Of a stretch of DNA of 64,000 nt, positions 1-64,000 are shown one piece after another. Origin of the DNA: Phreatobacter cathodiphilus (GTDB taxonomy: Bacteria; Pseudomonadota; Alphaproteobacteria; Rhizobiales; Phreatobacteraceae); the NCBI RefSeq assembly GCF_003008515.1, contig NZ_CP027668.1, forward strand, positions 1,480,001 to 1,544,000. Direction: 5' to 3'. The notes beneath the pieces are model-generated. The model was not told the DNA's origin. It searched no databases and worked only from the letters and a program-made list of their open reading frames with translations. Every line of letters starts with the position of its first letter. The first letter of the stretch is position 1. Both the position numbers and the translations under genes were made by a program.

Positions 1-67
1 GATGGCAGCCGTGCGCCCGGAATCGCCCCCCGGCGAGGCCGCCGACTCCGCAGGAGTATAGAAAGCC

Positions 68-98
68 TTGCCATGTGCGGCAAGAACAAATAAAGAAC
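68..98 (+). promoter_or_regulatory. ssb promoter with alphaproteobacterial LexA (SOS) box
   Basis: GAAC-N7-GAAC at 84-98 matches the alphaproteobacterial LexA consensus GTTC-N7-GTTC on the other strand. It overlaps a plausible promoter: TTGCCA at 68-73, a 17 bp spacer and TAAAGA at 91-96. Binding here would block RNA polymerase. In many proteobacteria ssb is divergent from uvrA and both share one SOS box. The left neighbour lies outside the window, so that is inferred. Nothing else is visible in 1-254. Confidence 0.8.
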
Positions 99-254
99 AC
101 GGACGGGGTGCGGCGCGTCCGCTCCCGCAATCTGGGGATAGTTCGCGAAAGCGGAAGGGTCTGGTCGTGACGCCCGACCGCGAACGTGGGAAGCCTCGGG
201 CCGATGTGAGCGCAAGGCGCCCCGGGCAACGGCTGCGGGGAGGGGAGAGCGACG

Positions 255-785
255 ATGGCAGGCAGCGTCAACAAGGTCATCCTGATCGGCAATCTGGGCC
301 GCGACCCCGAAATCCGCCGGCTGAACAACGGGGAGCAGGTCTGCAACCTGCGCCTCGCCACCACCGAGACATGGCGCGACAAGGCGTCGGGCGAGCGCAA
401 GGAGCGCACCGAGTGGCATCAGGTGGTGATCTTCAACGAGAACCTCACGCGCGTGGCCGAGCAGTACCTGAAGAAGGGCTCCAAGGTTTATGTCGAGGGC
501 CAGTTGCAGACCCGCAAATGGACCGACCAGTCGGGCGTCGAGAAATATTCCACCGAGGTGGTGCTGCAGCGGTTCCGCGGCGAAATGGTTCTGCTCGACA
601 GCCGCGGCGGTGGTGGCGGCGGGGGCAGCGGCGCCGATTACGGTGACGAGAGCTTCGGCGGCTCCGGCGGCTTCGGCGGCGGCGCCATCGAGGGTCGCTC
701 CGGCGGGGGGCGATCGGAAGCGCCGCGGCGGTCCGCTGCGCCTGCGGGCGGCCGCCCGATGGACGACGACGAAATTCCGTTCTGA
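255..785 (+). CDS. ssb: Single-stranded DNA-binding protein
   Basis: Binds and protects single-stranded DNA in replication, recombination and repair, and recruits partners through its acidic C-terminal tip. The 176-residue protein has an OB fold in about residues 1-110, with the typical start [19 protein letters not shown] and the conserved aromatic stretch around [10 protein letters not shown] Gly/Ser-rich linker follows (about 119-165), then the tip DDDEIPF that contacts RecO, PriA, Exo I and others. The ATG at 255 follows a purine-rich GGGGAGAG Shine-Dalgarno. A LexA box lies about 160 bp upstream, so SOS induction is likely. Length and architecture are normal for the family. Confidence 0.98.
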
Positions 786-802
786 TCTGCGGAGCGGCCG
801 GG

Positions 803-1351
803 ATGGCCTCCCACGCCACCGGGGCGGGAGCGGTGCGCCTACGGCGGGCCGAGGCCGGTGATCTGCCCTTCGTCCTCACGACGGAGGGCATGCCGCACAA
901 CGCCCTGCGCATCAGCCGGTGGCCGCGCGAGCGTCACGAGGCCTGTCTCGCCGACCCGGACTTCGCCTATTGGCTGGCCCTGGGCGATGACGGCGCGCCG
1001 CTCGGCTATGCCATCCTGAAGGGCCTGACGGATCGCAACGGCAACGTCGCGCTCCAGCGCATCTCGGTGGCGGCGCCGGGGCAGGGGACGGGCCGCGCCT
1101 TCCTGATCGGACTCGTCGAGCTGGCCTTCACACAGACGGCCTGCCACCGCTTCTGGCTCGACGTCTTCACCGACAATCCGGTCGCCCGCGCCCTCTATGC
1201 CGGCCTCGGCCTCGTCGAGGAGGGCGTGATGCGCGAGAGCGTCGTCAGGGCCGACGGCCGTAGGGCGAGCCTCGCGGTCATGTCCATCCTCCGCCCGGAA
1301 TGGCAGGCGCGTCAGGCCGGCTGCCAGGCTTCGGCAGGGCGGCCCGAATAG
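803..1351 (+). CDS. GNAT family N-acetyltransferase
   Basis: Probable acetyl-CoA-dependent acetyltransferase of the RimI/RimJ-like GNAT superfamily; the substrate is unknown. In 182 residues the acetyl-CoA pyrophosphate loop is visible as APGQGTGRAF (about 91-100), preceded by the beta-4 strand ISVA. The usual NPVARALYAGLGL segment lies around 125-137. The gene begins 17 bp after ssb in the same direction and probably shares its transcript, but nothing links the two functions. The last 15 or so residues are low-complexity. Family is sure, specificity is not. Confidence 0.85.
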   Translation: MASHATGAGAVRLRRAEAGDLPFVLTTEGMPHNALRISRWPRERHEACLADPDFAYWLALGDDGAPLGYAILKGLTDRNGNVALQRISVAAPGQGTGRAFLIGLVELAFTQTACHRFWLDVFTDNPVARALYAGLGLVEEGVMRESVVRADGRRASLAVMSILRPEWQARQAGCQASAGRPE

Positions 1352-1380
1352 CCCTCTCGACAAGCCGGCCCTGAAACGCC

Positions 1381-1854
1381 TCAGGCCATCGCGGGAGCGA
1401 TGATGGTCCGCAGCGCCCGTCCGCCGAACAGGCCGGCGGCGAGGCCGGTGACCGCAGCGAAGGCGACGACATACACGAGGCCCGACACCGCCGCGGGCGC
1501 GACCGCCGTCATGGCGCCGTGGACGAACTTGGCGCTGAACAGTGTCATCATCCCTGCCAGGGTGAGGCTCTCGCCGGCGAGCCGCACCCGTCCGCCCCCT
1601 TTGGCGAGGATCCAGCGCCCCTGCAGGCGATAGCCCGCCGCCGCTCCCGCGGCATAGGCGAGGGCGTGGGCGCCGAGGGCAAAGCCCGCATGGGGAAGGG
1701 CGACCAGCGTCGGGACGGTGACGAGCCCGACCGCGGGCAGCAGGAAGACGACGGCCATGGGCAGGCTGCGCTCCTGTCGCGACTTCAGGCCGAGCAGGAC
1801 GAGGGCGGCGAAGAGCGGCCAGACCCAGAGCGGGACGGCGGTGAGGATCGGCAT
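1381..1854 (-). CDS. Small polytopic membrane protein (DUF6622-like)
   Basis: Predicted inner-membrane protein of 157 residues with about five hydrophobic segments and the N-terminal pattern MPILTAVPLWVWPLF. I associate this with the uncharacterised DUF6622 family, from memory of its motif only. The ATG at 1854 is chosen because AAAGGA sits at good spacing upstream; a longer reading to 1977 would cover the whole intergenic region and the inverted repeat. It is divergent from a DUF2306 membrane protein, and the pair share an 85 bp promoter region with an operator-like palindrome. Function unknown. Confidence 0.75.
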   Translation of the reverse strand: MPILTAVPLWVWPLFAALVLLGLKSRQERSLPMAVVFLLPAVGLVTVPTLVALPHAGFALGAHALAYAAGAAAGYRLQGRWILAKGGGRVRLAGESLTLAGMMTLFSAKFVHGAMTAVAPAAVSGLVYVVAFAAVTGLAAGLFGGRALRTIIAPAMA

Positions 1855-1885
1855 GGGATTTCCTTTCGTGGTGATGTGAAGGCGA

Positions 1886-1919
1886 TTGACATACTCCGGA
1901 TAAAATGTAAATGACATTT
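1886..1919. promoter_or_regulatory. Divergent promoter with operator-like inverted repeat
   Basis: AAATGT (1903-1908), 5 bp, ACATTT (1914-1919) is a perfect 6-bp inverted repeat. A TTGACA -35 element lies at 1886-1891, and a weak -10 (TAAATG, 1908-1913) falls inside the repeat at 16 bp spacing. The position suggests a repressor site controlling both small membrane proteins. No regulator gene is next to it. Confidence 0.45.
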
Positions 1920-1939
1920 GCATAACGTCGGAGAGACCC

Positions 1940-2335
1940 ATGACCCTCGAACCACTGCTCGGTGCGCCTCTCGCCATCCAGCTTCACGCCGTCGCCGCCC
2001 TTTCGCTGATCCCGCTAACGGTCGTCCAACTGGGGCGCCGCAAGAGTGGCGCTTGGCATCGGCGCATCGGCTGGGTCTGGGTGGTGATGATGACCTTCAC
2101 CGCCGTGTCCTCGTTCTGGATTCACGGGAACAAGACGATCGGTCCCTTCAGCACCATCCACCTCCTGTCGGTGGCGACGCTCGTGACCCTCGCCTATGCG
2201 ATTGTCGCGCGCCGGTCCGGCCACATGCGCGGCCATCGCCTGGGCATGCTGGGCGTGGCGGCAGGATGGGCCGGGGCAGGGCTCTTCACCCTGCTGCCCT
2301 ACCGCATCATGGGACAGGTGGTCTTCGGCGGCTGA
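1940..2335 (+). CDS. DUF2306 membrane protein
   Basis: Predicted four-helix inner-membrane protein of 131 residues. It has the family-typical HAVAALSLIPLTVVQL first helix, the conserved basic segment GAWHRRIGWVWV after it, the short S-x-W-I-H motif, and a second H-R-x-x-G-M motif (about residues 97-102). The paired conserved histidines and arginines in the loops are characteristic of DUF2306. The biochemical role is unknown; redox or haem-related functions have been guessed for similar proteins. The stop is only 9 bp from the convergent marC-like gene. Confidence 0.85.
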   Translation: MTLEPLLGAPLAIQLHAVAALSLIPLTVVQLGRRKSGAWHRRIGWVWVVMMTFTAVSSFWIHGNKTIGPFSTIHLLSVATLVTLAYAIVARRSGHMRGHRLGMLGVAAGWAGAGLFTLLPYRIMGQVVFGG

Positions 2336-2344
2336 GCGTCTCCC

Positions 2345-2974
2345 TCAGGCCCTCAGCGCCGCCCTGACGCCGTCCATCACGAACTGCACCGCCAGGGCCG
2401 CGAGGATGATGCCGAGAAGGCGCGACACCACCGCGTTGCCGAGCGTGCCGAGCAGCGCGTTGACCGCCTCCGCCATGCTGAGGCAGGCCCAGGAGACCAG
2501 AACGACAACGGCCAGCACGGCGATCAGCGCCGCCATGGTCGCCGGACTGCCAGAGGCCTGACCGGCCAGGAGCAGCGTGGCGGTGATGGCGCCCGGCCCC
2601 GCCAGCAGCGGAATCGCCATCGGGAATGCGGCGACGTTGACGATATGCTCCTTGTCGATGGCCTCGCGCGCCGTCTCGCTCTTGCGGCCCGCGCGCAGGC
2701 CGAAGACCATTTCGAAGGCGATCCAGAACACCAGCAGGCCGCCGGCGATGCGGAAGGCCGGCAGGGAAATGCCGAGCTTGCGCAGCAGCCAGTCGCCGAA
2801 GAAGGCGCAGGCCGAGAGGATCAGGAAGGCGATGAGACAGGCGCGCCAGGCCACCTGGCGCCGCTGCGCCGCCGAGAAGCCCTGGGTGACCGCCAGGAAG
2901 ATCGGCACGAGGGCGAAGGGCTCGACGATCACGAACATCGTGACGAGCGCGCTGGTGAGGAATTCGACGGTCAT
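2345..2974 (-). CDS. MarC family integral membrane protein
   Basis: Member of the MarC/YchE/YhgN family of six-helix inner-membrane proteins, long misnamed multidrug-resistance proteins; the transported substrate is not established. The 209-residue protein has the family start with F-V-I-V-E-P-F-A-L-V-P-I-F-L in helix 1, the F-x-I-A-G-G-L-L-V-F signature near residue 75, and the PLLAGPGAITA loop at about residue 121. The length is normal. It is divergent from gyrA with about 210 bp between the starts. Confidence 0.93.
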   Translation of the reverse strand: MTVEFLTSALVTMFVIVEPFALVPIFLAVTQGFSAAQRRQVAWRACLIAFLILSACAFFGDWLLRKLGISLPAFRIAGGLLVFWIAFEMVFGLRAGRKSETAREAIDKEHIVNVAAFPMAIPLLAGPGAITATLLLAGQASGSPATMAALIAVLAVVVLVSWACLSMAEAVNALLGTLGNAVVSRLLGIILAALAVQFVMDGVRAALRA

Positions 2975-3184
2975 CGGCGCTCCGTTTCGCTGTTCCCGGG
3001 CGGGGATTGTGGGCGTTTGTGTCCCGCGCCGTCCACAACCCTGAAACCACCTCCAGCAACCGATTGAAAAGGCGAGACAATTCCGCGCGGTAAAAGCGCG
3101 TTTGGGGTTGGAGATCGGAGCCGGAATCGGCTAGAAGAGGCCGTCCAGCGGGTGCCTCGCGCCCGCCCCACCGGAAGTGTTCTC

Positions 3185-5941
<2,757 letters not shown>

Positions 5942-5971
5942 GGCCCGGTCCGAGGACCTGTGAGGATTTCG

Positions 5972-6003
5972 ATCGCCCGGCCCCGTGCCGGGCGATTGTT
6001 TTT
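5972..6003 (+). terminator. Intrinsic terminator after gyrA
   Basis: A 9-bp stem, ATCGCCCGG paired with CCGGGCGAT, has a 7-nt loop and is followed by TGTTTTT. It is 30 bp past the gyrA stop and just before the convergent M20 peptidase gene. Confidence 0.9.
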
Positions 6004-6013
6004 GCGCGAGCTG

Positions 6014-7180
6014 TCAGTCCACCTGCGTCCTGAGGATGGCTAGGGCCAGCGCCTGGGCGCGCGGCACGATGCTGTCGATCTCCAGATATTCCTCCACCGT
6101 ATGGGCATTGCCGCCGACCGGGCCGACGCCGCAGATGGTCGGCGTGCCGACGCTCGCGGTGAAACCGGAATCGGCGCAGCCGCCGGAGAACTCGCCGTCG
6201 AGCGTGGCGAGGCCCGCATCGCGCGCGGCGGACTGATAGGCGGTGAAGATGGCCTTGGCCTCCGGCGTCTGAACCACCGGCAGGAACTCGCCCTTGATCT
6301 CCAGCTTGGCGGTCGTGCCGGCCACCGTCGGTGTGTCGATGATCCGCTGGATCGCGGCGAGGGTGCGTGCCCGGTCGGCCGGGTCGATGTAGCGCAGGTC
6401 GATCTGGCCCTCGGCATGAGGCGCCGTCGTGTTGACGGACTGGCCGCCCGAGACGAGACCGACGTTGAGGGTGATGCCCTTAGCGAGATCGGTCAGCGCG
6501 TGAATCTGGACGATCTTGTGAGCAAGCTCGCCGATGGCACTGACGCCGCTGGTGAAATTGCCTCCGGAATGAGCCGCCTTGCCGTAGACGTCGAAGCGCA
6601 TGAAGACGCCGCCCTTGCGACCCGTCGTGACGTTGCCCGAGGGGCGCCCGGGCTCGGAATTATACACCGCGCGGGCGGCGCGGCCCTCCCGCTCGATGAT
6701 CGGCCGCGACGAGGGCGAGGCGATTTCCTCGTCGGAGGTGATGAGAACGCGGATCGGGCAGGGCATGCCGCCGAGCGCCTTGAAGGCGGCGGCGACGAAG
6801 ACGTTCATCACGAGGCCGGCCTTCATGTCGGCGACGCCGGGACCATAGGCGCGGCCGCCTTCGATGCTGAAGGGGCGCCTTGACACTTCGCCTTTAGGAA
6901 AGACCGTATCCCTATGGCCCATCAGCAGAACCGGCTTCTCGTTTGAACCGGGTTCGGCGACCAGCGCATGGATCGCGTCGCCATAGAGGTCGTGGTGCTC
7001 GCGCCAGGCGGAGATGCCGTGTTCCTCGAAGAAGCGCTCGAAGCGCGCGCCCACGGCGTCGACGCCCGCCTTGTCGTAGGAGCCTGAATCGATATCCACG
7101 ACCTCGCGCAGCAGGTCGACCATGGCCTCCTTATGCGCGGCGAGCCACTCGGTGATGCGGGTTTCGGTTGGTGTGGTCAT
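6014..7180 (-). CDS. M20 family metallopeptidase (carboxypeptidase G2-like)
   Basis: Di-zinc hydrolase that probably removes a C-terminal amino acid or deacylates an N-acyl amino acid; the substrate is unknown. The 388 residues show the family metal ligands in order: H-R-D in [11 protein letters not shown], the bridging Asp in GVADMKAG, the general-base pair in [10 protein letters not shown], the Glu of YNSEPGR, and the last His in NAHTVEEY. A dimerisation domain lies between GKAAHSGG and the C-terminal part. There is no signal peptide, so it is probably cytoplasmic. The ATG at 7180 is supported by a GAGGA 5-7 nt upstream. It is divergent from coaD. Confidence 0.9.
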
Positions 7181-7297
7181 GGGATCCTCGGGACATGCGG
7201 CAGGGCCGGTTGGGGGCATTCTTCCCGCGGGCCGCCGTGCGAGGCAACCGATCCTCCGCACGCGGCCCATGACGGCCGGCGCGCGGGGCGCCTTCCC

Positions 7298-7325
7298 TTG
7301 CGCCCGCTCCCCGGCTTCGCTAAGC
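7298..7325 (+). promoter_or_regulatory. Candidate promoter for coaD-PPIase genes
   Basis: TTGCGC (7298-7303), 16 bp, CTAAGC (7320-7325) resembles alphaproteobacterial sigma-70 promoters, in which a CTA-type -10 is common. It is 29 bp before the coaD start. Similar CGGCTT(C/T)GCTA sequence precedes sdhE-mfd. A pattern call only. Confidence 0.35.
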
Positions 7326-7353
7326 CTCCCTCGTCCTGTCGCGGCGGAGGCCC

Positions 7354-7860
7354 ATGACGAAACGCATCGCCCTCTACACGGGTTCGTTCGATCCGGTCAC
7401 CAACGGCCATCTCGACGTCATCCGCCATGCCTGCCGTCTGGCTGATGAGCTGGTGGTGGGCGTCGGCGTCCATCCGGGCAAGGCACCGATGTTCTCCGCC
7501 GATGAGCGCCTTTCGCTGCTCGACGCGGTCTGCGCGCCGATAGCCGCCGCTGAGGACTGCGAGTTCCGGACCATCACCTTCGACGACCTCGCGGTCTGGG
7601 CGGCCCAGCGCGTCGGCGCCAGCCTCTTCATCCGCGGCCTGCGCGACGGCACCGATCTCGACTACGAGATGCAGATGGCGGGCATGAACGCGCAGATGGC
7701 GCCGGGCGTGCAGACCATCTTTCTCCCCGCATCGCCTACGGTTCGCCCCATCACCGCCACGCTCGTCCGCCAGATCGCGCTGATGGGAGGCGACGTGACC
7801 TCTTTCGTGCCCCCCGCCGTGGCCCAGGCGCTCGCCGCCAAGGTCCAGCGCCGCGCCTGA
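7354..7860 (+). CDS. coaD: Phosphopantetheine adenylyltransferase
   Basis: Transfers AMP from ATP to 4'-phosphopantetheine to give dephospho-CoA, the penultimate step of coenzyme A synthesis, in the cytoplasm. The 168 residues are the usual length. The nucleotidyltransferase motif [12 protein letters not shown] carries the (H/T)-x-G-H signature. [14 protein letters not shown] and [10 protein letters not shown] line the pantetheine and hexamer regions. [15 protein letters not shown] corresponds to the usual ISSTLVRE motif. The gene starts a co-oriented run with two cyclophilin genes 36 and 31 bp apart, a conserved order in this group. Confidence 0.97.
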
Positions 7861-7896
7861 CGGCGCGCACCCCCGTTCCAACCGGAGAGACGTCCC

Positions 7897-8463
7897 GTGA
7901 AGCGCCGCACCTTCCTCGCCAGTTCGCTGGCCCTCGCCGCCGCCGGCCCCGCCGCCGCCCAGGCGATCCGCCTTCCCGCCGGCGCCGACCCGGAGAACAC
8001 GCTCGTCATCGAGCTGAAGGACGGGCCGGTCATCATCCGCCTGCGCCCCGACCTCGCGCCCAAGCACGTCGAGCGCATCAAGACGCTCGCCCGCCAGGGC
8101 TTCTACAACGGCATCGTCTTCCACCGCGTCATCGAGGGCTTCATGGCCCAGACCGGCGATCCCCAGGGCACCGGCATGGGCGGGTCGCCCCTGCCGAACC
8201 TGCCGGCGGAGTTCTCGCGCGAGCCCTTCGTGCGCGGCACTCTCGGCATGGCCCGCTCGCAGAGCCCCAACTCGGCCAATTCGCAGTTCTTCATCATGTT
8301 CGCCGAGGGCTCGTTCCTCAACGGCCAGTACACCGTCTTCGGCAACGTCGTCTCCGGCATGGAGGCGGTCGACAAGATCAAGCGCGGCAATCCCGCCGCA
8401 AACGGCACCGTGACCCAGCCGGACCGCATGGTCCGTGTCCGCGTCGCCGCCGACATCCGCTGA
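7897..8463 (+). CDS. Exported cyclophilin-type peptidyl-prolyl isomerase
   Basis: Catalyses cis-trans isomerisation of X-Pro bonds, probably in the periplasm. The N-terminus MKRRTFLASSLALAAAGPAAAQ is a signal peptide with a twin-arginine-like RRTFLAS start and an AAA-Q cleavage region near residue 22. The cyclophilin core follows in about residues 30-185, with FHRVIEGFMAQTGDP (catalytic Arg within FHRV), the SANSQFFI block and the YTVFGNVVSGM block. At 188 residues it is a normal small bacterial cyclophilin. A cytoplasmic paralogue is encoded directly downstream, so the pair look like a tandem duplication serving two compartments. Confidence 0.94.
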   Translation: MKRRTFLASSLALAAAGPAAAQAIRLPAGADPENTLVIELKDGPVIIRLRPDLAPKHVERIKTLARQGFYNGIVFHRVIEGFMAQTGDPQGTGMGGSPLPNLPAEFSREPFVRGTLGMARSQSPNSANSQFFIMFAEGSFLNGQYTVFGNVVSGMEAVDKIKRGNPAANGTVTQPDRMVRVRVAADIR

Positions 8464-8494
8464 TCATCCCTTTCAACGAGAACAGGAGGCCTGG

Positions 8495-8995
8495 ATGGCC
8501 CTCGATCCCGAAAACACCATGATCCTGGAGACGACCAAGGGTCGTGTCGTCATCGCCATGCGCCCGGACCTCGCCCCCGGCCACGTCGACCACATCAAGA
8601 AGCTCGTCCGCGAGGGCTTCTATGACGGCATCGTTTTCCACCGCGTCATCGACGGCTTCATGGCCCAGACCGGCTGCCCCCACGGCACAGGTACCGGCGG
8701 CTCGAAGTACCCGGACCTGAAGGCGGAGTTCAACGCCGAGCCCCACGTGCGCGGCATCACCTCCATGGCCCGCGCCCAGAACCCGAACTCGGCCAACTCG
8801 CAGTTCTTCATCTGCTTCGACGACGCCCGCTTCCTCGACAAGCAGTACACGGTCTGGGGCAAGGTCGTGGACGGCATGGAGAACGTCGACGGCATCAAGC
8901 GCGGCGAGCCGGTGCGTGATCCCGACAAGATCGTCGTCGCCAAGATCGCCGCCGACGACACCGCGACCTATGGCGAGGTCGTCGCCAAGCTCTGA
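8495..8995 (+). CDS. ppiB: Cytoplasmic cyclophilin-type peptidyl-prolyl isomerase
   Basis: Protein-folding catalyst of the PpiB type, 166 residues, without a signal peptide. The cyclophilin fingerprint is complete: [26 protein letters not shown], the [11 protein letters not shown] block and [15 protein letters not shown]. The start at 8495 is fixed by AGGAGG at 8484-8489, 5 nt upstream; an upstream in-frame codon at 8435 would run into the preceding gene. A strong terminator directly follows, which closes the coaD-PPIase-PPIase transcript before queA. Confidence 0.95.
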
Positions 8996-9014
8996 TGCCC
9001 CGTGCTAGGGGACA

Positions 9015-9049
9015 CGGCGCCCGGAGCGATCCGGGCGCCGTTTTCTTTT
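9015..9049 (+). terminator. Strong intrinsic terminator between ppiB and queA
   Basis: A perfect 11-bp stem (9015-9025 with 9030-9040) is closed by a GCGA tetraloop and followed by TTTTCTTTT. It ends 23 bp before the queA start, so queA-tgt must be expressed by read-through or from a promoter inside or right after this element. Confidence 0.93.
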
Positions 9050-9072
9050 GGGACTGCAGAACCCGCCGGACC

Positions 9073-10145
9073 ATGCGCGTCGACCTCTTCGATTTCGACC
9101 TGCCTGCCGACCGCATCGCGCTGAGGCCCGCGAGCCCTCGCGATGCCGCGCGGCTCATGGTGGTGCGGCCGGGAGCGGAGATCGGCGATCGCGTCGTGCG
9201 CGATCTCCCCGAAATCCTGCGCCCGGGCGACGCCCTCGTCTTCAACGACACGCGCGTCATCCCGGCCCAGCTCGAGGGCGTGCGGGAGCGGGCAGGGCAG
9301 GTGGCCTCCATCTCCGCGACGCTTCATCGCCGCCTCGCCCCCGACCGATGGCTCGCCTTCGTCAGGGGCGCGAAGAAGCTCCGGCCGGGCGATCTCGTCC
9401 GCTTCGGCGAGACGCCCGAGGCCTGTCTGCTCTCCGGGCTCCACGCCACCATCGTCTCCAAGGACGACGACGGTGTGGTGCTGGAGTTTGAATTCGCCGG
9501 CGCCTATCTCGACGAGGCCGTCGCCCGCGTCGGCCACATCCCGTTGCCGCCCTACATCGCCTCGAAGCGGCGGGAGGACGCGCAGGACCGCGCCGACTAC
9601 CAGACGGTCTATGCCCGCGACGAAGGCTCGGTCGCGGCCCCCACCGCCGGTCTCCACTTCACCCCCGACCTCCTCGACCGCCTGAAGGCGCGGGGGGTGA
9701 GCCTCCACTTCCTCACCCTGCATGTCGGCGCCGGCACCTTCCTGCCGGTGAAGAGCGACGACACGGCCGACCACCGCATGCACCCTGAATATGGGCTGGT
9801 GACGGCCGAGACCGCGACTGCGCTCAACACGGTTCGCGCCGCCGGCGGGCGTATCGTCGCCGTCGGCACGACATCGCTCAGGCTGCTGGAGAGCGCCGCG
9901 TCCGAGGACGGCACGATCCGTCCCTTCGCCGCCGAGACCTCCATCTTCATCACGCCCGGCTACCGCTTCCGCGCTGTCGACGTGCTGATGACCAATTTCC
10001 ACCTGCCGCGCTCGACCCTCTTCATGCTCGTCTCCGCCTTTGCCGGGCTCGACACCATGAGGGCGGCCTATGCGCGCGCCATCGCCACCGGCTACCGGTT
10101 CTATTCCTACGGCGACGGCTCGCTTCTCTTCCGCGAGGACGCGCG

Positions 10146-10149
<4 letters not shown>
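9073..10149 (+). CDS. queA: tRNA preQ1(34) S-adenosylmethionine ribosyltransferase-isomerase
   Basis: Transfers and isomerises the ribosyl part of SAM onto preQ1 at tRNA position 34 to form epoxyqueuosine. The 358 residues begin [20 protein letters not shown], the classical QueA start. [23 protein letters not shown] and [15 protein letters not shown] are the strongest family blocks, and [19 protein letters not shown] is near the C-terminus. The upstream in-frame extension to 8995 runs through the terminator and is rejected. The stop overlaps the tgt start by 4 bp (ATGA), so translation is coupled to the next enzyme of the same pathway. Confidence 0.97.
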
Positions 10150-11282
<1,133 letters not shown>

Positions 11283-11292
11283 CCCTTCGGCC

Positions 11293-12117
11293 TCAGGTGA
11301 TGGTGAAGTCCGACGGCTTCCACGGCATCTTCGGATAGCGCGGATCCATGGTCTCCAGCGTGTCGCGGACGATGGCCGCGACGATGGCGTTGCGCGCCCA
11401 CTTCCGATCAGCCGGCACGATGTGCCAGGGCGCGTGGTCGGTCGAACAGCGGGAGAGGGCGGTCTCGTAGGCTTTCTTGAAGGCGCCCCAGAGCTTGCGG
11501 TCCTCCAGGTCGCCGGCGTTGAACTTCCAGTGCTTCTCCGGCTCGTCCAGCCGCTCCTGCAAGCGCTCCGCCTGCTCGGCCTTGGAGATGTGCAGCATGA
11601 ACTTCAGCACCACCGTGCCGTTGTCGGTCAGCAGCCGCTCGAAGTCGTTGATCGCCCGGTAGCGGTCCTCGATCGCCTCCTTCGGCGCGAGGTTGCGCAC
11701 CCGGCCGACCAGCACGTCCTCATAGTGCGAGCGGTTGAAGATGCCGATCGTGCCGCGCCGCGGGGCGGCCATATGCACCCGCCACAGGAAATCGTGGGCG
11801 AGTTCCTCTTCGCTCGGCCGCTTGAACGCCGTCACCGTGACGCCGAGCGGGCCTGTGGCGTTGAAGACGCCGCGGATCGTGCCGTCCTTGCCCGAGGTGT
11901 CGGTGCCCTGGAGGACGACGAGCAGCGCCCGCTTGCCCTCGGCGTAGAGCCGGTCCTGCAGCCGGTCGATGGCCTCGGCATCCTCGACGAGGCGCGCCCG
12001 CACCTTGTCCTCGTCGCCGAGGAAGCCGACTTCGCGAGGGTCGATGTCGTCGAGATCCACCGCGCCGCCGGGGCTGACGAGGAGATGGGAGAGGTGCTTC
12101 GGGCAGGAATGCGACAT
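11293..12117 (-). CDS. Polyphosphate kinase 2 family protein (class III-like)
   Basis: Uses polyphosphate to phosphorylate nucleotides; class III enzymes act on both AMP and ADP. The 274 residues hold the PPK2 Walker A GTDTSGKDGT (71-80), the Walker B region IFNRSHYEDVLVGRV (about 126-140) and the lid that follows. FNRSHYEDVL, rather than the FDRSWYNRA-type sequence of class I, is why I favour class III. Lys/Arg-rich segments at 100-120 should bind polyphosphate. It is convergent with tgt (10 bp apart) and stands alone as a unit. Class assignment needs an alignment. Confidence 0.9.
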   Translation of the reverse strand: MSHSCPKHLSHLLVSPGGAVDLDDIDPREVGFLGDEDKVRARLVEDAEAIDRLQDRLYAEGKRALLVVLQGTDTSGKDGTIRGVFNATGPLGVTVTAFKRPSEEELAHDFLWRVHMAAPRRGTIGIFNRSHYEDVLVGRVRNLAPKEAIEDRYRAINDFERLLTDNGTVVLKFMLHISKAEQAERLQERLDEPEKHWKFNAGDLEDRKLWGAFKKAYETALSRCSTDHAPWHIVPADRKWARNAIVAAIVRDTLETMDPRYPKMPWKPSDFTIT

Positions 12118-12253
12118 GGGTCACCGCCGGGGAGGGGGCGGCATTGTTCCCGCGTCTGGGCGCCGGGTGCAAGCGCGGCCCTGCATCCGTGGGAGTGACC
12201 TGCCGTGTTCCCTCCATGGACGCGCCTTCGCGCGGCCCCGAGGAGACCCGACC

Positions 12254-12616
12254 ATGCGGAAGACGATGATGACGGCCGTGGCAGCGGCCCTGCTGGCTAT
12301 CGGCGGCGCCACGGCGGCCGAGGACTATGGCTCCTGGCCGCTCCTGCGCGACCCGTTTCCCAGCACGGGCGGCGGCGGCATCATGATCGGCGGTTACGAT
12401 CCCGTCGTGGCCGACGGCAAGTGCACCACCGCCTTCACCGCGACGACGCCGGACGGCACGATCTACCGCAACCGGGTGGAATTCGACGCGGTGCCCGCCG
12501 CCGGCGGCATCCTCTGCACCAACGGCCGCTGGCGGGCCGAGGACGGCGGCGCCTCCGGCACCACGCCGTTCCGCGTCTTCATCAAGGACGGCGTGCGCCG
12601 CATGGCGCCGGACTGA
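12254..12616 (+). CDS. Small exported protein of unknown function
   Basis: Not recognised. The 120 residues start with a signal peptide (hydrophobic residues 5-19) and a likely AxA-type cleavage before EDYGSW, near residue 22. The mature part has a Gly-rich stretch near residues 37-48 and only two cysteines (Cys57 and Cys88), which could form a disulfide in the periplasm. The ATG at 12254 has GGAGA about 8 nt upstream; longer in-frame readings extend into the divergent ppk2 gene. It is convergent with the DUF2937 gene, with 3 bp between them. Confidence 0.75.
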   Translation: MRKTMMTAVAAALLAIGGATAAEDYGSWPLLRDPFPSTGGGGIMIGGYDPVVADGKCTTAFTATTPDGTIYRNRVEFDAVPAAGGILCTNGRWRAEDGGASGTTPFRVFIKDGVRRMAPD

Positions 12617-12619
12617 CCC

Positions 12620-13123
12620 TCACGCCCGCAGCGTCCTGGTCCGCCGCCTTCGCTGGATCGGCGCGATGACGGCGCGTCCGCCGAGCCAGCCGACGAGGAA
12701 GCCGAGTGCCGTCATCACCAGCCCTTCGCTGGTGACCGGCACGGCAGGCTCGAAGTTCTGCGCGGCGCGGCGGGCGATCTCAGGCTCATAGCTGCGCGCG
12801 AAGGTGGCGAGCCGCCAGAACGGTCCGGCGCTCTCGTAGGACTGGAGCTGAGCCTCCAGCCGCGCCGCCCGCGCCGCATCCGCCCGGATCTGCTCGCCGC
12901 GCTGGCGCACGAAGTCGTCGGGATTGCCGAGCAGCCGTTCGAGCCCGGTGTCCCGGTTCATCTGAAGGCGCGCGGCATCCGCATCGAACGCGCGGATAAT
13001 GCGGTTGAGTTCGTCCACCGCGCCGCCGAGCCGCTGGCGGTACTGCTGGGCGAACTCCGGCACCTGCGAGGCCACGACGCCGAGGACCAGCGCGAGGAAG
13101 AAGACGATTCGGCGGAGGATCAT
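12620..13123 (-). CDS. DUF2937 family membrane protein
   Basis: Predicted inner-membrane protein of 167 residues. An N-terminal helix MILRRIVFFLALVLGVV is followed by PEFAQQYRQRLGGAVDEL, the conserved opening of DUF2937. A long amphipathic region predicted to be coiled coil occupies about residues 30-95, and a second membrane helix (LGFLVGWLGGRAVI) lies near the C-terminus before an Arg-rich tail. Function is unknown. The start is chosen at 13123 because the family motif begins there. It is divergent from one of the Arg-rich exported proteins. Confidence 0.82.
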   Translation of the reverse strand: MILRRIVFFLALVLGVVASQVPEFAQQYRQRLGGAVDELNRIIRAFDADAARLQMNRDTGLERLLGNPDDFVRQRGEQIRADAARAARLEAQLQSYESAGPFWRLATFARSYEPEIARRAAQNFEPAVPVTSEGLVMTALGFLVGWLGGRAVIAPIQRRRRTRTLRA

Positions 13124-13282
13124 CGGGGATGTCCGGGCGGCAACGCTGAAAGGGCAGGGCGCAGGAGCGCGTCGTTCGCCCCTGTCGTGAACAAATACCG
13201 CCGACATGCGTTCCCGTTCTACCGCCTGATACGCGGCTCGCCGGCTGCCCCGCAGCCGTTCCCCCATGTCTAGGAGAGCCCC

Positions 13283-13543
13283 ATGACCACCAGACGCATG
13301 TTCTTCGGAACGATCGCCGGCCTCGCCGCCGTCGCAACTGCCGGCGGCCTGTCCAGCGCCGCGGAGGCCGCGCCGCTGGTTGCCGCGCCGACTGCCGCAG
13401 CCCCGGTCGAGATGCAGTCCGAGCAGACCCCGCGCGGCCGCGTCCTGCGTCGAGGCAGCCGCGGCGCCTATCGCCGCGAATGGCGCAACCGCCGCTATCG
13501 TCGCCGCTACTGGCGCCGCCGCGCCTATCGCCGCGGCTGGTAA
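13283..13543 (+). CDS. Arg-rich Tat-signal protein, family copy A
   Basis: Small exported protein of unknown function, 86 residues, one of four related genes in the window. The N-terminus MTTRRMFFGTIAGLAAV is a twin-arginine-type signal with an AEA-A-like cleavage site near residue 30. An Ala/Pro-rich spacer ends in the shared motif APVEMQ. The tail is about half arginine (18 of the last 36 residues) with Tyr and Trp, and ends RRAYRRGW. AGGAGA precedes the ATG. A terminator and tRNA-Lys follow. Such a polybasic protein could bind DNA, LPS or acidic glycans outside the cytoplasm; this is inference only. Confidence 0.82.
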   Translation: MTTRRMFFGTIAGLAAVATAGGLSSAAEAAPLVAAPTAAAPVEMQSEQTPRGRVLRRGSRGAYRREWRNRRYRRRYWRRRAYRRGW

Positions 13544-13551
13544 CAGCCCAC

Positions 13552-13585
13552 CGGGCCCGCGTCGCAAGGCGCGGGCCCGTTCTTC
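13552..13585 (+). terminator. Intrinsic terminator after Arg-rich copy A
   Basis: CGGGCCCGCG (13552-13561) pairs with CGCGGGCCCG (13570-13579) across an 8-nt loop and is followed by TTCTTCG. It begins 8 bp after the stop codon. Confidence 0.8.
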
Positions 13586-13676
13586 GTCCGGGGGCAGGGC
13601 GCCGGGAAGCTCACCGCGTCGCGATGTCGCCCGCAATTGACTTCGCGGCGGCAATCCGCCAAACCCCCCGCCGGAT

Positions 13677-13751
13677 GGGCGGGTAGCTCAGCGGTAGAGC
13701 ACGTGACTTTTAATCATGTGGTCGAGGGTTCGATCCCCTCCCCGCTCACCA
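13677..13751 (+). tRNA. tRNA-Lys (anticodon UUU)
   Basis: A 75-nt cloverleaf. The acceptor GGGCGGG pairs with CCCGCTC (one G-T pair). The D arm contains AGCTCAGCGGTAGAGC. The anticodon loop CTTTTAA gives anticodon TTT. The T arm contains GGTTCGATCCC, and CCA is encoded. Confidence 0.96.
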
Positions 13752-13764
13752 TCCGCCTCTTCCC

Positions 13765-14511
13765 TCAGAGCGAGAAGCCGCCGTCGACGATGTGGATGGC
13801 GCCGGTGGTGTAGGCGGCCTCGTCCGAGGCGAGATAGACGGCCAGCATCGCAACCTCTTCCGCCGTGCCGAGCCGGCCGATGGGCTGGCGGTCGATGAAG
13901 GCCTTGCGGGCATCAGCCTCGGACTGACCGGTGGAGGCCGCCAGCGCCTTGATGCGCTCGTCCAGGGAAGGCGATTGGATCGTTCCCGGGCAGATGGCGT
14001 TGGAGCGGATGCCGCGGCGGATGTAGTCGATGGCCACCGACTTGGTGAGGCCGATCACGGCGGCCTTGGAGGCGCCGTAGGCGTAGCGGTTGAGCACGCC
14101 GCGCACGGACGAGGCGCCGGACGCGATGTTGACGATGGAGCCCGAACCCTTCTCCAGCATGCCCGGAAGGAAGGCGCGGATCGTGCGGTGCATCGACTTG
14201 ACGTTGAGGTCGAAGGAGCGGTCCCAGTCCGCCTCGCTGGTGTCGAGGACGGTGCCGTGATGCACCCAGCCGGCGGCGTTGACGAGGATGTCGACGGGAC
14301 CGGTCTTGGCGGCCAGCGCCTCGACGGCGCGGGTCGAGGTGACGTCCAGGCGCAGCTTCTTGGCCTTGGCGATCCCCTCGAGCTTCGCCTTGTCGATGTC
14401 GGTGGCGATCACCGTCGCACCCTCGGCCACGAAGGCCATGGCGATGGCACGCCCGATCCCATGCCCTGCCGCGGTCACGACCGCGACCTTGCCCGCCAGC
14501 CTCTTCGCCAT
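13765..14511 (-). CDS. SDR family oxidoreductase, 3-hydroxybutyrate dehydrogenase type 2-like
   Basis: NAD(P)-dependent short-chain dehydrogenase of 248 residues. It has the Rossmann motif TAAGHGIGRAIA, the NAAG motif, an Asn in LNVKSM, and the catalytic Ser/Tyr/Lys set with YGASKAAV. VHHGTVLD, IRAFLPGML, AVIGLTKSVAIDYI, CPGTIQSPSLDERI and SDEAAYTTG closely match the DHRS6/BDH2 group, which also resembles 2-keto-3-deoxy-L-fuconate dehydrogenases. The exact substrate is therefore open between 3-hydroxybutyrate-like and sugar-acid compounds. It stands alone, convergent with tRNA-Lys. The start at 14511 is family-typical (MAKRLAGKVAVVTAAG). Confidence 0.88.
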   Translation of the reverse strand: MAKRLAGKVAVVTAAGHGIGRAIAMAFVAEGATVIATDIDKAKLEGIAKAKKLRLDVTSTRAVEALAAKTGPVDILVNAAGWVHHGTVLDTSEADWDRSFDLNVKSMHRTIRAFLPGMLEKGSGSIVNIASGASSVRGVLNRYAYGASKAAVIGLTKSVAIDYIRRGIRSNAICPGTIQSPSLDERIKALAASTGQSEADARKAFIDRQPIGRLGTAEEVAMLAVYLASDEAAYTTGAIHIVDGGFSL

Positions 14512-14595
14512 GTCTCTCTCCCGTCTCGGCCGTTCTCTGCGGCTCAAATCGGTTGAAGTCGTGCCATGTCGCCGACGCGCCTGTCCAGCCGCCAG

Positions 14596-15363
14596 CTATC
14601 CGCCAAACCGCTGGGAGAGTTGCGTGTCGAAGGTTTTGAGATCGCCGAGCACCCGCTCCAGCAGGGCCGGATCGCGCAGGCGAAGGGCGGAATCGATCAC
14701 GTCGATGGCGGCGCCGATCGCCTCCGCCTGGCGGCGGAACTCGCCGTTGCCGGCCGGGTCCAGCGCCGCGAAGGGCTCGCAGCGGCGCAGGGCGAAGCGA
14801 TAGACGGCGGCCTTGGCGATGATGTCGCCGCGGGTCTCGCCGCGGGTGAGGTCGGCCGGCTGGCGCCTGTGCACCATCAGCGCCTCGGCGGCCTCGCTCG
14901 ATTCGTCCAGGCATTCGACCAGGCCGTAGAGGCCGATGCTGCGCCGCAGGCCGATCCATTCGCGCTTCAGCGGAGAGAGTTCCTCGAGGGCGCTGTCCTG
15001 CCGCCCCTGGGCCAGCACCTCGGCGGCACGGCGCAGGCGCGCCCGGCCGCCTTCCATCACCTCGGCGAAGAGGCTGATCCGGCTGGTCACGGGCGGAGGG
15101 TCGGCGGTCGTCGCCGCCGCGGTCTCGTCCCAGAGGGCGATCAGCGCCTTGAGGGCGGCCTCGGCCTCCTCGGCGCGCCCGTTCCTCAGGCTCGTGGTGG
15201 CGGCGCGGTAAAGCACCTGCGCCTGGGTGAGGCCCTGGACGAGAACGGCCGTCGTGCGAGCCTCGGCGCAGGTCGCGAAGGCGGCGAGGCAGAGCGCGAC
15301 CAGGGCGGCCAGCAGGCGGGAGCGGTTACATGTCGTCACGAACCGCACCTTACCCCAAGTCAT
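14596..15363 (-). CDS. Exported alpha-helical protein of unknown function
   Basis: Not recognised. The 255-residue protein has a hydrophobic signal (LLAALVALCLAAFATCAEA, about residues 17-35) and a mature part made almost wholly of predicted helices, with repeated Ala/Glu/Leu patterns such as NGRAEEAEAALKAL that resemble TPR-type packing. Two cysteines (in VECLDE and RRCEPF) could form a disulfide. The ATG at 15363 overlaps the stop of the upstream sugar-kinase gene as ATGA, so translation is coupled; a GTG start inside the signal region is the alternative. It is last in the recG-ybaN-pfkB operon. Confidence 0.72.
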   Translation of the reverse strand: MTWGKVRFVTTCNRSRLLAALVALCLAAFATCAEARTTAVLVQGLTQAQVLYRAATTSLRNGRAEEAEAALKALIALWDETAAATTADPPPVTSRISLFAEVMEGGRARLRRAAEVLAQGRQDSALEELSPLKREWIGLRRSIGLYGLVECLDESSEAAEALMVHRRQPADLTRGETRGDIIAKAAVYRFALRRCEPFAALDPAGNGEFRRQAEAIGAAIDVIDSALRLRDPALLERVLGDLKTFDTQLSQRFGG

Positions 15364-16268
15364 CGGCGTCCCGCCAGCAGCCGATCCACGCTCGCCCGGT
15401 CTGGCATGCCCTTGCGACCGCCGAAGGCGGTGCACTTGAGGGCCGCCGCCGCATTGGCAAAGCGGACGGCCCGGTCGAGCGGCTGTCGTTCGGCGAGGGC
15501 GACGGCCAGCGCCCCGTGCCAGGTATCGCCGGCGCCCAGCGTATCCACCGCGGTCACGTCGAAGGCCGGAACGTGGCGCACGAGACGGCCCTCCATATAC
15601 CAGGCGCCGCGCGCGCCATCCGTGACGAGGAACACGTTGGCGGCGCTTTCGGATGCATGGGCGAGGGCGGTGGCGAGGTCGTCGATGCCGGTCAGGTCGC
15701 GCAGCGCCGGCGCCGAAAAGCCGACATGGCTCGCCAGGGCCAGAACCTCCGGACGGTCCGGGCGGCGGTCGGCGTCCAGCACGGAGGGAAGGCCCGCGTC
15801 CCGCGCCAGCGGCAGCAGGGTGAGCGCCGCCTCGATCCAGCGCGTCTCGGCATAGGCGGCATGCGCCCCGGCGAGGGCGCCTTCGTCGATCCAGCCGGCA
15901 TCGGAGGGAATGTCGGGGTCGGCATAGCTCACCACCAGCCGCTCGCCATGGCGGTCGATGACGACGGCCGAGACCGGCGAACGATGGCCGGGGCAGCGCT
16001 GCACCCGCGAGCAGTCGACGCCGTCGCGCTCCAGCTCCTCGATCATCATGGCGGCGAAGGCATCGTCGCCGAGGCGCGCGATCAGGGACACCGAGGCGCC
16101 GAGCCGGGCGCAGGCGGTGGCGGCGTTGCCGGCGAGCCCTCCGCCCGACGTCACCATTCGCGTCGAGCGGAACTTGAGCGGCACCGTCGGAATCTCGTCC
16201 AGGCCGTAAATGATGTCGAGCGTGGTAATGCCGGCGCAGACGATGCGCCGTCGCGGATCCGCGGTCAT
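15360..16268 (-). CDS. PfkB family carbohydrate kinase
   Basis: ATP-dependent sugar or nucleoside kinase of the ribokinase family, 302 residues; the substrate is not resolved. Signature 1 appears as GGGLAGNAATACARLGA (about residues 41-57). Signature 2 is DTLGAGDTWHGAL, with the catalytic Asp in GAGD. A-F-G-G-R-K-G-M near the C-terminus corresponds to the adenine and cation region. The start ATG overlaps the stop of the DUF454 gene by 4 bp, and its own stop overlaps the next start the same way. It is carried in an operon with recG, with which it has no known functional link. Confidence 0.88.
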   Translation of the reverse strand: MTADPRRRIVCAGITTLDIIYGLDEIPTVPLKFRSTRMVTSGGGLAGNAATACARLGASVSLIARLGDDAFAAMMIEELERDGVDCSRVQRCPGHRSPVSAVVIDRHGERLVVSYADPDIPSDAGWIDEGALAGAHAAYAETRWIEAALTLLPLARDAGLPSVLDADRRPDRPEVLALASHVGFSAPALRDLTGIDDLATALAHASESAANVFLVTDGARGAWYMEGRLVRHVPAFDVTAVDTLGAGDTWHGALAVALAERQPLDRAVRFANAAAALKCTAFGGRKGMPDRASVDRLLAGRR

Positions 16269-16630
16269 GACGAGGGCCGCGTCCCGACATAAAGGGCGCC
16301 GGCGGCGATGCAGAGGCCCGAGACCGCGATACCGACGGGCGGGGCGGTGAGCCAGACGAGACCCCAGGACAGAGCCATGGAGCCGAGCGCGATCGCCTTG
16401 ATGCGGGGCGCGATGGCGCCGCGCTCGCGCCAGGTCCTCACCGGCGGGCCGAGGCGGGGATGGTTCAGAAGCCACCATTCGAAGCGCGGCGAGGAGCGGG
16501 CGAAGCACCAGGCGGCGAGGATGAGGAACACCGTGCCCGGCAGGCCGGGGAGGATGACGCCGATCACGCCGATGACCGTGAACAGGCATCCCGCGAGGAA
16601 GACCAGCAGGCGGAGGGGACGGGCGAGCAT
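16265..16630 (-). CDS. YbaN/DUF454 inner-membrane protein
   Basis: Small inner-membrane protein of 121 residues with three to four hydrophobic helices. It has the DUF454 core: FLAGCLFTVIGVIGVILPGLPGTVFLILAAWCFARSSPRFEWWLLNHP. In this run the PGLPGTVFL turn and the W-L-L-N-H-P motif are the diagnostic features. Function is unknown; E. coli YbaN is called a conserved inner-membrane protein. It begins 2 bp after the recG stop and overlaps the downstream kinase by ATGA, so it is in the same transcript. Confidence 0.88.
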   Translation of the reverse strand: MLARPLRLLVFLAGCLFTVIGVIGVILPGLPGTVFLILAAWCFARSSPRFEWWLLNHPRLGPPVRTWRERGAIAPRIKAIALGSMALSWGLVWLTAPPVGIAVSGLCIAAGALYVGTRPSS

Positions 16631-16632
16631 GG

Positions 16633-18747
16633 TCAGCCGGCCTTGATGAGGCGGATCGCCTCGTTGCGACCGAACAGATAGAGCAGATCGCGCAGCGCCG
16701 CGCCACGGGCCGAGGCGAGCTGCGGATCCGTCTCGATGATGAGCCTGGCGTCGCTGCGCGCCGTCTCCATCAGCGGCGCGTGGTGCTCGAGCCGGGCGAG
16801 GCGGAAGCCCGGCATGCCCGACTGCTTGGTGCCGAGGAGATCGCCTTCGCCGCGCAGCGTCAGATCCTCCTCGGCGATACGGAACCCGTCCTCGGTCTCG
16901 CGCATGATGTCGAGGCGGCGGCGCGCCGTCTCGCGCAGCGGCCCCTTGTAGAGCAGGATGCAGGTGGAGGCTGCGGCGCCGCGGCCGATGCGCCCGCGCA
17001 GCTGATGAAGCTGGGCAAGACCGAAATGTTCGGCGTGGTCGATCACCATGATCGAGGCCTCCGGCACGTCGACGCCCACCTCGATGACCGTGGTGGCGAC
17101 GAGGAGGCGCGTCTCGCCGGCCGAGAAACGCACCATGGCGGCATCCTTGTCGGTGCCCTTCATCTGGCCGTGGACCATGTCCACCGCCGCGCCGAACCGC
17201 TGCTGGAGCAGGGCGAAGCGCTCCTCCGCGGCGGCGAGGTCCGGCGTGTTCTCGTCCGGCTCCTCCGCCTCGGCGACCAGCGGGCAGACCCAGTAGACCT
17301 GCCGTCCCGCCTCCAGCGCCCGGCCGATGCCGTCGACCACGTCTCCGAGCCGCTCCATGGCGATGACGCGGGTGTCGACCGGCTTGCGGCCGGCCGGCTT
17401 CTCGCGGAGCTGCGAGGATTCCATGTCGCCGAAATAGGTCAGAACCAGCGTGCGCGGGATCGGCGTCGCGGTCATCACCAGGAGGTCGACGGCCTCGCCC
17501 TTGGCCGCCAGCGCCAGGCGCTGCTGCACGCCGAAGCGGTGCTGTTCATCGATGACGGCGAGGCCGAGATCGTGGAAGCGCACATGCTCCTGGAACAGCG
17601 CGTGGGTGCCCACGACGATGGCGATGGCGCCCGAGGCGAGGCCGGCGAGGATGTCCTCGCGCTCGCGGCCCTTCTCCCGGCCGGTGAGGATCGCCACCCT
17701 GAGACCCGCGGCGGCGGCGAGCGGGGTCAGCGTCTTGGCGTGCTGGCGTGCCAGCAGTTCGGTCGGCGCCATCAGGGCGGATTGCCGGCCGGCCTCCGCG
17801 GCGGCGGCCATGGCCATGAGCGCCACCACCGTCTTGCCGGAGCCGACGTCGCCCTGGAGGAGGCGCAGCATGCGGGTCGGCGCACTCATGTCGGCGGCGA
17901 TCTCGGCGATGGCCGCCGTCTGCGAGCCGGTGAGGGCGAAGGGCAGGGCGCCGGCGATGCGCTCCCGCAGCGACCCGTCGCCGACATTGCGGCGTCCCGC
18001 CGGCCGCTTCAGGTTGGCGCGGACGAGGCCGAGGGCGAGCTGGTTGGCGAGCAGTTCGTCATAGGCGAGCCGCGAGCGGGCGGGGCCATCGGGCGCGAAA
18101 TCCTCGGGGCTTTCGGGCTGGTGCATGCGTTTGAGCGCCGCGGCGAAGTCTGGCCAGCCCTCGCGCGCCAGGTGCCGCGGCTCCAGCCATTCCGGCAGGA
18201 CCGGCAGGCGGGCGAGAGCGGCCTCGGCGGCGCGCCGCACATGGCCGGAGCCGAGCCCCTCCGTCAGCGGATAGACCGGCTCCATCATCGGCATGGTCGC
18301 CGCCTGCTCCGGCGCCAGCACCCGATCGGGATGCACCATCTGGCGCATGCCGTCGAAGAGCTCGATGCGGCCGGAGACGATCCGCGTCTCGCCGACGGGG
18401 CACATCTGCTCGATGCGGCTGCGATGGGCGTTGAACCAGACGAGCGTCAGGTCGCCCGTCTCGTCCGAGACGAGAACCTTGTAAGGGGCCCGCGACTTGC
18501 CCGGCGGCGCCGGCCGGTGCCGTTCGACCAGCACGGCGAGGGTGACGATGGCGCCCGGCACGGCCTCGGCGAGCGTCGGCCGCGACCGCCGGTCGATCAG
18601 CCCGCTCGGCAGGTGGAAGAGGAGATCGACCACGCGCGGCGGCCCCTCGCTGGCGAGCAGCTTCGCATAGAGGCCTTCGAGTTTGGCGCCGACGCCCTTC
18701 AGGGTGGTCAGCCGCGCAAACAGGGGATCGAGTCGCGTGGGACGCAT
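16633..18747 (-). CDS. recG: ATP-dependent DNA helicase RecG
   Basis: Superfamily 2 helicase that reverses stalled replication forks and processes branched DNA. The 704-residue protein has the N-terminal wedge/OB region (about 30-170) and then the helicase core. Walker A is LLQGDVGSGKTVVALMA near residue 290, the DEQH-box motif is VIDEQHRFGVQQR, motif III is MTATPIPRTL, and QLHQLRGRIGRG is motif VI. GMPGFRLARLEHHAPL is in the C-terminal TRG-type region. The length is typical. It is the first gene of a four-gene minus-strand unit and is divergent from sdhE-mfd, as often seen in this group. Confidence 0.97.
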   Translation of the reverse strand: MRPTRLDPLFARLTTLKGVGAKLEGLYAKLLASEGPPRVVDLLFHLPSGLIDRRSRPTLAEAVPGAIVTLAVLVERHRPAPPGKSRAPYKVLVSDETGDLTLVWFNAHRSRIEQMCPVGETRIVSGRIELFDGMRQMVHPDRVLAPEQAATMPMMEPVYPLTEGLGSGHVRRAAEAALARLPVLPEWLEPRHLAREGWPDFAAALKRMHQPESPEDFAPDGPARSRLAYDELLANQLALGLVRANLKRPAGRRNVGDGSLRERIAGALPFALTGSQTAAIAEIAADMSAPTRMLRLLQGDVGSGKTVVALMAMAAAAEAGRQSALMAPTELLARQHAKTLTPLAAAAGLRVAILTGREKGREREDILAGLASGAIAIVVGTHALFQEHVRFHDLGLAVIDEQHRFGVQQRLALAAKGEAVDLLVMTATPIPRTLVLTYFGDMESSQLREKPAGRKPVDTRVIAMERLGDVVDGIGRALEAGRQVYWVCPLVAEAEEPDENTPDLAAAEERFALLQQRFGAAVDMVHGQMKGTDKDAAMVRFSAGETRLLVATTVIEVGVDVPEASIMVIDHAEHFGLAQLHQLRGRIGRGAAASTCILLYKGPLRETARRRLDIMRETEDGFRIAEEDLTLRGEGDLLGTKQSGMPGFRLARLEHHAPLMETARSDARLIIETDPQLASARGAALRDLLYLFGRNEAIRLIKAG

Positions 18748-18801
18748 CGCGGCAATCTAGTCCGTGGCGTCCGCTGCCGACAGGCCCGCGGGCCGCGCGG
18801 C

Positions 18802-18830
18802 TTGTAAATCCCTCTCCGGCTTTGCTAGGG
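18802..18830 (+). promoter_or_regulatory. Candidate promoter for sdhE-mfd
   Basis: TTGTAA (18802-18807), a 17-bp spacer and CTAGGG (18825-18830) lie about 130 bp upstream of sdhE. The -10 is of the CTA type common in this group. No operator-like repeat is evident in the rest of the 211-bp recG-sdhE intergenic region. Confidence 0.35.
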
Positions 18831-18958
18831 GTGCACCGCACCGGGTTTCGTCCGAAAGGGCCTGCCCGGCTTTTGCCGTTAGCTGCCCTGCATTCGCGCC
18901 GGCTCCGGAAACGGGCCTCGCGCGTAGATGCCGTGCAACACGCAACGAGGCCCTGTCG

Positions 18959-19258
18959 ATGACCGGAACCACCCGTTCCTCCGCCGATCTCGATCCGCGC
19001 CGCCGGAAGATCCTCTTCCGCTCCTGGCATCGCGGCACGCGCGAGATGGACCTGATCATGGGCCGGTTCGCCGACGTGCATATCGGCGACTTCAGCGAGG
19101 CGGAGCTCGACGATTTCGAGCGCCTGATCGAGGTGCCGGACCGCGACCTCTTCGCCTGGGTCACCGACAAGGCCGATACGCCGGCCAATTACGACACCTC
19201 GGTCTTCCGCTCGCTCAAGACCTTCCACGCCGAGGGCCGCGGGGCCTGGGTCGGCTGA
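18959..19258 (+). CDS. sdhE: Succinate dehydrogenase assembly factor 2 (SdhE/DUF339)
   Basis: Helps insert FAD covalently into the flavoprotein of succinate dehydrogenase. The 99-residue protein has RRRKILFRSWHRGTREMDLI, in which the R-S-x-x-R-G-x-x-E-x-D segment contains the family RGxxE motif, followed by LDDFERLIEVPDRDLFAWV. The ATG at 18959 gives the family length; the long upstream extension has no such support. Its stop and the mfd start overlap as TGATG, so the two are co-translated. This sdhE-mfd linkage recurs in alphaproteobacteria although the functions are unrelated. Confidence 0.93.
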   Translation: MTGTTRSSADLDPRRRKILFRSWHRGTREMDLIMGRFADVHIGDFSEAELDDFERLIEVPDRDLFAWVTDKADTPANYDTSVFRSLKTFHAEGRGAWVG

Positions 19259-22200
19259 TGGCGAAACGTTCTCCCGCCGACGTCGTCGCCTCGCGCGGGC
19301 GGTTGACCCTCGCGGGCGTGCCGCAGGGCTACGACGCTCTCGTCGTCGCCGACCTCGCCCGCCAGCTCCATGCCAAGGGCGACCAGGCCTCGCCCGAGCT
19401 GCTTGTGATCTGCCGCGACGGCCCGCGCATGCAGGCCATGGAGACGGCGCTGGCCTTCTTCGCGCCGGGCATCGAAATCCTCACCGTCCCCGCCTGGGAC
19501 TGCCAGCCCTATGACCGCGCTTCCCCCAACGGCGCCGTCATGGCGCGGCGGATGCTGACCCTGTCGCGCCTCGCCCGCACCACCGGCCGCGCGACCCCGG
19601 CCATCGTGCTGACCACGGTCAACGCCGCGCTGCAGCGGGTGCCCGCGCGCGCGGTCCTCGCGCAGCAATCGCTGTCCGCGGCGCCGGGCAACGTCATCGC
19701 CATGACCGACCTGCAGTCCTGGCTGGAGACCAACGGCTACCTGCGCACCTCGACCGTGCGCGAGGTCGGCGAATATGCCGTGCGCGGCGGCATTCTCGAC
19801 CTCTTCGCGCCGGGCCTCGACGCGCCCATCCGCCTCGACTTCTTCGGCGACACGCTGGAGTCAATCCGCTCCTTCGACCCGGAGACCCAGCGCACCACCG
19901 GCAATCTGCGCCGCCTCGACCTCGTGCCGACGGCGGAAATGCAGATCACCACCGAGACCATGTCGAAGTTCCGGCTCGCCTATGTGCGGGCCTTCGGCGG
20001 CTCGACCAAGGGCGACGCGCTCTACGAGGCGGTCTCCGAGGGGCGCCGCCACCCCGGCGTGGAACACTGGCTGCCGCTGTTCCACGACCGTCTCGACACG
20101 CTCTTCGACTATTTGCCCGATGCCGGCATGGTCCTCGACGCCCAGGTGGAGGAAGCGGCGCGCGAGCGTCTGACCACGATCGCCGACTACTACGATGCGC
20201 GGAAGACGGCGCTCGAGCAGGACGCCTCCGCCTCCTACAAGCCGCTGCCGCCGGACGCGCTCTATCTGTCGCCCGCGGACTGGGACCGCCGGAGCGGCGG
20301 CGAGGCCGTCGTGAAGCTCTCGCCCTTCGCGCTCGCCGGCGCCTCCGACGGCGCCTTGATCGACCTCGGGGGCCGGCGCGGCCGGTCCTTCGCGGCGGAG
20401 CGGGCCGACGAGAACGCCAATGTCTTCGACGCCGTGACGGCCCATGTGGCGGCGCTGCGCAAGGACAAGAAGCGCGTCCTGGTCGCCGCCTGGTCGGAGG
20501 GGTCGCGGGAACGGCTCCAGCCGATCCTCGAGGACCACGGGCTGAAGGCGCTGCGACCGGTGGCGAGCTGGTCCTCCGCCCAGGCCCTGCGCGGCGACGA
20601 GATCGCGCTGGCCGTGCTCGGCGTCGAGGAGGGCTTCGAGACACCCGACTTTGCCGTCGTCGGCGAACAGGACATTCTCGGCGACCGTCTCGTCCGTGCC
20701 CAGAAGCGGCGGAAGAGGGCGCAGGACTTCCTCTCCGACGTCACGAGCCTGTCGGCCGGCGATCTCGTCGTCCATGTCGACCACGGCATCGGCCGCTTCG
20801 TCGGCCTGAAGACGGTCACTGCGGCGGGCGCGCCGCACGACTGCGTCGAGCTGCACTATGCCGGCGGCGACAAGCTCTTCCTGCCGGTGGAGAACATCGA
20901 GCTCCTCACGCGCTACGGCTCGGAGGACGCGGAGGCCCAGCTCGACAAGCTCGGCGGCGGCGCCTGGCAGGCCCGCAAGGCCCGCCTCAAGAAGCGCATC
21001 CTCGAAATGGCCGCCGGTCTCATCAAGATCGCCGCGGCCCGTGCCCTGCGCGAGGCGCCGAAGCTGGTGGCGCCCGACGGCGCCTATGACGAGTTCGCCG
21101 CCCGTTTCCCCTATGACGAGACGGACGATCAGGCCGGCGCCATCGATTCCGTGCTGGAGGACATGGGTTCCGGGCGGCCGATGGACCGGCTCGTCTGCGG
21201 CGACGTCGGCTTCGGCAAGACCGAGGTGGCGCTGCGCGCCGCCTTCGCCGCCGTCATGAGCGGCAAGCAGGTGGCGGTGGTGGTGCCGACGACGCTTCTC
21301 GCCCGGCAGCACTACAAAACCTTTGCCGAGCGCTTCAAGGGGCTCCCGGTGACGGTCGCCCAGGCTTCCCGCATGGTCGGCTCCGCCGATCTCGCCGCCG
21401 CCAAGAAGGGCCTGGCGGACGGGACGGTCGACATCGTCGTCGGCACCCACGCCCTGCTCGGCAAGACCATTTCCTTCAAGGATCTCGGCCTCGTCATCGT
21501 CGACGAGGAGCAGCATTTCGGCGTCGGCCACAAGGAGCGGCTCAAGGAGCTGCGCGCCGAGGTCCATGTGCTGACCCTGACCGCGACGCCGATCCCGCGG
21601 ACGCTCCAGCTCGCCATGACCGGCGTGCGCGACCTGTCCATCATCGCGACGCCGCCGGTCGACCGCCTCGCGGTCCGCTCCTTCGTGACGCCCTTCGACC
21701 CGCTGATCATCCGCGAGGCCCTGCTGCGCGAACGCTACCGCGGCGGCCAGGCCTTCTTCGTCTGCCCGCGCATCGAGGATCTGGCGGAGGCCGAGGCCTT
21801 CCTGCGCGAGCACGTGCCGGAGGCGAAGTTCATCGTCGCCCACGGGCAGATGGCGGCCGGCGACCTCGAGGACCGCATCGGCGCCTTCTACGACGGCAAG
21901 GTCGACATCCTGCTCTCCACCACCATCGTCGAATCCGGCCTCGACATCCCGCGCGCCAACACGCTGATCGTCTGGCGCGCCGACATGTTCGGCCTCGCCC
22001 AGCTCTACCAGCTGCGCGGCCGCGTCGGCCGGGCCAAGACCCGCGCCTATGCGCTCTTCACGCTGCCTGAGAAGAAGCCGGTGACGCCGCAGGCCGAGCG
22101 AAGGCTGAAGGTTCTCCAGTCTCTCGACACGCTCGGCGCGGGCTTCCAGCTCGCCTCCCACGACCTCGACATCCGCGGTGCCGGCAACCTCCTCGGCGAC

Positions 22201-22773
22201 GAGCAGTCCGGCCACATCAAGGAGGTCGGCTACGAGCTCTACCAGCAGATGCTGGAGGAGGCGGTGTCGATGATGAAGGCCGGCCTCGTCGAGGAGACGG
22301 TCGAGGACAAGTGGTCTCCGCAGATCACGGTGGGCACACCCATCCTTATCCCCGAGACCTATGTGGAGGACCTCGGCCTCCGCCTGCAGCTCTACCGCCG
22401 GCTCGGCGACCTCGACACCGACGAGGCGATCGACGCCTTTGCCGCCGAGATGATCGACCGCTTCGGCCCGCTCCCGGAGGAGGTGCAGCACCTCGTCAAG
22501 GTGGCGGTGATTAAGGCCTATTGCCGCAGAGCCAACGTCGAGAAGGTCGATTCGGGGCCGCGCGGCATCGTCATGACCTTCCGGGACGGCAAATTCGCCA
22601 ATCCCGCCGGGTTGGTGCGCTATATCGGCGAGCAGGGCTCGCTGGCCAAGGTCCGCCCCGACCAGAAGATCGTCTTCATCCGCGACTGGCCGAAGGCCGA
22701 GGACCGCCTGAAGGGAACGGCTGTCATCCTGCGCAACCTTGTGAAGATCGCCGAGACGAAGAAGGCGGCGTGA
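19258..22773 (+). CDS. mfd: Transcription-repair coupling factor Mfd
   Basis: DNA translocase that removes stalled RNA polymerase and recruits UvrA to the lesion. The 1171-residue protein has the UvrB-homology module in about residues 30-350 and the RNA-polymerase-interacting CarD-like domain at LVVHVDHGIGRFVGLKTV (about 500-570). The RecG-like motor follows, with Walker A VCGDVGFGKTEVALRA, the box VDEEQHFGVGHKERL, TLTATPIPRTLQL and QLYQLRGRVGRAKTRAYAL. The C-terminal TRCF domain is at about 1020-1130. The start at 19258 shares a base with the sdhE stop. Confidence 0.98.
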   Translation: MAKRSPADVVASRGRLTLAGVPQGYDALVVADLARQLHAKGDQASPELLVICRDGPRMQAMETALAFFAPGIEILTVPAWDCQPYDRASPNGAVMARRMLTLSRLARTTGRATPAIVLTTVNAALQRVPARAVLAQQSLSAAPGNVIAMTDLQSWLETNGYLRTSTVREVGEYAVRGGILDLFAPGLDAPIRLDFFGDTLESIRSFDPETQRTTGNLRRLDLVPTAEMQITTETMSKFRLAYVRAFGGSTKGDALYEAVSEGRRHPGVEHWLPLFHDRLDTLFDYLPDAGMVLDAQVEEAARERLTTIADYYDARKTALEQDASASYKPLPPDALYLSPADWDRRSGGEAVVKLSPFALAGASDGALIDLGGRRGRSFAAERADENANVFDAVTAHVAALRKDKKRVLVAAWSEGSRERLQPILEDHGLKALRPVASWSSAQALRGDEIALAVLGVEEGFETPDFAVVGEQDILGDRLVRAQKRRKRAQDFLSDVTSLSAGDLVVHVDHGIGRFVGLKTVTAAGAPHDCVELHYAGGDKLFLPVENIELLTRYGSEDAEAQLDKLGGGAWQARKARLKKRILEMAAGLIKIAAARALREAPKLVAPDGAYDEFAARFPYDETDDQAGAIDSVLEDMGSGRPMDRLVCGDVGFGKTEVALRAAFAAVMSGKQVAVVVPTTLLARQHYKTFAERFKGLPVTVAQASRMVGSADLAAAKKGLADGTVDIVVGTHALLGKTISFKDLGLVIVDEEQHFGVGHKERLKELRAEVHVLTLTATPIPRTLQLAMTGVRDLSIIATPPVDRLAVRSFVTPFDPLIIREALLRERYRGGQAFFVCPRIEDLAEAEAFLREHVPEAKFIVAHGQMAAGDLEDRIGAFYDGKVDILLSTTIVESGLDIPRANTLIVWRADMFGLAQLYQLRGRVGRAKTRAYALFTLPEKKPVTPQAERRLKVLQSLDTLGAGFQLASHDLDIRGAGNLLGDEQSGHIKEVGYELYQQMLEEAVSMMKAGLVEETVEDKWSPQITVGTPILIPETYVEDLGLRLQLYRRLGDLDTDEAIDAFAAEMIDRFGPLPEEVQHLVKVAVIKAYCRRANVEKVDSGPRGIVMTFRDGKFANPAGLVRYIGEQGSLAKVRPDQKIVFIRDWPKAEDRLKGTAVILRNLVKIAETKKAA

Positions 22774-22776
22774 GGC

Positions 22777-24018
22777 TCAGGCCGCGGGGGCGGGCGGTGA
22801 CGGCCCGCCCGTGACCTCGATGACGCCGTGGTCCTGGGTCATGAAACAGACTTGGACATCCCGTCCCTGGACCGCAAACTCCTCGGCGAGCCGCTCGGCC
22901 AGGAGGCGGCCTTCCGCCTCGTGCGCTGCGAGGAACCCGTCGTCGTCCCGAACGGCGCCGGGATTGTCCCAGTCCAGCGCATCGTCGAACCGCTCCGCCC
23001 AGGCCGCGAGATCGGTGACGAGGCTTGGCGACAGGCCGAGCACCTCCGGATCGAGATTGCCGGAATAGGCCTGGTCCATCGACCACAGCGGGTGGCAGGC
23101 GTAGTCGGCCATCACCTTGATGCGCTCCGGGCGGGTGTAACTGCGCTCCGGGGCTTCTGGAAACGGCGTGCCCACCGGCTCATAGGCAACCCGCTCCGCA
23201 CCGAGCACGGCCGCCATCCGTTCCGCCAAGGCGCGTCCCTCGGCCGCGTGGCGGGCCGCCGCGTCCGGGTCGGCGAAGCCGCCGGTACGTTTTCGCGCCG
23301 GTATGGTCGCGAGATAGGCCTCCTCCCAATCGAGAATATCGGCCACCAGCGCTTCGCCGAAGGTGCTGACGGCGAGGGATTGCGGCACGACACGCCCCGT
23401 GGCGTCGTCGGCGAAGGGCAGGACGAAGGGCCGCACCATCAACCGCACCCTGCCGGGCAGCACCTCCGGCGTCTCCGGCTCGACGGGCTCGATGGAAAAG
23501 CCCCGCCGCCCGCCGAGGGTCTCGGAAGCCTTCGCGACGTGCCAGGCCACGAAGGCAGCGAGGGCGATTCCTGCAATCGCCGCCGGCCAGGGATCGTCCC
23601 ACGGCCAGCGCAGATGCGCCGTCGCGGCGGCGGCCGCCACGAGCCCCGTCGCACCGAGATAGACGAGGAAGGCGTTGCGGGTGCGACGCCGGCCGGCGGG
23701 GTCCGGCGGGTCGTCCGGATCGATCAGCCTCGGAGCCGCGTGGCCGAGATAGGCGGCTTGTGCGGCGGCACAGGCGAGAAAGGCGGGGAGGGCGAGGATG
23801 CTCAGCGCGAGCAGCAGAACGCCGCCCGCGAAGACACTCGCCGCGATCCCCAGCATCCACCGCCCGCGCAGCCGATCGGCGCGCGGCACCGGCTTCAGGG
23901 TGAGCCCGGCGAGGGCCTTGTCGAGGAAAGCCTCCATCACCATCTGACGGGCGGCGATCAGCCCGGCGAGGATGTAGAAGGCGCCGATGAGACGGAGGAT
24001 GATCTCCACGCCGCTCAT
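22777..24018 (-). CDS. Unknown multi-pass membrane protein with soluble C-terminal domain
   Basis: Not recognised. About 413 residues. Four to five hydrophobic segments occupy roughly the first 190 residues, then about 220 residues of acidic, mostly soluble sequence follow, with repeated motifs around LAERMAAVLGAERVAYEPVG and EAEGRLLAERLAEEFAVQGR that look like two related subdomains. The C-terminus contains CFMTQDHGVIEVTGG. ATG 24018 (MSGVEII) is preferred; ATG 24027 three codons upstream is almost on top of the purine-rich GAGGGA and is less likely. It is convergent with mfd by 3 bp. Confidence 0.7.
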   Translation of the reverse strand: MSGVEIILRLIGAFYILAGLIAARQMVMEAFLDKALAGLTLKPVPRADRLRGRWMLGIAASVFAGGVLLLALSILALPAFLACAAAQAAYLGHAAPRLIDPDDPPDPAGRRRTRNAFLVYLGATGLVAAAAATAHLRWPWDDPWPAAIAGIALAAFVAWHVAKASETLGGRRGFSIEPVEPETPEVLPGRVRLMVRPFVLPFADDATGRVVPQSLAVSTFGEALVADILDWEEAYLATIPARKRTGGFADPDAAARHAAEGRALAERMAAVLGAERVAYEPVGTPFPEAPERSYTRPERIKVMADYACHPLWSMDQAYSGNLDPEVLGLSPSLVTDLAAWAERFDDALDWDNPGAVRDDDGFLAAHEAEGRLLAERLAEEFAVQGRDVQVCFMTQDHGVIEVTGGPSPPAPAA

Positions 24019-24275
24019 CGTGTCCATTCCCTCGTCTGGTCGTTCGCATCCACCCGGCGTTCCCCATCGCCGCCGCGCCCGCCGAACGGCAGGGATGCGG
24101 AGGCCTTTGTCCACCACATCTGGCGAGACCACACGTCCGCCCCTATTTTGGGGCTAGCCTCCGGCGGCGTGGCTCGGCATGATTCCCGCAGTGCAGGCGT
24201 CCATATTCGCATCGGAATGGACATCGATCGAACCGGCTATCAGGCGTGGCGTCAATGCGGCACGAAATTGGGACC

Positions 24276-24680
24276 ATGACACAAGACGCAGGAGCGGCGA
24301 GGGGCGAGGACGAGGCGGCGGGACGCTGGACCGCCGGCACCGTCATGGCCGGCAAGCGGGACGAGCGCGACCAGGATCCGACGGGTCCCGGCACCTCCGT
24401 CATCGCCAAGACGCGCCCCCAGACCAAACGGCCGAGCCTCTACCGGGTTCTGCTGCTCAACGACGACTACACGCCCATGGAGTTCGTCGTGCACATCCTC
24501 CAGAAATTCTTCAACAAGAGCACCGACGACGCCACGCGCATCATGCTGCACGTTCACCAGCACGGCGTCGGCGAGTGCGGCGTCTACACCTACGAGGTGG
24601 CGGAGACCAAGGTGACCCAGGTCATGGACTTCGCCCGCAAGAACCAGCATCCGCTGCAATGCGTGATGGAAAAGAAATGA
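24276..24680 (+). CDS. clpS: ATP-dependent Clp protease adaptor ClpS
   Basis: Delivers N-end-rule substrates to ClpA. The conserved fold covers about the last 80 residues, with [20 protein letters not shown] (the N-degron pocket Asn-Asp and the following Thr-Pro-Met), the [23 protein letters not shown] block, and the tail [10 protein letters not shown]. The N-terminus is flexible and the start uncertain: ATG 24276 gives 134 residues; GTG 24246, ATG 24255 and ATG 24345 are alternatives, and 24345 gives a length closer to most relatives. clpA lies 69 bp downstream on the same strand, the standard pairing. Confidence 0.95.
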
Positions 24681-24749
24681 GTTTTGCGAGGGTCGGTTTT
24701 CCGGCACTCTTGGGCGCTTCGGCGCACAGCGAACGTTGACGAGGTCCCC

Positions 24750-27239
<2,490 letters not shown>

Positions 27240-27254
27240 CCACCGCGAAACGAC

Positions 27255-27301
27255 ATCGGGCCCGGCCGATCCCATGGGGATTGCGCCGGGCCCGGTCTTT
27301 T
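27255..27301 (+). terminator. Intrinsic terminator after clpA
   Basis: A 10-bp GC stem (CGGGCCCGGC with GCCGGGCCCG, extendable by two pairs) encloses an 18-nt loop that itself contains an inner hairpin ATCCC/GGGAT, and is followed by CTTTT. Confidence 0.85.
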
Positions 27302-27375
27302 CAGGCCCGCGAATGCCCCGCATGCAGGATCGCTCCTTGCCACGGCGCGCGGCCTGGCCGAGTGATCCCAGTCTG

Positions 27376-28116
27376 ATGCACGCCGAAAACCCGCCACTGC
27401 CGCCGCTCAAGCCCGGCGCCTACTACCGCCAGGGCCTGCGCGCGGCTGCGGCCCTGCCGGCCGTCATCCTTGCCGCCACCTTCATCGGGATCGGCTCGGT
27501 CTGCGCCGATTACGGCATGCCGCTGGCCTGGGCCATGCTGGCCACCGTGCTGATCTGGGCGGGACCGGCCCATCTCATCCTCGTCGGCGGCCTCGGCTCC
27601 GGTGCCTCCTGGCTCGCCGTCGCCCTCACCGTCGGCCTGTCCTCGGTGCGGCTCCTCCCCATGGTGGTTTCGCTGCTGCCCTATCTGAGGCTGCAGAACC
27701 GCCATCCGGTCACCGCGGTCGCCTGCGCCCACCTCGTCGCCATCTCGATATGGGTCGAGGGCCTGCGCCTGCTGCCGAAGATCGACGGGGAGGGGCGGGT
27801 GCCCTTCTTCCTCGGGCTCGGCACTGGCCTGTTGACCTCCGCCACCACGGCGACCGCGGTGGGCTACGGCCTCGCCGGCGTCATTCCCCATGCCTTCGCG
27901 GCGGGGCTCTTGTTCTTGACCCCGATCTTCTTCCTGCTGTCGCTCTTCACCACGGCGCGCATCCTGTCGGATCAGCTCGCCATCGCCTTCGGCTTCTTCG
28001 GCCTGCTGGTGGGCGCACTGACGGGAGACGGGCTGGAGCTGCTCTATGCCGGCCTCGGCGGCGGTACGCTCGCCTATGGTCTGGCGCGGCTGAAGCGGGC
28101 GAGGGACGCGGTGTGA
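27376..28116 (+). CDS. azlC: AzlC family branched-chain amino acid exporter, large subunit
   Basis: Inner-membrane large subunit of an AzlCD-type exporter, the group of YgaZH and BrnFE that exports valine, leucine, isoleucine or methionine. The 246 residues contain GLRAAAALPAVILAATFIGIGSVCADYG as the first conserved helix and about seven to eight hydrophobic segments. The start ATG 27376 (MHAENPPLPPLK) has only a weak Shine-Dalgarno; two upstream ATGs (27313, 27322) fall next to the clpA terminator and are less likely. The stop overlaps the azlD start (GTGA), so the subunits are coupled. Confidence 0.9.
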   Translation: MHAENPPLPPLKPGAYYRQGLRAAAALPAVILAATFIGIGSVCADYGMPLAWAMLATVLIWAGPAHLILVGGLGSGASWLAVALTVGLSSVRLLPMVVSLLPYLRLQNRHPVTAVACAHLVAISIWVEGLRLLPKIDGEGRVPFFLGLGTGLLTSATTATAVGYGLAGVIPHAFAAGLLFLTPIFFLLSLFTTARILSDQLAIAFGFFGLLVGALTGDGLELLYAGLGGGTLAYGLARLKRARDAV

Positions 28117-28463
28117 CCCTCTTCGGCTCCGACCTCACGCCCTATATCGCCCTCATACTCGTCGGCTTCCTGCCGAGCGAGATCTGGCGCTGGATGGCGC
28201 TGGTGGTCGGGCGCGGCCTCGACGAGAACTCGGAAATCCTGATCTGGGTGCGCGCGGTGGCGACCGCCACCCTGGCCGCCGTCGTCGCCAAGCTCGCCTT
28301 CTTTCCCGGCGGCGCCCTCGCCAGCCTGCCGCTCGGCTGGCGCATCGGCGCGTTTCTGGCCGGTGTGGCGGTCTACTGGATCGGCCGGCGCAGCGTGCTC
28401 TTCGGCGTGCTCGCCGCCGAGCTCGTCATCGTCGGCGGCGCCTTCTGGCTCGGACTGAAATAG
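28113..28463 (+). CDS. azlD: AzlD family branched-chain amino acid exporter, small subunit
   Basis: Small partner of AzlC, 116 residues with about four hydrophobic segments. The family pattern is visible in the N-terminal helix with FLPSEIWRWMALVVGRGLD, in the middle as VRAVATATLAAVVAKLAFFP, and in the C-terminal helix before the end at LGLK. A GTG start at 28113 overlaps the azlC stop by 4 bp. The gene ends exactly one base before the convergent HIT gene stop, with no intergenic space for a terminator. Confidence 0.88.
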   Translation: MTLFGSDLTPYIALILVGFLPSEIWRWMALVVGRGLDENSEILIWVRAVATATLAAVVAKLAFFPGGALASLPLGWRIGAFLAGVAVYWIGRRSVLFGVLAAELVIVGGAFWLGLK

Positions 28464-28910
28464 TCAGCCGCCCGCCTGCATGGCTTCGAGCGCGGCGCGG
28501 ATGGTCGCCGCATGGGTCGCCAGAACCTCGGGGTTCTCCATGGCGCCTGTATGGGGCCGCAGCGGAACGCCGGTCCAGCGCGGCAGCACGTGGACGTGGA
28601 TGTGGAACACCACCTGGCCGCCGGCGCTCTCGTTGAACTGCTGGATGGTCAGCCCGTCGGCCGCCATGGCGCGCTTGACGCCCTTGGCGACGAACTGAAC
28701 GGCCCGCGCGAGATCGGCGAGGTCGTCGGGGTGGATGTCGAGGATGTTGCGCGCCGCCGCCTTGGGGATGACCAGCACGTGCCCGTCGGCGCGCGGCATG
28801 ATGTCCATAAAGGCCAGCACCTTGTCGGTCTCGTAGACCTTCTGGGCCGGCATCTCGCCGCGCAGGATCTTGGCGAAGACGTTGTTTGGGTCATAGGCGG
28901 TGGCTGACAT
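28464..28910 (-). CDS. HIT family (histidine triad) nucleotide-binding protein
   Basis: Probable nucleoside-phosphoramidate or dinucleotide hydrolase of the HINT type. In 148 residues it has NVFAKILRGEMPAQKVYE at the N-terminus, FMDIMPRADGHVLVIPK, and the triad VFHIHVHVLPRW with His103, His105 and His107. ATG 28910 is chosen over an upstream reading because only this start has a purine-rich GAGGG 8-9 nt upstream. That Shine-Dalgarno is the 3' arm of a perfect 11-bp hairpin (28915-28944), so translation may be affected by RNA folding. Confidence 0.93.
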   Translation of the reverse strand: MSATAYDPNNVFAKILRGEMPAQKVYETDKVLAFMDIMPRADGHVLVIPKAAARNILDIHPDDLADLARAVQFVAKGVKRAMAADGLTIQQFNESAGGQVVFHIHVHVLPRWTGVPLRPHTGAMENPEVLATHAATIRAALEAMQAGG

Positions 28911-28914
28911 GAAA

Positions 28915-28944
28915 ACACCCTCGCGAAATTGTCCGCGAGGGTGT
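28915..28944 (-). terminator. Hairpin: terminator of the upstream gene and cover of the HIT ribosome-binding site
   Basis: ACACCCTCGCG (28915-28925) and CGCGAGGGTGT (28934-28944) form a perfect 11-bp stem with an 8-nt loop. Read on the minus strand it is followed by TTTTC, an intrinsic terminator for the Arg-rich gene ending at 28983. The 3' arm includes GAGGG, the ribosome-binding site of the HIT gene that starts 5 nt later. Confidence 0.78.
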
Positions 28945-28982
28945 CGCAATCACGGAGCGCGGCGTCAAGCCGCGCCGCCCGC

Positions 28983-29219
28983 TCACCAGTAGAAGCGGCG
29001 GCGATAGAAGCGGCGGCGGATGAAATAGACCCGGCGCGGGCGATAGTAGTAGCGAACGCGGCGGCGGCGGATGATGTAGTACTGCATCTCCGTCGGCTGG
29101 GCGGCGGCGACGGGAGCCGCGGCGGTGGCGGCAGCAGGCGCGGCCTGGGCGGCACCGCCGGCGGCGGCGACCGCAACGGCTCCGGCGGCCGCTGCGAAGA
29201 AGGTACGACGATGGATCAT
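28983..29219 (-). CDS. Arg/Tyr-rich Tat-signal protein, family copy B
   Basis: Second member of the small exported family, 78 residues. MIHRRTFFAAAAGAVAVAAAG is the twin-arginine-type signal, a likely AQA-A cleavage site lies near residue 26, and PTEMQ closes the Ala-rich spacer. The tail is Arg plus aromatic: 14 Arg and 10 Tyr/Phe/Trp in the last 28 residues, ending RRRFYW. ATG 29219 is chosen over TTG 29225 because AGGAGG lies 7 nt upstream. Copy C lies 157 bp upstream on the same strand, so these two are a tandem pair. Function unknown. Confidence 0.82.
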   Translation of the reverse strand: MIHRRTFFAAAAGAVAVAAAGGAAQAAPAAATAAAPVAAAQPTEMQYYIIRRRRVRYYYRPRRVYFIRRRFYRRRFYW

Positions 29220-29335
29220 TCTCAATCCTCCTGAAAGCTGTCCTGGCGCATCCGGGGAGACAGTGCTGCCCCGGTTGACGCGACGTCAAGTCGCTTCGTT
29301 TCCAAACGTGTCAGGGGACTGTTTCTGAAGATCGA

Positions 29336-29366
29336 CGCCCGGCGACGGAGGTCGTGTCGCCGGGCG
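29336..29366 (-). terminator. Hairpin after Arg-rich copy C
   Basis: CGCCCGGCGAC (29336-29346) pairs with GTCGCCGGGCG (29356-29366), an 11-bp stem with a 9-nt loop, 11 bp past the stop of copy C. On the minus strand it is followed by TCGATCTT, a weak U-tract. Termination is likely but less certain than elsewhere. Confidence 0.6.
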
Positions 29367-29376
29367 CTGCAAGCGC

Positions 29377-29628
29377 TCAGCTCCGGCGGCGGGCGCGGCG
29401 GACGACGCGGCGGGTCCGGCGACGGCTGCGACGCACCACGCGGCGGACGCGGCGGCGCGCATGGCGGCGCATCTCGAGGGGCTCGGCGGCGACGGGGGTC
29501 GCGACGGTCTCGGTGGCGAGGCCCTCCGCCGCGACGGCGAGCGGGGCGGCCTGCGCGGCGGCGGCGGCGAGGGCGGTGGCGGCGACGCCGGCGCCGAGGG
29601 CGGTGAAGAACGAGCGACGATGGATCAT
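29377..29628 (-). CDS. Arg-rich Tat-signal protein, family copy C
   Basis: Third member of the family, 83 residues. The signal MIHRRSFFTALGAGVAAT is nearly the same as in copy B. The spacer is longer (AVAAEGLATETVATPVAAEP) and ends LEMR in place of EMQ. The tail is almost all arginine and valine (19 Arg in the last 30 residues), giving a protamine-like composition with none of the aromatics of copy B. ATG 29628 has AAGGAG 8 nt upstream. It probably has its own promoter, and its leader contains a perfect 7-bp inverted repeat. Confidence 0.82.
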   Translation of the reverse strand: MIHRRSFFTALGAGVAATALAAAAAQAAPLAVAAEGLATETVATPVAAEPLEMRRHARRRVRRVVRRSRRRTRRVVRRARRRS

Positions 29629-29668
29629 GGCGATGTCTCCTTGTGGGACCTGGGTTGTGGACCTTGGG

Positions 29669-29689
29669 CGAACCGTCTCTCGCGGTTCG
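29669..29689 (-). promoter_or_regulatory. Inverted repeat in the leader of Arg-rich copy C
   Basis: CGAACCG (29669-29675), 7 nt, CGGTTCG (29683-29689): a perfect 7-bp inverted repeat 41 bp upstream of the copy C start. It could be an operator or a leader hairpin. The rest of 29690-29859 shows nothing I recognise. Confidence 0.4.
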
Positions 29690-29859
29690 TGATGCATCCT
29701 CGCCCCTTGATGCTGAACCGCCGATATCGCGCGATTTAGCCGGCGTTCAGATTGGCCGCCGGCCGAATCCGCGTCACATTTCGGCGGGTACGGCGCCATC
29801 CCGGTGAAACGCGGCCCGGCCAGCCTCGCACCGTCAGCACAGTCCTTCGGGAGACCACC

Positions 29860-30189
29860 ATGACCATGCAGGATCCCGCTGCGGCCGCCGCGGCCGCGCA
29901 GCAGGAGGAACAGCAGAAGAAGGCGGCCGAGTCCGGCTCCTGGTTCGACGTCGCCGACATCGCGACGAACGTCCTCGACGTGGTCGGCACCGCCGTCACA
30001 TCCGCCGGCCAGGTCACCGCATCGGCCGCAGCCAGCGTGACCCAGACCGCCGGCACCCTCGCGGGCAGTGCGTTCGAGACCGGCGGCGCCATCGCCTCGG
30101 GAGCCGTCGACACGGTCGGGTCCATCGCCTCCGGGGTCGGGAGCGTCGTCGGCGGCATCGCCGAAGGCCTGACCGGCCTCGACCTCTGA
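29860..30189 (+). CDS. Ala/Gly/Ser-rich amphipathic protein of unknown function
   Basis: Not recognised. The 109 residues start with a short Ala/Gln/Lys stretch (QQEEQQKKAAESGSW), then run to the end in small and hydrophobic residues only, with loose 11-residue repeats such as GGAIASGAVDTVGSIASGVGS that look like glycine-zipper helices. There is no signal peptide and no cysteine. Such sequences pack against membranes or polymers, as in glycine-zipper or phasin-like proteins, but no family can be named. ATG 29860 has GGGAGA upstream; ATG 29866 is a possible alternative. Confidence 0.65.
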   Translation: MTMQDPAAAAAAAQQEEQQKKAAESGSWFDVADIATNVLDVVGTAVTSAGQVTASAAASVTQTAGTLAGSAFETGGAIASGAVDTVGSIASGVGSVVGGIAEGLTGLDL

Positions 30190-30192
30190 GCC

Positions 30193-31374
30193 TCAGTCCT
30201 GCTCCTCCGGCACGCCGCGCCGGAAGGGGGTCATCGCGCCCAGTTCCTCCACCGCCTCGGCCACATAGCTGCGTTCGCGGGCGAGATAGTCGTCCACGGC
30301 GCGGCGCAGACCGCGGTCGGCGATGAAGTGCGCGGAGCGGGTCGTCACCGGCCGGTAGCCGCGCGCCAGCTTGTGTTCGCCCTGCGCGCCCGCCTCGACG
30401 CGCTTCAGGCCGTGGCGGATCGCGTAGTCGATGGCCTGGTAGTAGCAGACCTCGAAATGCAGGAAAGGGTGCTCCTCCACCGCTCCCCAGTGGCGCCCGT
30501 AGAGCACCTCGCGGCCGATGAAGTTGATGGCGCCGGCCACGTACCGGCCCTCGCGCTCGGCCATCACCAGCAGAATCCTGTCGGCCATGCGCTCGCCGAT
30601 CAGCGAGTAGAAGGCGCGGGTCAGGTAGGGCCGGCCCCATTTGCGCGAGCCGGTGTCCATGTAGAATTCGTAGAACCGGTCCCAGACCGCCTCCGTCAGC
30701 TCCGCCCCCGTGAGCCAGCGGATGGTGATGCCGCGCCCGTCCAGCGCCTCGCGCCGCTCGCGGCGGATGACCTTGCGCTTGCGCGAGGAGAGGGCGGCGA
30801 GGAAGTCGTCGAAGCTGCCGTAGCTTTCGTTCTCGAAGTGGAACTGAGTGTCGGTGCGCTGCAGATAGCCCGTCGCCGCCATCAGCTCCCACTCGTCCTC
30901 GCGGCAGAAGGTGACGTGCAGCGAGGAAGCTCCCGTCTGCAGCGTCACCTGCGCCGCGCCCTGGACGAGGGCGGTGCGTGCGAGATCGGCCTCGGCGCCC
31001 GGTCGCACCAGCAGCCGCCGGCCGGTCGCGGGCGTGAACGGCACGCTCGCCTGGAGCTTGGGATAATAGCGCCCGCCGGCTCGCTCATAGGCCTCGGCCC
31101 AACCGCCGTCGAAGACGTATTCGCCGCGCGAGTGGCTCTTCAGGTAGCAGGGCATGACGCCTGCGATCTCGCCTCCGCGCTCGAGGATGAGGTGGTGGCC
31201 GAGCCAGCCGGTCTCCCGGACGGCCGAGCGCGATTCCTCGAGGCTGAGGAAGAAGGCGTGGTCGAGGAAGGGGTCGACATGGCCCGTCTCGTCCGCCGCG
31301 CAGGCGTTCCAGACCGCGGCGGGAATGTCCGCGAGGCTGGTGGCGACGCGGAGGGTGAAGGGCATGGAACTCAT
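30193..31374 (-). CDS. DUF482/FemAB-like GNAT family protein
   Basis: Member of the COG3146/DUF482 group, which has two GNAT-like halves like the FemAB peptidyltransferases; the function is not established. The 393 residues show FLDHAFFLSLEESRSAVRET, the P-x-Y-x-K-S-H-S-R-G-E-Y motif in the first half, and FHFEVCYYQAIDYAIRHGL and EAGAQGEHKLARGYRPV in the second, all typical of this family. The gene is third in a ridA-GDPD-DUF482 minus-strand operon, 10 bp after the GDPD stop. ATG 31374 or 31365 could be used. Confidence 0.88.
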   Translation of the reverse strand: MSSMPFTLRVATSLADIPAAVWNACAADETGHVDPFLDHAFFLSLEESRSAVRETGWLGHHLILERGGEIAGVMPCYLKSHSRGEYVFDGGWAEAYERAGGRYYPKLQASVPFTPATGRRLLVRPGAEADLARTALVQGAAQVTLQTGASSLHVTFCREDEWELMAATGYLQRTDTQFHFENESYGSFDDFLAALSSRKRKVIRRERREALDGRGITIRWLTGAELTEAVWDRFYEFYMDTGSRKWGRPYLTRAFYSLIGERMADRILLVMAEREGRYVAGAINFIGREVLYGRHWGAVEEHPFLHFEVCYYQAIDYAIRHGLKRVEAGAQGEHKLARGYRPVTTRSAHFIADRGLRRAVDDYLARERSYVAEAVEELGAMTPFRRGVPEEQD

Positions 31375-31384
31375 GGCCTTCAGC

Positions 31385-32140
31385 TTAGGCGAGATAGCCC
31401 TCGAAGGTCACCTGATCGGCGTGGCGGGCGGCGATCACACGCTCGTCATCCGTCCTCACCGTCCAGCAGACGACCGGCCGCTTCAGCGAGCCGCGGAAGC
31501 GTTCCGTGGCGACGCTCGGCAGGTCCGCGACGCGCCAGGAGAGGAAGTCCGGGTCGGTGCGCTCCATATGGCCGAGCGCGGCGAGGTCAGCCCGCATCGC
31601 CGCCGGCAGCCGTGCCCAGTGCGCGCCGGCATAGTGGGACTCCGCCACGATGCCCCGCACCAGCCCGGGCGCATGCTCTTTCAGCCAGGCGATGGGAGCG
31701 GGGTCGAAGGACATCAACGCCACCGGACCGGCATAGGACGCGGCGAGGGCCGCGACCTTTTCCGTGAGGGCCAGCTTGCCGTCGAACTCCGACTTGATCT
31801 CCACGACCAGCGGGACCCGGCCGGCCACCAGCGAGAAGAGCTCGGAGAGCGTGATCATCCGGTCGTCGGTGGCCTTGAAGGAAACGGCCTTCAGCGCCGC
31901 CGCCGGCAGGGCGTCGACGCGCCCGGACGCCTGCGTCAGGCGGTCCAGCGTGCCGTCATGGAAGACCACGGCGTCGCCGTCGGCGGTCGGCTGCACGTCG
32001 CACTCGATGGCATAATTGCCGGCGATCGCCGCCTCGAAGGCTCGCGGGCAGTTCTCGACCACCCCCGGCGTCAGCCCGTGCAGCCCGCGATGGGCGATGG
32101 GACGCGCCGTCAGCCAGCCGAGATCGCCGCGGCCGGCCAT
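31385..32140 (-). CDS. Glycerophosphodiester phosphodiesterase
   Basis: Hydrolyses glycerophosphodiesters from lipid turnover to glycerol-3-phosphate and an alcohol. The 251-residue TIM-barrel protein has the catalytic His in AHRGLHG, the metal ligands in ECDVQPTADGDAVVFHD (Glu, Asp and the second His), and EIKSEFDG with a further Glu. There is no signal peptide, so it is a cytoplasmic UgpQ-like enzyme. The ATG shares a base with the ridA stop (TGATG), which ties it to the upstream gene. Confidence 0.93.
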   Translation of the reverse strand: MAGRGDLGWLTARPIAHRGLHGLTPGVVENCPRAFEAAIAGNYAIECDVQPTADGDAVVFHDGTLDRLTQASGRVDALPAAALKAVSFKATDDRMITLSELFSLVAGRVPLVVEIKSEFDGKLALTEKVAALAASYAGPVALMSFDPAPIAWLKEHAPGLVRGIVAESHYAGAHWARLPAAMRADLAALGHMERTDPDFLSWRVADLPSVATERFRGSLKRPVVCWTVRTDDERVIAARHADQVTFEGYLA

Positions 32141-32598
32141 CAGGCGATCTCGACCATGGCCTCGACCTCGACCGCCGCATTGGCCGGCAACGCCGCCACG
32201 CCGATGGTCGAGCGGGCATGGCGGCCCTTCTCGCCGAAGACCTCGACCATCAGGTCGGAGGCGCCGTTCATCACCTTCGGCGCGTCGAGGAAGTCCGGCG
32301 TGCAGTTGATGAAGCCGCCGAGGCGGACGATGCGGATGACGTTGTCGAGATTGCCGACGGCGGACTGGATCTGCGCGATGACGTTGAGCCCGCACTGGCG
32401 GGCCGCCTTCTGGCCCTCCTCGATCGAGACGCCGCCGCCGAGCTTGCCCGCCATCAGCCCGTCGGGGCCGAGCGAGATCTGGCCGGAGACGACCAGCATG
32501 GTGCCGGAGCGCACGAAGGGCACGTAATTGGCGATGGGCGCCACCGGGGTCGGCAGGACGATGCCCAGTTCGGCAAGGCGGGCGGCAATGGTGGACAT
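32140..32598 (-). CDS. RidA family protein
   Basis: Member of the YjgF/YER057c/UK114 family; classical members deaminate reactive enamine/imine intermediates. The 152-residue protein is of the longer subgroup (about 150 residues) with SGQISLGPDGLMAGKLG, NVIAQIQSAVGNLDNVIRIV, and the signature ARSTIGVAALPANAAVEVEA near the C-terminus. Residue identities at the active site of this subgroup differ from canonical RidA, so imine deaminase activity is not assured. It is the first gene of the ridA-GDPD-DUF482 operon. Confidence 0.92.
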   Translation of the reverse strand: MSTIAARLAELGIVLPTPVAPIANYVPFVRSGTMLVVSGQISLGPDGLMAGKLGGGVSIEEGQKAARQCGLNVIAQIQSAVGNLDNVIRIVRLGGFINCTPDFLDAPKVMNGASDLMVEVFGEKGRHARSTIGVAALPANAAVEVEAMVEIA

Positions 32599-32777
32599 CG
32601 GAACCTCGGGCGGCTGGAAGGACGCCGCGGAACCTGCCCCAAGCCGCCCGCCGGGGCAAGGGAGCGCGGCGGGACACCACCATGCCGCGTTGTCGCCCTC
32701 ACGCGGCCTCTCTATGCTGCGACGCCGAGGGTCGCCGCGCGGCCGATTCCGCCGGTTCGCCGCCAGGAGCTCGCCCC

Positions 32778-33620
32778 ATGACCGCCGTCCGCACCGCCCT
32801 TTCCGCCGCCCTCGCCGGCCTGCTCTTCACGGGCGCGGGCGGCCTGAGCGTCCGCGCGGAGGGGGCCGCCGCCGTTCTCGCACCCCACCGGGCCGTCTAT
32901 GACCTGAGTCTCGACACCCGGCGCGAAGCCCGCGGCCTCGACCAGGCTCGCGGCCGCATCCTCTTCGACACCGTCGGCAACCGCTGCGAGGGGTTCACGA
33001 CCTCGTTCCGGCAGGTGGTGGAGCTCAGCATGAACGGCAGCCGCCTGGTCATGGACGTGCGGACCGCCCATTTCGAGGAGGGCGACGGATCGAGCTTCCG
33101 TTTCACCTCGCGCTCCAGCCACAACGGCGCCGCGCAGACCGAGACGGACGGCACGGCGACGCGCGGTCCCGACGCCGTCAACGTCGCGGTGAGGCGGCCG
33201 CGGGAACTGACGCGGCAGATCGACCGCGCCGCGATCTTCCCGACCGAACATCTCATCCGCCTCGTCGAGGCGGCGCGCGAGGGCCGCAACGTCCTCGAGG
33301 TCAAGGTCTACGACGGCGCCGAGACCGGCGAGAAGCTCTACAACGCGACCGCCATCATCGGCCGTCGCATCGCGCCCGGCGCCGGCGAGGTGGAGGAGGC
33401 CGCGCGCGATCCGCGGCTCGCCGCGCTCGCCCGCTGGCCGGTGACCATCAGCTATTTCGAGGACGGCCGCGACAGCCCGACGCCCGTCTATTCCATCGCC
33501 TTCGAACTCTACGAGAACGGCGTCTCGCGCCAGCTCGTCATCCATTACGGGGAGTTCTCGCTGCGCGGCGACCTGAAGAGCGTCGAATGGCAGCCGGAGA
33601 CCGCCTGCGCGCGCCCCTGA
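32778..33620 (+). CDS. eipB: Cell envelope integrity protein EipB (DUF1849)
   Basis: Periplasmic beta-spiral protein needed for envelope integrity in Brucella. The 280 residues begin with a signal peptide (hydrophobic residues 5-24, cleavage near residue 28 after VRA). The DUF1849 opening LAPHRAVYDLSLD follows. Two cysteines, Cys70 in GNRCEGF and Cys277 in ETACARP, sit where the structural disulfide of EipB is found. PTPVYSIAFELYENGVSRQLVIHYGEF is in the conserved C-terminal part. ATG 32778 has AGGAG 9 nt upstream. Convergent with dinB by 6 bp. Confidence 0.93.
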   Translation: MTAVRTALSAALAGLLFTGAGGLSVRAEGAAAVLAPHRAVYDLSLDTRREARGLDQARGRILFDTVGNRCEGFTTSFRQVVELSMNGSRLVMDVRTAHFEEGDGSSFRFTSRSSHNGAAQTETDGTATRGPDAVNVAVRRPRELTRQIDRAAIFPTEHLIRLVEAAREGRNVLEVKVYDGAETGEKLYNATAIIGRRIAPGAGEVEEAARDPRLAALARWPVTISYFEDGRDSPTPVYSIAFELYENGVSRQLVIHYGEFSLRGDLKSVEWQPETACARP

Positions 33621-33626
33621 CGCCGA

Positions 33627-34889
33627 TCAGTCGTCCAGGGTGATGCCCTTCACCACCGCGGCCTTGCCGAACCGCGTCCTCAGCGCATCGACGGCGCCCT
33701 CGACCTTCACGGAGCGGGCGATGGAGGGGTCGACGAGATCGGCGGGATCCGCCTTGCCGGGATCGGTGAGCTCCGACATGCCGATGCCGATGAGCCGGTA
33801 GGCGGTCCCGTCCGCCTCCTTCATCAGCATGTCGCGGCCCACGTCGAACAGCCGGGCGGCGAGCACGGTCGGCGAGGGCAGGGCGCGCGACCGGGTGCGG
33901 ATCTTGAAATCGGCCGTCTTCAGCTTCAGCGTCACCGTGGTGCCGGCGAAGCCCTGGGCCTTCGCCCGCGCCGAGACCTTCTCGCAGAGCAGGAACAGCT
34001 TCTTCTCGAGCGTCCTGGGATCGCGGATGTCGGTGTCGAAGGTGGTCTCGGCCGAGATCGACTTCGTTTCCTCGTCGGGCGAGACGCGCCGGTCGTCGAT
34101 GCCGCGGCTGAGGCGGGCGAGCCTCAGGCCCATGGCGCCGAAGCGGCGCATGAGGTCGCCTTCGTCGAGCCGCCTGAGGTCGGCGATCAGCCGAAAACCC
34201 TCCCGCTCCAGCGCCTCCTGCGTGGCGCGGCCGACGCCCCAGATGAGCGAGACCGGCTTGGACCCGAGGAAGTCCAGCGCCTCGGCGCGGCCGATGGCGG
34301 CGAAACCCCGCGGCTTGTCCATGTCGGAGGCGATCTTGGCGAGGAACTTGTTGTAGGAGATCCCGACCGACACGGTGATGCCGATCTCCCGCTCCACGCT
34401 CCGGGCGAAACGCGCCAGCACCACGGCGGGCGGGGCGCCGTGCAGCCGTTCCGTGCCGGTCAGGTCGAGGAAGGCCTCGTCGATCGACAGCGGCTCCACC
34501 AGCGGCGTCAGCGCCCGCATGGCCTGGCGCACCTGCCGGCCGACGCCGACATATTTCTCCATGTTCGGCTTGATCACCACCGCCTCGGGGCAGAGCTGCA
34601 GCGCCTTGAACATGGGCATGGCCGAGCGCACGCCGTGGATGCGGGCCACGTAGCAGCAGGTGGAGACGACGCCGCGCCGGCCGCCACCGATGATGAGGGG
34701 CTTGTCGACGAGGCTCGGATCGTCCCGCTTCTCCACGGCCGCATAGAAGGCGTCGCAGTCGACATGGGCGATGGAGAGCGTGCCCAGCTCGTCGTGGCGG
34801 GCGATGCGCGGCGACCCGCAGGCGCGGCAGCGAAGCGCGCCCGGCGCGGCTTCGGTCAGGCAGTCGCGGCAGAAGGCGAGGGCGGCCAT
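33627..34889 (-). CDS. dinB: DNA polymerase IV with N-terminal zinc-ribbon-like extension
   Basis: Error-prone Y-family polymerase for translesion synthesis. Of 420 residues, about 35 precede the usual start and contain two Cys pairs (Cys7, Cys10, Cys21, Cys24), a zinc-ribbon pattern. The catalytic core follows: [18 protein letters not shown] with the metal Asp, [20 protein letters not shown], the [15 protein letters not shown] segment, and [17 protein letters not shown] with the catalytic Asp-Glu. The little-finger domain is in about 280-385. I see no LexA box within the short upstream gap, and it probably shares the transcript of the DUF3572 gene. Confidence 0.95.
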
Positions 34890-34938
34890 GGAGGGACCGT
34901 GGACGCGAAGGCGGGGCTCTTCAAGGGGGAGTTTGGCA

Positions 34939-35241
34939 TCAGGCGTGATCGCGCTCCCAGGGGCCGGCGCCGAGGGCGTGGGCGGCGCGCACCACCACCT
35001 CCGGCTTGACGCCTTCCTCAGCGGCGAAGGCGAGGAGCAGGGGCTCGTCGCCCATCAGGTGCTCCATCACCGCAGCGAGAAAGCCGGCCTGTCCCGCCAC
35101 CTCCCGGATCTGGCCGAGATCGATCCCCGCCAGCGCGGCGAAACGGGTGAGCCGGTCCTCGTCGGCGGCGAGGAAGGCGAGCGCGCGGACCGCGATCTCC
35201 TCGGCGGCGGCCCTGTTTCGTTCATGCCGACGCAACGTCAT
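34939..35241 (-). CDS. DUF3572 domain protein
   Basis: Small, mostly helical cytoplasmic protein of 100 residues, function unknown. The DUF3572 core [22 protein letters not shown] is followed by [18 protein letters not shown] and [12 protein letters not shown], with W-E-R-D-H at the end. This gene is regularly found divergent from divK-pleD in Rhizobiales, which supports the call. ATG 35241 has AAAGGA 7 nt upstream. It lies 49 bp from dinB and is probably co-transcribed with it. Confidence 0.88.
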
Positions 35242-35244
35242 GGT

Positions 35245-35274
35245 TTGTCCTTTTGAAAGGATTTCGCGCTAGCT
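35245..35274 (+). promoter_or_regulatory. Candidate promoter of divK-pleD
   Basis: TTGTCC (35245-35250), an 18-bp spacer and CTAGCT (35269-35274). TCCTTT-TG-AAAGGA (35248-35261) is an inverted repeat between the two boxes, but one arm is also the ribosome-binding site of the divergent DUF3572 gene, so it need not be an operator. Confidence 0.4.
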
Positions 35275-35335
35275 TGTGGGCCATCCGTCAAGGTCCGGCA
35301 ACCATCCGCGGCCGCCCGGGAAATGCGAGTGGTCG

Positions 35336-35707
35336 ATGTCGAAAACCGTCATGATCGTGGAAGACAACGAGCTCAACATGAAGCTCTTCCACGATCTTCT
35401 GGAGGCCAACGGCTACCGGACGATCCAGACCCGCAACGGCACGGAAGCCCTGTCGCTCGCGCGCGAGCACCATCCCGACCTCATCCTGATGGACATCCAG
35501 TTGCCCGAGGTCTCCGGCCTCGACGTCACGCGGTGGATCAAGGAGGACGAGACGATCCGGCACATCCCGGTCATCGCGGTCACGGCCTTCGCCATGAAGG
35601 GCGACGAGGAGCGGATCCGCGCCGGCGGCTGCGAAGCCTATCTGTCGAAGCCCATTTCCGTGAACAAGTTCATCGAGACCGTCCGTCATTTTCTCGGTGC
35701 GGCCTGA
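35336..35707 (+). CDS. divK: Single-domain response regulator DivK
   Basis: Cell-cycle receiver phosphorylated by DivJ and dephosphorylated by PleC in Caulobacter-type systems, controlling CtrA through the DivL-CckA branch. The 123 residues are one receiver domain: the acidic pocket VEDN, phosphoacceptor Asp53 in [11 protein letters not shown], the switch Thr in [13 protein letters not shown] and the Lys in YLSKPISV. There is no output domain. ATG 35336 gives the standard length. pleD follows after 12 bp on the same strand, the conserved pairing. Confidence 0.97.
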
Positions 35708-35719
35708 GGGGAAACTGCC

Positions 35720-37093
35720 ATGACCGCGCGCGTTCTGGTCGTCGACGACATCCTCGCCAACGTCAAGCTGCTGGAAGCGCGGCTCTCGGCTGAATATTTC
35801 GACGTGGTGACGGCGAGTTCGGGCCCCGAGGCCCTGTCCATCTGCGAACGCGCCCAGTGCGACATCGTCCTGCTCGACGTGATGATGCCGGGCATGGACG
35901 GGTTCGAGACCTGCCGGCGGCTGAAGGCCAATCCCGCCACCCACCACATCCCCGTCATCATGGTCACCGCGCTGGACCAGCCCGCCGACCGGGTGAAGGG
36001 CCTGGAGGCCGGCGCCGACGACTTCCTCACCAAGCCGGTCAACGACTTCGCCCTCGTCACCCGCGTGCGCTCGCTCGTCCGGCTGAAGATGATGCAGGAC
36101 GAGCTGCGCATGCGCGCCGTCACCTCGCGCGAGATCGGCATGCGCGACCCGCTGCTGGAGGCGGTGGCGGAGAGCGGCCTGGACGGCCGCATCCTCGTCG
36201 TCGACGACCGCGCCTCCTCTCACGAGCGCATCGCCCAGGCGCTGCGCAGCCACCACAAGGTGGAGGTCGAGACCCGGCCGCAGGAGGCGCTGTTCCGCGC
36301 CGCCGAGGGTGACTACGACCTCGTCATGGTCTCGCTCGGCCTCTCCGACTTCGACCCGCTGCGCCTCTGCTCCCAGTTGCGCACCCTCGACCGAACCCGC
36401 GGCCTGCCGGTCCTCGTCGTCGCCGAGCCGGAGGACGAGGCGCGGCTGCTGCGCAGCCTCGACATCGGCGCCAACGACTATCTGCTGCGCCCCATCGACC
36501 GCAACGAGATGGCCGCGCGCGTGCGCACGCAGGTGCGCAAGAAGCGCTACACGGCGCGGCTGCGCGACAACGTCCAGCAGTCCATGGAAATGGCCATCAC
36601 CGACGGCCTCACCGGCCTGCACAACCGCCGCTACATGGAGAGCCACCTCGGCACCCTGGTGGAACAGGCCTCGATGCGCGGCAAGCCGCTCTCCGTCCTC
36701 GTGCTCGACATCGACTACTTCAAGGCGGTGAACGACACCTACGGCCACGACGCCGGCGACGAGGTGCTGCGCGAATTCGCCCAGCGGCTGCGCAAGAGCG
36801 TGCGCGGCATCGACCTCGTCTGCCGCCTCGGCGGCGAGGAATTCGTCGTCATCATGCCGGACACCGATGCGGGGGTCGCCTCCATCGTCGCCGAGCGCAT
36901 TCGCAACCGCGTCGCCGGCGATCCGTTCCCCATCAACAAGGGCGCCCGGGCCATCGACGTGACCGTCTCCATCGGCATGGCCCAGCGTCAGGGCAGCGAT
37001 GTCGACGCCGAGGTCATCCTGAAGCGCGCCGACCAGGCGCTCTATCGCGCCAAGCGTGACGGCCGCAACCGCGTGGTCCTCGACGCCGCCTGA
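35720..37093 (+). CDS. pleD: Response regulator diguanylate cyclase PleD
   Basis: Makes c-di-GMP from two GTP when the first receiver is phosphorylated; in Caulobacter this drives the swarmer-to-stalked transition. The 457 residues have receiver 1 with Asp53 in LLDVMMPGMDG. Receiver 2 (about 155-280) has Ser in place of the phospho-Asp (VMVSLGL), as expected for an adaptor. The GGDEF domain has GGEEF at 371-375 and the feedback I-site RGID (362-365). All essential residues are present, so the enzyme should be active and product-inhibited. It is co-transcribed with divK. Confidence 0.97.
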   Translation: MTARVLVVDDILANVKLLEARLSAEYFDVVTASSGPEALSICERAQCDIVLLDVMMPGMDGFETCRRLKANPATHHIPVIMVTALDQPADRVKGLEAGADDFLTKPVNDFALVTRVRSLVRLKMMQDELRMRAVTSREIGMRDPLLEAVAESGLDGRILVVDDRASSHERIAQALRSHHKVEVETRPQEALFRAAEGDYDLVMVSLGLSDFDPLRLCSQLRTLDRTRGLPVLVVAEPEDEARLLRSLDIGANDYLLRPIDRNEMAARVRTQVRKKRYTARLRDNVQQSMEMAITDGLTGLHNRRYMESHLGTLVEQASMRGKPLSVLVLDIDYFKAVNDTYGHDAGDEVLREFAQRLRKSVRGIDLVCRLGGEEFVVIMPDTDAGVASIVAERIRNRVAGDPFPINKGARAIDVTVSIGMAQRQGSDVDAEVILKRADQALYRAKRDGRNRVVLDAA

Positions 37094-37103
37094 GGGCGCC
37101 AGC

Positions 37104-37122
37104 GTTTACCTTTCGAGTAAAC
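37104..37122 (+). other. Inverted repeat after pleD, weak terminator candidate
   Basis: GTTTAC (37104-37109), 7 nt, GTAAAC (37117-37122), followed by CTTGTTTCTTC. The stem is short but the tail is T-rich and it begins 10 bp after the pleD stop. Further on, TTAA-N7-TTTA at 37137-37151 is close to a CtrA half-site pair. Confidence 0.4.
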
Positions 37123-37197
37123 CTTGTTTCTTCAGGTTAAGAAGCGGTTTACCGACAGTTATGACCTGAAACCGTTGAAGACGACGCCCCCCGCGAC

Positions 37198-37266
37198 TAG
37201 GGTTTCATCTAGATCAGGCTGTGATCTCCTCTCGGGGAGTTCGGCGTCGGCCTGATCGAAACCCTG
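37198..37266. ncRNA. Possible structured RNA in the pleD-rpmG intergenic region
   Basis: The 361-bp gap between pleD and rpmG holds no gene I can support. Within it, AGGGTTTC (37199-37206) pairs with GAAACCCT (37258-37265), and after a 5-nt bulge GATCAGGC (37212-37219) pairs with GCCTGATC (37250-37257). That makes 16 perfect pairs enclosing a small inner CTCC/GGAG hairpin. It may be a small RNA or a shared 3' structure; the strand is undecided. Confidence 0.4.
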
Positions 37267-37390
37267 CGTGCACTCAGGTCCGCCGCATCTCCTGGGAACC
37301 GTAGGGTCGGCCGGTCGGGTTCGGCGCGGATGGCCTCTCCGCTTAGCCGTTGGCCCGGCCGGCCACCTCGGGTTTCGAACCTTCCATCGC

Positions 37391-37422
37391 CCCAAACGAA
37401 AAACGGCCCCCGAAGGGGCCGT
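37391..37422 (-). terminator. Intrinsic terminator after rpmG
   Basis: On the minus strand ACGGCCCC-TTCG-GGGGCCGT is followed by TTTTTCGTTT. The 8-bp stem has a UUCG tetraloop and a good U-tract, 33 bp past the rpmG stop. Confidence 0.9.
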
Positions 37423-37454
37423 CTAAACGTCGATCGGCGATGCCGACCGTCCGA

Positions 37455-37622
37455 TCACTTGATCTTGGCTTCCTTGAACTCGACGTGCTTGCGCGCGACC
37501 GGGTCGTACTTCTTCTTGGTCAGCTTGTCGGTCATGGTCCGCGAGTTCTTCTTCGCGGTGTAGAAGTAGCCGGTGTCGGCGGTCGAGATCAGCTTGATCT
37601 TGATGGTGGCGGCCTTGGCCAT
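37455..37622 (-). CDS. rpmG: 50S ribosomal protein L33
   Basis: Ribosomal large-subunit protein of 55 residues. Translating the minus strand from ATG 37622 gives [20 protein letters not shown], then the [14 protein letters not shown] core and a Lys-rich C-terminus ending EFKEAKIK. It has no Cys pairs, so it is the zinc-independent (C-minus) form usual in proteobacteria. GAGGA lies 7 nt upstream of the start. A UUCG-loop terminator follows. The position near divK-pleD is conserved in Rhizobiales. Confidence 0.97.
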
Positions 37623-37769
37623 GGCAAGTCCTCGAAAGGTCGGTGAACGGGTCGGGCCTTGGGAACAGCAGGCATATGCCCGCCGCGTCGCCGCCGGCTG
37701 GTTGCGGCCGATGTGACAGGAAGATGCCGCCTTGTCAAGGCGATCCGGCGGTCTCGGCGGCTCTGGCTC

Positions 37770-39368
37770 TCAGTAGACGTCGGCCTGGAAGCGGCCCGCC
37801 TTCTTCATTGCCTGGACATAGGAGACCGCGTCGTCGGGGCTGCGGCCGCCGTGGCCGGCGATCACGTCGACGAGGGCGGCCTCCACGTCCTTGGCCATGC
37901 GCTTGGCATCGCCACAGATGTAGAAGTGCCCGCCCGCCTCCAGCCAACGCCAGAGCTCGCCCCCCGTTTCGCGCATGCGGTCCTGGACATAGATCTTCTC
38001 GTTGCCGTCGCGCGACCAGGCCAGCGACAGGCGCGTCAGCACGCCGGACGCCTTCAGCGCCGCGAGTTCCTCGGCATAGAAAAAGTCGCTCGCCTGCCGC
38101 TGGTGGCCGTAGAAGAGCCAGTTCGGACCCGGCGCCCGGTCGGCGGCCCGGTCCTGCAGGAAGGCCCGGAACGGCGCGACGCCGGTGCCGGGGCCCACCA
38201 TGATGACGGGCAGGGTGGGGTCTGCCGGCAGGGCGAATCCGTGGGCGCGCTGCACATAGACCCGCACGGGCGCGCCCTCGCGCGCGCGCTCGCCGAGGAA
38301 GGTCGACGCCACCCCGAGCCGGCGCCGCTTGCCGATCACGTAGCGCACCGCATCGACGGTGAGGCTGACCCGTCCGGGCACCGCCTTGGGCGAGGAGGAG
38401 ATGGAGTAGAGCCGCGGCTGCAGCGGCTCCAGCGCCTCGACGAAGGCCTCCGGATGCGGCCGCGCCGCCGGGAACTTGGCGAGGGTGGCGAGCACGTCGA
38501 GGGTCGCCGCGTCGCCATCCGGATCCTCGCCGCGGGCCAGCGCCCGGGCCTTCTCCCGCTGCGCCCCGCCGGTGAGGAAGGAGACGAGCTCGAACAGGCT
38601 GTCGGGGGCAGGCGAGAGCGACACCTCCTCGGCGAGCACCGTGCGCAACGTCCGCCCCCGCACCTCGGCGAGGGGCGCCGCGCCGAGCATGGCGATGATC
38701 TGGTCGACGAGGCCGAGGTCGTTGGTCGGGAAGACGCCGAGCGCGTCGCCGGCGACATAGTCGAGGCCGGCGGCGCCGAGATCTAACTCGATATGGTACG
38801 TCTCCTTCTGCGAGCCTTCGCCGGTGAGCCGCCGGGAGAAGAGGAAGGGCACCGCCACCGGCGCCTCGCGCGAGCGGCCGGGCGTGGCCTCGGGGGGCGG
38901 CGCAGGCGCCTCGGCAGGGCCCGCCGGGGCGGTGGCCGGCGTCGCGCCGATCTCTGCCGCCAACGCCTTCAGCATGCGCAGCGTCTCCTTGCCGCCGGGC
39001 ACACAGAGGTTGAGCCGCTCCTCCGCCTTGCCCGCCAGCGCATTGGCATAGTCGGCGCAGCTGTAGCCGCACTGGCCGCAATCCTGCTGCGCCATGGCCG
39101 CCATCAGGCGGGGCGCGATCGGCTTGCCCTCGGCGAGCGCCATGCGGTCTGCGAGGGCCATGGCCGGGTCATGCCAGGGCGCGTCGTCGTTGGAGGCGAG
39201 GTCCGAGGTCCCGGCAGCCGCCGCGGGGGCGGAGAGGGCACCTCCGGCGGGCACGAGGGGTGCGAGAGCGGCGGCGAAGAAGCCGGAGAGCCATTGCCGC
39301 TGCTCGGGGCTGAACGGGGCGGTGTCGGGGATCAGCGAGAAGCTGGCCGGCGCAGGGACGAGGCTCAT
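37770..39368 (-). CDS. CysJ-like sulfite reductase flavoprotein with Fe-S domain in place of flavodoxin
   Basis: Probable electron-input subunit for the siroheme reductase encoded directly upstream. The 532-residue protein has a helical N-terminus with WLSGFFAAALAPL. Where CysJ has an FMN flavodoxin domain, a small cluster domain follows, with DCGQCGYSCADYANAL and NLCVPGG (four Cys, PF04060-like). The rest is the FAD and NADPH module: RLYSISSSPKA (FAD), VGPGTGVAPFRAFLQDR, GHQRQASDFFYAEE and YICGDAKRMAKDVE (NADPH). Electrons would run NADPH to FAD to a [4Fe-4S] cluster. The start ATG overlaps the preceding stop as ATGA. Confidence 0.9.
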   Translation of the reverse strand: MSLVPAPASFSLIPDTAPFSPEQRQWLSGFFAAALAPLVPAGGALSAPAAAAGTSDLASNDDAPWHDPAMALADRMALAEGKPIAPRLMAAMAQQDCGQCGYSCADYANALAGKAEERLNLCVPGGKETLRMLKALAAEIGATPATAPAGPAEAPAPPPEATPGRSREAPVAVPFLFSRRLTGEGSQKETYHIELDLGAAGLDYVAGDALGVFPTNDLGLVDQIIAMLGAAPLAEVRGRTLRTVLAEEVSLSPAPDSLFELVSFLTGGAQREKARALARGEDPDGDAATLDVLATLAKFPAARPHPEAFVEALEPLQPRLYSISSSPKAVPGRVSLTVDAVRYVIGKRRRLGVASTFLGERAREGAPVRVYVQRAHGFALPADPTLPVIMVGPGTGVAPFRAFLQDRAADRAPGPNWLFYGHQRQASDFFYAEELAALKASGVLTRLSLAWSRDGNEKIYVQDRMRETGGELWRWLEAGGHFYICGDAKRMAKDVEAALVDVIAGHGGRSPDDAVSYVQAMKKAGRFQADVY

Positions 39369-41140
39369 TCCGCGGCCTCCTTGAGGGGCGAGAGATGCGG
39401 CGTGACGAGGCTTTCGAGCGCCTCCGCGTCGTGGCGGATGGTAAAGGCCTGGAAACCCTCGGCAGGGCCCTGGCGGTGGCCGAGATAGGCCCTCAGCAGC
39501 GCCTCCACATGGCGCGGCGCATCCTCCGCCTTTACGCCCTTCCACAGCGTCCGGCCGATCCGCGCATTCTCGGCGAAGCCCCCGCCCACCGCGATGTCGT
39601 AGCCCTCCACCGTGTCCCCGTCGGCATTGACCGGCACGCGGGCGCCGATCAGGCCGATATCGCCGATATAGTGTTGGGCGCACGAGTGGTGGCAGCCTGT
39701 GAGGTGGATGTTCACCGGCACGTCGATGGCGACGCGCGATTCCACGTGGGCGGCGATCTCCATGGCGTGGCGCTTGGTGTCGGCGGCGGCGAACTTGCAG
39801 CCGGCATTGCCGGTGCAGGCGACGAGCCCGGCGCGGATCGGCGTCACAGTGGTGGAGAGGCCGAGCGCCGCGATACTCGCCTCGACCTCGGCGACCCGCC
39901 CATCGGGGACCCCGGAGAGGATCAGGTTCTGCCAGACGGTCAGCCTGACGTCGCCGTCGCCGCATTCGACGGCGATCGCGGCGAGGCCCTCAGCCTGGCG
40001 GCGCGTCAGCTTGCCCACCGCCATGACGACGCCGACCCAGTTGAGGCCCTGCTGTCTCTGCGGATGGACGCCGACATGGGCGTAGCGATCCGTCGGCGGG
40101 CGCGGCGCCACCTCGGCCTCGGCGATGCGCACGAGCGGTCGCCCGAGCTTCTCCTCCACCGCCGCGAGGAAGCGGTCGAACCCCCACGCGTCCAGCACAT
40201 ATTTCAGCCGCGCGCGGTTGCGGTTGGTGCGGTCGCCGTGGTCGATGAAGACGCGGATGATGGCGTCGGCGATGGCCGTCGCCTCCTCTGGCCGGCAGAA
40301 GGCGCCCGTCGCGCGGGCGAGGTCGCGATGGCCCGAAATGCCGCCGAGGACGATGCGCAGCCAGATGCCGGGCTCTGCCGCACCCCCCTCGGGGACGCGA
40401 ACCGCCTGGAAGCCGATGTCGTTGGTCTCCTCGAGCGCTGGGGACAGGCCCGCCCCGTCGAAGGAGACGTTGAACTTGCGCGGCAGGCCGTAGAGCACGC
40501 GGCTGTTGAGGATGTGGAAATGCCAGTCGCGGGCCAGCGGCCGGGTGTCGAGGAGTTCCTGCGGGTCGATCCCCGCCAGCGGCGACCCCGTCACGTTGCG
40601 GATGTTGTCGGCGCCGGAGCCGCGGGCGACGATGCCGAGGTCCATCAGCTCCTCGATCAGCGGCTTGGCGTTCTCCGGCCGGATCTCGCGCATCTGCAGG
40701 TTCGCGCGGGTGGTCACCGCCAGAACGCCACCGCCATAGGTTTCGGCGAGGCGCGCGCAGCCGGCGAGCTGGTGCGCCTTCAGGATGCCGTTGGGCAGGC
40801 GCATGCGCAGCATGAAGCTGTCCTGCGCCGGTGCGACGTTGAACAGGCCGAAATAGCGCCAGCGGAAATTGTCGGCCGGGCCCGGCAGCTTGCCGGTGGC
40901 CGCCTCGGCGGTCAGCCGCTGCCATGCGTCGAACGGGTGCTCGTCGCGCTTCCACTTCTCCGGCTCGGCGAGCTTGGCCCCGGCCTTCACCTGGGCGTCC
41001 TGGGCGAGGAGATGCGGCGCGTCGGGACCCGTCGGCACGGCCGCGGCGGGCGCAGTCGCACCCACCACCTGGGAGGCGGCCGCCCCTGCGACAAATCCTT
41101 CGAGATAGCGCTTCTGTTCCGCGCTGAAGTCCTGTGACAT
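39365..41140 (-). CDS. NirA/CysI family siroheme [4Fe-4S] sulfite or nitrite reductase
   Basis: Six-electron reductase for assimilation of sulfite or nitrite. In 591 residues there are two ferredoxin-like halves. The substrate-binding Arg/Lys region includes ARANLQMREI and the siroheme cluster ligands are the Cys pairs CTGNAGCKF and TGCHHSCAQH. The N-terminus (YLEGFVAGAAASQVVGA) resembles the N-terminus of the partner flavoprotein (WLSGFFAAALAPL), probably a docking helix. Pairing with a CysJ-like subunit and the absence of nitrate genes favour sulfite reduction, but NirA-type enzymes act on both, so the substrate is undecided. First gene of a two-gene operon. Confidence 0.9.
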   Translation of the reverse strand: MSQDFSAEQKRYLEGFVAGAAASQVVGATAPAAAVPTGPDAPHLLAQDAQVKAGAKLAEPEKWKRDEHPFDAWQRLTAEAATGKLPGPADNFRWRYFGLFNVAPAQDSFMLRMRLPNGILKAHQLAGCARLAETYGGGVLAVTTRANLQMREIRPENAKPLIEELMDLGIVARGSGADNIRNVTGSPLAGIDPQELLDTRPLARDWHFHILNSRVLYGLPRKFNVSFDGAGLSPALEETNDIGFQAVRVPEGGAAEPGIWLRIVLGGISGHRDLARATGAFCRPEEATAIADAIIRVFIDHGDRTNRNRARLKYVLDAWGFDRFLAAVEEKLGRPLVRIAEAEVAPRPPTDRYAHVGVHPQRQQGLNWVGVVMAVGKLTRRQAEGLAAIAVECGDGDVRLTVWQNLILSGVPDGRVAEVEASIAALGLSTTVTPIRAGLVACTGNAGCKFAAADTKRHAMEIAAHVESRVAIDVPVNIHLTGCHHSCAQHYIGDIGLIGARVPVNADGDTVEGYDIAVGGGFAENARIGRTLWKGVKAEDAPRHVEALLRAYLGHRQGPAEGFQAFTIRHDAEALESLVTPHLSPLKEAAE

Positions 41141-41307
41141 CCGTTTCCCGTGCGAAAGGCGAGGGAGCCGGCGTCATTGGCGGCCATCTGAGCTGCCGGG
41201 GGTCATGCAAGCGAGGTGCCATCCGGACGGGGCCGGAGCCGCCTCAGGCGGGCCGGGCGGAAGCGCCCGCGGCGAGCCGCGCGATGCGGCGGCCGACTGC
41301 GTCAGGA

Positions 41308-41340
41308 TTAGGCGCGCGCGCCCGACAAGCGCCTAATTTT
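41308..41340 (+). other. Hairpin spanning the opgH stop codon
   Basis: TTAGGCGC (41308-41315) pairs with GCGCCTAA (41329-41336) across 13 nt, with TTTT next on the plus strand. It includes the opgH stop. As a terminator it would work only for plus-strand RNA, for which no gene is present; on the minus strand it may serve as a 3' end without a U-tract. The rest of the 41141-41307 gap shows nothing. Confidence 0.35.
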
Positions 41341-43531
41341 GCGCCGCTCGCTCAGGCTCCGCCTGCTGGGCATGGGGCAGGGCGGCCAGCAGGGCAATCA
41401 GCGCGCGGTCGTGCAGGACCAGCATGGCCTCGCGACCGGAGAGCCACTGGCGCGCGTCCTCGATGGACTGGGCGTCGGTGAGCTTCGCCTCCGCGATGAC
41501 GCGGTCGGTGTCGACCTTGCCGCGCACCCGCGGCGGCGGGACCTGGATGATGTGCTGGTGCAGGTCGCGGAAGGCGGGATCGCCGTGGACGAGGTCGAGG
41601 GCCTTGCCGTCCTCGAGCGCCAGGGCCTCGAACTCCTTGCCGAGGTGATAGGCCCGTTCGGCGATGGGCGGCGGCGCATATTCCTCCGGGATGAGGAGCA
41701 GGCGCAGGCGCCTCAGGCTCCAGCCGATCGTCGCCGAGGCCGAGGCCCACGATGTCGGTATGGCGAGCCAGAGGCCGACGATGGTCGGCGACATCCACGC
41801 GAAGATGTAGGGCGAGATGGAGAAGGCGGCGATGGCGGCGACGACCCCGAGGGCCGTATGCCGCCAGTGCCGCTCGACGATGGCGCGGAAGGGAATGGAG
41901 CCGTCGTCGCGGCGCTGCGTCTTCCAGCCGGTGTCGCGGCCGGAGATGATGGACGACACCGAACTCGCCTGGATGAGCATCATCACCGGCGCGATCAGCG
42001 CCGAGAGGACGATCTCGAGCAGGGTGGAGAGCGTCAGCATGATGGCGCCGCCGCAGCCGCGCCGGGCCGGACCGTTCACCAGGGTGACGAACCAGCCGAA
42101 CAGCTTGGGCGCCAGGAGGATCCCCATGGTGATGAGGAAGAGCTTGAAGGCCCGCTCGGAATCGAACACCGGCCAGGCCGGGAAGAGGGTGAACTGGTTG
42201 GTGAAATACTCCGGCCGGATGAAGGCCGCCTGCAGGGCGAGGAACAGGCCGATGAGCAACTGGATCAGCCAGAGCGGGCTCGACACGTAGCTCATGATGC
42301 CGGTGGCGAGGTGCTGGCGTGTCGCCCAGTGCAGCCCCTTGGCGCCGATGACGCGGCTGTGCTGGAGGTTGCCCTGGCACCAGCGCCTGTCACGGATGGC
42401 GAGGTCCATCAGCGAGGGCGGGCTCTCCTCGTAGGAGCCGTCGAGCCGCGTCAGCATATAGACCGCATAGCCGCGCCGCCGGATCAGGCCGGCTTCGACG
42501 AAGTCGTGGCTGAGGATGTGGCCGCCGAAGGGCGGCTTGCCAGGCAGGTCCGGCAGGCCCGCCGAGGAGGCGAAGGCCTCCATGCGGATGATGGCGTTGT
42601 GGCCCCAGTAGTTGCTGTCGCGCCCCGACCAGACGGCGAGGCCCGCCGCGCAGACCGGGCCGTAGACCCGCGCCGCGAACTGCTGCAGGCGGGCGATGAG
42701 CGTGTTGCGGTTGATGAGCCGCGGCAGCGTCTGGATGATGCCGGCGTCGGGATCCTTCTCCATGGCGTCGGCCAGCGCCACGATCGTCTCGCCGGTCATC
42801 AGGCTGTCGGCGTCGAGCACGATCATGTGGTCGTAGTTGCCGCCCCACTGCGTCACGAAATCGGCAATGTTGCCCGCCTTGCGCGCCGTGTTCTTCGGCC
42901 GGTGCCGGTAATGGACGGCGATGTCCGGCAGGCGCTCGCGCAGCGCCACATAGGACCGCTCCTCGGCGATCCAGATGTCGGGGTCGGTCGTGTCGGACAG
43001 GAAGAAGAAGTCGAAGGAGGCGCCGTGGCCGGTGGCCGCAACGTCCTCGGCGATGGCCTGGACGGTGCCGAAGACCCGTGCCGGGCTCTCGTTGTAGATC
43101 GGCATCACCACCGCCGTCCGCTTGCCGAGGGCCGGCGGCAGCACCGGCTTACGGTTGAGCCCGTGGACGAGGAGGTCGGCGAGACCGAGCAGGCCCGTGG
43201 TGAATGCGAGCGCGATCCACGAGAAATTGACGACGAAGAAGGCGAGGAAGGCCCATTCCAGCAGCGTCACGCCGCCGGCCTCGACCACCTTGTACATCTG
43301 CCAGCCGCCGGCCGCGGTGATCGCCACCATGCCGCCGAAGGCCACGAGCCGCGCGAACCAGGGCGTGCGCCAGAGGCCGGGGGCCTTCAGGGGGCGGCGT
43401 TCGGCATCGGTCCACCGCCGCAGCGACTGGGCCGGCATGGCGAGGGGCGCCGACGAGGGCATGGCCGTGCGCTCGCGCTGCACGGGCGCAGCCAAGGGCC
43501 GGTCTGTCAGGGCGTCCATCGATAGAGCCAT
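41333..43531 (-). CDS. opgH: Glucans biosynthesis glucosyltransferase OpgH
   Basis: Inner-membrane glycosyltransferase that makes and exports the beta-1,2-linked backbone of osmoregulated periplasmic glucans. The 732 residues have two N-terminal helices (about 60-125), a cytoplasmic GT2 domain with VVMPIYNESPARVFG, the D-x-D in VLDADSLMTG and the R-W motif in RDRRWCQGNLQH, then about six C-terminal helices. The start at ATG 43531 overlaps the end of opgG by 25 bp (ATG 43519 is an alternative), consistent with coupling. There is no sign of damage. Confidence 0.95.
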   Translation of the reverse strand: MALSMDALTDRPLAAPVQRERTAMPSSAPLAMPAQSLRRWTDAERRPLKAPGLWRTPWFARLVAFGGMVAITAAGGWQMYKVVEAGGVTLLEWAFLAFFVVNFSWIALAFTTGLLGLADLLVHGLNRKPVLPPALGKRTAVVMPIYNESPARVFGTVQAIAEDVAATGHGASFDFFFLSDTTDPDIWIAEERSYVALRERLPDIAVHYRHRPKNTARKAGNIADFVTQWGGNYDHMIVLDADSLMTGETIVALADAMEKDPDAGIIQTLPRLINRNTLIARLQQFAARVYGPVCAAGLAVWSGRDSNYWGHNAIIRMEAFASSAGLPDLPGKPPFGGHILSHDFVEAGLIRRRGYAVYMLTRLDGSYEESPPSLMDLAIRDRRWCQGNLQHSRVIGAKGLHWATRQHLATGIMSYVSSPLWLIQLLIGLFLALQAAFIRPEYFTNQFTLFPAWPVFDSERAFKLFLITMGILLAPKLFGWFVTLVNGPARRGCGGAIMLTLSTLLEIVLSALIAPVMMLIQASSVSSIISGRDTGWKTQRRDDGSIPFRAIVERHWRHTALGVVAAIAAFSISPYIFAWMSPTIVGLWLAIPTSWASASATIGWSLRRLRLLLIPEEYAPPPIAERAYHLGKEFEALALEDGKALDLVHGDPAFRDLHQHIIQVPPPRVRGKVDTDRVIAEAKLTDAQSIEDARQWLSGREAMLVLHDRALIALLAALPHAQQAEPERAAQN

Positions 43532-45060
43532 GTCTCGCTTTGGGCCTGTCCCTCGCGCTCGAGCACGAGCCTGAGTTCCACCTGATTGCCGGTCTCCGGG
43601 TCAAGATCGAAAGCGACACGGTAGAGCCTCAGTTCCGGCACCAGCCGGCCGTCGACATTGCCGATGCGCCCGCGCTGGTTGGTGAGGTTGGCCCTCAGGC
43701 CCGCGGCCTTGGCGGGATCGGCGAAATCCTCGGAGGTGAAGTCGACCAGGAAGCGCCGCCGGCGTCCGCCGCCCTGGGCGCGGCCCGTGCGGGTGGAGGA
43801 GACATAGGCGAAGGCCGGGCGCTCCGGCGGCGACCAGCACCAGTGCATGCGGTAGGTGAAGAAATGCTCGGCGCCGCGCGCCAGCGGCGTGCGCGGGCGC
43901 CAGTAGGCGAGGATGTTGCGGTTCATCTCGTCGTTGACCGGGATCTCGACGAGCTGCACCTGGCCCTGGCCCCATTCGCCGAGAGGCTCGATCCAGACGC
44001 TGGGGCGCCGCTCGAAGCGGGCGTCGAGGTCGTTGAAGGCCTCGAACCTGCGGTCGCGCTGCAGCAGGCCGAAGCCGCGCGGGTTCTGGTCGACGAAGGC
44101 GGCGACCTGCAGCGTCTCCGGATTGGTCACCGGCCGCCAAATCCACTCGCCGTTGCCGTTCCAGATCTGCAGGCCCTGGGCGTCGTGGACGCCGCCGCGC
44201 ACGTCGTCGACGCCCGTCCGGTCGTTGGGCGCGAAGAGGTAGTTGGCCGTCATCGGGGCGATGCCGACATGCTGCAGGTCGACGCGCGGGAACAGCGTCG
44301 CCTCGACGTCGCAGACCGTGGCGTCGCCCGGCCGGACGGCGAAGCGGTAGAGGCCCGTGACGCTGTCGGTGTCCAGGAGCGCGTGGACGACGATCGCGGA
44401 GGCGCCGGGGCCGGGCCGCTCGATCCAGAACTGCCGGAAGGCGGGATACTCCTCGCCCTGGGCTTCGGCGACGTTGAGCGTCAGCCCGCGCGCCATGACG
44501 CCGAAGACCTGGCCCTTGGCGAGGGAGCGGAACAGGCTCGCTCCCTGGAAGACGAGCGCCTCGTCGACCGGCGCCTCGCCGTTGAGGCTGGTATAGGCGC
44601 GGAAGCCGGAATAGGGCACGGCCGCCTCCGGCGGCAGCGGCGGCACCTGGCCGAAATCATATTGGTCGCCGGCAAACCGTTTGTCGCGGATGATCCCGCC
44701 GTCGACCGTGCGGATCGTCACCGGATTGGTGAAGACGCTGCCGGTGGGCAGCAGGTCGAGGGTGAAGCCGCGATTCTCACCGGCCCAGATCCGAAGGTCG
44801 GGCTTCATGCGGATCTGGCGGTACTGGTCGAGATTGAGCTGGGTCAGCGCCCGCGGCACGTCGGCCCGTGGCGCCTGATACGGCACTCGCGACACCTCGC
44901 GCGCGAAAGCGAGCAGCGCATCGCGGGAGATGGGCTGGCCGTCCGACACGGCGGCGGCCGCCGCCTGCAGAGGCGACGGCTGGGCGATCGCCGATCGGGT
45001 CAGCGTCAAAGCTGCCGGCGCGGCCAGGAGGGATGCAAGAAGGTCGCGGCGGCTCGGCAT
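43507..45060 (-). CDS. opgG: Glucan biosynthesis protein OpgG/OpgD type, Tat-exported
   Basis: Periplasmic protein needed for synthesis and branching of osmoregulated periplasmic glucans. The 517 residues start MPSRRDLLASLLAAPAALTL, a twin-arginine signal with SRRDLL and a cleavage site near AIAQ. OpgG of E. coli uses Sec and its paralogue OpgD uses Tat, so by export route this is OpgD-like; it is nevertheless the partner of opgH here. The conserved fold shows FDFGQV-type and FRAYTSLNG blocks, and the AEHFFTYRMHW segment. ATG 45060 is chosen because the signal starts there. Confidence 0.93.
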   Translation of the reverse strand: MPSRRDLLASLLAAPAALTLTRSAIAQPSPLQAAAAAVSDGQPISRDALLAFAREVSRVPYQAPRADVPRALTQLNLDQYRQIRMKPDLRIWAGENRGFTLDLLPTGSVFTNPVTIRTVDGGIIRDKRFAGDQYDFGQVPPLPPEAAVPYSGFRAYTSLNGEAPVDEALVFQGASLFRSLAKGQVFGVMARGLTLNVAEAQGEEYPAFRQFWIERPGPGASAIVVHALLDTDSVTGLYRFAVRPGDATVCDVEATLFPRVDLQHVGIAPMTANYLFAPNDRTGVDDVRGGVHDAQGLQIWNGNGEWIWRPVTNPETLQVAAFVDQNPRGFGLLQRDRRFEAFNDLDARFERRPSVWIEPLGEWGQGQVQLVEIPVNDEMNRNILAYWRPRTPLARGAEHFFTYRMHWCWSPPERPAFAYVSSTRTGRAQGGGRRRRFLVDFTSEDFADPAKAAGLRANLTNQRGRIGNVDGRLVPELRLYRVAFDLDPETGNQVELRLVLEREGQAQSETWLYRWTP

Positions 45061-45142
45061 GTCGTCGGTGATCGGCGGGTGTTCCGGGCAGAGTGATCGT
45101 GAGAGAAGCAAGCCGAAACAATGCCCGGCCTTATAGCCCAAA

Positions 45143-46120
45143 TTACGGCGTTGAGGAGGGGGGAGAACCGCTCCCAGGCACGGCAAATTTGCGTTTCAGC
45201 GCGCCCCGCGCCACCGCGACCACATCCTGGGGCACGGTGGCGGCGACGAGCCCGCCGAGCACCAGGGCCATGCCGAGGAAATGGTGGGGGTGGAGCGCCT
45301 CGCCGAGAAAGAGAACGGACATGCCGACCCCGTAGACCGGCAGCAGATACAGGAAGCAGGAGGTCACCGCGGGGCCGACGATCTTCACCCCGTACTGGTA
45401 GAGCGAGAAAGCGCCAACCGCCGAGAACAGGGCGAGGCCGAGCACGCCGGCCCAGTCCCAGGCGGTGCGCGGCGAGCCGCCGTCCATCGCCAGTTCCGCC
45501 GCCGAAAACGGCGCCAGCGTCGCCACGCCGGCGATGGCGATGGCGGTAAACAGCGGCATGGTGGGCAGCCGTGCCAGCCCATCGTTGCGCAGAACCAGCG
45601 AATAGACGGCCCAGGCCAGCGCCGCGGCGGCGATGCCGAGATCGCCGAGATTGAGGTCGAGCCGGGCGAGTGCGGAGGGATCCCCCTTGAGCACGATAAC
45701 AGCGACGCCGGTCATGGCCACCAGCACGCCCGCCAGCCGGATCCAGGGCAGGGCCTTGCCGTAGGCGAGCCGTTCGATGAGCAGCACGAGGATGGGGGAG
45801 GTCGTGTAGATGAGCGTGCCGTTGGTGGCCGTCGTCAGTCCCAGCGCCCAGTAGACGCCGGCGCCGCAGATCCACATGCCGAGAAAGCCGAGCAGGGCGA
45901 TTCGCCGCCAGTGCGCCGCCAGCAGCGCCGCGCTCTGCCTCAGCCCGTCGATGGTGAAGGGCAGCAGGATGAGCACCGCCACGCCCCAGCGCAGCAGCGC
46001 GAGGGTGAACGGCGGCACGGCATCGCCCATGGCGCGGGCGATCACCAGGTTGGAGGAGAAGAACAGCGGCATGACGAGGAGCAGCAGAGTGGCGCGTCTC
46101 GCCTCGCTCGGTGTCGCCAT
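45143..46120 (-). CDS. DMT superfamily (EamA) transporter
   Basis: Inner-membrane drug/metabolite transporter of 325 residues with ten predicted helices in two EamA repeats. The first opens with SSNLVIARAMGDAVPPFTLALLRW, the diagnostic pattern of helices 1-2 in this family. The second includes AWAVYSLVLR and a P-V-Y-G-V-G-M-S-V-L-F-L-G-E-A motif near residues 265-280. The substrate is unknown. A polar tail of about 25 residues ends PPSSTP. It lies alone on the minus strand between opgG and an acyl-CoA ligase. Confidence 0.9.
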   Translation of the reverse strand: MATPSEARRATLLLLVMPLFFSSNLVIARAMGDAVPPFTLALLRWGVAVLILLPFTIDGLRQSAALLAAHWRRIALLGFLGMWICGAGVYWALGLTTATNGTLIYTTSPILVLLIERLAYGKALPWIRLAGVLVAMTGVAVIVLKGDPSALARLDLNLGDLGIAAAALAWAVYSLVLRNDGLARLPTMPLFTAIAIAGVATLAPFSAAELAMDGGSPRTAWDWAGVLGLALFSAVGAFSLYQYGVKIVGPAVTSCFLYLLPVYGVGMSVLFLGEALHPHHFLGMALVLGGLVAATVPQDVVAVARGALKRKFAVPGSGSPPSSTP

Positions 46121-46213
46121 GGCTCTATGCTCCGGCGGAGCCCGCCGCTCCGCCCGTCACTGTCAGCACGGAAGGTGCGCCCGGGGCAAGCCGGACGCCC
46201 GGGCAGGGTGTCG

Positions 46214-47869
46214 TCAGCCCGCCCTGATCTCGTTGCGCAGTTCGGCGCGCGACAGCTTGCCGACCGTGGTCTTCGGCAGCGAGTCGCGGAACTCCAGCGC
46301 TTGCGGCATCTCGTGCCGCCCCACCTTGTCCTTCAGGAAGACCTGCAGCTCCTCGAGCGTGAACGGCTTGGCATCCGCCCTGAGCGTCACGAAGGCCTTG
46401 GCCGCCTCGCCGCGGTAGGAATCGGGGACGCCGAGCACGATGACCTCGGCCACCGCGGGATGCTCGTAGATCGCCTGCTCGATCATCTGCGGATAGACGT
46501 TGAAGCCGCCGGAGATGATCATGTCCTTCTTGCGGTCGACGATGAAGAAGAAGCCGTCCTCGTCCATGTAGCCGATGTCGCCGGTGAGGAACCAGCCGTC
46601 GGCATAGGACGCCTTGGTCTCCTCCGGCTTGTTCCAGTAGCCGGTGGTGACGTTGGGGCCGCGGATGCGGATCTCGCCGATCTCGCGCGGCGGCAGCACC
46701 GCGTGCGGATCGTCGAGGGCGCAGATGTCCATCTCGAGGCCCGGCAGCGGCAGGCCGATCGTGCCCGGCTTCGAAACGCCGGTGTTCGGCACGTTGGTGC
46801 CGGACGGCGAGGTCTCCGTCATCCCCCAGCCGCCGGTCAGGCGGAAGCCGGCGCGCTGCTCGAAGCGCCGCGCGATCTCCACCGGCAGCGGCGCGCCGCC
46901 TGAAGCGGCGTAGATGAGCGAGGAAAGGTCGGCGGTGGCGAAGCGCGGGTGGTTGACCAGCGCGATCCACATGGTCGGCACGCCGGGGAATATGGTCGCC
47001 CGCCGCTTCTCGAAATCGTCGAAGGTCTGGTCGGGGTCGAAGCGCATGCGCAGCAGCATGCAGGAGCCGCGGGTGATCTGCCGCAGCATGACGCTGGTCA
47101 GCGCATAGATGTGGAACAGCGGCAGGACCAGGATGATCTTGTCCTTGGCCGGATCGCCCGAGGGCAGGGCGGGTTGCCAGGCGTCGTAGATGGAAACCGC
47201 CGCGGTGATGTTCTTGTGGCTGAGCATGGCGCCCTTCGGCATGCCCGTCGTGCCGCCGGTATATTGCAGCAGGGCGACGTCCTCGGGGTCGACCGCGGGC
47301 CAGGCCGCCGGCGGCTCGGCACCGGCGACGAAATCGGCGAAGGTGACGATGCCCGGCCTGTCCGGAATGGGCAGGGTCGGCAGGCCGGACTCGCCGAAGG
47401 CGGCGTCCTCCGCCACGATGAGCCGGTCCACCAGGCCCTGTTCGTGGAGCTTCAGCGCCATGCCGAAGAGCGGCGCGATGTTGGAGGTGACGAGCGTGCG
47501 CGCGCCGGCATCCTTCAGCTTGTAGGCGAGGACGCGCTCGGCATCGAGCGGCGAGAGATGGACCAGCCGGATGCCGGCCTTGGCCGCGCCGAAGAAGCTG
47601 ATCGGATGGGTCGGCATGTTCGGCAGGTAGAGGGCGACGGTGTCGGCTCGGCCGAGACCGGCGCGCACCAGCGCCGCGCCGAACTGGTACACCCGCTCGC
47701 CGAGCTCGCGGTAGCTGATCAGCCTGTCCCGGAACTCGAAGACCGGGCGCTCGGCGAAGGTCGAGGTCGCCTCGTCGATCAGGCGCCCGAGGGTGGTGAT
47801 CTTGATCGGCGCATCCCAGCGGACGCCGGCCGGATAGGATTTTTCCCAAGCGAAGGGCCTGGCTGCCAT
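46214..47869 (-). CDS. AMP-dependent acyl-CoA ligase (FadD/PimA-like)
   Basis: Activates a carboxylic acid to its CoA thioester through an acyl-AMP. The 551 residues have the P-loop LLQYTGGTTGMPKGAMLSHK, the A5 motif GWGMTETSPSG, and A7-A8 with DGWFLTGDIGYMDEDGFFFI, DRKKDMIISGGFNVYP and the catalytic Lys in PKTTVGKLSR. The opening ARPFAWEKSYPAGVRWD is like the dicarboxylate-CoA ligase PimA group and long-chain FadD, so a medium- or long-chain or dicarboxylic acid is expected. GGAGGAA precedes ATG 47869. Substrate unproven. Confidence 0.93.
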   Translation of the reverse strand: MAARPFAWEKSYPAGVRWDAPIKITTLGRLIDEATSTFAERPVFEFRDRLISYRELGERVYQFGAALVRAGLGRADTVALYLPNMPTHPISFFGAAKAGIRLVHLSPLDAERVLAYKLKDAGARTLVTSNIAPLFGMALKLHEQGLVDRLIVAEDAAFGESGLPTLPIPDRPGIVTFADFVAGAEPPAAWPAVDPEDVALLQYTGGTTGMPKGAMLSHKNITAAVSIYDAWQPALPSGDPAKDKIILVLPLFHIYALTSVMLRQITRGSCMLLRMRFDPDQTFDDFEKRRATIFPGVPTMWIALVNHPRFATADLSSLIYAASGGAPLPVEIARRFEQRAGFRLTGGWGMTETSPSGTNVPNTGVSKPGTIGLPLPGLEMDICALDDPHAVLPPREIGEIRIRGPNVTTGYWNKPEETKASYADGWFLTGDIGYMDEDGFFFIVDRKKDMIISGGFNVYPQMIEQAIYEHPAVAEVIVLGVPDSYRGEAAKAFVTLRADAKPFTLEELQVFLKDKVGRHEMPQALEFRDSLPKTTVGKLSRAELRNEIRAG

Positions 47870-47969
47870 GCGAATTCCTCCCTGACGGCGAACTTCGACG
47901 GCCCGGCCGCTGTCCGCTCTTCGGTTGTCGATGCCACGGACCACCGTCGTCGGCGGCCGCCCGCGCCTC

Positions 47970-48839
47970 TCAGCGCAGGGCCAACCTTTGTCCGTCGAAA
48001 ACGGTCGGTTTGCAATTGACCCCTGCGAGGGTGAGCGTCGCGCAGAGCCGCGCCGCGGCATTGGCATTGGAGAGGGGCCCCGCCACCAGCCGCAGTTCCA
48101 AGCCGCCACCGCCGCCCTCCTGGATGGCGACGACCGGCCTCAGGCCCTCGAGCACGGGGCCGTGCTGGGCGCGCAATTGCTGCCAGCGGCTCCGCAGCCC
48201 GTCGATCGACGGATCGCCCGCGAGGTCGACCCCGAATTCGGTGCGGATGGCGGTGGAATCGTTCGCCTCCGGCGTCGCGCCGGCCGGCACCGGAGTGGCG
48301 ACGGGTGAGGGCACCGGCACCGGGGCGACGCTGGGTGCCGAAGGCGGGGCACTGGCCGGGGCCGGCGCTGCCGGCGGCGGGCTGACCGCGGCGGCGGGCG
48401 GCGGCGATGGAGCGATCACGCGCACGTTCGGCCGCGGTGCCGTCGCAGGATCGCTGCGCGGAATCGAGGCGGTGACGTCTCCCACCGTGCGCTCGACGCT
48501 CGCCAGCCGCTCCATCAGCGCCTCGCGTTCGGCGGCGAGGACACGGATCTGGTCGGCGAGGCGGCGGGTCTCGTAGACGAGCAGCGGGTCGGACCCTGCG
48601 GAACGGGAGGGCTCCGCCCGGGCCTGCTGTTGGCCGGGGGCGACGGGGGCCCAGAGCCGCGCCACACGCTGGCTTCCCGCCTCGCTGCGTGCTGCCAGGA
48701 CGGCGGCGCCGACGGCGAAGAGGGCGATGCCGGCCCAGGTCATCAGCCGCGCGAGACTGCGCGGCGGCGGCTCGTCGGTCAGCCCGTCGAGCCTCACCGG
48801 AAGATCGGGGGCATCCTGGTCGCGTTTCGCCTTCAGCAT
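47970..48839 (-). CDS. Membrane-anchored protein with Pro-rich linker and SPOR-like C-terminus
   Basis: Not assigned to a named gene. In 289 residues there is one membrane helix (about 33-50), a coiled-coil-like stretch with RRLADQIRVLAAEREALMERL, a long Pro/Ala/Val linker (about 130-195), and a C-terminal domain of about 90 residues. Its end, LRLVAGPLSNANAAARLCATL followed by V-N-C-K-P-T, resembles SPOR domains that bind denuded septal glycans, including the two conserved Cys. A periplasmic, septum-directed role is an inference. It is co-oriented with the acyl-CoA ligase gene 100 bp downstream. Confidence 0.75.
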   Translation of the reverse strand: MLKAKRDQDAPDLPVRLDGLTDEPPPRSLARLMTWAGIALFAVGAAVLAARSEAGSQRVARLWAPVAPGQQQARAEPSRSAGSDPLLVYETRRLADQIRVLAAEREALMERLASVERTVGDVTASIPRSDPATAPRPNVRVIAPSPPPAAAVSPPPAAPAPASAPPSAPSVAPVPVPSPVATPVPAGATPEANDSTAIRTEFGVDLAGDPSIDGLRSRWQQLRAQHGPVLEGLRPVVAIQEGGGGGLELRLVAGPLSNANAAARLCATLTLAGVNCKPTVFDGQRLALR

Positions 48840-48980
48840 GGCGCACCAGCTTTCGCTGATTCGGGAGGGCGGCGTCCATCGATCCGCCGGCCGGCAGAGC
48901 GTCGGCGAGACGGAATTCGTGCTGAAAAGTCAATTCCCTAGCGTGAGGTGCCGGGCGGGGGGCGCTCCGGTCCCCGGCGC

Positions 48981-49427
48981 TCAGCCCCGGCCGCGATAGG
49001 GCGCGACGCCCTGGTCGGGGATCCACACCCCTTCCGGCGGGGCTCCCGTCTGCCAGAACACGTCGATGGGAATGCCGCCGCGCGGGTACCAGTAGCCGCC
49101 GATCCTGAGCCAGCGGGGGCTGAGCAGATCGCGCAGCCGCTTGCCGACGGCCACGGTGCAGTCCTCGTGGAAGGCGCCGTGGTTGCGGAAGGAGGTGAGG
49201 TAGAGCTTCAGCGACTTCGACTCGACCAGCCAGTCGCCCGGAACATAGTCGATGACGAGATGGGCGAAGTCCGGCTGGCCCGTCACCGGGCAGAGCGAGG
49301 TGAATTCCGGCGCGACGAAACGCGCGACATAATTGGTGTCGGGATGGGGATTGGGCACGCGGTCCAGCTCCGCCGCCTCCGGCGAAGCGGGAATGCCGAC
49401 GGTCTTGCCCAGCATGAGTTCGGCCAT
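48981..49427 (-). CDS. queF: NADPH-dependent 7-cyano-7-deazaguanine reductase
   Basis: Reduces the nitrile preQ0 to the amine preQ1, the base that Tgt inserts. The 148-residue unimodular form has the catalytic Cys in [16 protein letters not shown], and the NADPH and substrate motif [20 protein letters not shown], in which the E-S-K-S-L-K run and the F-H-E end are the QueF signatures. The start at ATG 49427 gives [11 protein letters not shown]; longer in-frame readings run into the eno gene on the other strand. It completes queA and tgt, 38 kb away in the same window. Divergent from eno by 195 bp. Confidence 0.96.
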
Positions 49428-49493
49428 GGTCGTCGTCCTGTTGGCGGTCCGTTGGCGCCGTCGGCGCGGACCCCTCGTCGGGCAGGCGTGTAG

Positions 49494-50906
<1,413 letters not shown>

Positions 50907-50933
50907 CCTGATCTCCCGTTTCCGGGATGACGG

Positions 50934-50959
50934 ACGGCGGGCCAGGGGCCCGCCGTTTT
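50934..50959 (+). terminator. Intrinsic terminator after eno
   Basis: ACGGCGGGCC (50934-50943) pairs with GGCCCGCCGT (50947-50956), followed by TTTTC. It sits between eno and the convergent ybjN-like gene. Confidence 0.88.
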
Positions 50960-50972
50960 CATGTCGGTCGGG

Positions 50973-51650
50973 TCAGATGCGGCGCTCGCCCGGCGCGTCG
51001 CCCGTCGACCCCTTGCCGCTCGGCTGGGGCCCGGGTCCGGCGGGGGGGCGGCCCGGGGTGGGCGAGCGCCCCGCATCCGGCGCACCCGGCGACAGGGACC
51101 GGCCGGCATTGCCGGGATCGGGCGCCACCGGGCCGTCGTCGCGCGGCGTGAAGCGGTCGAAGGCGGTCAGCATGGTCTGGAAGGTGGCGACGGATTCTGC
51201 GACGAAGCCGACGGTCACGCCGCCGTCGAGGTCCACGTCCCATTCGAGGACCAGGCCTCCCTCCCGGTCGAGATAGGCCTTGGCGAAGCGCTTCTCGTAG
51301 TTCCAGGCGTTGACGAAGGCGAGAGTGAAGCGCTCGTGCCGTCGGAACAGCGCGCGGTACTGGATCGACTGGCAGCCGCCGTCGTTGCACGCGTAGAAGT
51401 GGACCGACGTGCGGCGGTTGCCGATCTCGGTGCGGATGCGCGTGCGGTTGTTCTCGGTCACCACCTCCGCCTCGAGGCCGCGATTGCGCAGCAGCGCCGC
51501 CATCTGGCCGGGATGGATCCGCGCCAGCGTTCCCTCCTGCGTCTCCGAGCGCGGCATGCGCTTCTGTGCCGCAGCGGGCGGGCCACCCGCAACCAGCGCG
51601 ACGAAGGCTGCGGCAGCCAGAGGGGCGAGGCGGGACTTGCGAAGGGTCAT
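50973..51650 (-). CDS. Exported YbjN domain protein
   Basis: Exported protein with a YbjN-type (PF10722) domain, function unknown; E. coli YbjN affects stress and motility. The 225 residues start with a signal peptide (about 1-28, cleavage after AAAQ). The YbjN core is in about 40-160, with HPGQMAALLRNRGLEAEV, TSVHFYACNDGGCQSIQY and LAFVNAWNYEKRFAKAYLD; the two Cys in ACNDGGC may form a disulfide. The last 45 or so residues are Pro/Gly-rich. ATG 51650 has AGGAG 8 nt upstream. Convergent with eno. Confidence 0.87.
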   Translation of the reverse strand: MTLRKSRLAPLAAAAFVALVAGGPPAAAQKRMPRSETQEGTLARIHPGQMAALLRNRGLEAEVVTENNRTRIRTEIGNRRTSVHFYACNDGGCQSIQYRALFRRHERFTLAFVNAWNYEKRFAKAYLDREGGLVLEWDVDLDGGVTVGFVAESVATFQTMLTAFDRFTPRDDGPVAPDPGNAGRSLSPGAPDAGRSPTPGRPPAGPGPQPSGKGSTGDAPGERRI

Positions 51651-51872
51651 GGTCGGCTCCTGCACGTGTGGCGGCCCTCGGGCTGCGGGGTTCAGGGTGG
51701 CTGGCCCGCATTTCCGGGCCGTGGCGCTTCGGTGGAGTCCATGTTGCGTCCGTCCGCCCGCGGCGGGAAGCCGCTCGGCGGGACCCTGCAATGCCCGCTA
51801 CCGGCGGCGACACATGGTTGCGATGCACACGGACCCATTGCGGCGGTGCGGAGGATCGACACAGGGTGTCCC

Positions 51873-52814
51873 GTGCCCGTCATCGCCCCACGTCGCCTCG
51901 CCCTCCTCGCCATGTTCGCGGCCGTCTCCATCTATGGCGGCCAGTTCGTCTCGGTGCGCTGGGGCCTCCAATCCGGCCTCTCCGCCTACGACATGGCGGC
52001 GCTGCGCTTCATTTTCGCTGCGGCGGTGATGGCGCCCTTCTTCGTGCGCGCGGGCGCGATCGATTGCGCCGGCCTCGGCTGGGGCAGGGGCCTCGCCCTC
52101 GCGCTGACCGGCGGGGTTCCCCTGACCGTGCTCTCCAACATCGGGCTCAACTACGCGCCCGCCGCCCACGCCTCCGCCATCCAGCCCGGCATGGTCGCGG
52201 TGACGGCGACGACGCTCGCCTATCTCGGCATGCGCGCCCGCGTGCCCTTCGGCGCCATGGTCGGCTTCTCCATCGTGCTCGCCGGCCTCACCGCCATCGC
52301 CATTGCCGGGTCCTCCGGCCGCGAGGGGCCGCTGACCATCCTGGGCGATCTCATCTTCGTGCTCTGCGGCGTCGGCTGGGGCATCTTCACCTGGCTCTGC
52401 GGCCGCTGGCAGGTGCCCTCGGTGGTCGGCGCCTCCATCGTCTCGACCCTGTCGGCCGTCGCCTTCCTGCCGGTCTATGCCGCCTTTCTGGAACCCGGCC
52501 TGTCGACGGTCTCCTGGCCCGTCCTGCTCTTCCACGGCCTCAACCAGGGCGTGCTCAACATCGCCATCGGCCTGCTGCTGTGGACCTACGGCACCCGCAC
52601 CCTCGGCGTGGCGCTGGCCGCCCGCTTCCCGCCGATGATCCCGGTCCTCGGCACCCTCATCGGCATTCCCGCCCTCGGCGAGGTTCCGACGCCGCTCGCC
52701 GCCCTCGGCGTCGCCGGCATCGTCGTCGGCCTGCTCGTTGCCGCAGCGGCCGGCACCGGCAGGGCCCGCCCTTCAGCAAGCGTTAACGCTCCCGAAACCG
52801 CCGATCGCGCATGA
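51873..52814 (+). CDS. DMT superfamily (EamA) transporter
   Basis: Second EamA-type transporter in the window, 313 residues with ten predicted helices. GGQFVSVRWGLQSGLSAYDMAALRF covers the family signature of helices 1-2. GLNQGVLNIAIGLLLWTYGTRTLG and LGTLIGIPALGEVPTPLAALG are in the second repeat. The substrate is unknown. The start is a GTG at 51873 with AGGG about 8 nt upstream; an upstream in-frame GTG near 51846 is possible. It lies between eno and ftsB, which are usually neighbours, so it looks inserted. ftsB starts 7 bp after its stop. Confidence 0.85.
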   Translation: MPVIAPRRLALLAMFAAVSIYGGQFVSVRWGLQSGLSAYDMAALRFIFAAAVMAPFFVRAGAIDCAGLGWGRGLALALTGGVPLTVLSNIGLNYAPAAHASAIQPGMVAVTATTLAYLGMRARVPFGAMVGFSIVLAGLTAIAIAGSSGREGPLTILGDLIFVLCGVGWGIFTWLCGRWQVPSVVGASIVSTLSAVAFLPVYAAFLEPGLSTVSWPVLLFHGLNQGVLNIAIGLLLWTYGTRTLGVALAARFPPMIPVLGTLIGIPALGEVPTPLAALGVAGIVVGLLVAAAAGTGRARPSASVNAPETADRA

Positions 52815-52821
52815 TCGCCCC

Positions 52822-53139
52822 ATGGTCGTGCGCACGAGACGTCAGCGGATTCTCCAGGCGATGGGGCTCTATGCGGCCGCCGCCGCGCTGATCGCCTATT
52901 TCGGCTTCCACGCCTATCACGGCGAGCGCGGCATCCACGCCAAGCAGCAGTTCATCGCCCAGATCGACGAACTCAACGGCCAGCTCGCCACCCTGCGCAA
53001 GGAGCGCACGGAGGTCGCCCGCCGCGTCGCGCTGCTCCGCTCCGACGCCATCGATCCCGACATGCTCGACGAGCGTGCCCGTGAGATCCTGAATTTCGTC
53101 GACCCCCGCGACCTCGTGCTGATCACCGGCCGGCGCTGA
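52822..53139 (+). CDS. ftsB: Cell division protein FtsB/DivIC
   Basis: Bitopic septal protein that works with FtsL and FtsQ to activate the FtsWI synthase. The 105 residues have a basic cytoplasmic start (MVVRTRRQRIL), one membrane helix at about 15-34, and a periplasmic coiled coil with QQFIAQIDELNGQLATLRKER, ending with the conserved DPDMLDERAREILNF motif. The ATG at 52822 overlaps neither neighbour. The pattern eno-ftsB-pdhA is typical of alphaproteobacteria, here with a transporter added. Confidence 0.93.
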   Translation: MVVRTRRQRILQAMGLYAAAAALIAYFGFHAYHGERGIHAKQQFIAQIDELNGQLATLRKERTEVARRVALLRSDAIDPDMLDERAREILNFVDPRDLVLITGRR

Positions 53140-53154
53140 CGGCCATCCCGTCGT

Positions 53155-53199
53155 GAACCGAAAATCGGTTGACGGACAGGTGTGAACCACGATCCGGTT
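53155..53199. promoter_or_regulatory. Tandem palindromes upstream of pdhA
   Basis: GAACC-N6-CGGTT occurs twice, at 53155-53170 and 53184-53199, 29 bp apart centre to centre, between ftsB and pdhA. The first is also a perfect AACCGA-N3-TCGGTT repeat. The arrangement is that of a dimeric regulator binding two adjacent sites. The regulator is unknown. Confidence 0.5.
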
Positions 53200-53215
53200 A
53201 AGCCCATGATTGCGT

Positions 53216-53242
53216 TGCAATGCCAAATGTTTGTGCATTGCA
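53216..53242. promoter_or_regulatory. Inverted repeat upstream of pdhA
   Basis: TGCAATGC (53216-53223), 11 bp, GCATTGCA (53235-53242): a perfect 8-bp inverted repeat, 80 bp before the pdhA start and 16 bp after the tandem palindromes. It could be an operator or part of the leader RNA. Confidence 0.42.
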
Positions 53243-53322
53243 CAACGGCGCCGGGGCGTCTCTTCCCAGGAGGTGAGTGAAACGCTACATGTTGGGCAGC
53301 ATCCAATGCCCAGGGGACACCG

Positions 53323-54432
53323 ATGGCTGCAACCCGGACCAAGGCCGCGCCCGCCGATCTGAAATCGGCCAGCAAGACGTCGGACGGTCCGGCCAAGGGC
53401 GGGCGCCCGGCGCCGGTATCCAAGGGCGCGGGCCGCGCGCCGGCCACCAAGTCCGCGACGGCGAAGACCCCGACGCTGACGAAGGAGCAGGAGCTCTCCG
53501 CCTATCGCGAGATGCTGCTCATCCGCCGCTTCGAGGAGAAGGCCGGCCAGATGTACGGCATGGGCCTCATCGGCGGCTTCTGCCACCTCTACATCGGCCA
53601 GGAGGCGGTGGTCGTCGGCATGCAGATGGCCTCCAAGCCCGGCGACCAGGTCATCACCGGCTATCGCGACCACGGCCACATGCTCGCCACCGGCATGAAC
53701 GCCAACGGCGTCATGGCCGAGCTCACCGGACGCCGCGGCGGCTATTCCCGCGGCAAGGGCGGCTCCATGCACATGTTCTCCGCCGAGAAGCATTTCTACG
53801 GCGGCCACGGCATCGTCGGCGCCCAGGTCTCGCTCGGCACCGGCCTCGCCTTCGCCAACCGCTATCGCGGCAACGACAACGTCTCGCTGACCTATTTCGG
53901 CGACGGCGCGGCCAACCAGGGCCAGGTCTACGAGAGCTTCAACATGGCCGCGCTCTGGAAGCTGCCGGTCATCTACATCATCGAGAACAACCGCTATGCC
54001 ATGGGCACGGCGGTGACCCGCGCCTCGGCGCAGACCGACTTCTCCCGCCGCGGCCTGTCCTTCAACATTCCCGGCGAGCAGGTCGACGGCATGGACATCC
54101 GCGAGACCTATGCCGCGGGCCTGCGCGCCATGGAATGGTGCCGGGCGGGGAAGGGCCCCTACATCCTCGAGATGCAGACCTACCGCTACCGCGGCCATTC
54201 CATGTCGGACCCGGCCAAGTACCGCTCCAAGGACGAGGTGCAGAAGATGCGCACCGAGCACGATCCGATCGAGCAGGTGCGCGAGCGCCTGTTGAAGGCG
54301 TGGAAGGTCTCCGAGGAGGAGCTGAAGAAGATCGACGCCGGCGTGCGCGACATCGTCGCCGAGAGCGCCGAGTTCGCCACCAACGATCCCGAGCCCGATG
54401 CCGCGGAGCTCTGGACCGACATCCTGAAGTGA
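53323..54432 (+). CDS. pdhA: Pyruvate dehydrogenase E1 component subunit alpha
   Basis: With PdhB forms the thiamine-diphosphate E1 that decarboxylates pyruvate and acetylates the E2 lipoyl arm. The 369 residues have an Ala/Lys-rich N-terminal leader of about 50 residues, longer than in many relatives. The E1-alpha core then has IRRFEEKAGQMYGMGLIGGF, GSMHMFSAEKHFYGGHGIVG, the TPP motif GDGAANQGQVYESFNMAA with ENN, and the loop YRYRGHSMSDPAKYRSKDEV with the usual serine region. AGGGGA precedes ATG 53323. First gene of the pdh cluster. Confidence 0.97.
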   Translation: MAATRTKAAPADLKSASKTSDGPAKGGRPAPVSKGAGRAPATKSATAKTPTLTKEQELSAYREMLLIRRFEEKAGQMYGMGLIGGFCHLYIGQEAVVVGMQMASKPGDQVITGYRDHGHMLATGMNANGVMAELTGRRGGYSRGKGGSMHMFSAEKHFYGGHGIVGAQVSLGTGLAFANRYRGNDNVSLTYFGDGAANQGQVYESFNMAALWKLPVIYIIENNRYAMGTAVTRASAQTDFSRRGLSFNIPGEQVDGMDIRETYAAGLRAMEWCRAGKGPYILEMQTYRYRGHSMSDPAKYRSKDEVQKMRTEHDPIEQVRERLLKAWKVSEEELKKIDAGVRDIVAESAEFATNDPEPDAAELWTDILK

Positions 54433-54513
54433 CAGCGGCCTGCGGGCGCGCTCCGCCGCCCGCGCCGTGCCCATCGCATCCGCCGTACCTGACCTCCTGA
54501 CCGGAATCCGTCC

Positions 54514-55923
54514 ATGCCTGTCAACATCCTGATGCCGGCGCTGTCGCCCACGATGGAGAAGGGCAACCTTGCCAAGTGGACCAAGAAGGAAGGCGACAAG
54601 GTCAAGCCCGGCGACGTCATCGCCGAGATCGAGACCGACAAGGCCACCATGGAGGTGGAGGCCGTCGACGAGGGCATCCTGGCGAAGATCCTCGTCGCCG
54701 AGGGCACCCAGGACGTGGCGGTGAACGAGATCATCGCCGTGCTGACCCAGGAGGGCGAGGACGCGTCCGCGGCCTCGACTCCCGCCCCCGTCGCTAAGGC
54801 GCAGGAGCCGACGCCCGAGGCCGCCGCCATGCGCGCCGACCAGTCCGCCCCGCCGGCCGCTCCCGCGGTGATGACCGCGCCGCCCGCCGCCGCGCCGCAG
54901 CCGACGCTTGCCGCCGATCCCGACGTGCCGGAGGGCACGGAGATGGTGACCATGACGGTGCGCGAGGCGCTGCGCGACGCCATGGCCGAAGAGATGCGCA
55001 AGGACGAAGCCGTCTTCGTCATGGGCGAGGAGGTCGCGGAATATCAGGGCGCCTACAAGATCACGCAGGGGCTGCTGCAGGAGTTCGGCGCCCGCCGCGT
55101 CATCGACACGCCGATCACCGAGCACGGCTTCGCCGGCATCGGCGTCGGCGCCGCCTTCACGGGCCTGAAACCCATCGTCGAGTTCATGACCTTCAACTTC
55201 GCCATGCAGGCGATCGACCAGATCATCAATTCGGCGGCCAAGACCCTCTACATGTCCGGCGGCCAGATGGGCTGCCCCATCGTCTTCCGCGGCCCGAACG
55301 GCGCCGCCGCCCGCGTCGCCGCCCAGCACAGCCAGGACTATTCGGCCTGGTACTCGCACATTCCGGGCCTCAAGGTCGTCGCGCCCTATACGGCCGCCGA
55401 CGCCAAGGGTCTCCTCAAGGCCGCCATCCGCGACCCGAACCCGGTCATCTTCCTCGAGAACGAGATCCTCTACGGCCAGAGCTTCGAGGTGCCGAAGCTC
55501 GACGATTTCGTGCTCCCCATCGGCAAGGCGCGCATCCACCGTCCCGGCAAGGACGTGACGATCGTCGCCTGGTCCATCGGCATGACCTATGCCACCAAGG
55601 CGGCGGCGGAACTGGAAAAGCTCGGCATCGACGCCGAGGTGATCGACCTGCGCTCCCTGCGCCCGCTCGACACCGAGACCATCATCGCCTCGGTGATGAA
55701 GACCGGCCGCATCGTCACCGTCGAGGAGGGCTGGCAGCAGTCCGGCGTCGGCGCCGAGATTTCGGCGCGAGTGGTGGAGCAGGCCTTCGACTATCTCGAC
55801 GCGCCTCCCGCCCGCGTCTCCGGCAAGGACGTCCCCATGCCCTATGCCGCCAATCTCGAAAAGCTCGCGCTGCCTTCGGTGGCCGAGGTGATCGAGGCGG
55901 CGAAGGCCGTGACCTACAAGTGA
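54514..55923 (+). CDS. pdhB: Pyruvate dehydrogenase E1 component subunit beta with N-terminal lipoyl domain
   Basis: Beta subunit of E1. The 469 residues begin with a complete lipoyl domain (about 1-80; [17 protein letters not shown] with the modified Lys in D-K-A), then an Ala/Pro linker to about 140, then the E1-beta transketolase-type core with [48 protein letters not shown] and [15 protein letters not shown]. The lipoyl domain on E1-beta is known from alphaproteobacteria. Its first 45 residues are almost the same as the start of PdhC, pointing to domain duplication between neighbouring genes. Confidence 0.97.
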
Positions 55924-55950
55924 GAGAGGCCGTGGCCCACCCACTCAGCA

Positions 55951-56060
55951 GTCACCCCCCGGCGAGCCCGCAGGGCGAGGGAAGGGGGTCCAGGAGGGCA
56001 GGGGCTGTGGTCTTCGGCCCCTGGATTCCCTTCCCCTCGCTGCGCTCGGCCGGGGATGAC
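55951..56060. repeat. REP-like imperfect palindromic element
   Basis: A 110-bp GC-rich element begins GTCACCCCCCGGCGAG and ends CTCGGCCGGGGATGAC. Its two arms also share GCGAGGG-AAGGG-TCCAGG and CCTGGA-CCCTT-CCCTCGC, so the whole folds into one long imperfect hairpin. It lies between pdhB and the DUF5076 gene. Such mobile palindromes are common in Rhizobiales intergenic regions. I see no second copy in the window. Confidence 0.65.
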
Positions 56061-56095
56061 GCAGGAGTCTTTGCTCGTGGTGGGGGCCGGCTGAC

Positions 56096-56389
56096 ATGAC
56101 GCTTCCCTTCGACGCCCTCGCCATCCCGCCCGCCGCCCTGGAAAAGGGCGGCGTCGAGATCGTGCGCGCCGCCATCGTCGAGGGAGGCCTGCATATCTCG
56201 GTGCGCCGAGCCTTCGACGACGCCCAGGCCTGGGGCATGGTGCTCGCCGACATCGCCCGTCACGTAGCCCGCATCCACGCCATGGAGACCGGCGCCTCCG
56301 AGGACCTGACCCTCGACCGCATCCGCAACATGCTGGACGCCGAACTCGACAGCCCGACCGATCCGGGCACCACCACCGCCATCAGCTAA
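56096..56389 (+). CDS. DUF5076 domain protein
   Basis: Small protein of 97 residues, function unknown, found between pdhB and pdhC in many Rhizobiales. The family pattern is GGVEIVRAAIVEGGLHISVRR followed by AWGMVLADIARHVARIHAME and LDRIRNMLDAELDSPTD at the end. It has no signal or membrane helix and is probably cytoplasmic. Its constant place in the pdh operon suggests a role tied to the complex, but no activity is known. pdhC begins 23 bp after its stop. Confidence 0.88.
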   Translation: MTLPFDALAIPPAALEKGGVEIVRAAIVEGGLHISVRRAFDDAQAWGMVLADIARHVARIHAMETGASEDLTLDRIRNMLDAELDSPTDPGTTTAIS

Positions 56390-56412
56390 CGGCCCCGTCC
56401 GGAGCACCGACC

Positions 56413-57789
56413 ATGCCCATCGACATCCTGATGCCCGCGCTGTCCCCGACCATGGAGAAGGGGAACCTCGCGAAGTGGCTGAAGAAGGAAGGCGACACCA
56501 TCAAGGCCGGCGACGTCATTGCCGAGATCGAGACCGACAAGGCGACCATGGAGGTCGAGGCGGTGGACGAGGGCATCCTCGCGAAGATCGTCGTCGCAGA
56601 GGGCTCGCAGGACGTGCCGGTGAACCAGCTCATCGCGGTGATCGCCGCCGAGGGCGAGGACGTGAAGGCCGCCGCGTCAGGGGCAGGGGCCAAGCCTGCG
56701 GCTGCACCGAAGCCGGAAACGGCGAAGGCTGCCGAGCCGAAGGCGGCGACGGGCGGCGAGATCGGCAACGCGGCGCCCGCAAAGGCTGAGGACAAGCCGC
56801 AGGCCGTGCCCGCCGCTCCCGCCAGCATCGCCCAGGCGGCCTCCGGCATCCGGCTCTTCGCCTCGCCGCTGGCCAAGCGCATCGCCAAGCTCGAGGGCAT
56901 CGACCTGTCCAAGGTCGCAGGCACCGGTCCGCACGGCCGCATCGTCGAGCGCGACGTCAAGGCCGCCGCTGCGGGTGGAACGGCCAAGGCGGCGCCGGCT
57001 CCCACCGCCGCACCTGCGGCTGCCGCCCCCAAGCCGGCGCCCGTCTCCGGACCCTCCGACGAGCAGATCAAGAAGCTCTTCGAGCCGGGCTCCTACGAGG
57101 AGATCCCCCACGACAACATGCGTAAGGTCATCGCCCGCCGCCTGACGGAAGCGAAGACCACCATTCCGCACTTCTACCTGACCATCGACTGCGAGCTCGA
57201 CGCCCTCTTGTCGCTGCGCGAGCAGATCAACAAGGCGGCGCCCGTCCGCGACGGCAAGCCGGCCTACAAGCTCTCGGTCAACGACCTCGTCATCAAGGCG
57301 CTGGCCCTGTCGCTGCGCGCCGTGCCGGACGCCAACGTCACCTGGACCGACGGCGCCATGCTGAAGCACCAGCACGCCGACATCGGCGTCGCCGTGTCGA
57401 TCCCCGGCGGCCTCATCACGCCGGTGATCCGCGACGCCTGCCACAAGCCGGTCTCGGTCATTTCCAATGAGATGAAGGACCTGGCGGCCCGTGCCCGCAA
57501 CCGCAAGCTGAAGCCCGAGGAGTACCAGGGCGGCTCTTCGGCGGTCTCCAACCTCGGCATGTTCGGCATCAAGGACTTCGCCGCCGTCATCAACCCGCCG
57601 CACGCGACGATCCTCGCCGTCGGCGCCGGCGAAAAGCGCGTCGTCGTGAAGAACGATCAGCCGGCGGTGGCGACCGTCATGAGCGTGACGCTTTCCACCG
57701 ACCACCGCGCGGTGGACGGGGCGCTCGGCGCCGAGCTGATGGCCGCCTTCAAGGGCTATATCGAGAACCCGATCGGCATGCTGGTCTGA
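56413..57789 (+). CDS. pdhC: Dihydrolipoamide acetyltransferase, E2 of pyruvate dehydrogenase
   Basis: Core of the complex: accepts the acetyl group on its lipoyl arm and passes it to CoA. The 458 residues have one lipoyl domain (about 1-80, [16 protein letters not shown]), an Ala/Pro/Lys linker, the peripheral-subunit-binding domain at about 140-180 (ASPLAKRIAKLEGIDLSKV then TGPHGRIVERDV), and the catalytic domain from about 225, with the active-site motif STDHRAVDGALGAEL. The symbol pdhC follows alphaproteobacterial usage; the E. coli name is aceF. Confidence 0.97.
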   Translation: MPIDILMPALSPTMEKGNLAKWLKKEGDTIKAGDVIAEIETDKATMEVEAVDEGILAKIVVAEGSQDVPVNQLIAVIAAEGEDVKAAASGAGAKPAAAPKPETAKAAEPKAATGGEIGNAAPAKAEDKPQAVPAAPASIAQAASGIRLFASPLAKRIAKLEGIDLSKVAGTGPHGRIVERDVKAAAAGGTAKAAPAPTAAPAAAAPKPAPVSGPSDEQIKKLFEPGSYEEIPHDNMRKVIARRLTEAKTTIPHFYLTIDCELDALLSLREQINKAAPVRDGKPAYKLSVNDLVIKALALSLRAVPDANVTWTDGAMLKHQHADIGVAVSIPGGLITPVIRDACHKPVSVISNEMKDLAARARNRKLKPEEYQGGSSAVSNLGMFGIKDFAAVINPPHATILAVGAGEKRVVVKNDQPAVATVMSVTLSTDHRAVDGALGAELMAAFKGYIENPIGMLV

Positions 57790-57801
57790 GGAGGAGGCGC
57801 G

Positions 57802-58287
57802 ATGAACGCCACGTCGCGCCTCACCTACCTGTCCCTCGCGGTGGCGACGCTCGCCATGGTGTCCTCCTTCTTCCAGAGCTACAATTACTCGCGCAACCTC
57901 GAGGTCGTGCAGCGCAACGTCATCCGCGGCGAATATCTGCGCACCTGCCGCGACATCATCGACGCCTATTTCCAGATCAAGATGCGCACCTACGCCATGC
58001 ACGAGGCAGCGGGCGCCGCCGGCGCGGAGCCGGCCGCACCGCTCGCCCAGCGTGAGGTGGAGGCGAGCGTCTTCAGGTTCGGCGCGCTCGGCACATTCCT
58101 CGCCAACTTCCGCGACGACGCCGTCCGCGAGCGCTACACGCAGCTCTCCTGGAAGCTGCTGGCGATCGCCCGGGAGACCTTCAAGCAGCCGCGCGAGGCC
58201 TTCGACAAGGCCTATGGCGAGGCGGACACCCTGTTCGGAGAGATGAACGAGGACTGCGCCCGCACGGCGCGCCTGTCGTTCCTGTAA
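57802..58287 (+). CDS. Membrane-anchored protein of unknown function in the pdh operon
   Basis: Not recognised. The 161 residues have one N-terminal hydrophobic helix (LTYLSLAVATLAMVSSFFQS, about 7-26) followed by a soluble helical domain with several conserved-looking aromatic and Arg/Glu residues, and two Cys at 49 and about 152. AGGAGG lies just upstream of ATG 57802, so translation should be good. It sits 12 bp after pdhC and 24 bp before lpdA, inside the operon, which suggests that it is co-expressed with the enzyme complex. It might tether or sense something at the membrane; that is speculation. Confidence 0.75.
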   Translation: MNATSRLTYLSLAVATLAMVSSFFQSYNYSRNLEVVQRNVIRGEYLRTCRDIIDAYFQIKMRTYAMHEAAGAAGAEPAAPLAQREVEASVFRFGALGTFLANFRDDAVRERYTQLSWKLLAIARETFKQPREAFDKAYGEADTLFGEMNEDCARTARLSFL

Positions 58288-58311
58288 CGCCACCCACGAA
58301 AGGCCTCACCC

Positions 58312-59751
58312 ATGTCCAGCTACGACATCATCGTCATCGGCGGCGGCCCCGGCGGCTATGTCGCGGCCATCCGCGCCGCCCAGCTCGGTTTCAAGACCGC
58401 GGTGGTGGAGCGCGAGCATCTCGGCGGCATCTGTCTCAACTGGGGCTGCATCCCGACCAAGGCGCTGCTGCGCTCGGCCGAGATCTATCACTACGCGACC
58501 CACGCCAAGGACTACGGGCTGACGCTGAACGGCACGATGAGCGTCGACATGGGCGCCGTGGTGAAGCGCTCGCGCGGCGTCTCGGCCCAGCTCAACGGCG
58601 GCATCGGCTTCCTGATGAAGAAGAACAAGATCGACGTCATCTGGGGCGAGGCGAAGATCGCCAAGGTCGGGCAGTTGGTGGTCACCGCGTCGTCGAAGCC
58701 CGCGGTGCAGCCGCAGGTACCCCCGCCGAAGGGCACGCTGGGGGCAGGGACCTATCAGGCGAAGCACATCATCGTCGCCACCGGCGCCCGGCCGCGGGTG
58801 CTGCCGGGCATCGAGCCCGACGGCAAGCTGATCTGGACCTATTTCGAGGCGATGAAGCCGGAGGCCATGCCGAAGAGCCTCATCGTCATGGGGTCCGGCG
58901 CCATCGGCATCGAGTTCGCCTCCTTCTACCGCACCATGGGCGCCGACGTGACCGTGGTCGAGGTGCTGCCGCAGGTCATGCCGGTGGAGGATGCCGAGAT
59001 CTCGGCCCATGCCCGCAAGCGCTTCGAGAAGCAGGGCATGACGATCCTCACCTCCACCAAGGTGACCAAGGTCGAGAAGGGCGCCAATTCCGTCACGGCG
59101 ACCGTCGAGGACGAGAAGGGCGCCAAGCGCACCATCACCGCCGAGCGGATGATCTCCGCCGTCGGCGTCGTCGGCAATGTCGAGGGCCTCGGCCTCGAGG
59201 CGCTCGGCGTCACCATGGACCGCGGCACGGTGAAGACAGACGGGCTCGGCCGCACCAACATTGCCGGCATCTACGCCATCGGCGACGTGGCGGGACCGCC
59301 GATGCTCGCCCACAAGGCCGAGCACGAGGGCGTCATCTGCGTCGAGACCATCAAGGGCCTGCACACCCACGCCCTGGACAAGGCGATGATCCCCGGCTGC
59401 ACCTATTGCCACCCGCAGGTCGCCTCCGTCGGCCTCACCGAGGCCAAGGCGAAGGAAGCCGGCTACACGGTGAAGGTCGGTCGCTTCCCCTTCATGGGCA
59501 ACGGCAAGGCCATCGCGCTCGGCGAGCCTGAGGGCCTCGTCAAGACCATCTTCGATTCGAAGACCGGCAAGCTCCTCGGCGCCCACATGGTCGGGGCGGA
59601 AGTGACCGAGCTCATCCAGGGATTCGTCGTCGCCATGAACTGCGAGACGACGGAGGAGGAATTGATCCACACCGTCTTCCCGCACCCGACCCTCTCGGAA
59701 ATGATGCACGAGAGCGTCCTCGACGCCTATGGCCGGGTCGTCCACACCTGA
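58312..59751 (+). CDS. lpdA: Dihydrolipoyl dehydrogenase, E3
   Basis: FAD enzyme that reoxidises the lipoyl groups of E2 and passes electrons to NAD. The 479 residues have the FAD motif DIIVIGGGPGGYVAAIRAAQ, the redox disulfide GGICLNWGCIPTKALL, the NAD motif VMGSGAIGIEFASFYRTMG, the second FAD motif IYAIGDVAGPPMLAHKAEHE and the C-terminal catalytic His-Glu in FPHPTLSEMMHES. All are intact. Last gene of the pdh cluster; two hairpins, the second an intrinsic terminator, follow. Confidence 0.98.
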   Translation: MSSYDIIVIGGGPGGYVAAIRAAQLGFKTAVVEREHLGGICLNWGCIPTKALLRSAEIYHYATHAKDYGLTLNGTMSVDMGAVVKRSRGVSAQLNGGIGFLMKKNKIDVIWGEAKIAKVGQLVVTASSKPAVQPQVPPPKGTLGAGTYQAKHIIVATGARPRVLPGIEPDGKLIWTYFEAMKPEAMPKSLIVMGSGAIGIEFASFYRTMGADVTVVEVLPQVMPVEDAEISAHARKRFEKQGMTILTSTKVTKVEKGANSVTATVEDEKGAKRTITAERMISAVGVVGNVEGLGLEALGVTMDRGTVKTDGLGRTNIAGIYAIGDVAGPPMLAHKAEHEGVICVETIKGLHTHALDKAMIPGCTYCHPQVASVGLTEAKAKEAGYTVKVGRFPFMGNGKAIALGEPEGLVKTIFDSKTGKLLGAHMVGAEVTELIQGFVVAMNCETTEEELIHTVFPHPTLSEMMHESVLDAYGRVVHT

Positions 59752-59759
59752 TCACGAAA

Positions 59760-59801
59760 GGTGATAGGATGATTGTCCGCAAGGATGATCGTCCTATCAC
59801 C
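59760..59801 (+). other. 19-bp hairpin directly after lpdA
   Basis: GGTGATAGGA (59760-59769) pairs with TCCTATCACC (59792-59801). The interior continues pairing, with a few G-T pairs, to a GCAA tetraloop (59779-59782), about 19 pairs in all. No U-tract follows. It starts 8 bp after the lpdA stop and may protect the 3' end of the pdh mRNA. Confidence 0.6.
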
Positions 59802-59824
59802 CTTGCTGATGATTCCGCGTTCAG

Positions 59825-59876
59825 GGCGGCCGGCGGGGACAACCCCGGGCCGCCACGGGACCACCGTGATTTTTTT
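59825..59876 (+). terminator. Intrinsic terminator of the pdh operon
   Basis: GGCGGCC (59825-59831) pairs with GGCCGCC (59848-59854) around an inner GGGG-ACAA-CCCC. A second small stem CACGG/CCGTG leads into seven T residues (59870-59876). Confidence 0.75.
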
Positions 59877-60113
59877 GAACGGGCCGAAGCCGCATGATCG
59901 CTGGCTCCGCGGCGGTCGCCGCCGTCCCGCGGCACGGCTTTGAGCACGGTCCTTGTCCCCGAAAGTCCGGCGAGCCCTATCCTCCAGCGGTTCTGGAAGG
60001 AGAGGTCACCATGGCCGGACTCATCGTCGCGATCGTTGTTTCGGTGCTGGCGCTCGCAGCTCCGCCGGCAGCCGCCGTCCTGCCGGGCGAGGCCGGCATC
60101 GCCACGGCCCGCG
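59877..60113. other. Intergenic stretch without a supported gene
   Basis: A short plus-strand reading from ATG 60011 has a GGAGAGG upstream and a signal-peptide-like start (MAGLIVAIVVSVLALAAPP). It runs straight through the terminator of the convergent gene and into that gene antisense, so I do not call it. No repeat, RNA or promoter pattern stands out otherwise. Confidence 0.5.
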
Positions 60114-60145
60114 CCAACGAAAAAGGCCGGCGCGAGGCCGGCCTT
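60114..60145 (-). terminator. Intrinsic terminator after the L,D-transpeptidase gene
   Basis: On the minus strand AAGGCCGGC pairs with GCCGGCCTT (9 bp, 5-nt loop) and is followed by TTTCGTT directly after the stem, making five T residues in all. Confidence 0.88.
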
Positions 60146-60172
60146 CGGTTCGACGGATGGCGCGTTGCGGCG

Positions 60173-60844
60173 TCAGCTGGTGACGCTCTCGCCCGACGGC
60201 AACACGATGGCGGTCGCGCCCACCGGCACGCGGCCGTAGAGGTCGATGATGTCCTGGTTGAGGAACCGGATGCAGCCGGAGGACACCTGCGTGCCGATCG
60301 TCCAGGGCTCGGTGGTGCCGTGCAGGCGATAGAGGGTGTCGCGGTTGCCGCGGTAGAGGTAGAGCGCGCGGGGACCGAGCGGGTTCTCCGGGCCGCCGGG
60401 AAGGCCGCCGGCGACGGGTCCGTAGCGGTCCGGCTCGCGGCGGATCATGTCCTGGGTCGGAGTCCAGCGCGGCCAGACCGCCTTGCGGCCGATGGAGGCG
60501 ATGCCGGTGAGATTGAAACCCTCCTCCTTGCCGACGCCGACGCCGTAGCGCATGGCCCGGCCGTTCTCCATGACGAGATAGGCGTAGCGGGAGGTGGGAT
60601 CGACGACGATCGTGCCGGGATTTTCACGGCCGCGATAGGGCACCTCGCGGCGCCAGAAGCGCTGGTCGACCTGGCTGAGGTCGATGGCCGGCACGGGGTG
60701 GGGCTCACCCTGCACCTCGCCGTACATGGCAACGTAATAGGGATCGAAACGGGGCGTCTCGATCGCCAGTTCCTCGCGTCGGGTGGTGCAGGCACCGAGA
60801 ATGAACGGGGCGCCCAGAACAAGGAAACGTCGATCGATCGTCAT
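60173..60844 (-). CDS. L,D-transpeptidase lipoprotein (YkuD family)
   Basis: Cross-links peptidoglycan 3-3 or attaches proteins to it, outside the inner membrane. The 223-residue protein starts MTIDRRFLVLGAPFILGACTT: a Tat-like RRFL with a lipobox LGAC, so Cys19 should be lipidated. The YkuD domain (about 75-220) has IVVDPTSRYAYLV, YRLHGTTEPWTIG with the His, and the nucleophile motif SSGCIRFLNQDIIDLY. ATG 60844 has GAGG 6 nt upstream; ATG 60847, one codon earlier, is too close to it. It faces a strong terminator at its 3' end. Confidence 0.93.
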   Translation of the reverse strand: MTIDRRFLVLGAPFILGACTTRREELAIETPRFDPYYVAMYGEVQGEPHPVPAIDLSQVDQRFWRREVPYRGRENPGTIVVDPTSRYAYLVMENGRAMRYGVGVGKEEGFNLTGIASIGRKAVWPRWTPTQDMIRREPDRYGPVAGGLPGGPENPLGPRALYLYRGNRDTLYRLHGTTEPWTIGTQVSSGCIRFLNQDIIDLYGRVPVGATAIVLPSGESVTS

Positions 60845-61113
60845 CATAAGCCTCAGAACCTGACGCCGCGAACAAGGTTCCCCGCCCCGCGAGGGATTTG
60901 TCGGTCGCTGCGTCTACGTGAACAGGGGGCGGCTCGTAACACCGGCGGTGGGCGTCAAACATGACGAAACCGTGAGGCCCGGCGAAACGCGGCGTTACTG
61001 TTGCCGCACTGCACCACCCGGACCTCTGCGGCACCCACGCCTCACGCCACCTGCGCGGGAACGATGGCCGGAAAACGGTTAATTCCTGGCAATCGCCGCG
61101 TGCCGAACCGCGA

Positions 61114-62457
61114 TCACAAACTCGCGAACAGGTCGTAGTCGCCGGCCCGGTCGATCTTCACCGTGACCAGCTCTCCGACGGCGAGCTTGCGCCTCGTGTG
61201 GATGAAGACCGACCCGTCGATCTCCGGCGCGTCTCCCTTCGAGCGGGCCCTGACCACGGTGGGGCCCACCTCGTCGACCAGCACCTGCTGGCGCGTGCCG
61301 ACCTTGCGCTTCAGCCGGCGGGCGGAAATCTCCGCCTGCTTCTTCATGAAGCGGTGCCAGCGCCGCTCCATCACCTCGGGCGGCACCTGGCCCTCCAGCG
61401 CGTTGGACGTGGCGCCCGCCACCGGCTCGTACTTGAAGCAGCCGACCCGGTCGAGGCCGACCTCGTCCAGCCAGTCGAGCAGGAATTCGAACTCCTTCTC
61501 GGTCTCGCCGGGAAAGCCGACGATGAAGGTGGAGCGAATGGTGAGGTCCGGGCAGATCTCCCGCCAGCGCCGGATCCGCTCGACCGTCTTCTCCTGGTGC
61601 GCCGGGCGCTTCATGCGGCGCAGCACGTCGGGATGGGCGTGCTGGAAGGGGATGTCGATGTAGGGGAGGATCTTGCCCTCGGCCATCAGCGGGATGACCT
61701 CGTCGACATGCGGATAGGGGTAGACGTATTGCATCCGCACCCAGACGCCGAGTTCGCCGAGCGCCTGGGCGAGATCGAGGAACTTCGTCCGCCAGCTGCG
61801 GTCGCGCCACTGGCTCTCGGCATACTTCACGTCGATTCCGTAGGCCGACGTGTCCTGGCTGACGACGAGGAGCTCCTTCACCCCCGCTGCGACCAGCTTC
61901 TCCGCCTCGCGCATCACCTCGCCGAGGGGGCGCGAGACGAGGTCGCCGCGCAGCTTGGGGATGATGCAGAAGGTGCAGCGGTTGTTGCAGCCCTCGGAAA
62001 TCTTGAGATAGGCATAGTGGCGCGGCGTCAGCTTGATGCCCTGCGGCGGCACCAGGTCGAGGAAGGGATCGTGCTTCGGCGGCGCCGCCTCGTGCACTGC
62101 GGCCAGCACGCTCTCGTATTGCTGCGGACCGGTGATGGCGAGCACGGAGGGGTGGGCGGCCCGGATCTGGTCCGGCTCGGCGCCCATGCAGCCGGTGACG
62201 ATGACGCGGCCGTTCTCCTTCAGCGCGTCGCCGATGGCCGCCAGGCTCTCGGCCTTGGCCGAATCGAGGAAGCCGCAGGTGTTGACGAGCACGAGGTCGG
62301 CGCCCTGGTGGCTGCGCGACAGCTCGTAGCCCTCGGCGCGCAGGCGCGTGATGATCCGCTCGGAATCGACCAGCGCCTTCGGGCAGCCGAGCGAGACGAA
62401 GGAAATCTTCGGCGCGGCGCGGTCGGTCGGCGGGGGCAGGGTGGCGGTGTCGGTCAT
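61114..62457 (-). CDS. rimO: Ribosomal protein S12 methylthiotransferase RimO
   Basis: Radical-SAM enzyme that methylthiolates the conserved Asp of ribosomal protein S12. The 447 residues have the N-terminal UPF0004 domain with its three Cys ([28 protein letters not shown]), the radical-SAM motif [18 protein letters not shown] and the C-terminal TRAM domain (about 375-445). The motif order and S-L-G-C-P-K start separate it from the related MiaB. It is followed by a 266-bp gap and the L,D-transpeptidase gene, and is divergent from Arg-rich copy D. Confidence 0.97.
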
Positions 62458-62583
62458 CGGAGCTCGTCACGGGGGGCAGGGCCCGCCAATAGGCGAAACC
62501 GCGGGGCGGGACAAGCCAGACCGGGCGCGGGAGCCGGTCCGTCGACGGCAGGTGAAGCGAATGAACCAAATGCCAGCCGGCCG

Positions 62584-62598
62584 GTTCATCGATCGTTC
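62584..62598 (+). promoter_or_regulatory. LexA-type box upstream of Arg-rich copy D
   Basis: GTTC-ATCGATC-GTTC is a perfect match to the alphaproteobacterial SOS consensus GTTC-N7-GTTC, 48 bp before the start of the Arg-rich protein gene. The first GTTC is also one arm of ATGAACC (62561-62567) / GGTTCAT (62583-62589). About one such match is expected by chance in 64 kb of this composition, so the location is the main support. Confidence 0.5.
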
Positions 62599-62646
62599 AA
62601 CTGGGCCGGGGCACTGTCCTCCCAGTGAAGTCCAAGGAGGTTACAC

Positions 62647-62928
62647 ATGGATCGTCGCTCGTTCTTCCTCACGCTCGCAGGCGGCGCCGTCGCTGCCGGC
62701 GCGCTCGGTGCGACCGCCGCTTCGGCGGCTCCCGCCGCTCCGGCCGCCGCGGCACCCGCTGCCGGCGCGCCGCTGGAAATGCAGTGGGGCTACGGCTACG
62801 GCCCGCGCCGCCGCTACTACCGTCCCTATCGCCCCTACCGTCCCTACGGCTTCTACGGCCCGCGCCCCTTCCGTCCGGTGCGCCGCTGCTGGATCAACCG
62901 CTGGGGCGAGCGCGTCTGCCGCTTCTGA
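62647..62928 (+). CDS. Arg/Tyr/Pro-rich Tat-signal protein, family copy D
   Basis: Fourth member of the small exported family, 93 residues. MDRRSFFLTLAGGAVAAGAL is a twin-arginine-type signal, with cleavage likely near residue 28 (ASA-A). The Ala/Pro spacer ends in GAPLEMQWGYG. The tail differs from the others: YRPYRPYRPYGFYG repeats, then a short basic end with two Cys (in RRCWINRWGERVCRF) that could form a disulfide. AAGGAGG lies 6 nt before the ATG. Repeats of this kind are sometimes auto-annotated as sulfur-globule-like; I do not endorse that. A possible LexA box lies upstream. Confidence 0.82.
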   Translation: MDRRSFFLTLAGGAVAAGALGATAASAAPAAPAAAAPAAGAPLEMQWGYGYGPRRRYYRPYRPYRPYGFYGPRPFRPVRRCWINRWGERVCRF

Positions 62929-62953
62929 CGGCCGGCCTCCCGCCATCGGGCCT

Positions 62954-62984
62954 GCCCCGTCGCCTCCGGGCGGCGGGGCTTTTT
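62954..62984 (+). terminator. Intrinsic terminator after Arg-rich copy D
   Basis: GCCCCGTCGCC (62954-62964) pairs with GGCGGCGGGGC (62969-62979), one G-T pair, with a TCCG loop and five T residues. Confidence 0.92.
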
Positions 62985-63111
62985 CATGCCCGGCGTGGAA
63001 GGCGGCGAAAGCGGGCAGGGCGGGCTTCACCCACGGCTCCCGGCCACCCATCCGCCGCGTTGACGGCACGGGCCGCCTCGCCCTAGACAACAGGACCGGC
63101 GGCGACGCCCC

Positions 63112-63201
63112 GGAGAGGTGGCCGAGTGGTTTAAGGCAGCGGTCTTGAAAACCGCCGTGGGTGCAAGCCCACCGTGAGTTCGAATCTCACCCTCTCCGCC
63201 A
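63112..63201 (+). tRNA. tRNA-Ser (anticodon UGA)
   Basis: A 90-nt class II tRNA. The acceptor GGAGAGG pairs with CCTCTCC. The anticodon arm GCGGT-CTTGAAA-ACCGC has anticodon TGA. A long variable arm (GTGGGTGCAAGCCCAC) is followed by the T arm AGTTCGAATCT, and CCA is encoded. Confidence 0.96.
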
Positions 63202-63284
63202 GCTTCGCCCCAATGCCGACTTTGCGAGAAGCGTCCCACGAGCCACCGTCGGATTGCCTCTGGGAAATCAATCCGGGGCGGACC

Positions 63285-64000
63285 TCAGCCCCGGCGCGCC
63301 TCGAAGAGAGCGACCGCATCGGCCCCGGCCGGAAACTGAAGCCGGCCGGACCTGTCGTGGACCGCGCTCCAGACCGCCTCCGCGACATCCGTCTCCTTCG
63401 TCGTCATCGCCGGCCTGGCGAAGCCGTCGAAGATCGGTGCCGCGAAATCGGCATAGGCCGGCGGAATGAGATCCGCGACGGACAGGTCCGAATTCTGCGC
63501 GAAGCGTGTCGTTGGAGCGTATCCCGGCTCCACCAATCTGGCGCGGATCCCGAAATGGGCGAGTTCGTGGGCGAGAGAGCCGGTAAAGCCCTCGATGGCC
63601 TGCTTGCTGGCGGTATAGGCCGCCGCGAGCGGCATGGCGGCGAGCGTGACGCTCGATGTCACGTTGACGATCACGCCCGAGCAGCGCTCGCGCATCTGCG
63701 GAATGACGGCCTGACACATGGCCATGACACCGAACGTATTGGTGTCGAACACCTTGCGGATATGGGCGATCGGCGTCGCTTCAAAGGCGCCGACGACGCC
63801 GATGCCGGCATTGTTGACCAGCACATCGATCGGCCCGGCGGCCGCAACGACCGCTGCGATGCTTTCGTCCTGCGTCACGTCGAGCGGCAGGACACGCAGG
63901 TTCGGCGATGTCGGCAGAAGCGTGGGGTCGGGGCGCCGCATGGTCGCGACGACATTCCAGCCCTTGTCGAGGAAATGACGCGCCGTCTCCAGGCCATAGC
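63285..64000 (-). CDS. SDR family oxidoreductase, 5' end beyond the window
   Basis: NAD(P)-dependent short-chain dehydrogenase, cut by the window edge. The visible 238 residues include the end of the cofactor fold (G-Y-G-L-E-T-A-R-H-F-L-D-K-G-W-N-V-V-A-T-M-R-R-P), DVTQDESI, the VLVNNAGIGVVGAF block, the Ser in VNVTSSVT, and the catalytic AAYTASKQAIEG. An internal ATG at 63941 could be mistaken for the start, but the upstream codons continue the SDR pattern to position 64000. The substrate is unknown. Convergent with tRNA-Ser. Confidence 0.88.
   Translation of the reverse strand, partial: YGLETARHFLDKGWNVVATMRRPDPTLLPTSPNLRVLPLDVTQDESIAAVVAAAGPIDVLVNNAGIGVVGAFEATPIAHIRKVFDTNTFGVMAMCQAVIPQMRERCSGVIVNVTSSVTLAAMPLAAAYTASKQAIEGFTGSLAHELAHFGIRARLVEPGYAPTTRFAQNSDLSVADLIPPAYADFAAPIFDGFARPAMTTKETDVAEAVWSAVHDRSGRLQFPAGADAVALFEARRG

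Follow-up and report, generated by a model that had tools for sequence, protein, structure and literature searches.

Within the window, i.e. the stretch of 64,000 nucleotides of Phreatobacter cathodiphilus DNA that was analysed as a whole, lie four small genes whose products combine a putative twin-arginine signal with a short EM[QR] box and a basic tail. Gene A (13283..13543, plus strand) encodes 86 aa with an RR-M-FF signal, an APVEMQ box and an Arg/Trp/Tyr tail; gene B (28983..29219, minus strand) encodes 78 aa with an RR-T-FF signal, a QPTEMQYY box and an Arg/Tyr/Phe tail that has YW at its end; gene C (29377..29628, minus strand) encodes 83 aa with an RR-S-FF signal, an EPLEMR box and an Arg/Val tail without aromatic residues; and gene D (62647..62928, plus strand) encodes 93 aa with an RR-S-FF signal, an APLEMQW box and Tyr-Arg-Pro repeats. 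The four reading frames and their motifs are present where the first-pass annotation had placed them, and the ribosome-binding sites that it had called good do have a good Shine-Dalgarno sequence in all four cases; no strand had been given, and B and C are found on the minus strand, head to tail. GC-rich hairpins occur in the sequence downstream of the four genes. Because A is followed by a tRNA-Lys gene and D by a tRNA-Ser gene, both are considered to be single-gene units.

The proposal that the four proteins form one family, with a conserved signal and EM motif and divergent basic tails, is borne out by leave-one-out profiles and by comparison within the genus. Each member was left out in turn, and an HMM covering the N-terminal part up to and including EM[QR] was made from all the others and scored against 759 six-frame ORFs of the window; it recovered the omitted member as the next best ORF in every case (E = 3.3e-7 for A, 9.8e-10 for B, 4.1e-7 for C and 3.9e-11 for D), with a clear gap to the best non-member (E = 0.029). 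Profile searches showed that the complete source genome (4.49 Mb, one contig) holds eight members instead of four, the additional ones being E (about 2292190 of contig C1), F (about 2289879), G (about 2287984) and H (about 1034088). G, F and E constitute a three-member cluster (G000:C1:2287984-2292459, L111), and the Arg-Gly-Phe repeats in F and G recall eukaryotic RGG boxes. Homologues are not restricted to the source genome: profile searches yielded 6-8 matches per genome in 12 out of 12 genomes of the genus (counting matches with E below about 1e-6 plus the confirmed ORFs G003 C28 and G008 5787980). Syntenic sets, defined on the basis of flanking DNA, indicate that the subfamilies hold largely fixed genomic places; syntenic orthologues of A were found, and the B/C place is occupied in all 12 genomes; in G003, G007 and G008 it has grown to three or four copies. 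A single-sequence search of GTDB contigs returned only one Phreatobacter orthologue, and an orthologue of D is carried by a MAG that is named Phreatobacter.

The expectation of a lineage-wide multi-copy family thus holds throughout the genus, but in its strict form it does not extend across the Hyphomicrobiales. When 398 genomes of the order were searched with the profile, the genus accounted for the strongest matches, and outside it at least 28 of 386 genomes contained looser and weaker matches (E <= 1e-4, best 4.6e-12). A class-wide search added two matching genomes outside the order, with about 12 candidates scored per genome, so that absence is weak evidence there; the same holds for the genome searches in general, which the low-complexity sequences make approximate. 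Several weak order-level matches (L048-L050, L052, L053 and L056) proved, on reading, to be unrelated or alike in composition alone. Among the matches outside the genus that were read, some have signals other than the RR type. No curated Pfam or NCBIfam family covers A to D, searches of Pfam, NCBIfam and the PDB gave nothing useful above cut-off, tblastn of one looser relative against plasmids gave no match, and a DNA pattern for RR-x-F was by itself uninformative.

The purifying selection that the family reading called for is evident in both halves of the proteins, the pooled pN/pS of 21 orthologue pairs being 0.072/0.302 in the N-terminal part and 0.050/0.276 in the tails, which corresponds to dN/dS values of about 0.19 and about 0.15 that are approximate for sequences of such low complexity. 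Spurious Arg-rich ORFs are frequent in high-GC genomes, and one might therefore suspect that the reading of A to D arose by chance from GC-rich DNA; the probability of such an artefact is close to nil, considering the conserved starts, the synteny across the genus, a dN/dS of about 0.18 and the abundance of Tyr and Trp codons in the tails. Judged by sequence comparison, A to D are members of a real, genus-wide family of small proteins.

The RR pair is invariant in the alignments (A1, A2 and A4), an AxA site is present, an Ala/Pro spacer precedes the EM[QR] box, and the sequences agree with a Tat signal as described by RR-x-[FL]-[FL] followed by a mildly hydrophobic stretch and an AxA site; a TatC gene is present in the genome. 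The Tat-signal model PF10518 (Pfam TAT_signal) scored C at 17.3 bits (E = 0.0044), below its cut-off of 22.7, and A, B and D gave no such match; TIGR01409 was passed by two looser relatives. Altogether Tat export of the family members is likely. The EM[QR] box is exact in 66 of the 67 collected genus members, with EMH in the remaining one, and in 58 of the 67 a proline occupies the second position before the glutamate. The looser Hyphomicrobiales relatives (e.g. L129, L131, L135 and L136, which pass at most TIGR01409, TAT_signal_seq) resemble the family in their RR signal, AxA site, spacer and Arg/His/Trp/Tyr tail, sometimes with a Cys pair, but differ in that EM[QR] is replaced by a less well-defined box (for instance E-Q-V-[QH]-W, PEQVHW, SEPTQYY or SEPTQYYYY), in that there are 1-3 matches per genome, and in that the tails are often His-rich. 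Since the relatives outside the genus carry such variant boxes, EM[QR] seems to be the form that a looser box takes in this genus.

The tails also share a property beyond what had been reported in the first-pass annotation, namely the absolute exclusion of lysine. The 67 tails contain 1109 Arg and 0 Lys, where Lys accounts for 28% of Lys+Arg in the 33 window ORFs with coding-like composition; against this background of 0.28 the chance of finding no Lys at all has a naive log10 P of about -161, orthologues not being independent observations. The whole proteins contain 6 Lys in total, of which 4 fall within the first 28 residues. The mean tail is 41% Arg and 21% aromatic with less than 1% acidic residues, and Trp is the final residue in 35 tails; two subfamilies have Gly-rich tails. 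The Lys-free rule favours a role that requires guanidinium chemistry, e.g. bidentate binding of anions or arginine-aromatic contacts. Around 40% of the tails contain C-x(8-9)-C (e.g. CWINRWGERVC), and the C-terminal Cys hairpin of D (RRCWINRWGERVCRF) is invariant in six orthologues. In the AlphaFold model of D this segment, a beta hairpin (strands 80-83 and 89-92, block pLDDT 89 and 78), and the signal helix are the sole parts modelled with some confidence, and the model of B is of low confidence. Where alignments are shallow, low model confidence does not demonstrate disorder, and disorder of the tails is presumed. The same C-terminal Cys motif (RRRCWVNRYGERVCRYRR) occurs in a Gly-zipper lipoprotein (G000:C1:235616; L007, L158), which has an EcfG-type site upstream at 235243; the Cys tail has the look of a mobile module.

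The way in which the tails vary bears on another idea put forward earlier, i.e. that the set is fitted to several acidic partners, which is taken here as one per tail type. Across the genus the different tail types persist at fixed genomic places, and the aromatic-free C-type tails are neighboured by the aromatic-rich B; within one place, however, the order and length of the tail drift while its composition stays basic (C moves from Arg/Val to Arg/His), which is easier to reconcile with generic binding than with specific partners and makes this idea rather improbable. Because the tails keep their composition and not their order, the several paralogues are likely to be dose-adding variants.

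Upstream of the genes, aligned regions revealed conserved elements common to paralogues, and sites of the EcfG type precede several subfamilies. The general-stress motif of EcfG is GGAAC-N17-20-GTT (PMC6599016), and on the sense strand of the family upstream regions GGAAC..GTT occurs 14 times at N17, 3 times at N18 and once at all other spacings from 8 to 30; N17 also stands out in all the genus DNA that was fetched (56 occurrences, other spacings mostly 3-21). We relied on this spacing histogram because the reversed-pattern control for genome-wide sites is not composition-matched. The stricter GGAAC-N16-17-CGTT was found before 9 of the 66 members, compared with a mean of 0.10 in shuffled sequences and a single case on the reverse strand. 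Canonical sites are found at E and G in the source genome, at D in G003 and G008, at A in G010 and at F-, G- or E-type members elsewhere. In the source genome A and D have TGAAC variants at the same spacing and H has one with one base less: the site of A (TGAACAAATACCGCCGACATGCGTT, TGAAC-N16-CGTT; 13188..13212, plus strand) aligns with a canonical GGAAC-N16-CGTT at the same place in the G010 orthologue, and for that of D (TGAACCAAATGCCAGCCGGCCGGTT, TGAAC-N16-GGTT; 62562..62586, plus strand) a canonical GGAAC-N16-CGTT is found in G003 and G008, whose orthologues have it at another distance to the start codon. The palindromic nature of the TGAAC..GTTC dyad means that it may function as an operator and not as a promoter. 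No EcfG-like sites were found upstream of B and C. NepR is encoded in the source genome, with a canonical EcfG site upstream of its gene, and several subfamilies appear to be switched on by the EcfG general stress response. Relative to the first-pass annotation, what is new is thus the exclusion of Lys from the tails together with these putative EcfG-type promoter sites of fixed spacing.

A further element is the direct repeat GTTCA-N6-GTTCA that is found upstream of D (GTTCATCGATCGTTCA; 62584..62599, plus strand) and also of H. It occurs at 10 sites genome-wide, against 0 for the reversed pattern, and further sites precede metK, folE and two other exported proteins. The latter, L147 (G000:C1:1150507) and L151 (G000:C1:2365351), have Tyr/Arg- or Pro/Tyr-rich tails, and L147 has a GGAAC-N16-CGTT site in addition to the repeat. 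Read on the opposite strand, the repeat at D and H fits TGA-N8-TGA, the motif of the envelope regulator CenR, and there it overlaps the putative -10; when CenR activates, its motif is co-directional and located before the -35 (PMC9275681). It likewise fits a LexA-type GTTC-N7-GTTC box, and recA of the source genome has GAAC-N7-GAAC, but none of the genome-wide sites that were readable precedes a repair gene and the LexA reading, which may still hold, was not adopted. ChvI was rejected as a reader, its reported motifs being TTGC-N3-GCAA and GCC-N8-GCC. Upstream of C lies TGAAC-N26-GTTCA (29714..29749, minus strand) with an inner TAAA..CGATAT, in a block (TAAA..CGATAT..GGTTCAG) that is conserved in ten genomes, and a TTGACG sequence is common to the upstream regions of B and E.

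The reading that we favour, at a probability of roughly 0.4, is that the family consists of polycations, for the most part disordered, which are induced by stress, exported by Tat and bind to anionic polymers of the envelope. Its members are probably stress-induced proteins that form a positively charged coat on the cell envelope or act as its chaperones, since several of them appear to be under general stress control; export, localisation, induction and function are in this respect what we infer from the genomic data. Upon activation of EcfG the preproteins would be made (D and H probably being subject to a second regulator), exported by Tat and relieved of their signal, after which the mostly disordered polycation would bind anionic material in the periplasm or in the outer envelope, with the phosphates and carboxylates of LPS or exopolymers, anionic lipids and partly unfolded acidic proteins as candidate ligands. 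Binding would proceed via arginine-anion and arginine-aromatic contacts and serve to coat and cross-link the material; the Cys hairpin would be oxidised and cap the tail, and the EM[QR] box, lying between spacer and tail, probably serves as a short motif for docking or processing. A reading as structural proteins of wall, capsule or biofilm matrix, whose tails would glue acidic exopolymers outside the cell, takes up the earlier suggestion of structural wall proteins; it overlaps with the favoured explanation and differs from it mainly in the place of action. The strong positive charge, the Tyr-Arg-Pro and Gly-Phe-Arg repeats and the several paralogues of differing length are in keeping with it, but the proteins lack a surface anchor or further secretion signal and the stress-type promoter sites argue for condition-dependent use, and we hold it to be unlikely.

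The position of the EM[QR] box at the border of leader and tail also invites the thought that the leader is removed through the box to release a cationic peptide directed against microbial competitors, as the composition of the tails resembles that of Arg/Trp-rich antimicrobial peptides. Against such a role speaks that genes for immunity, a protease or a transporter were not recognised in the neighbourhood of the members, which are single genes (A and D beside tRNA genes) with 6-8 matches per genome at largely fixed places, and that selection on the tails is purifying and not diversifying; we regard it as decidedly unlikely. A more specific form of the envelope reading, in which Lys-free Arg/Tyr/Trp and Arg-Gly-Phe polypeptides fill the periplasm during the stress response as a condensate or coat, with EM[QR] as recruiting motif, is quite speculative and rather a long shot; if true, the arginine-aromatic 'sticker' proteins of eukaryotic condensates would have a counterpart outside the cytoplasm.

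Among described systems the enterobacterial Asr (NCBIfam NF033636) works in a manner that may be similar: like the family, whose features in this respect are predicted, it is small, basic, exported, mostly disordered and stress-induced, and both have an Ala-rich region after the signal. Asr contains lysine and is exported via Sec, whereas the family is Lys-free with a Tat-type signal and has no sequence relation to it. The NF033636 cut-off was missed (17.1 versus 50 bits, E = 0.007, with the Ala spacer of A alone), and the likeness is one of manner of working, not of membership. Asr acts in the periplasm as an intrinsically disordered chaperone and supports the integrity of the outer membrane (PMC10746267). 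With the EcfG/PhyR/NepR regulon of Alphaproteobacteria, many members of which are small secreted or hypothetical proteins, the family has the GGAAC-N17-18-GTT site in common (PMC6599016); we found no described member of that regulon with the architecture of the family, the regulation of which is predicted, and 1 of 11 looser relatives checked has a strict EcfG site. Protamines likewise have Arg in place of Lys and contain aromatic residues and Cys, but the family is predicted to be exported and a role with DNA is not indicated; the Protamine_P2 match is weak, below cut-off (E = 0.006) and limited to one looser relative outside the genus.

Small exported proteins of low complexity are usually left 'hypothetical', and the comparison made here provides a testable frame for them, which consists of a multi-copy lineage family, a probable general-stress regulon, a fixed motif and the rule that Arg is used and Lys never. 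This rule raises the question of what it is outside the cytoplasm that favours guanidinium over amine with such strictness; the answer bears on the protection of the envelope during stress and on the way in which the Tat system could let unfolded basic proteins through. The box and the Cys pair also occur with another type of signal, namely in an exported protein with a non-Tat signal that is present in two genomes of the genus, including the source (L113, reverse-complement 5396-6097, minus strand; L070): it combines a P-x-EMQ box (QPVEMQRRGGGFRGG, with QPVEMQRRGGG) and a C-terminal Cys pair (ECWIERRWVDTPWGPEVRRVRVCD) with a hydrophobic Gly/Ala segment.
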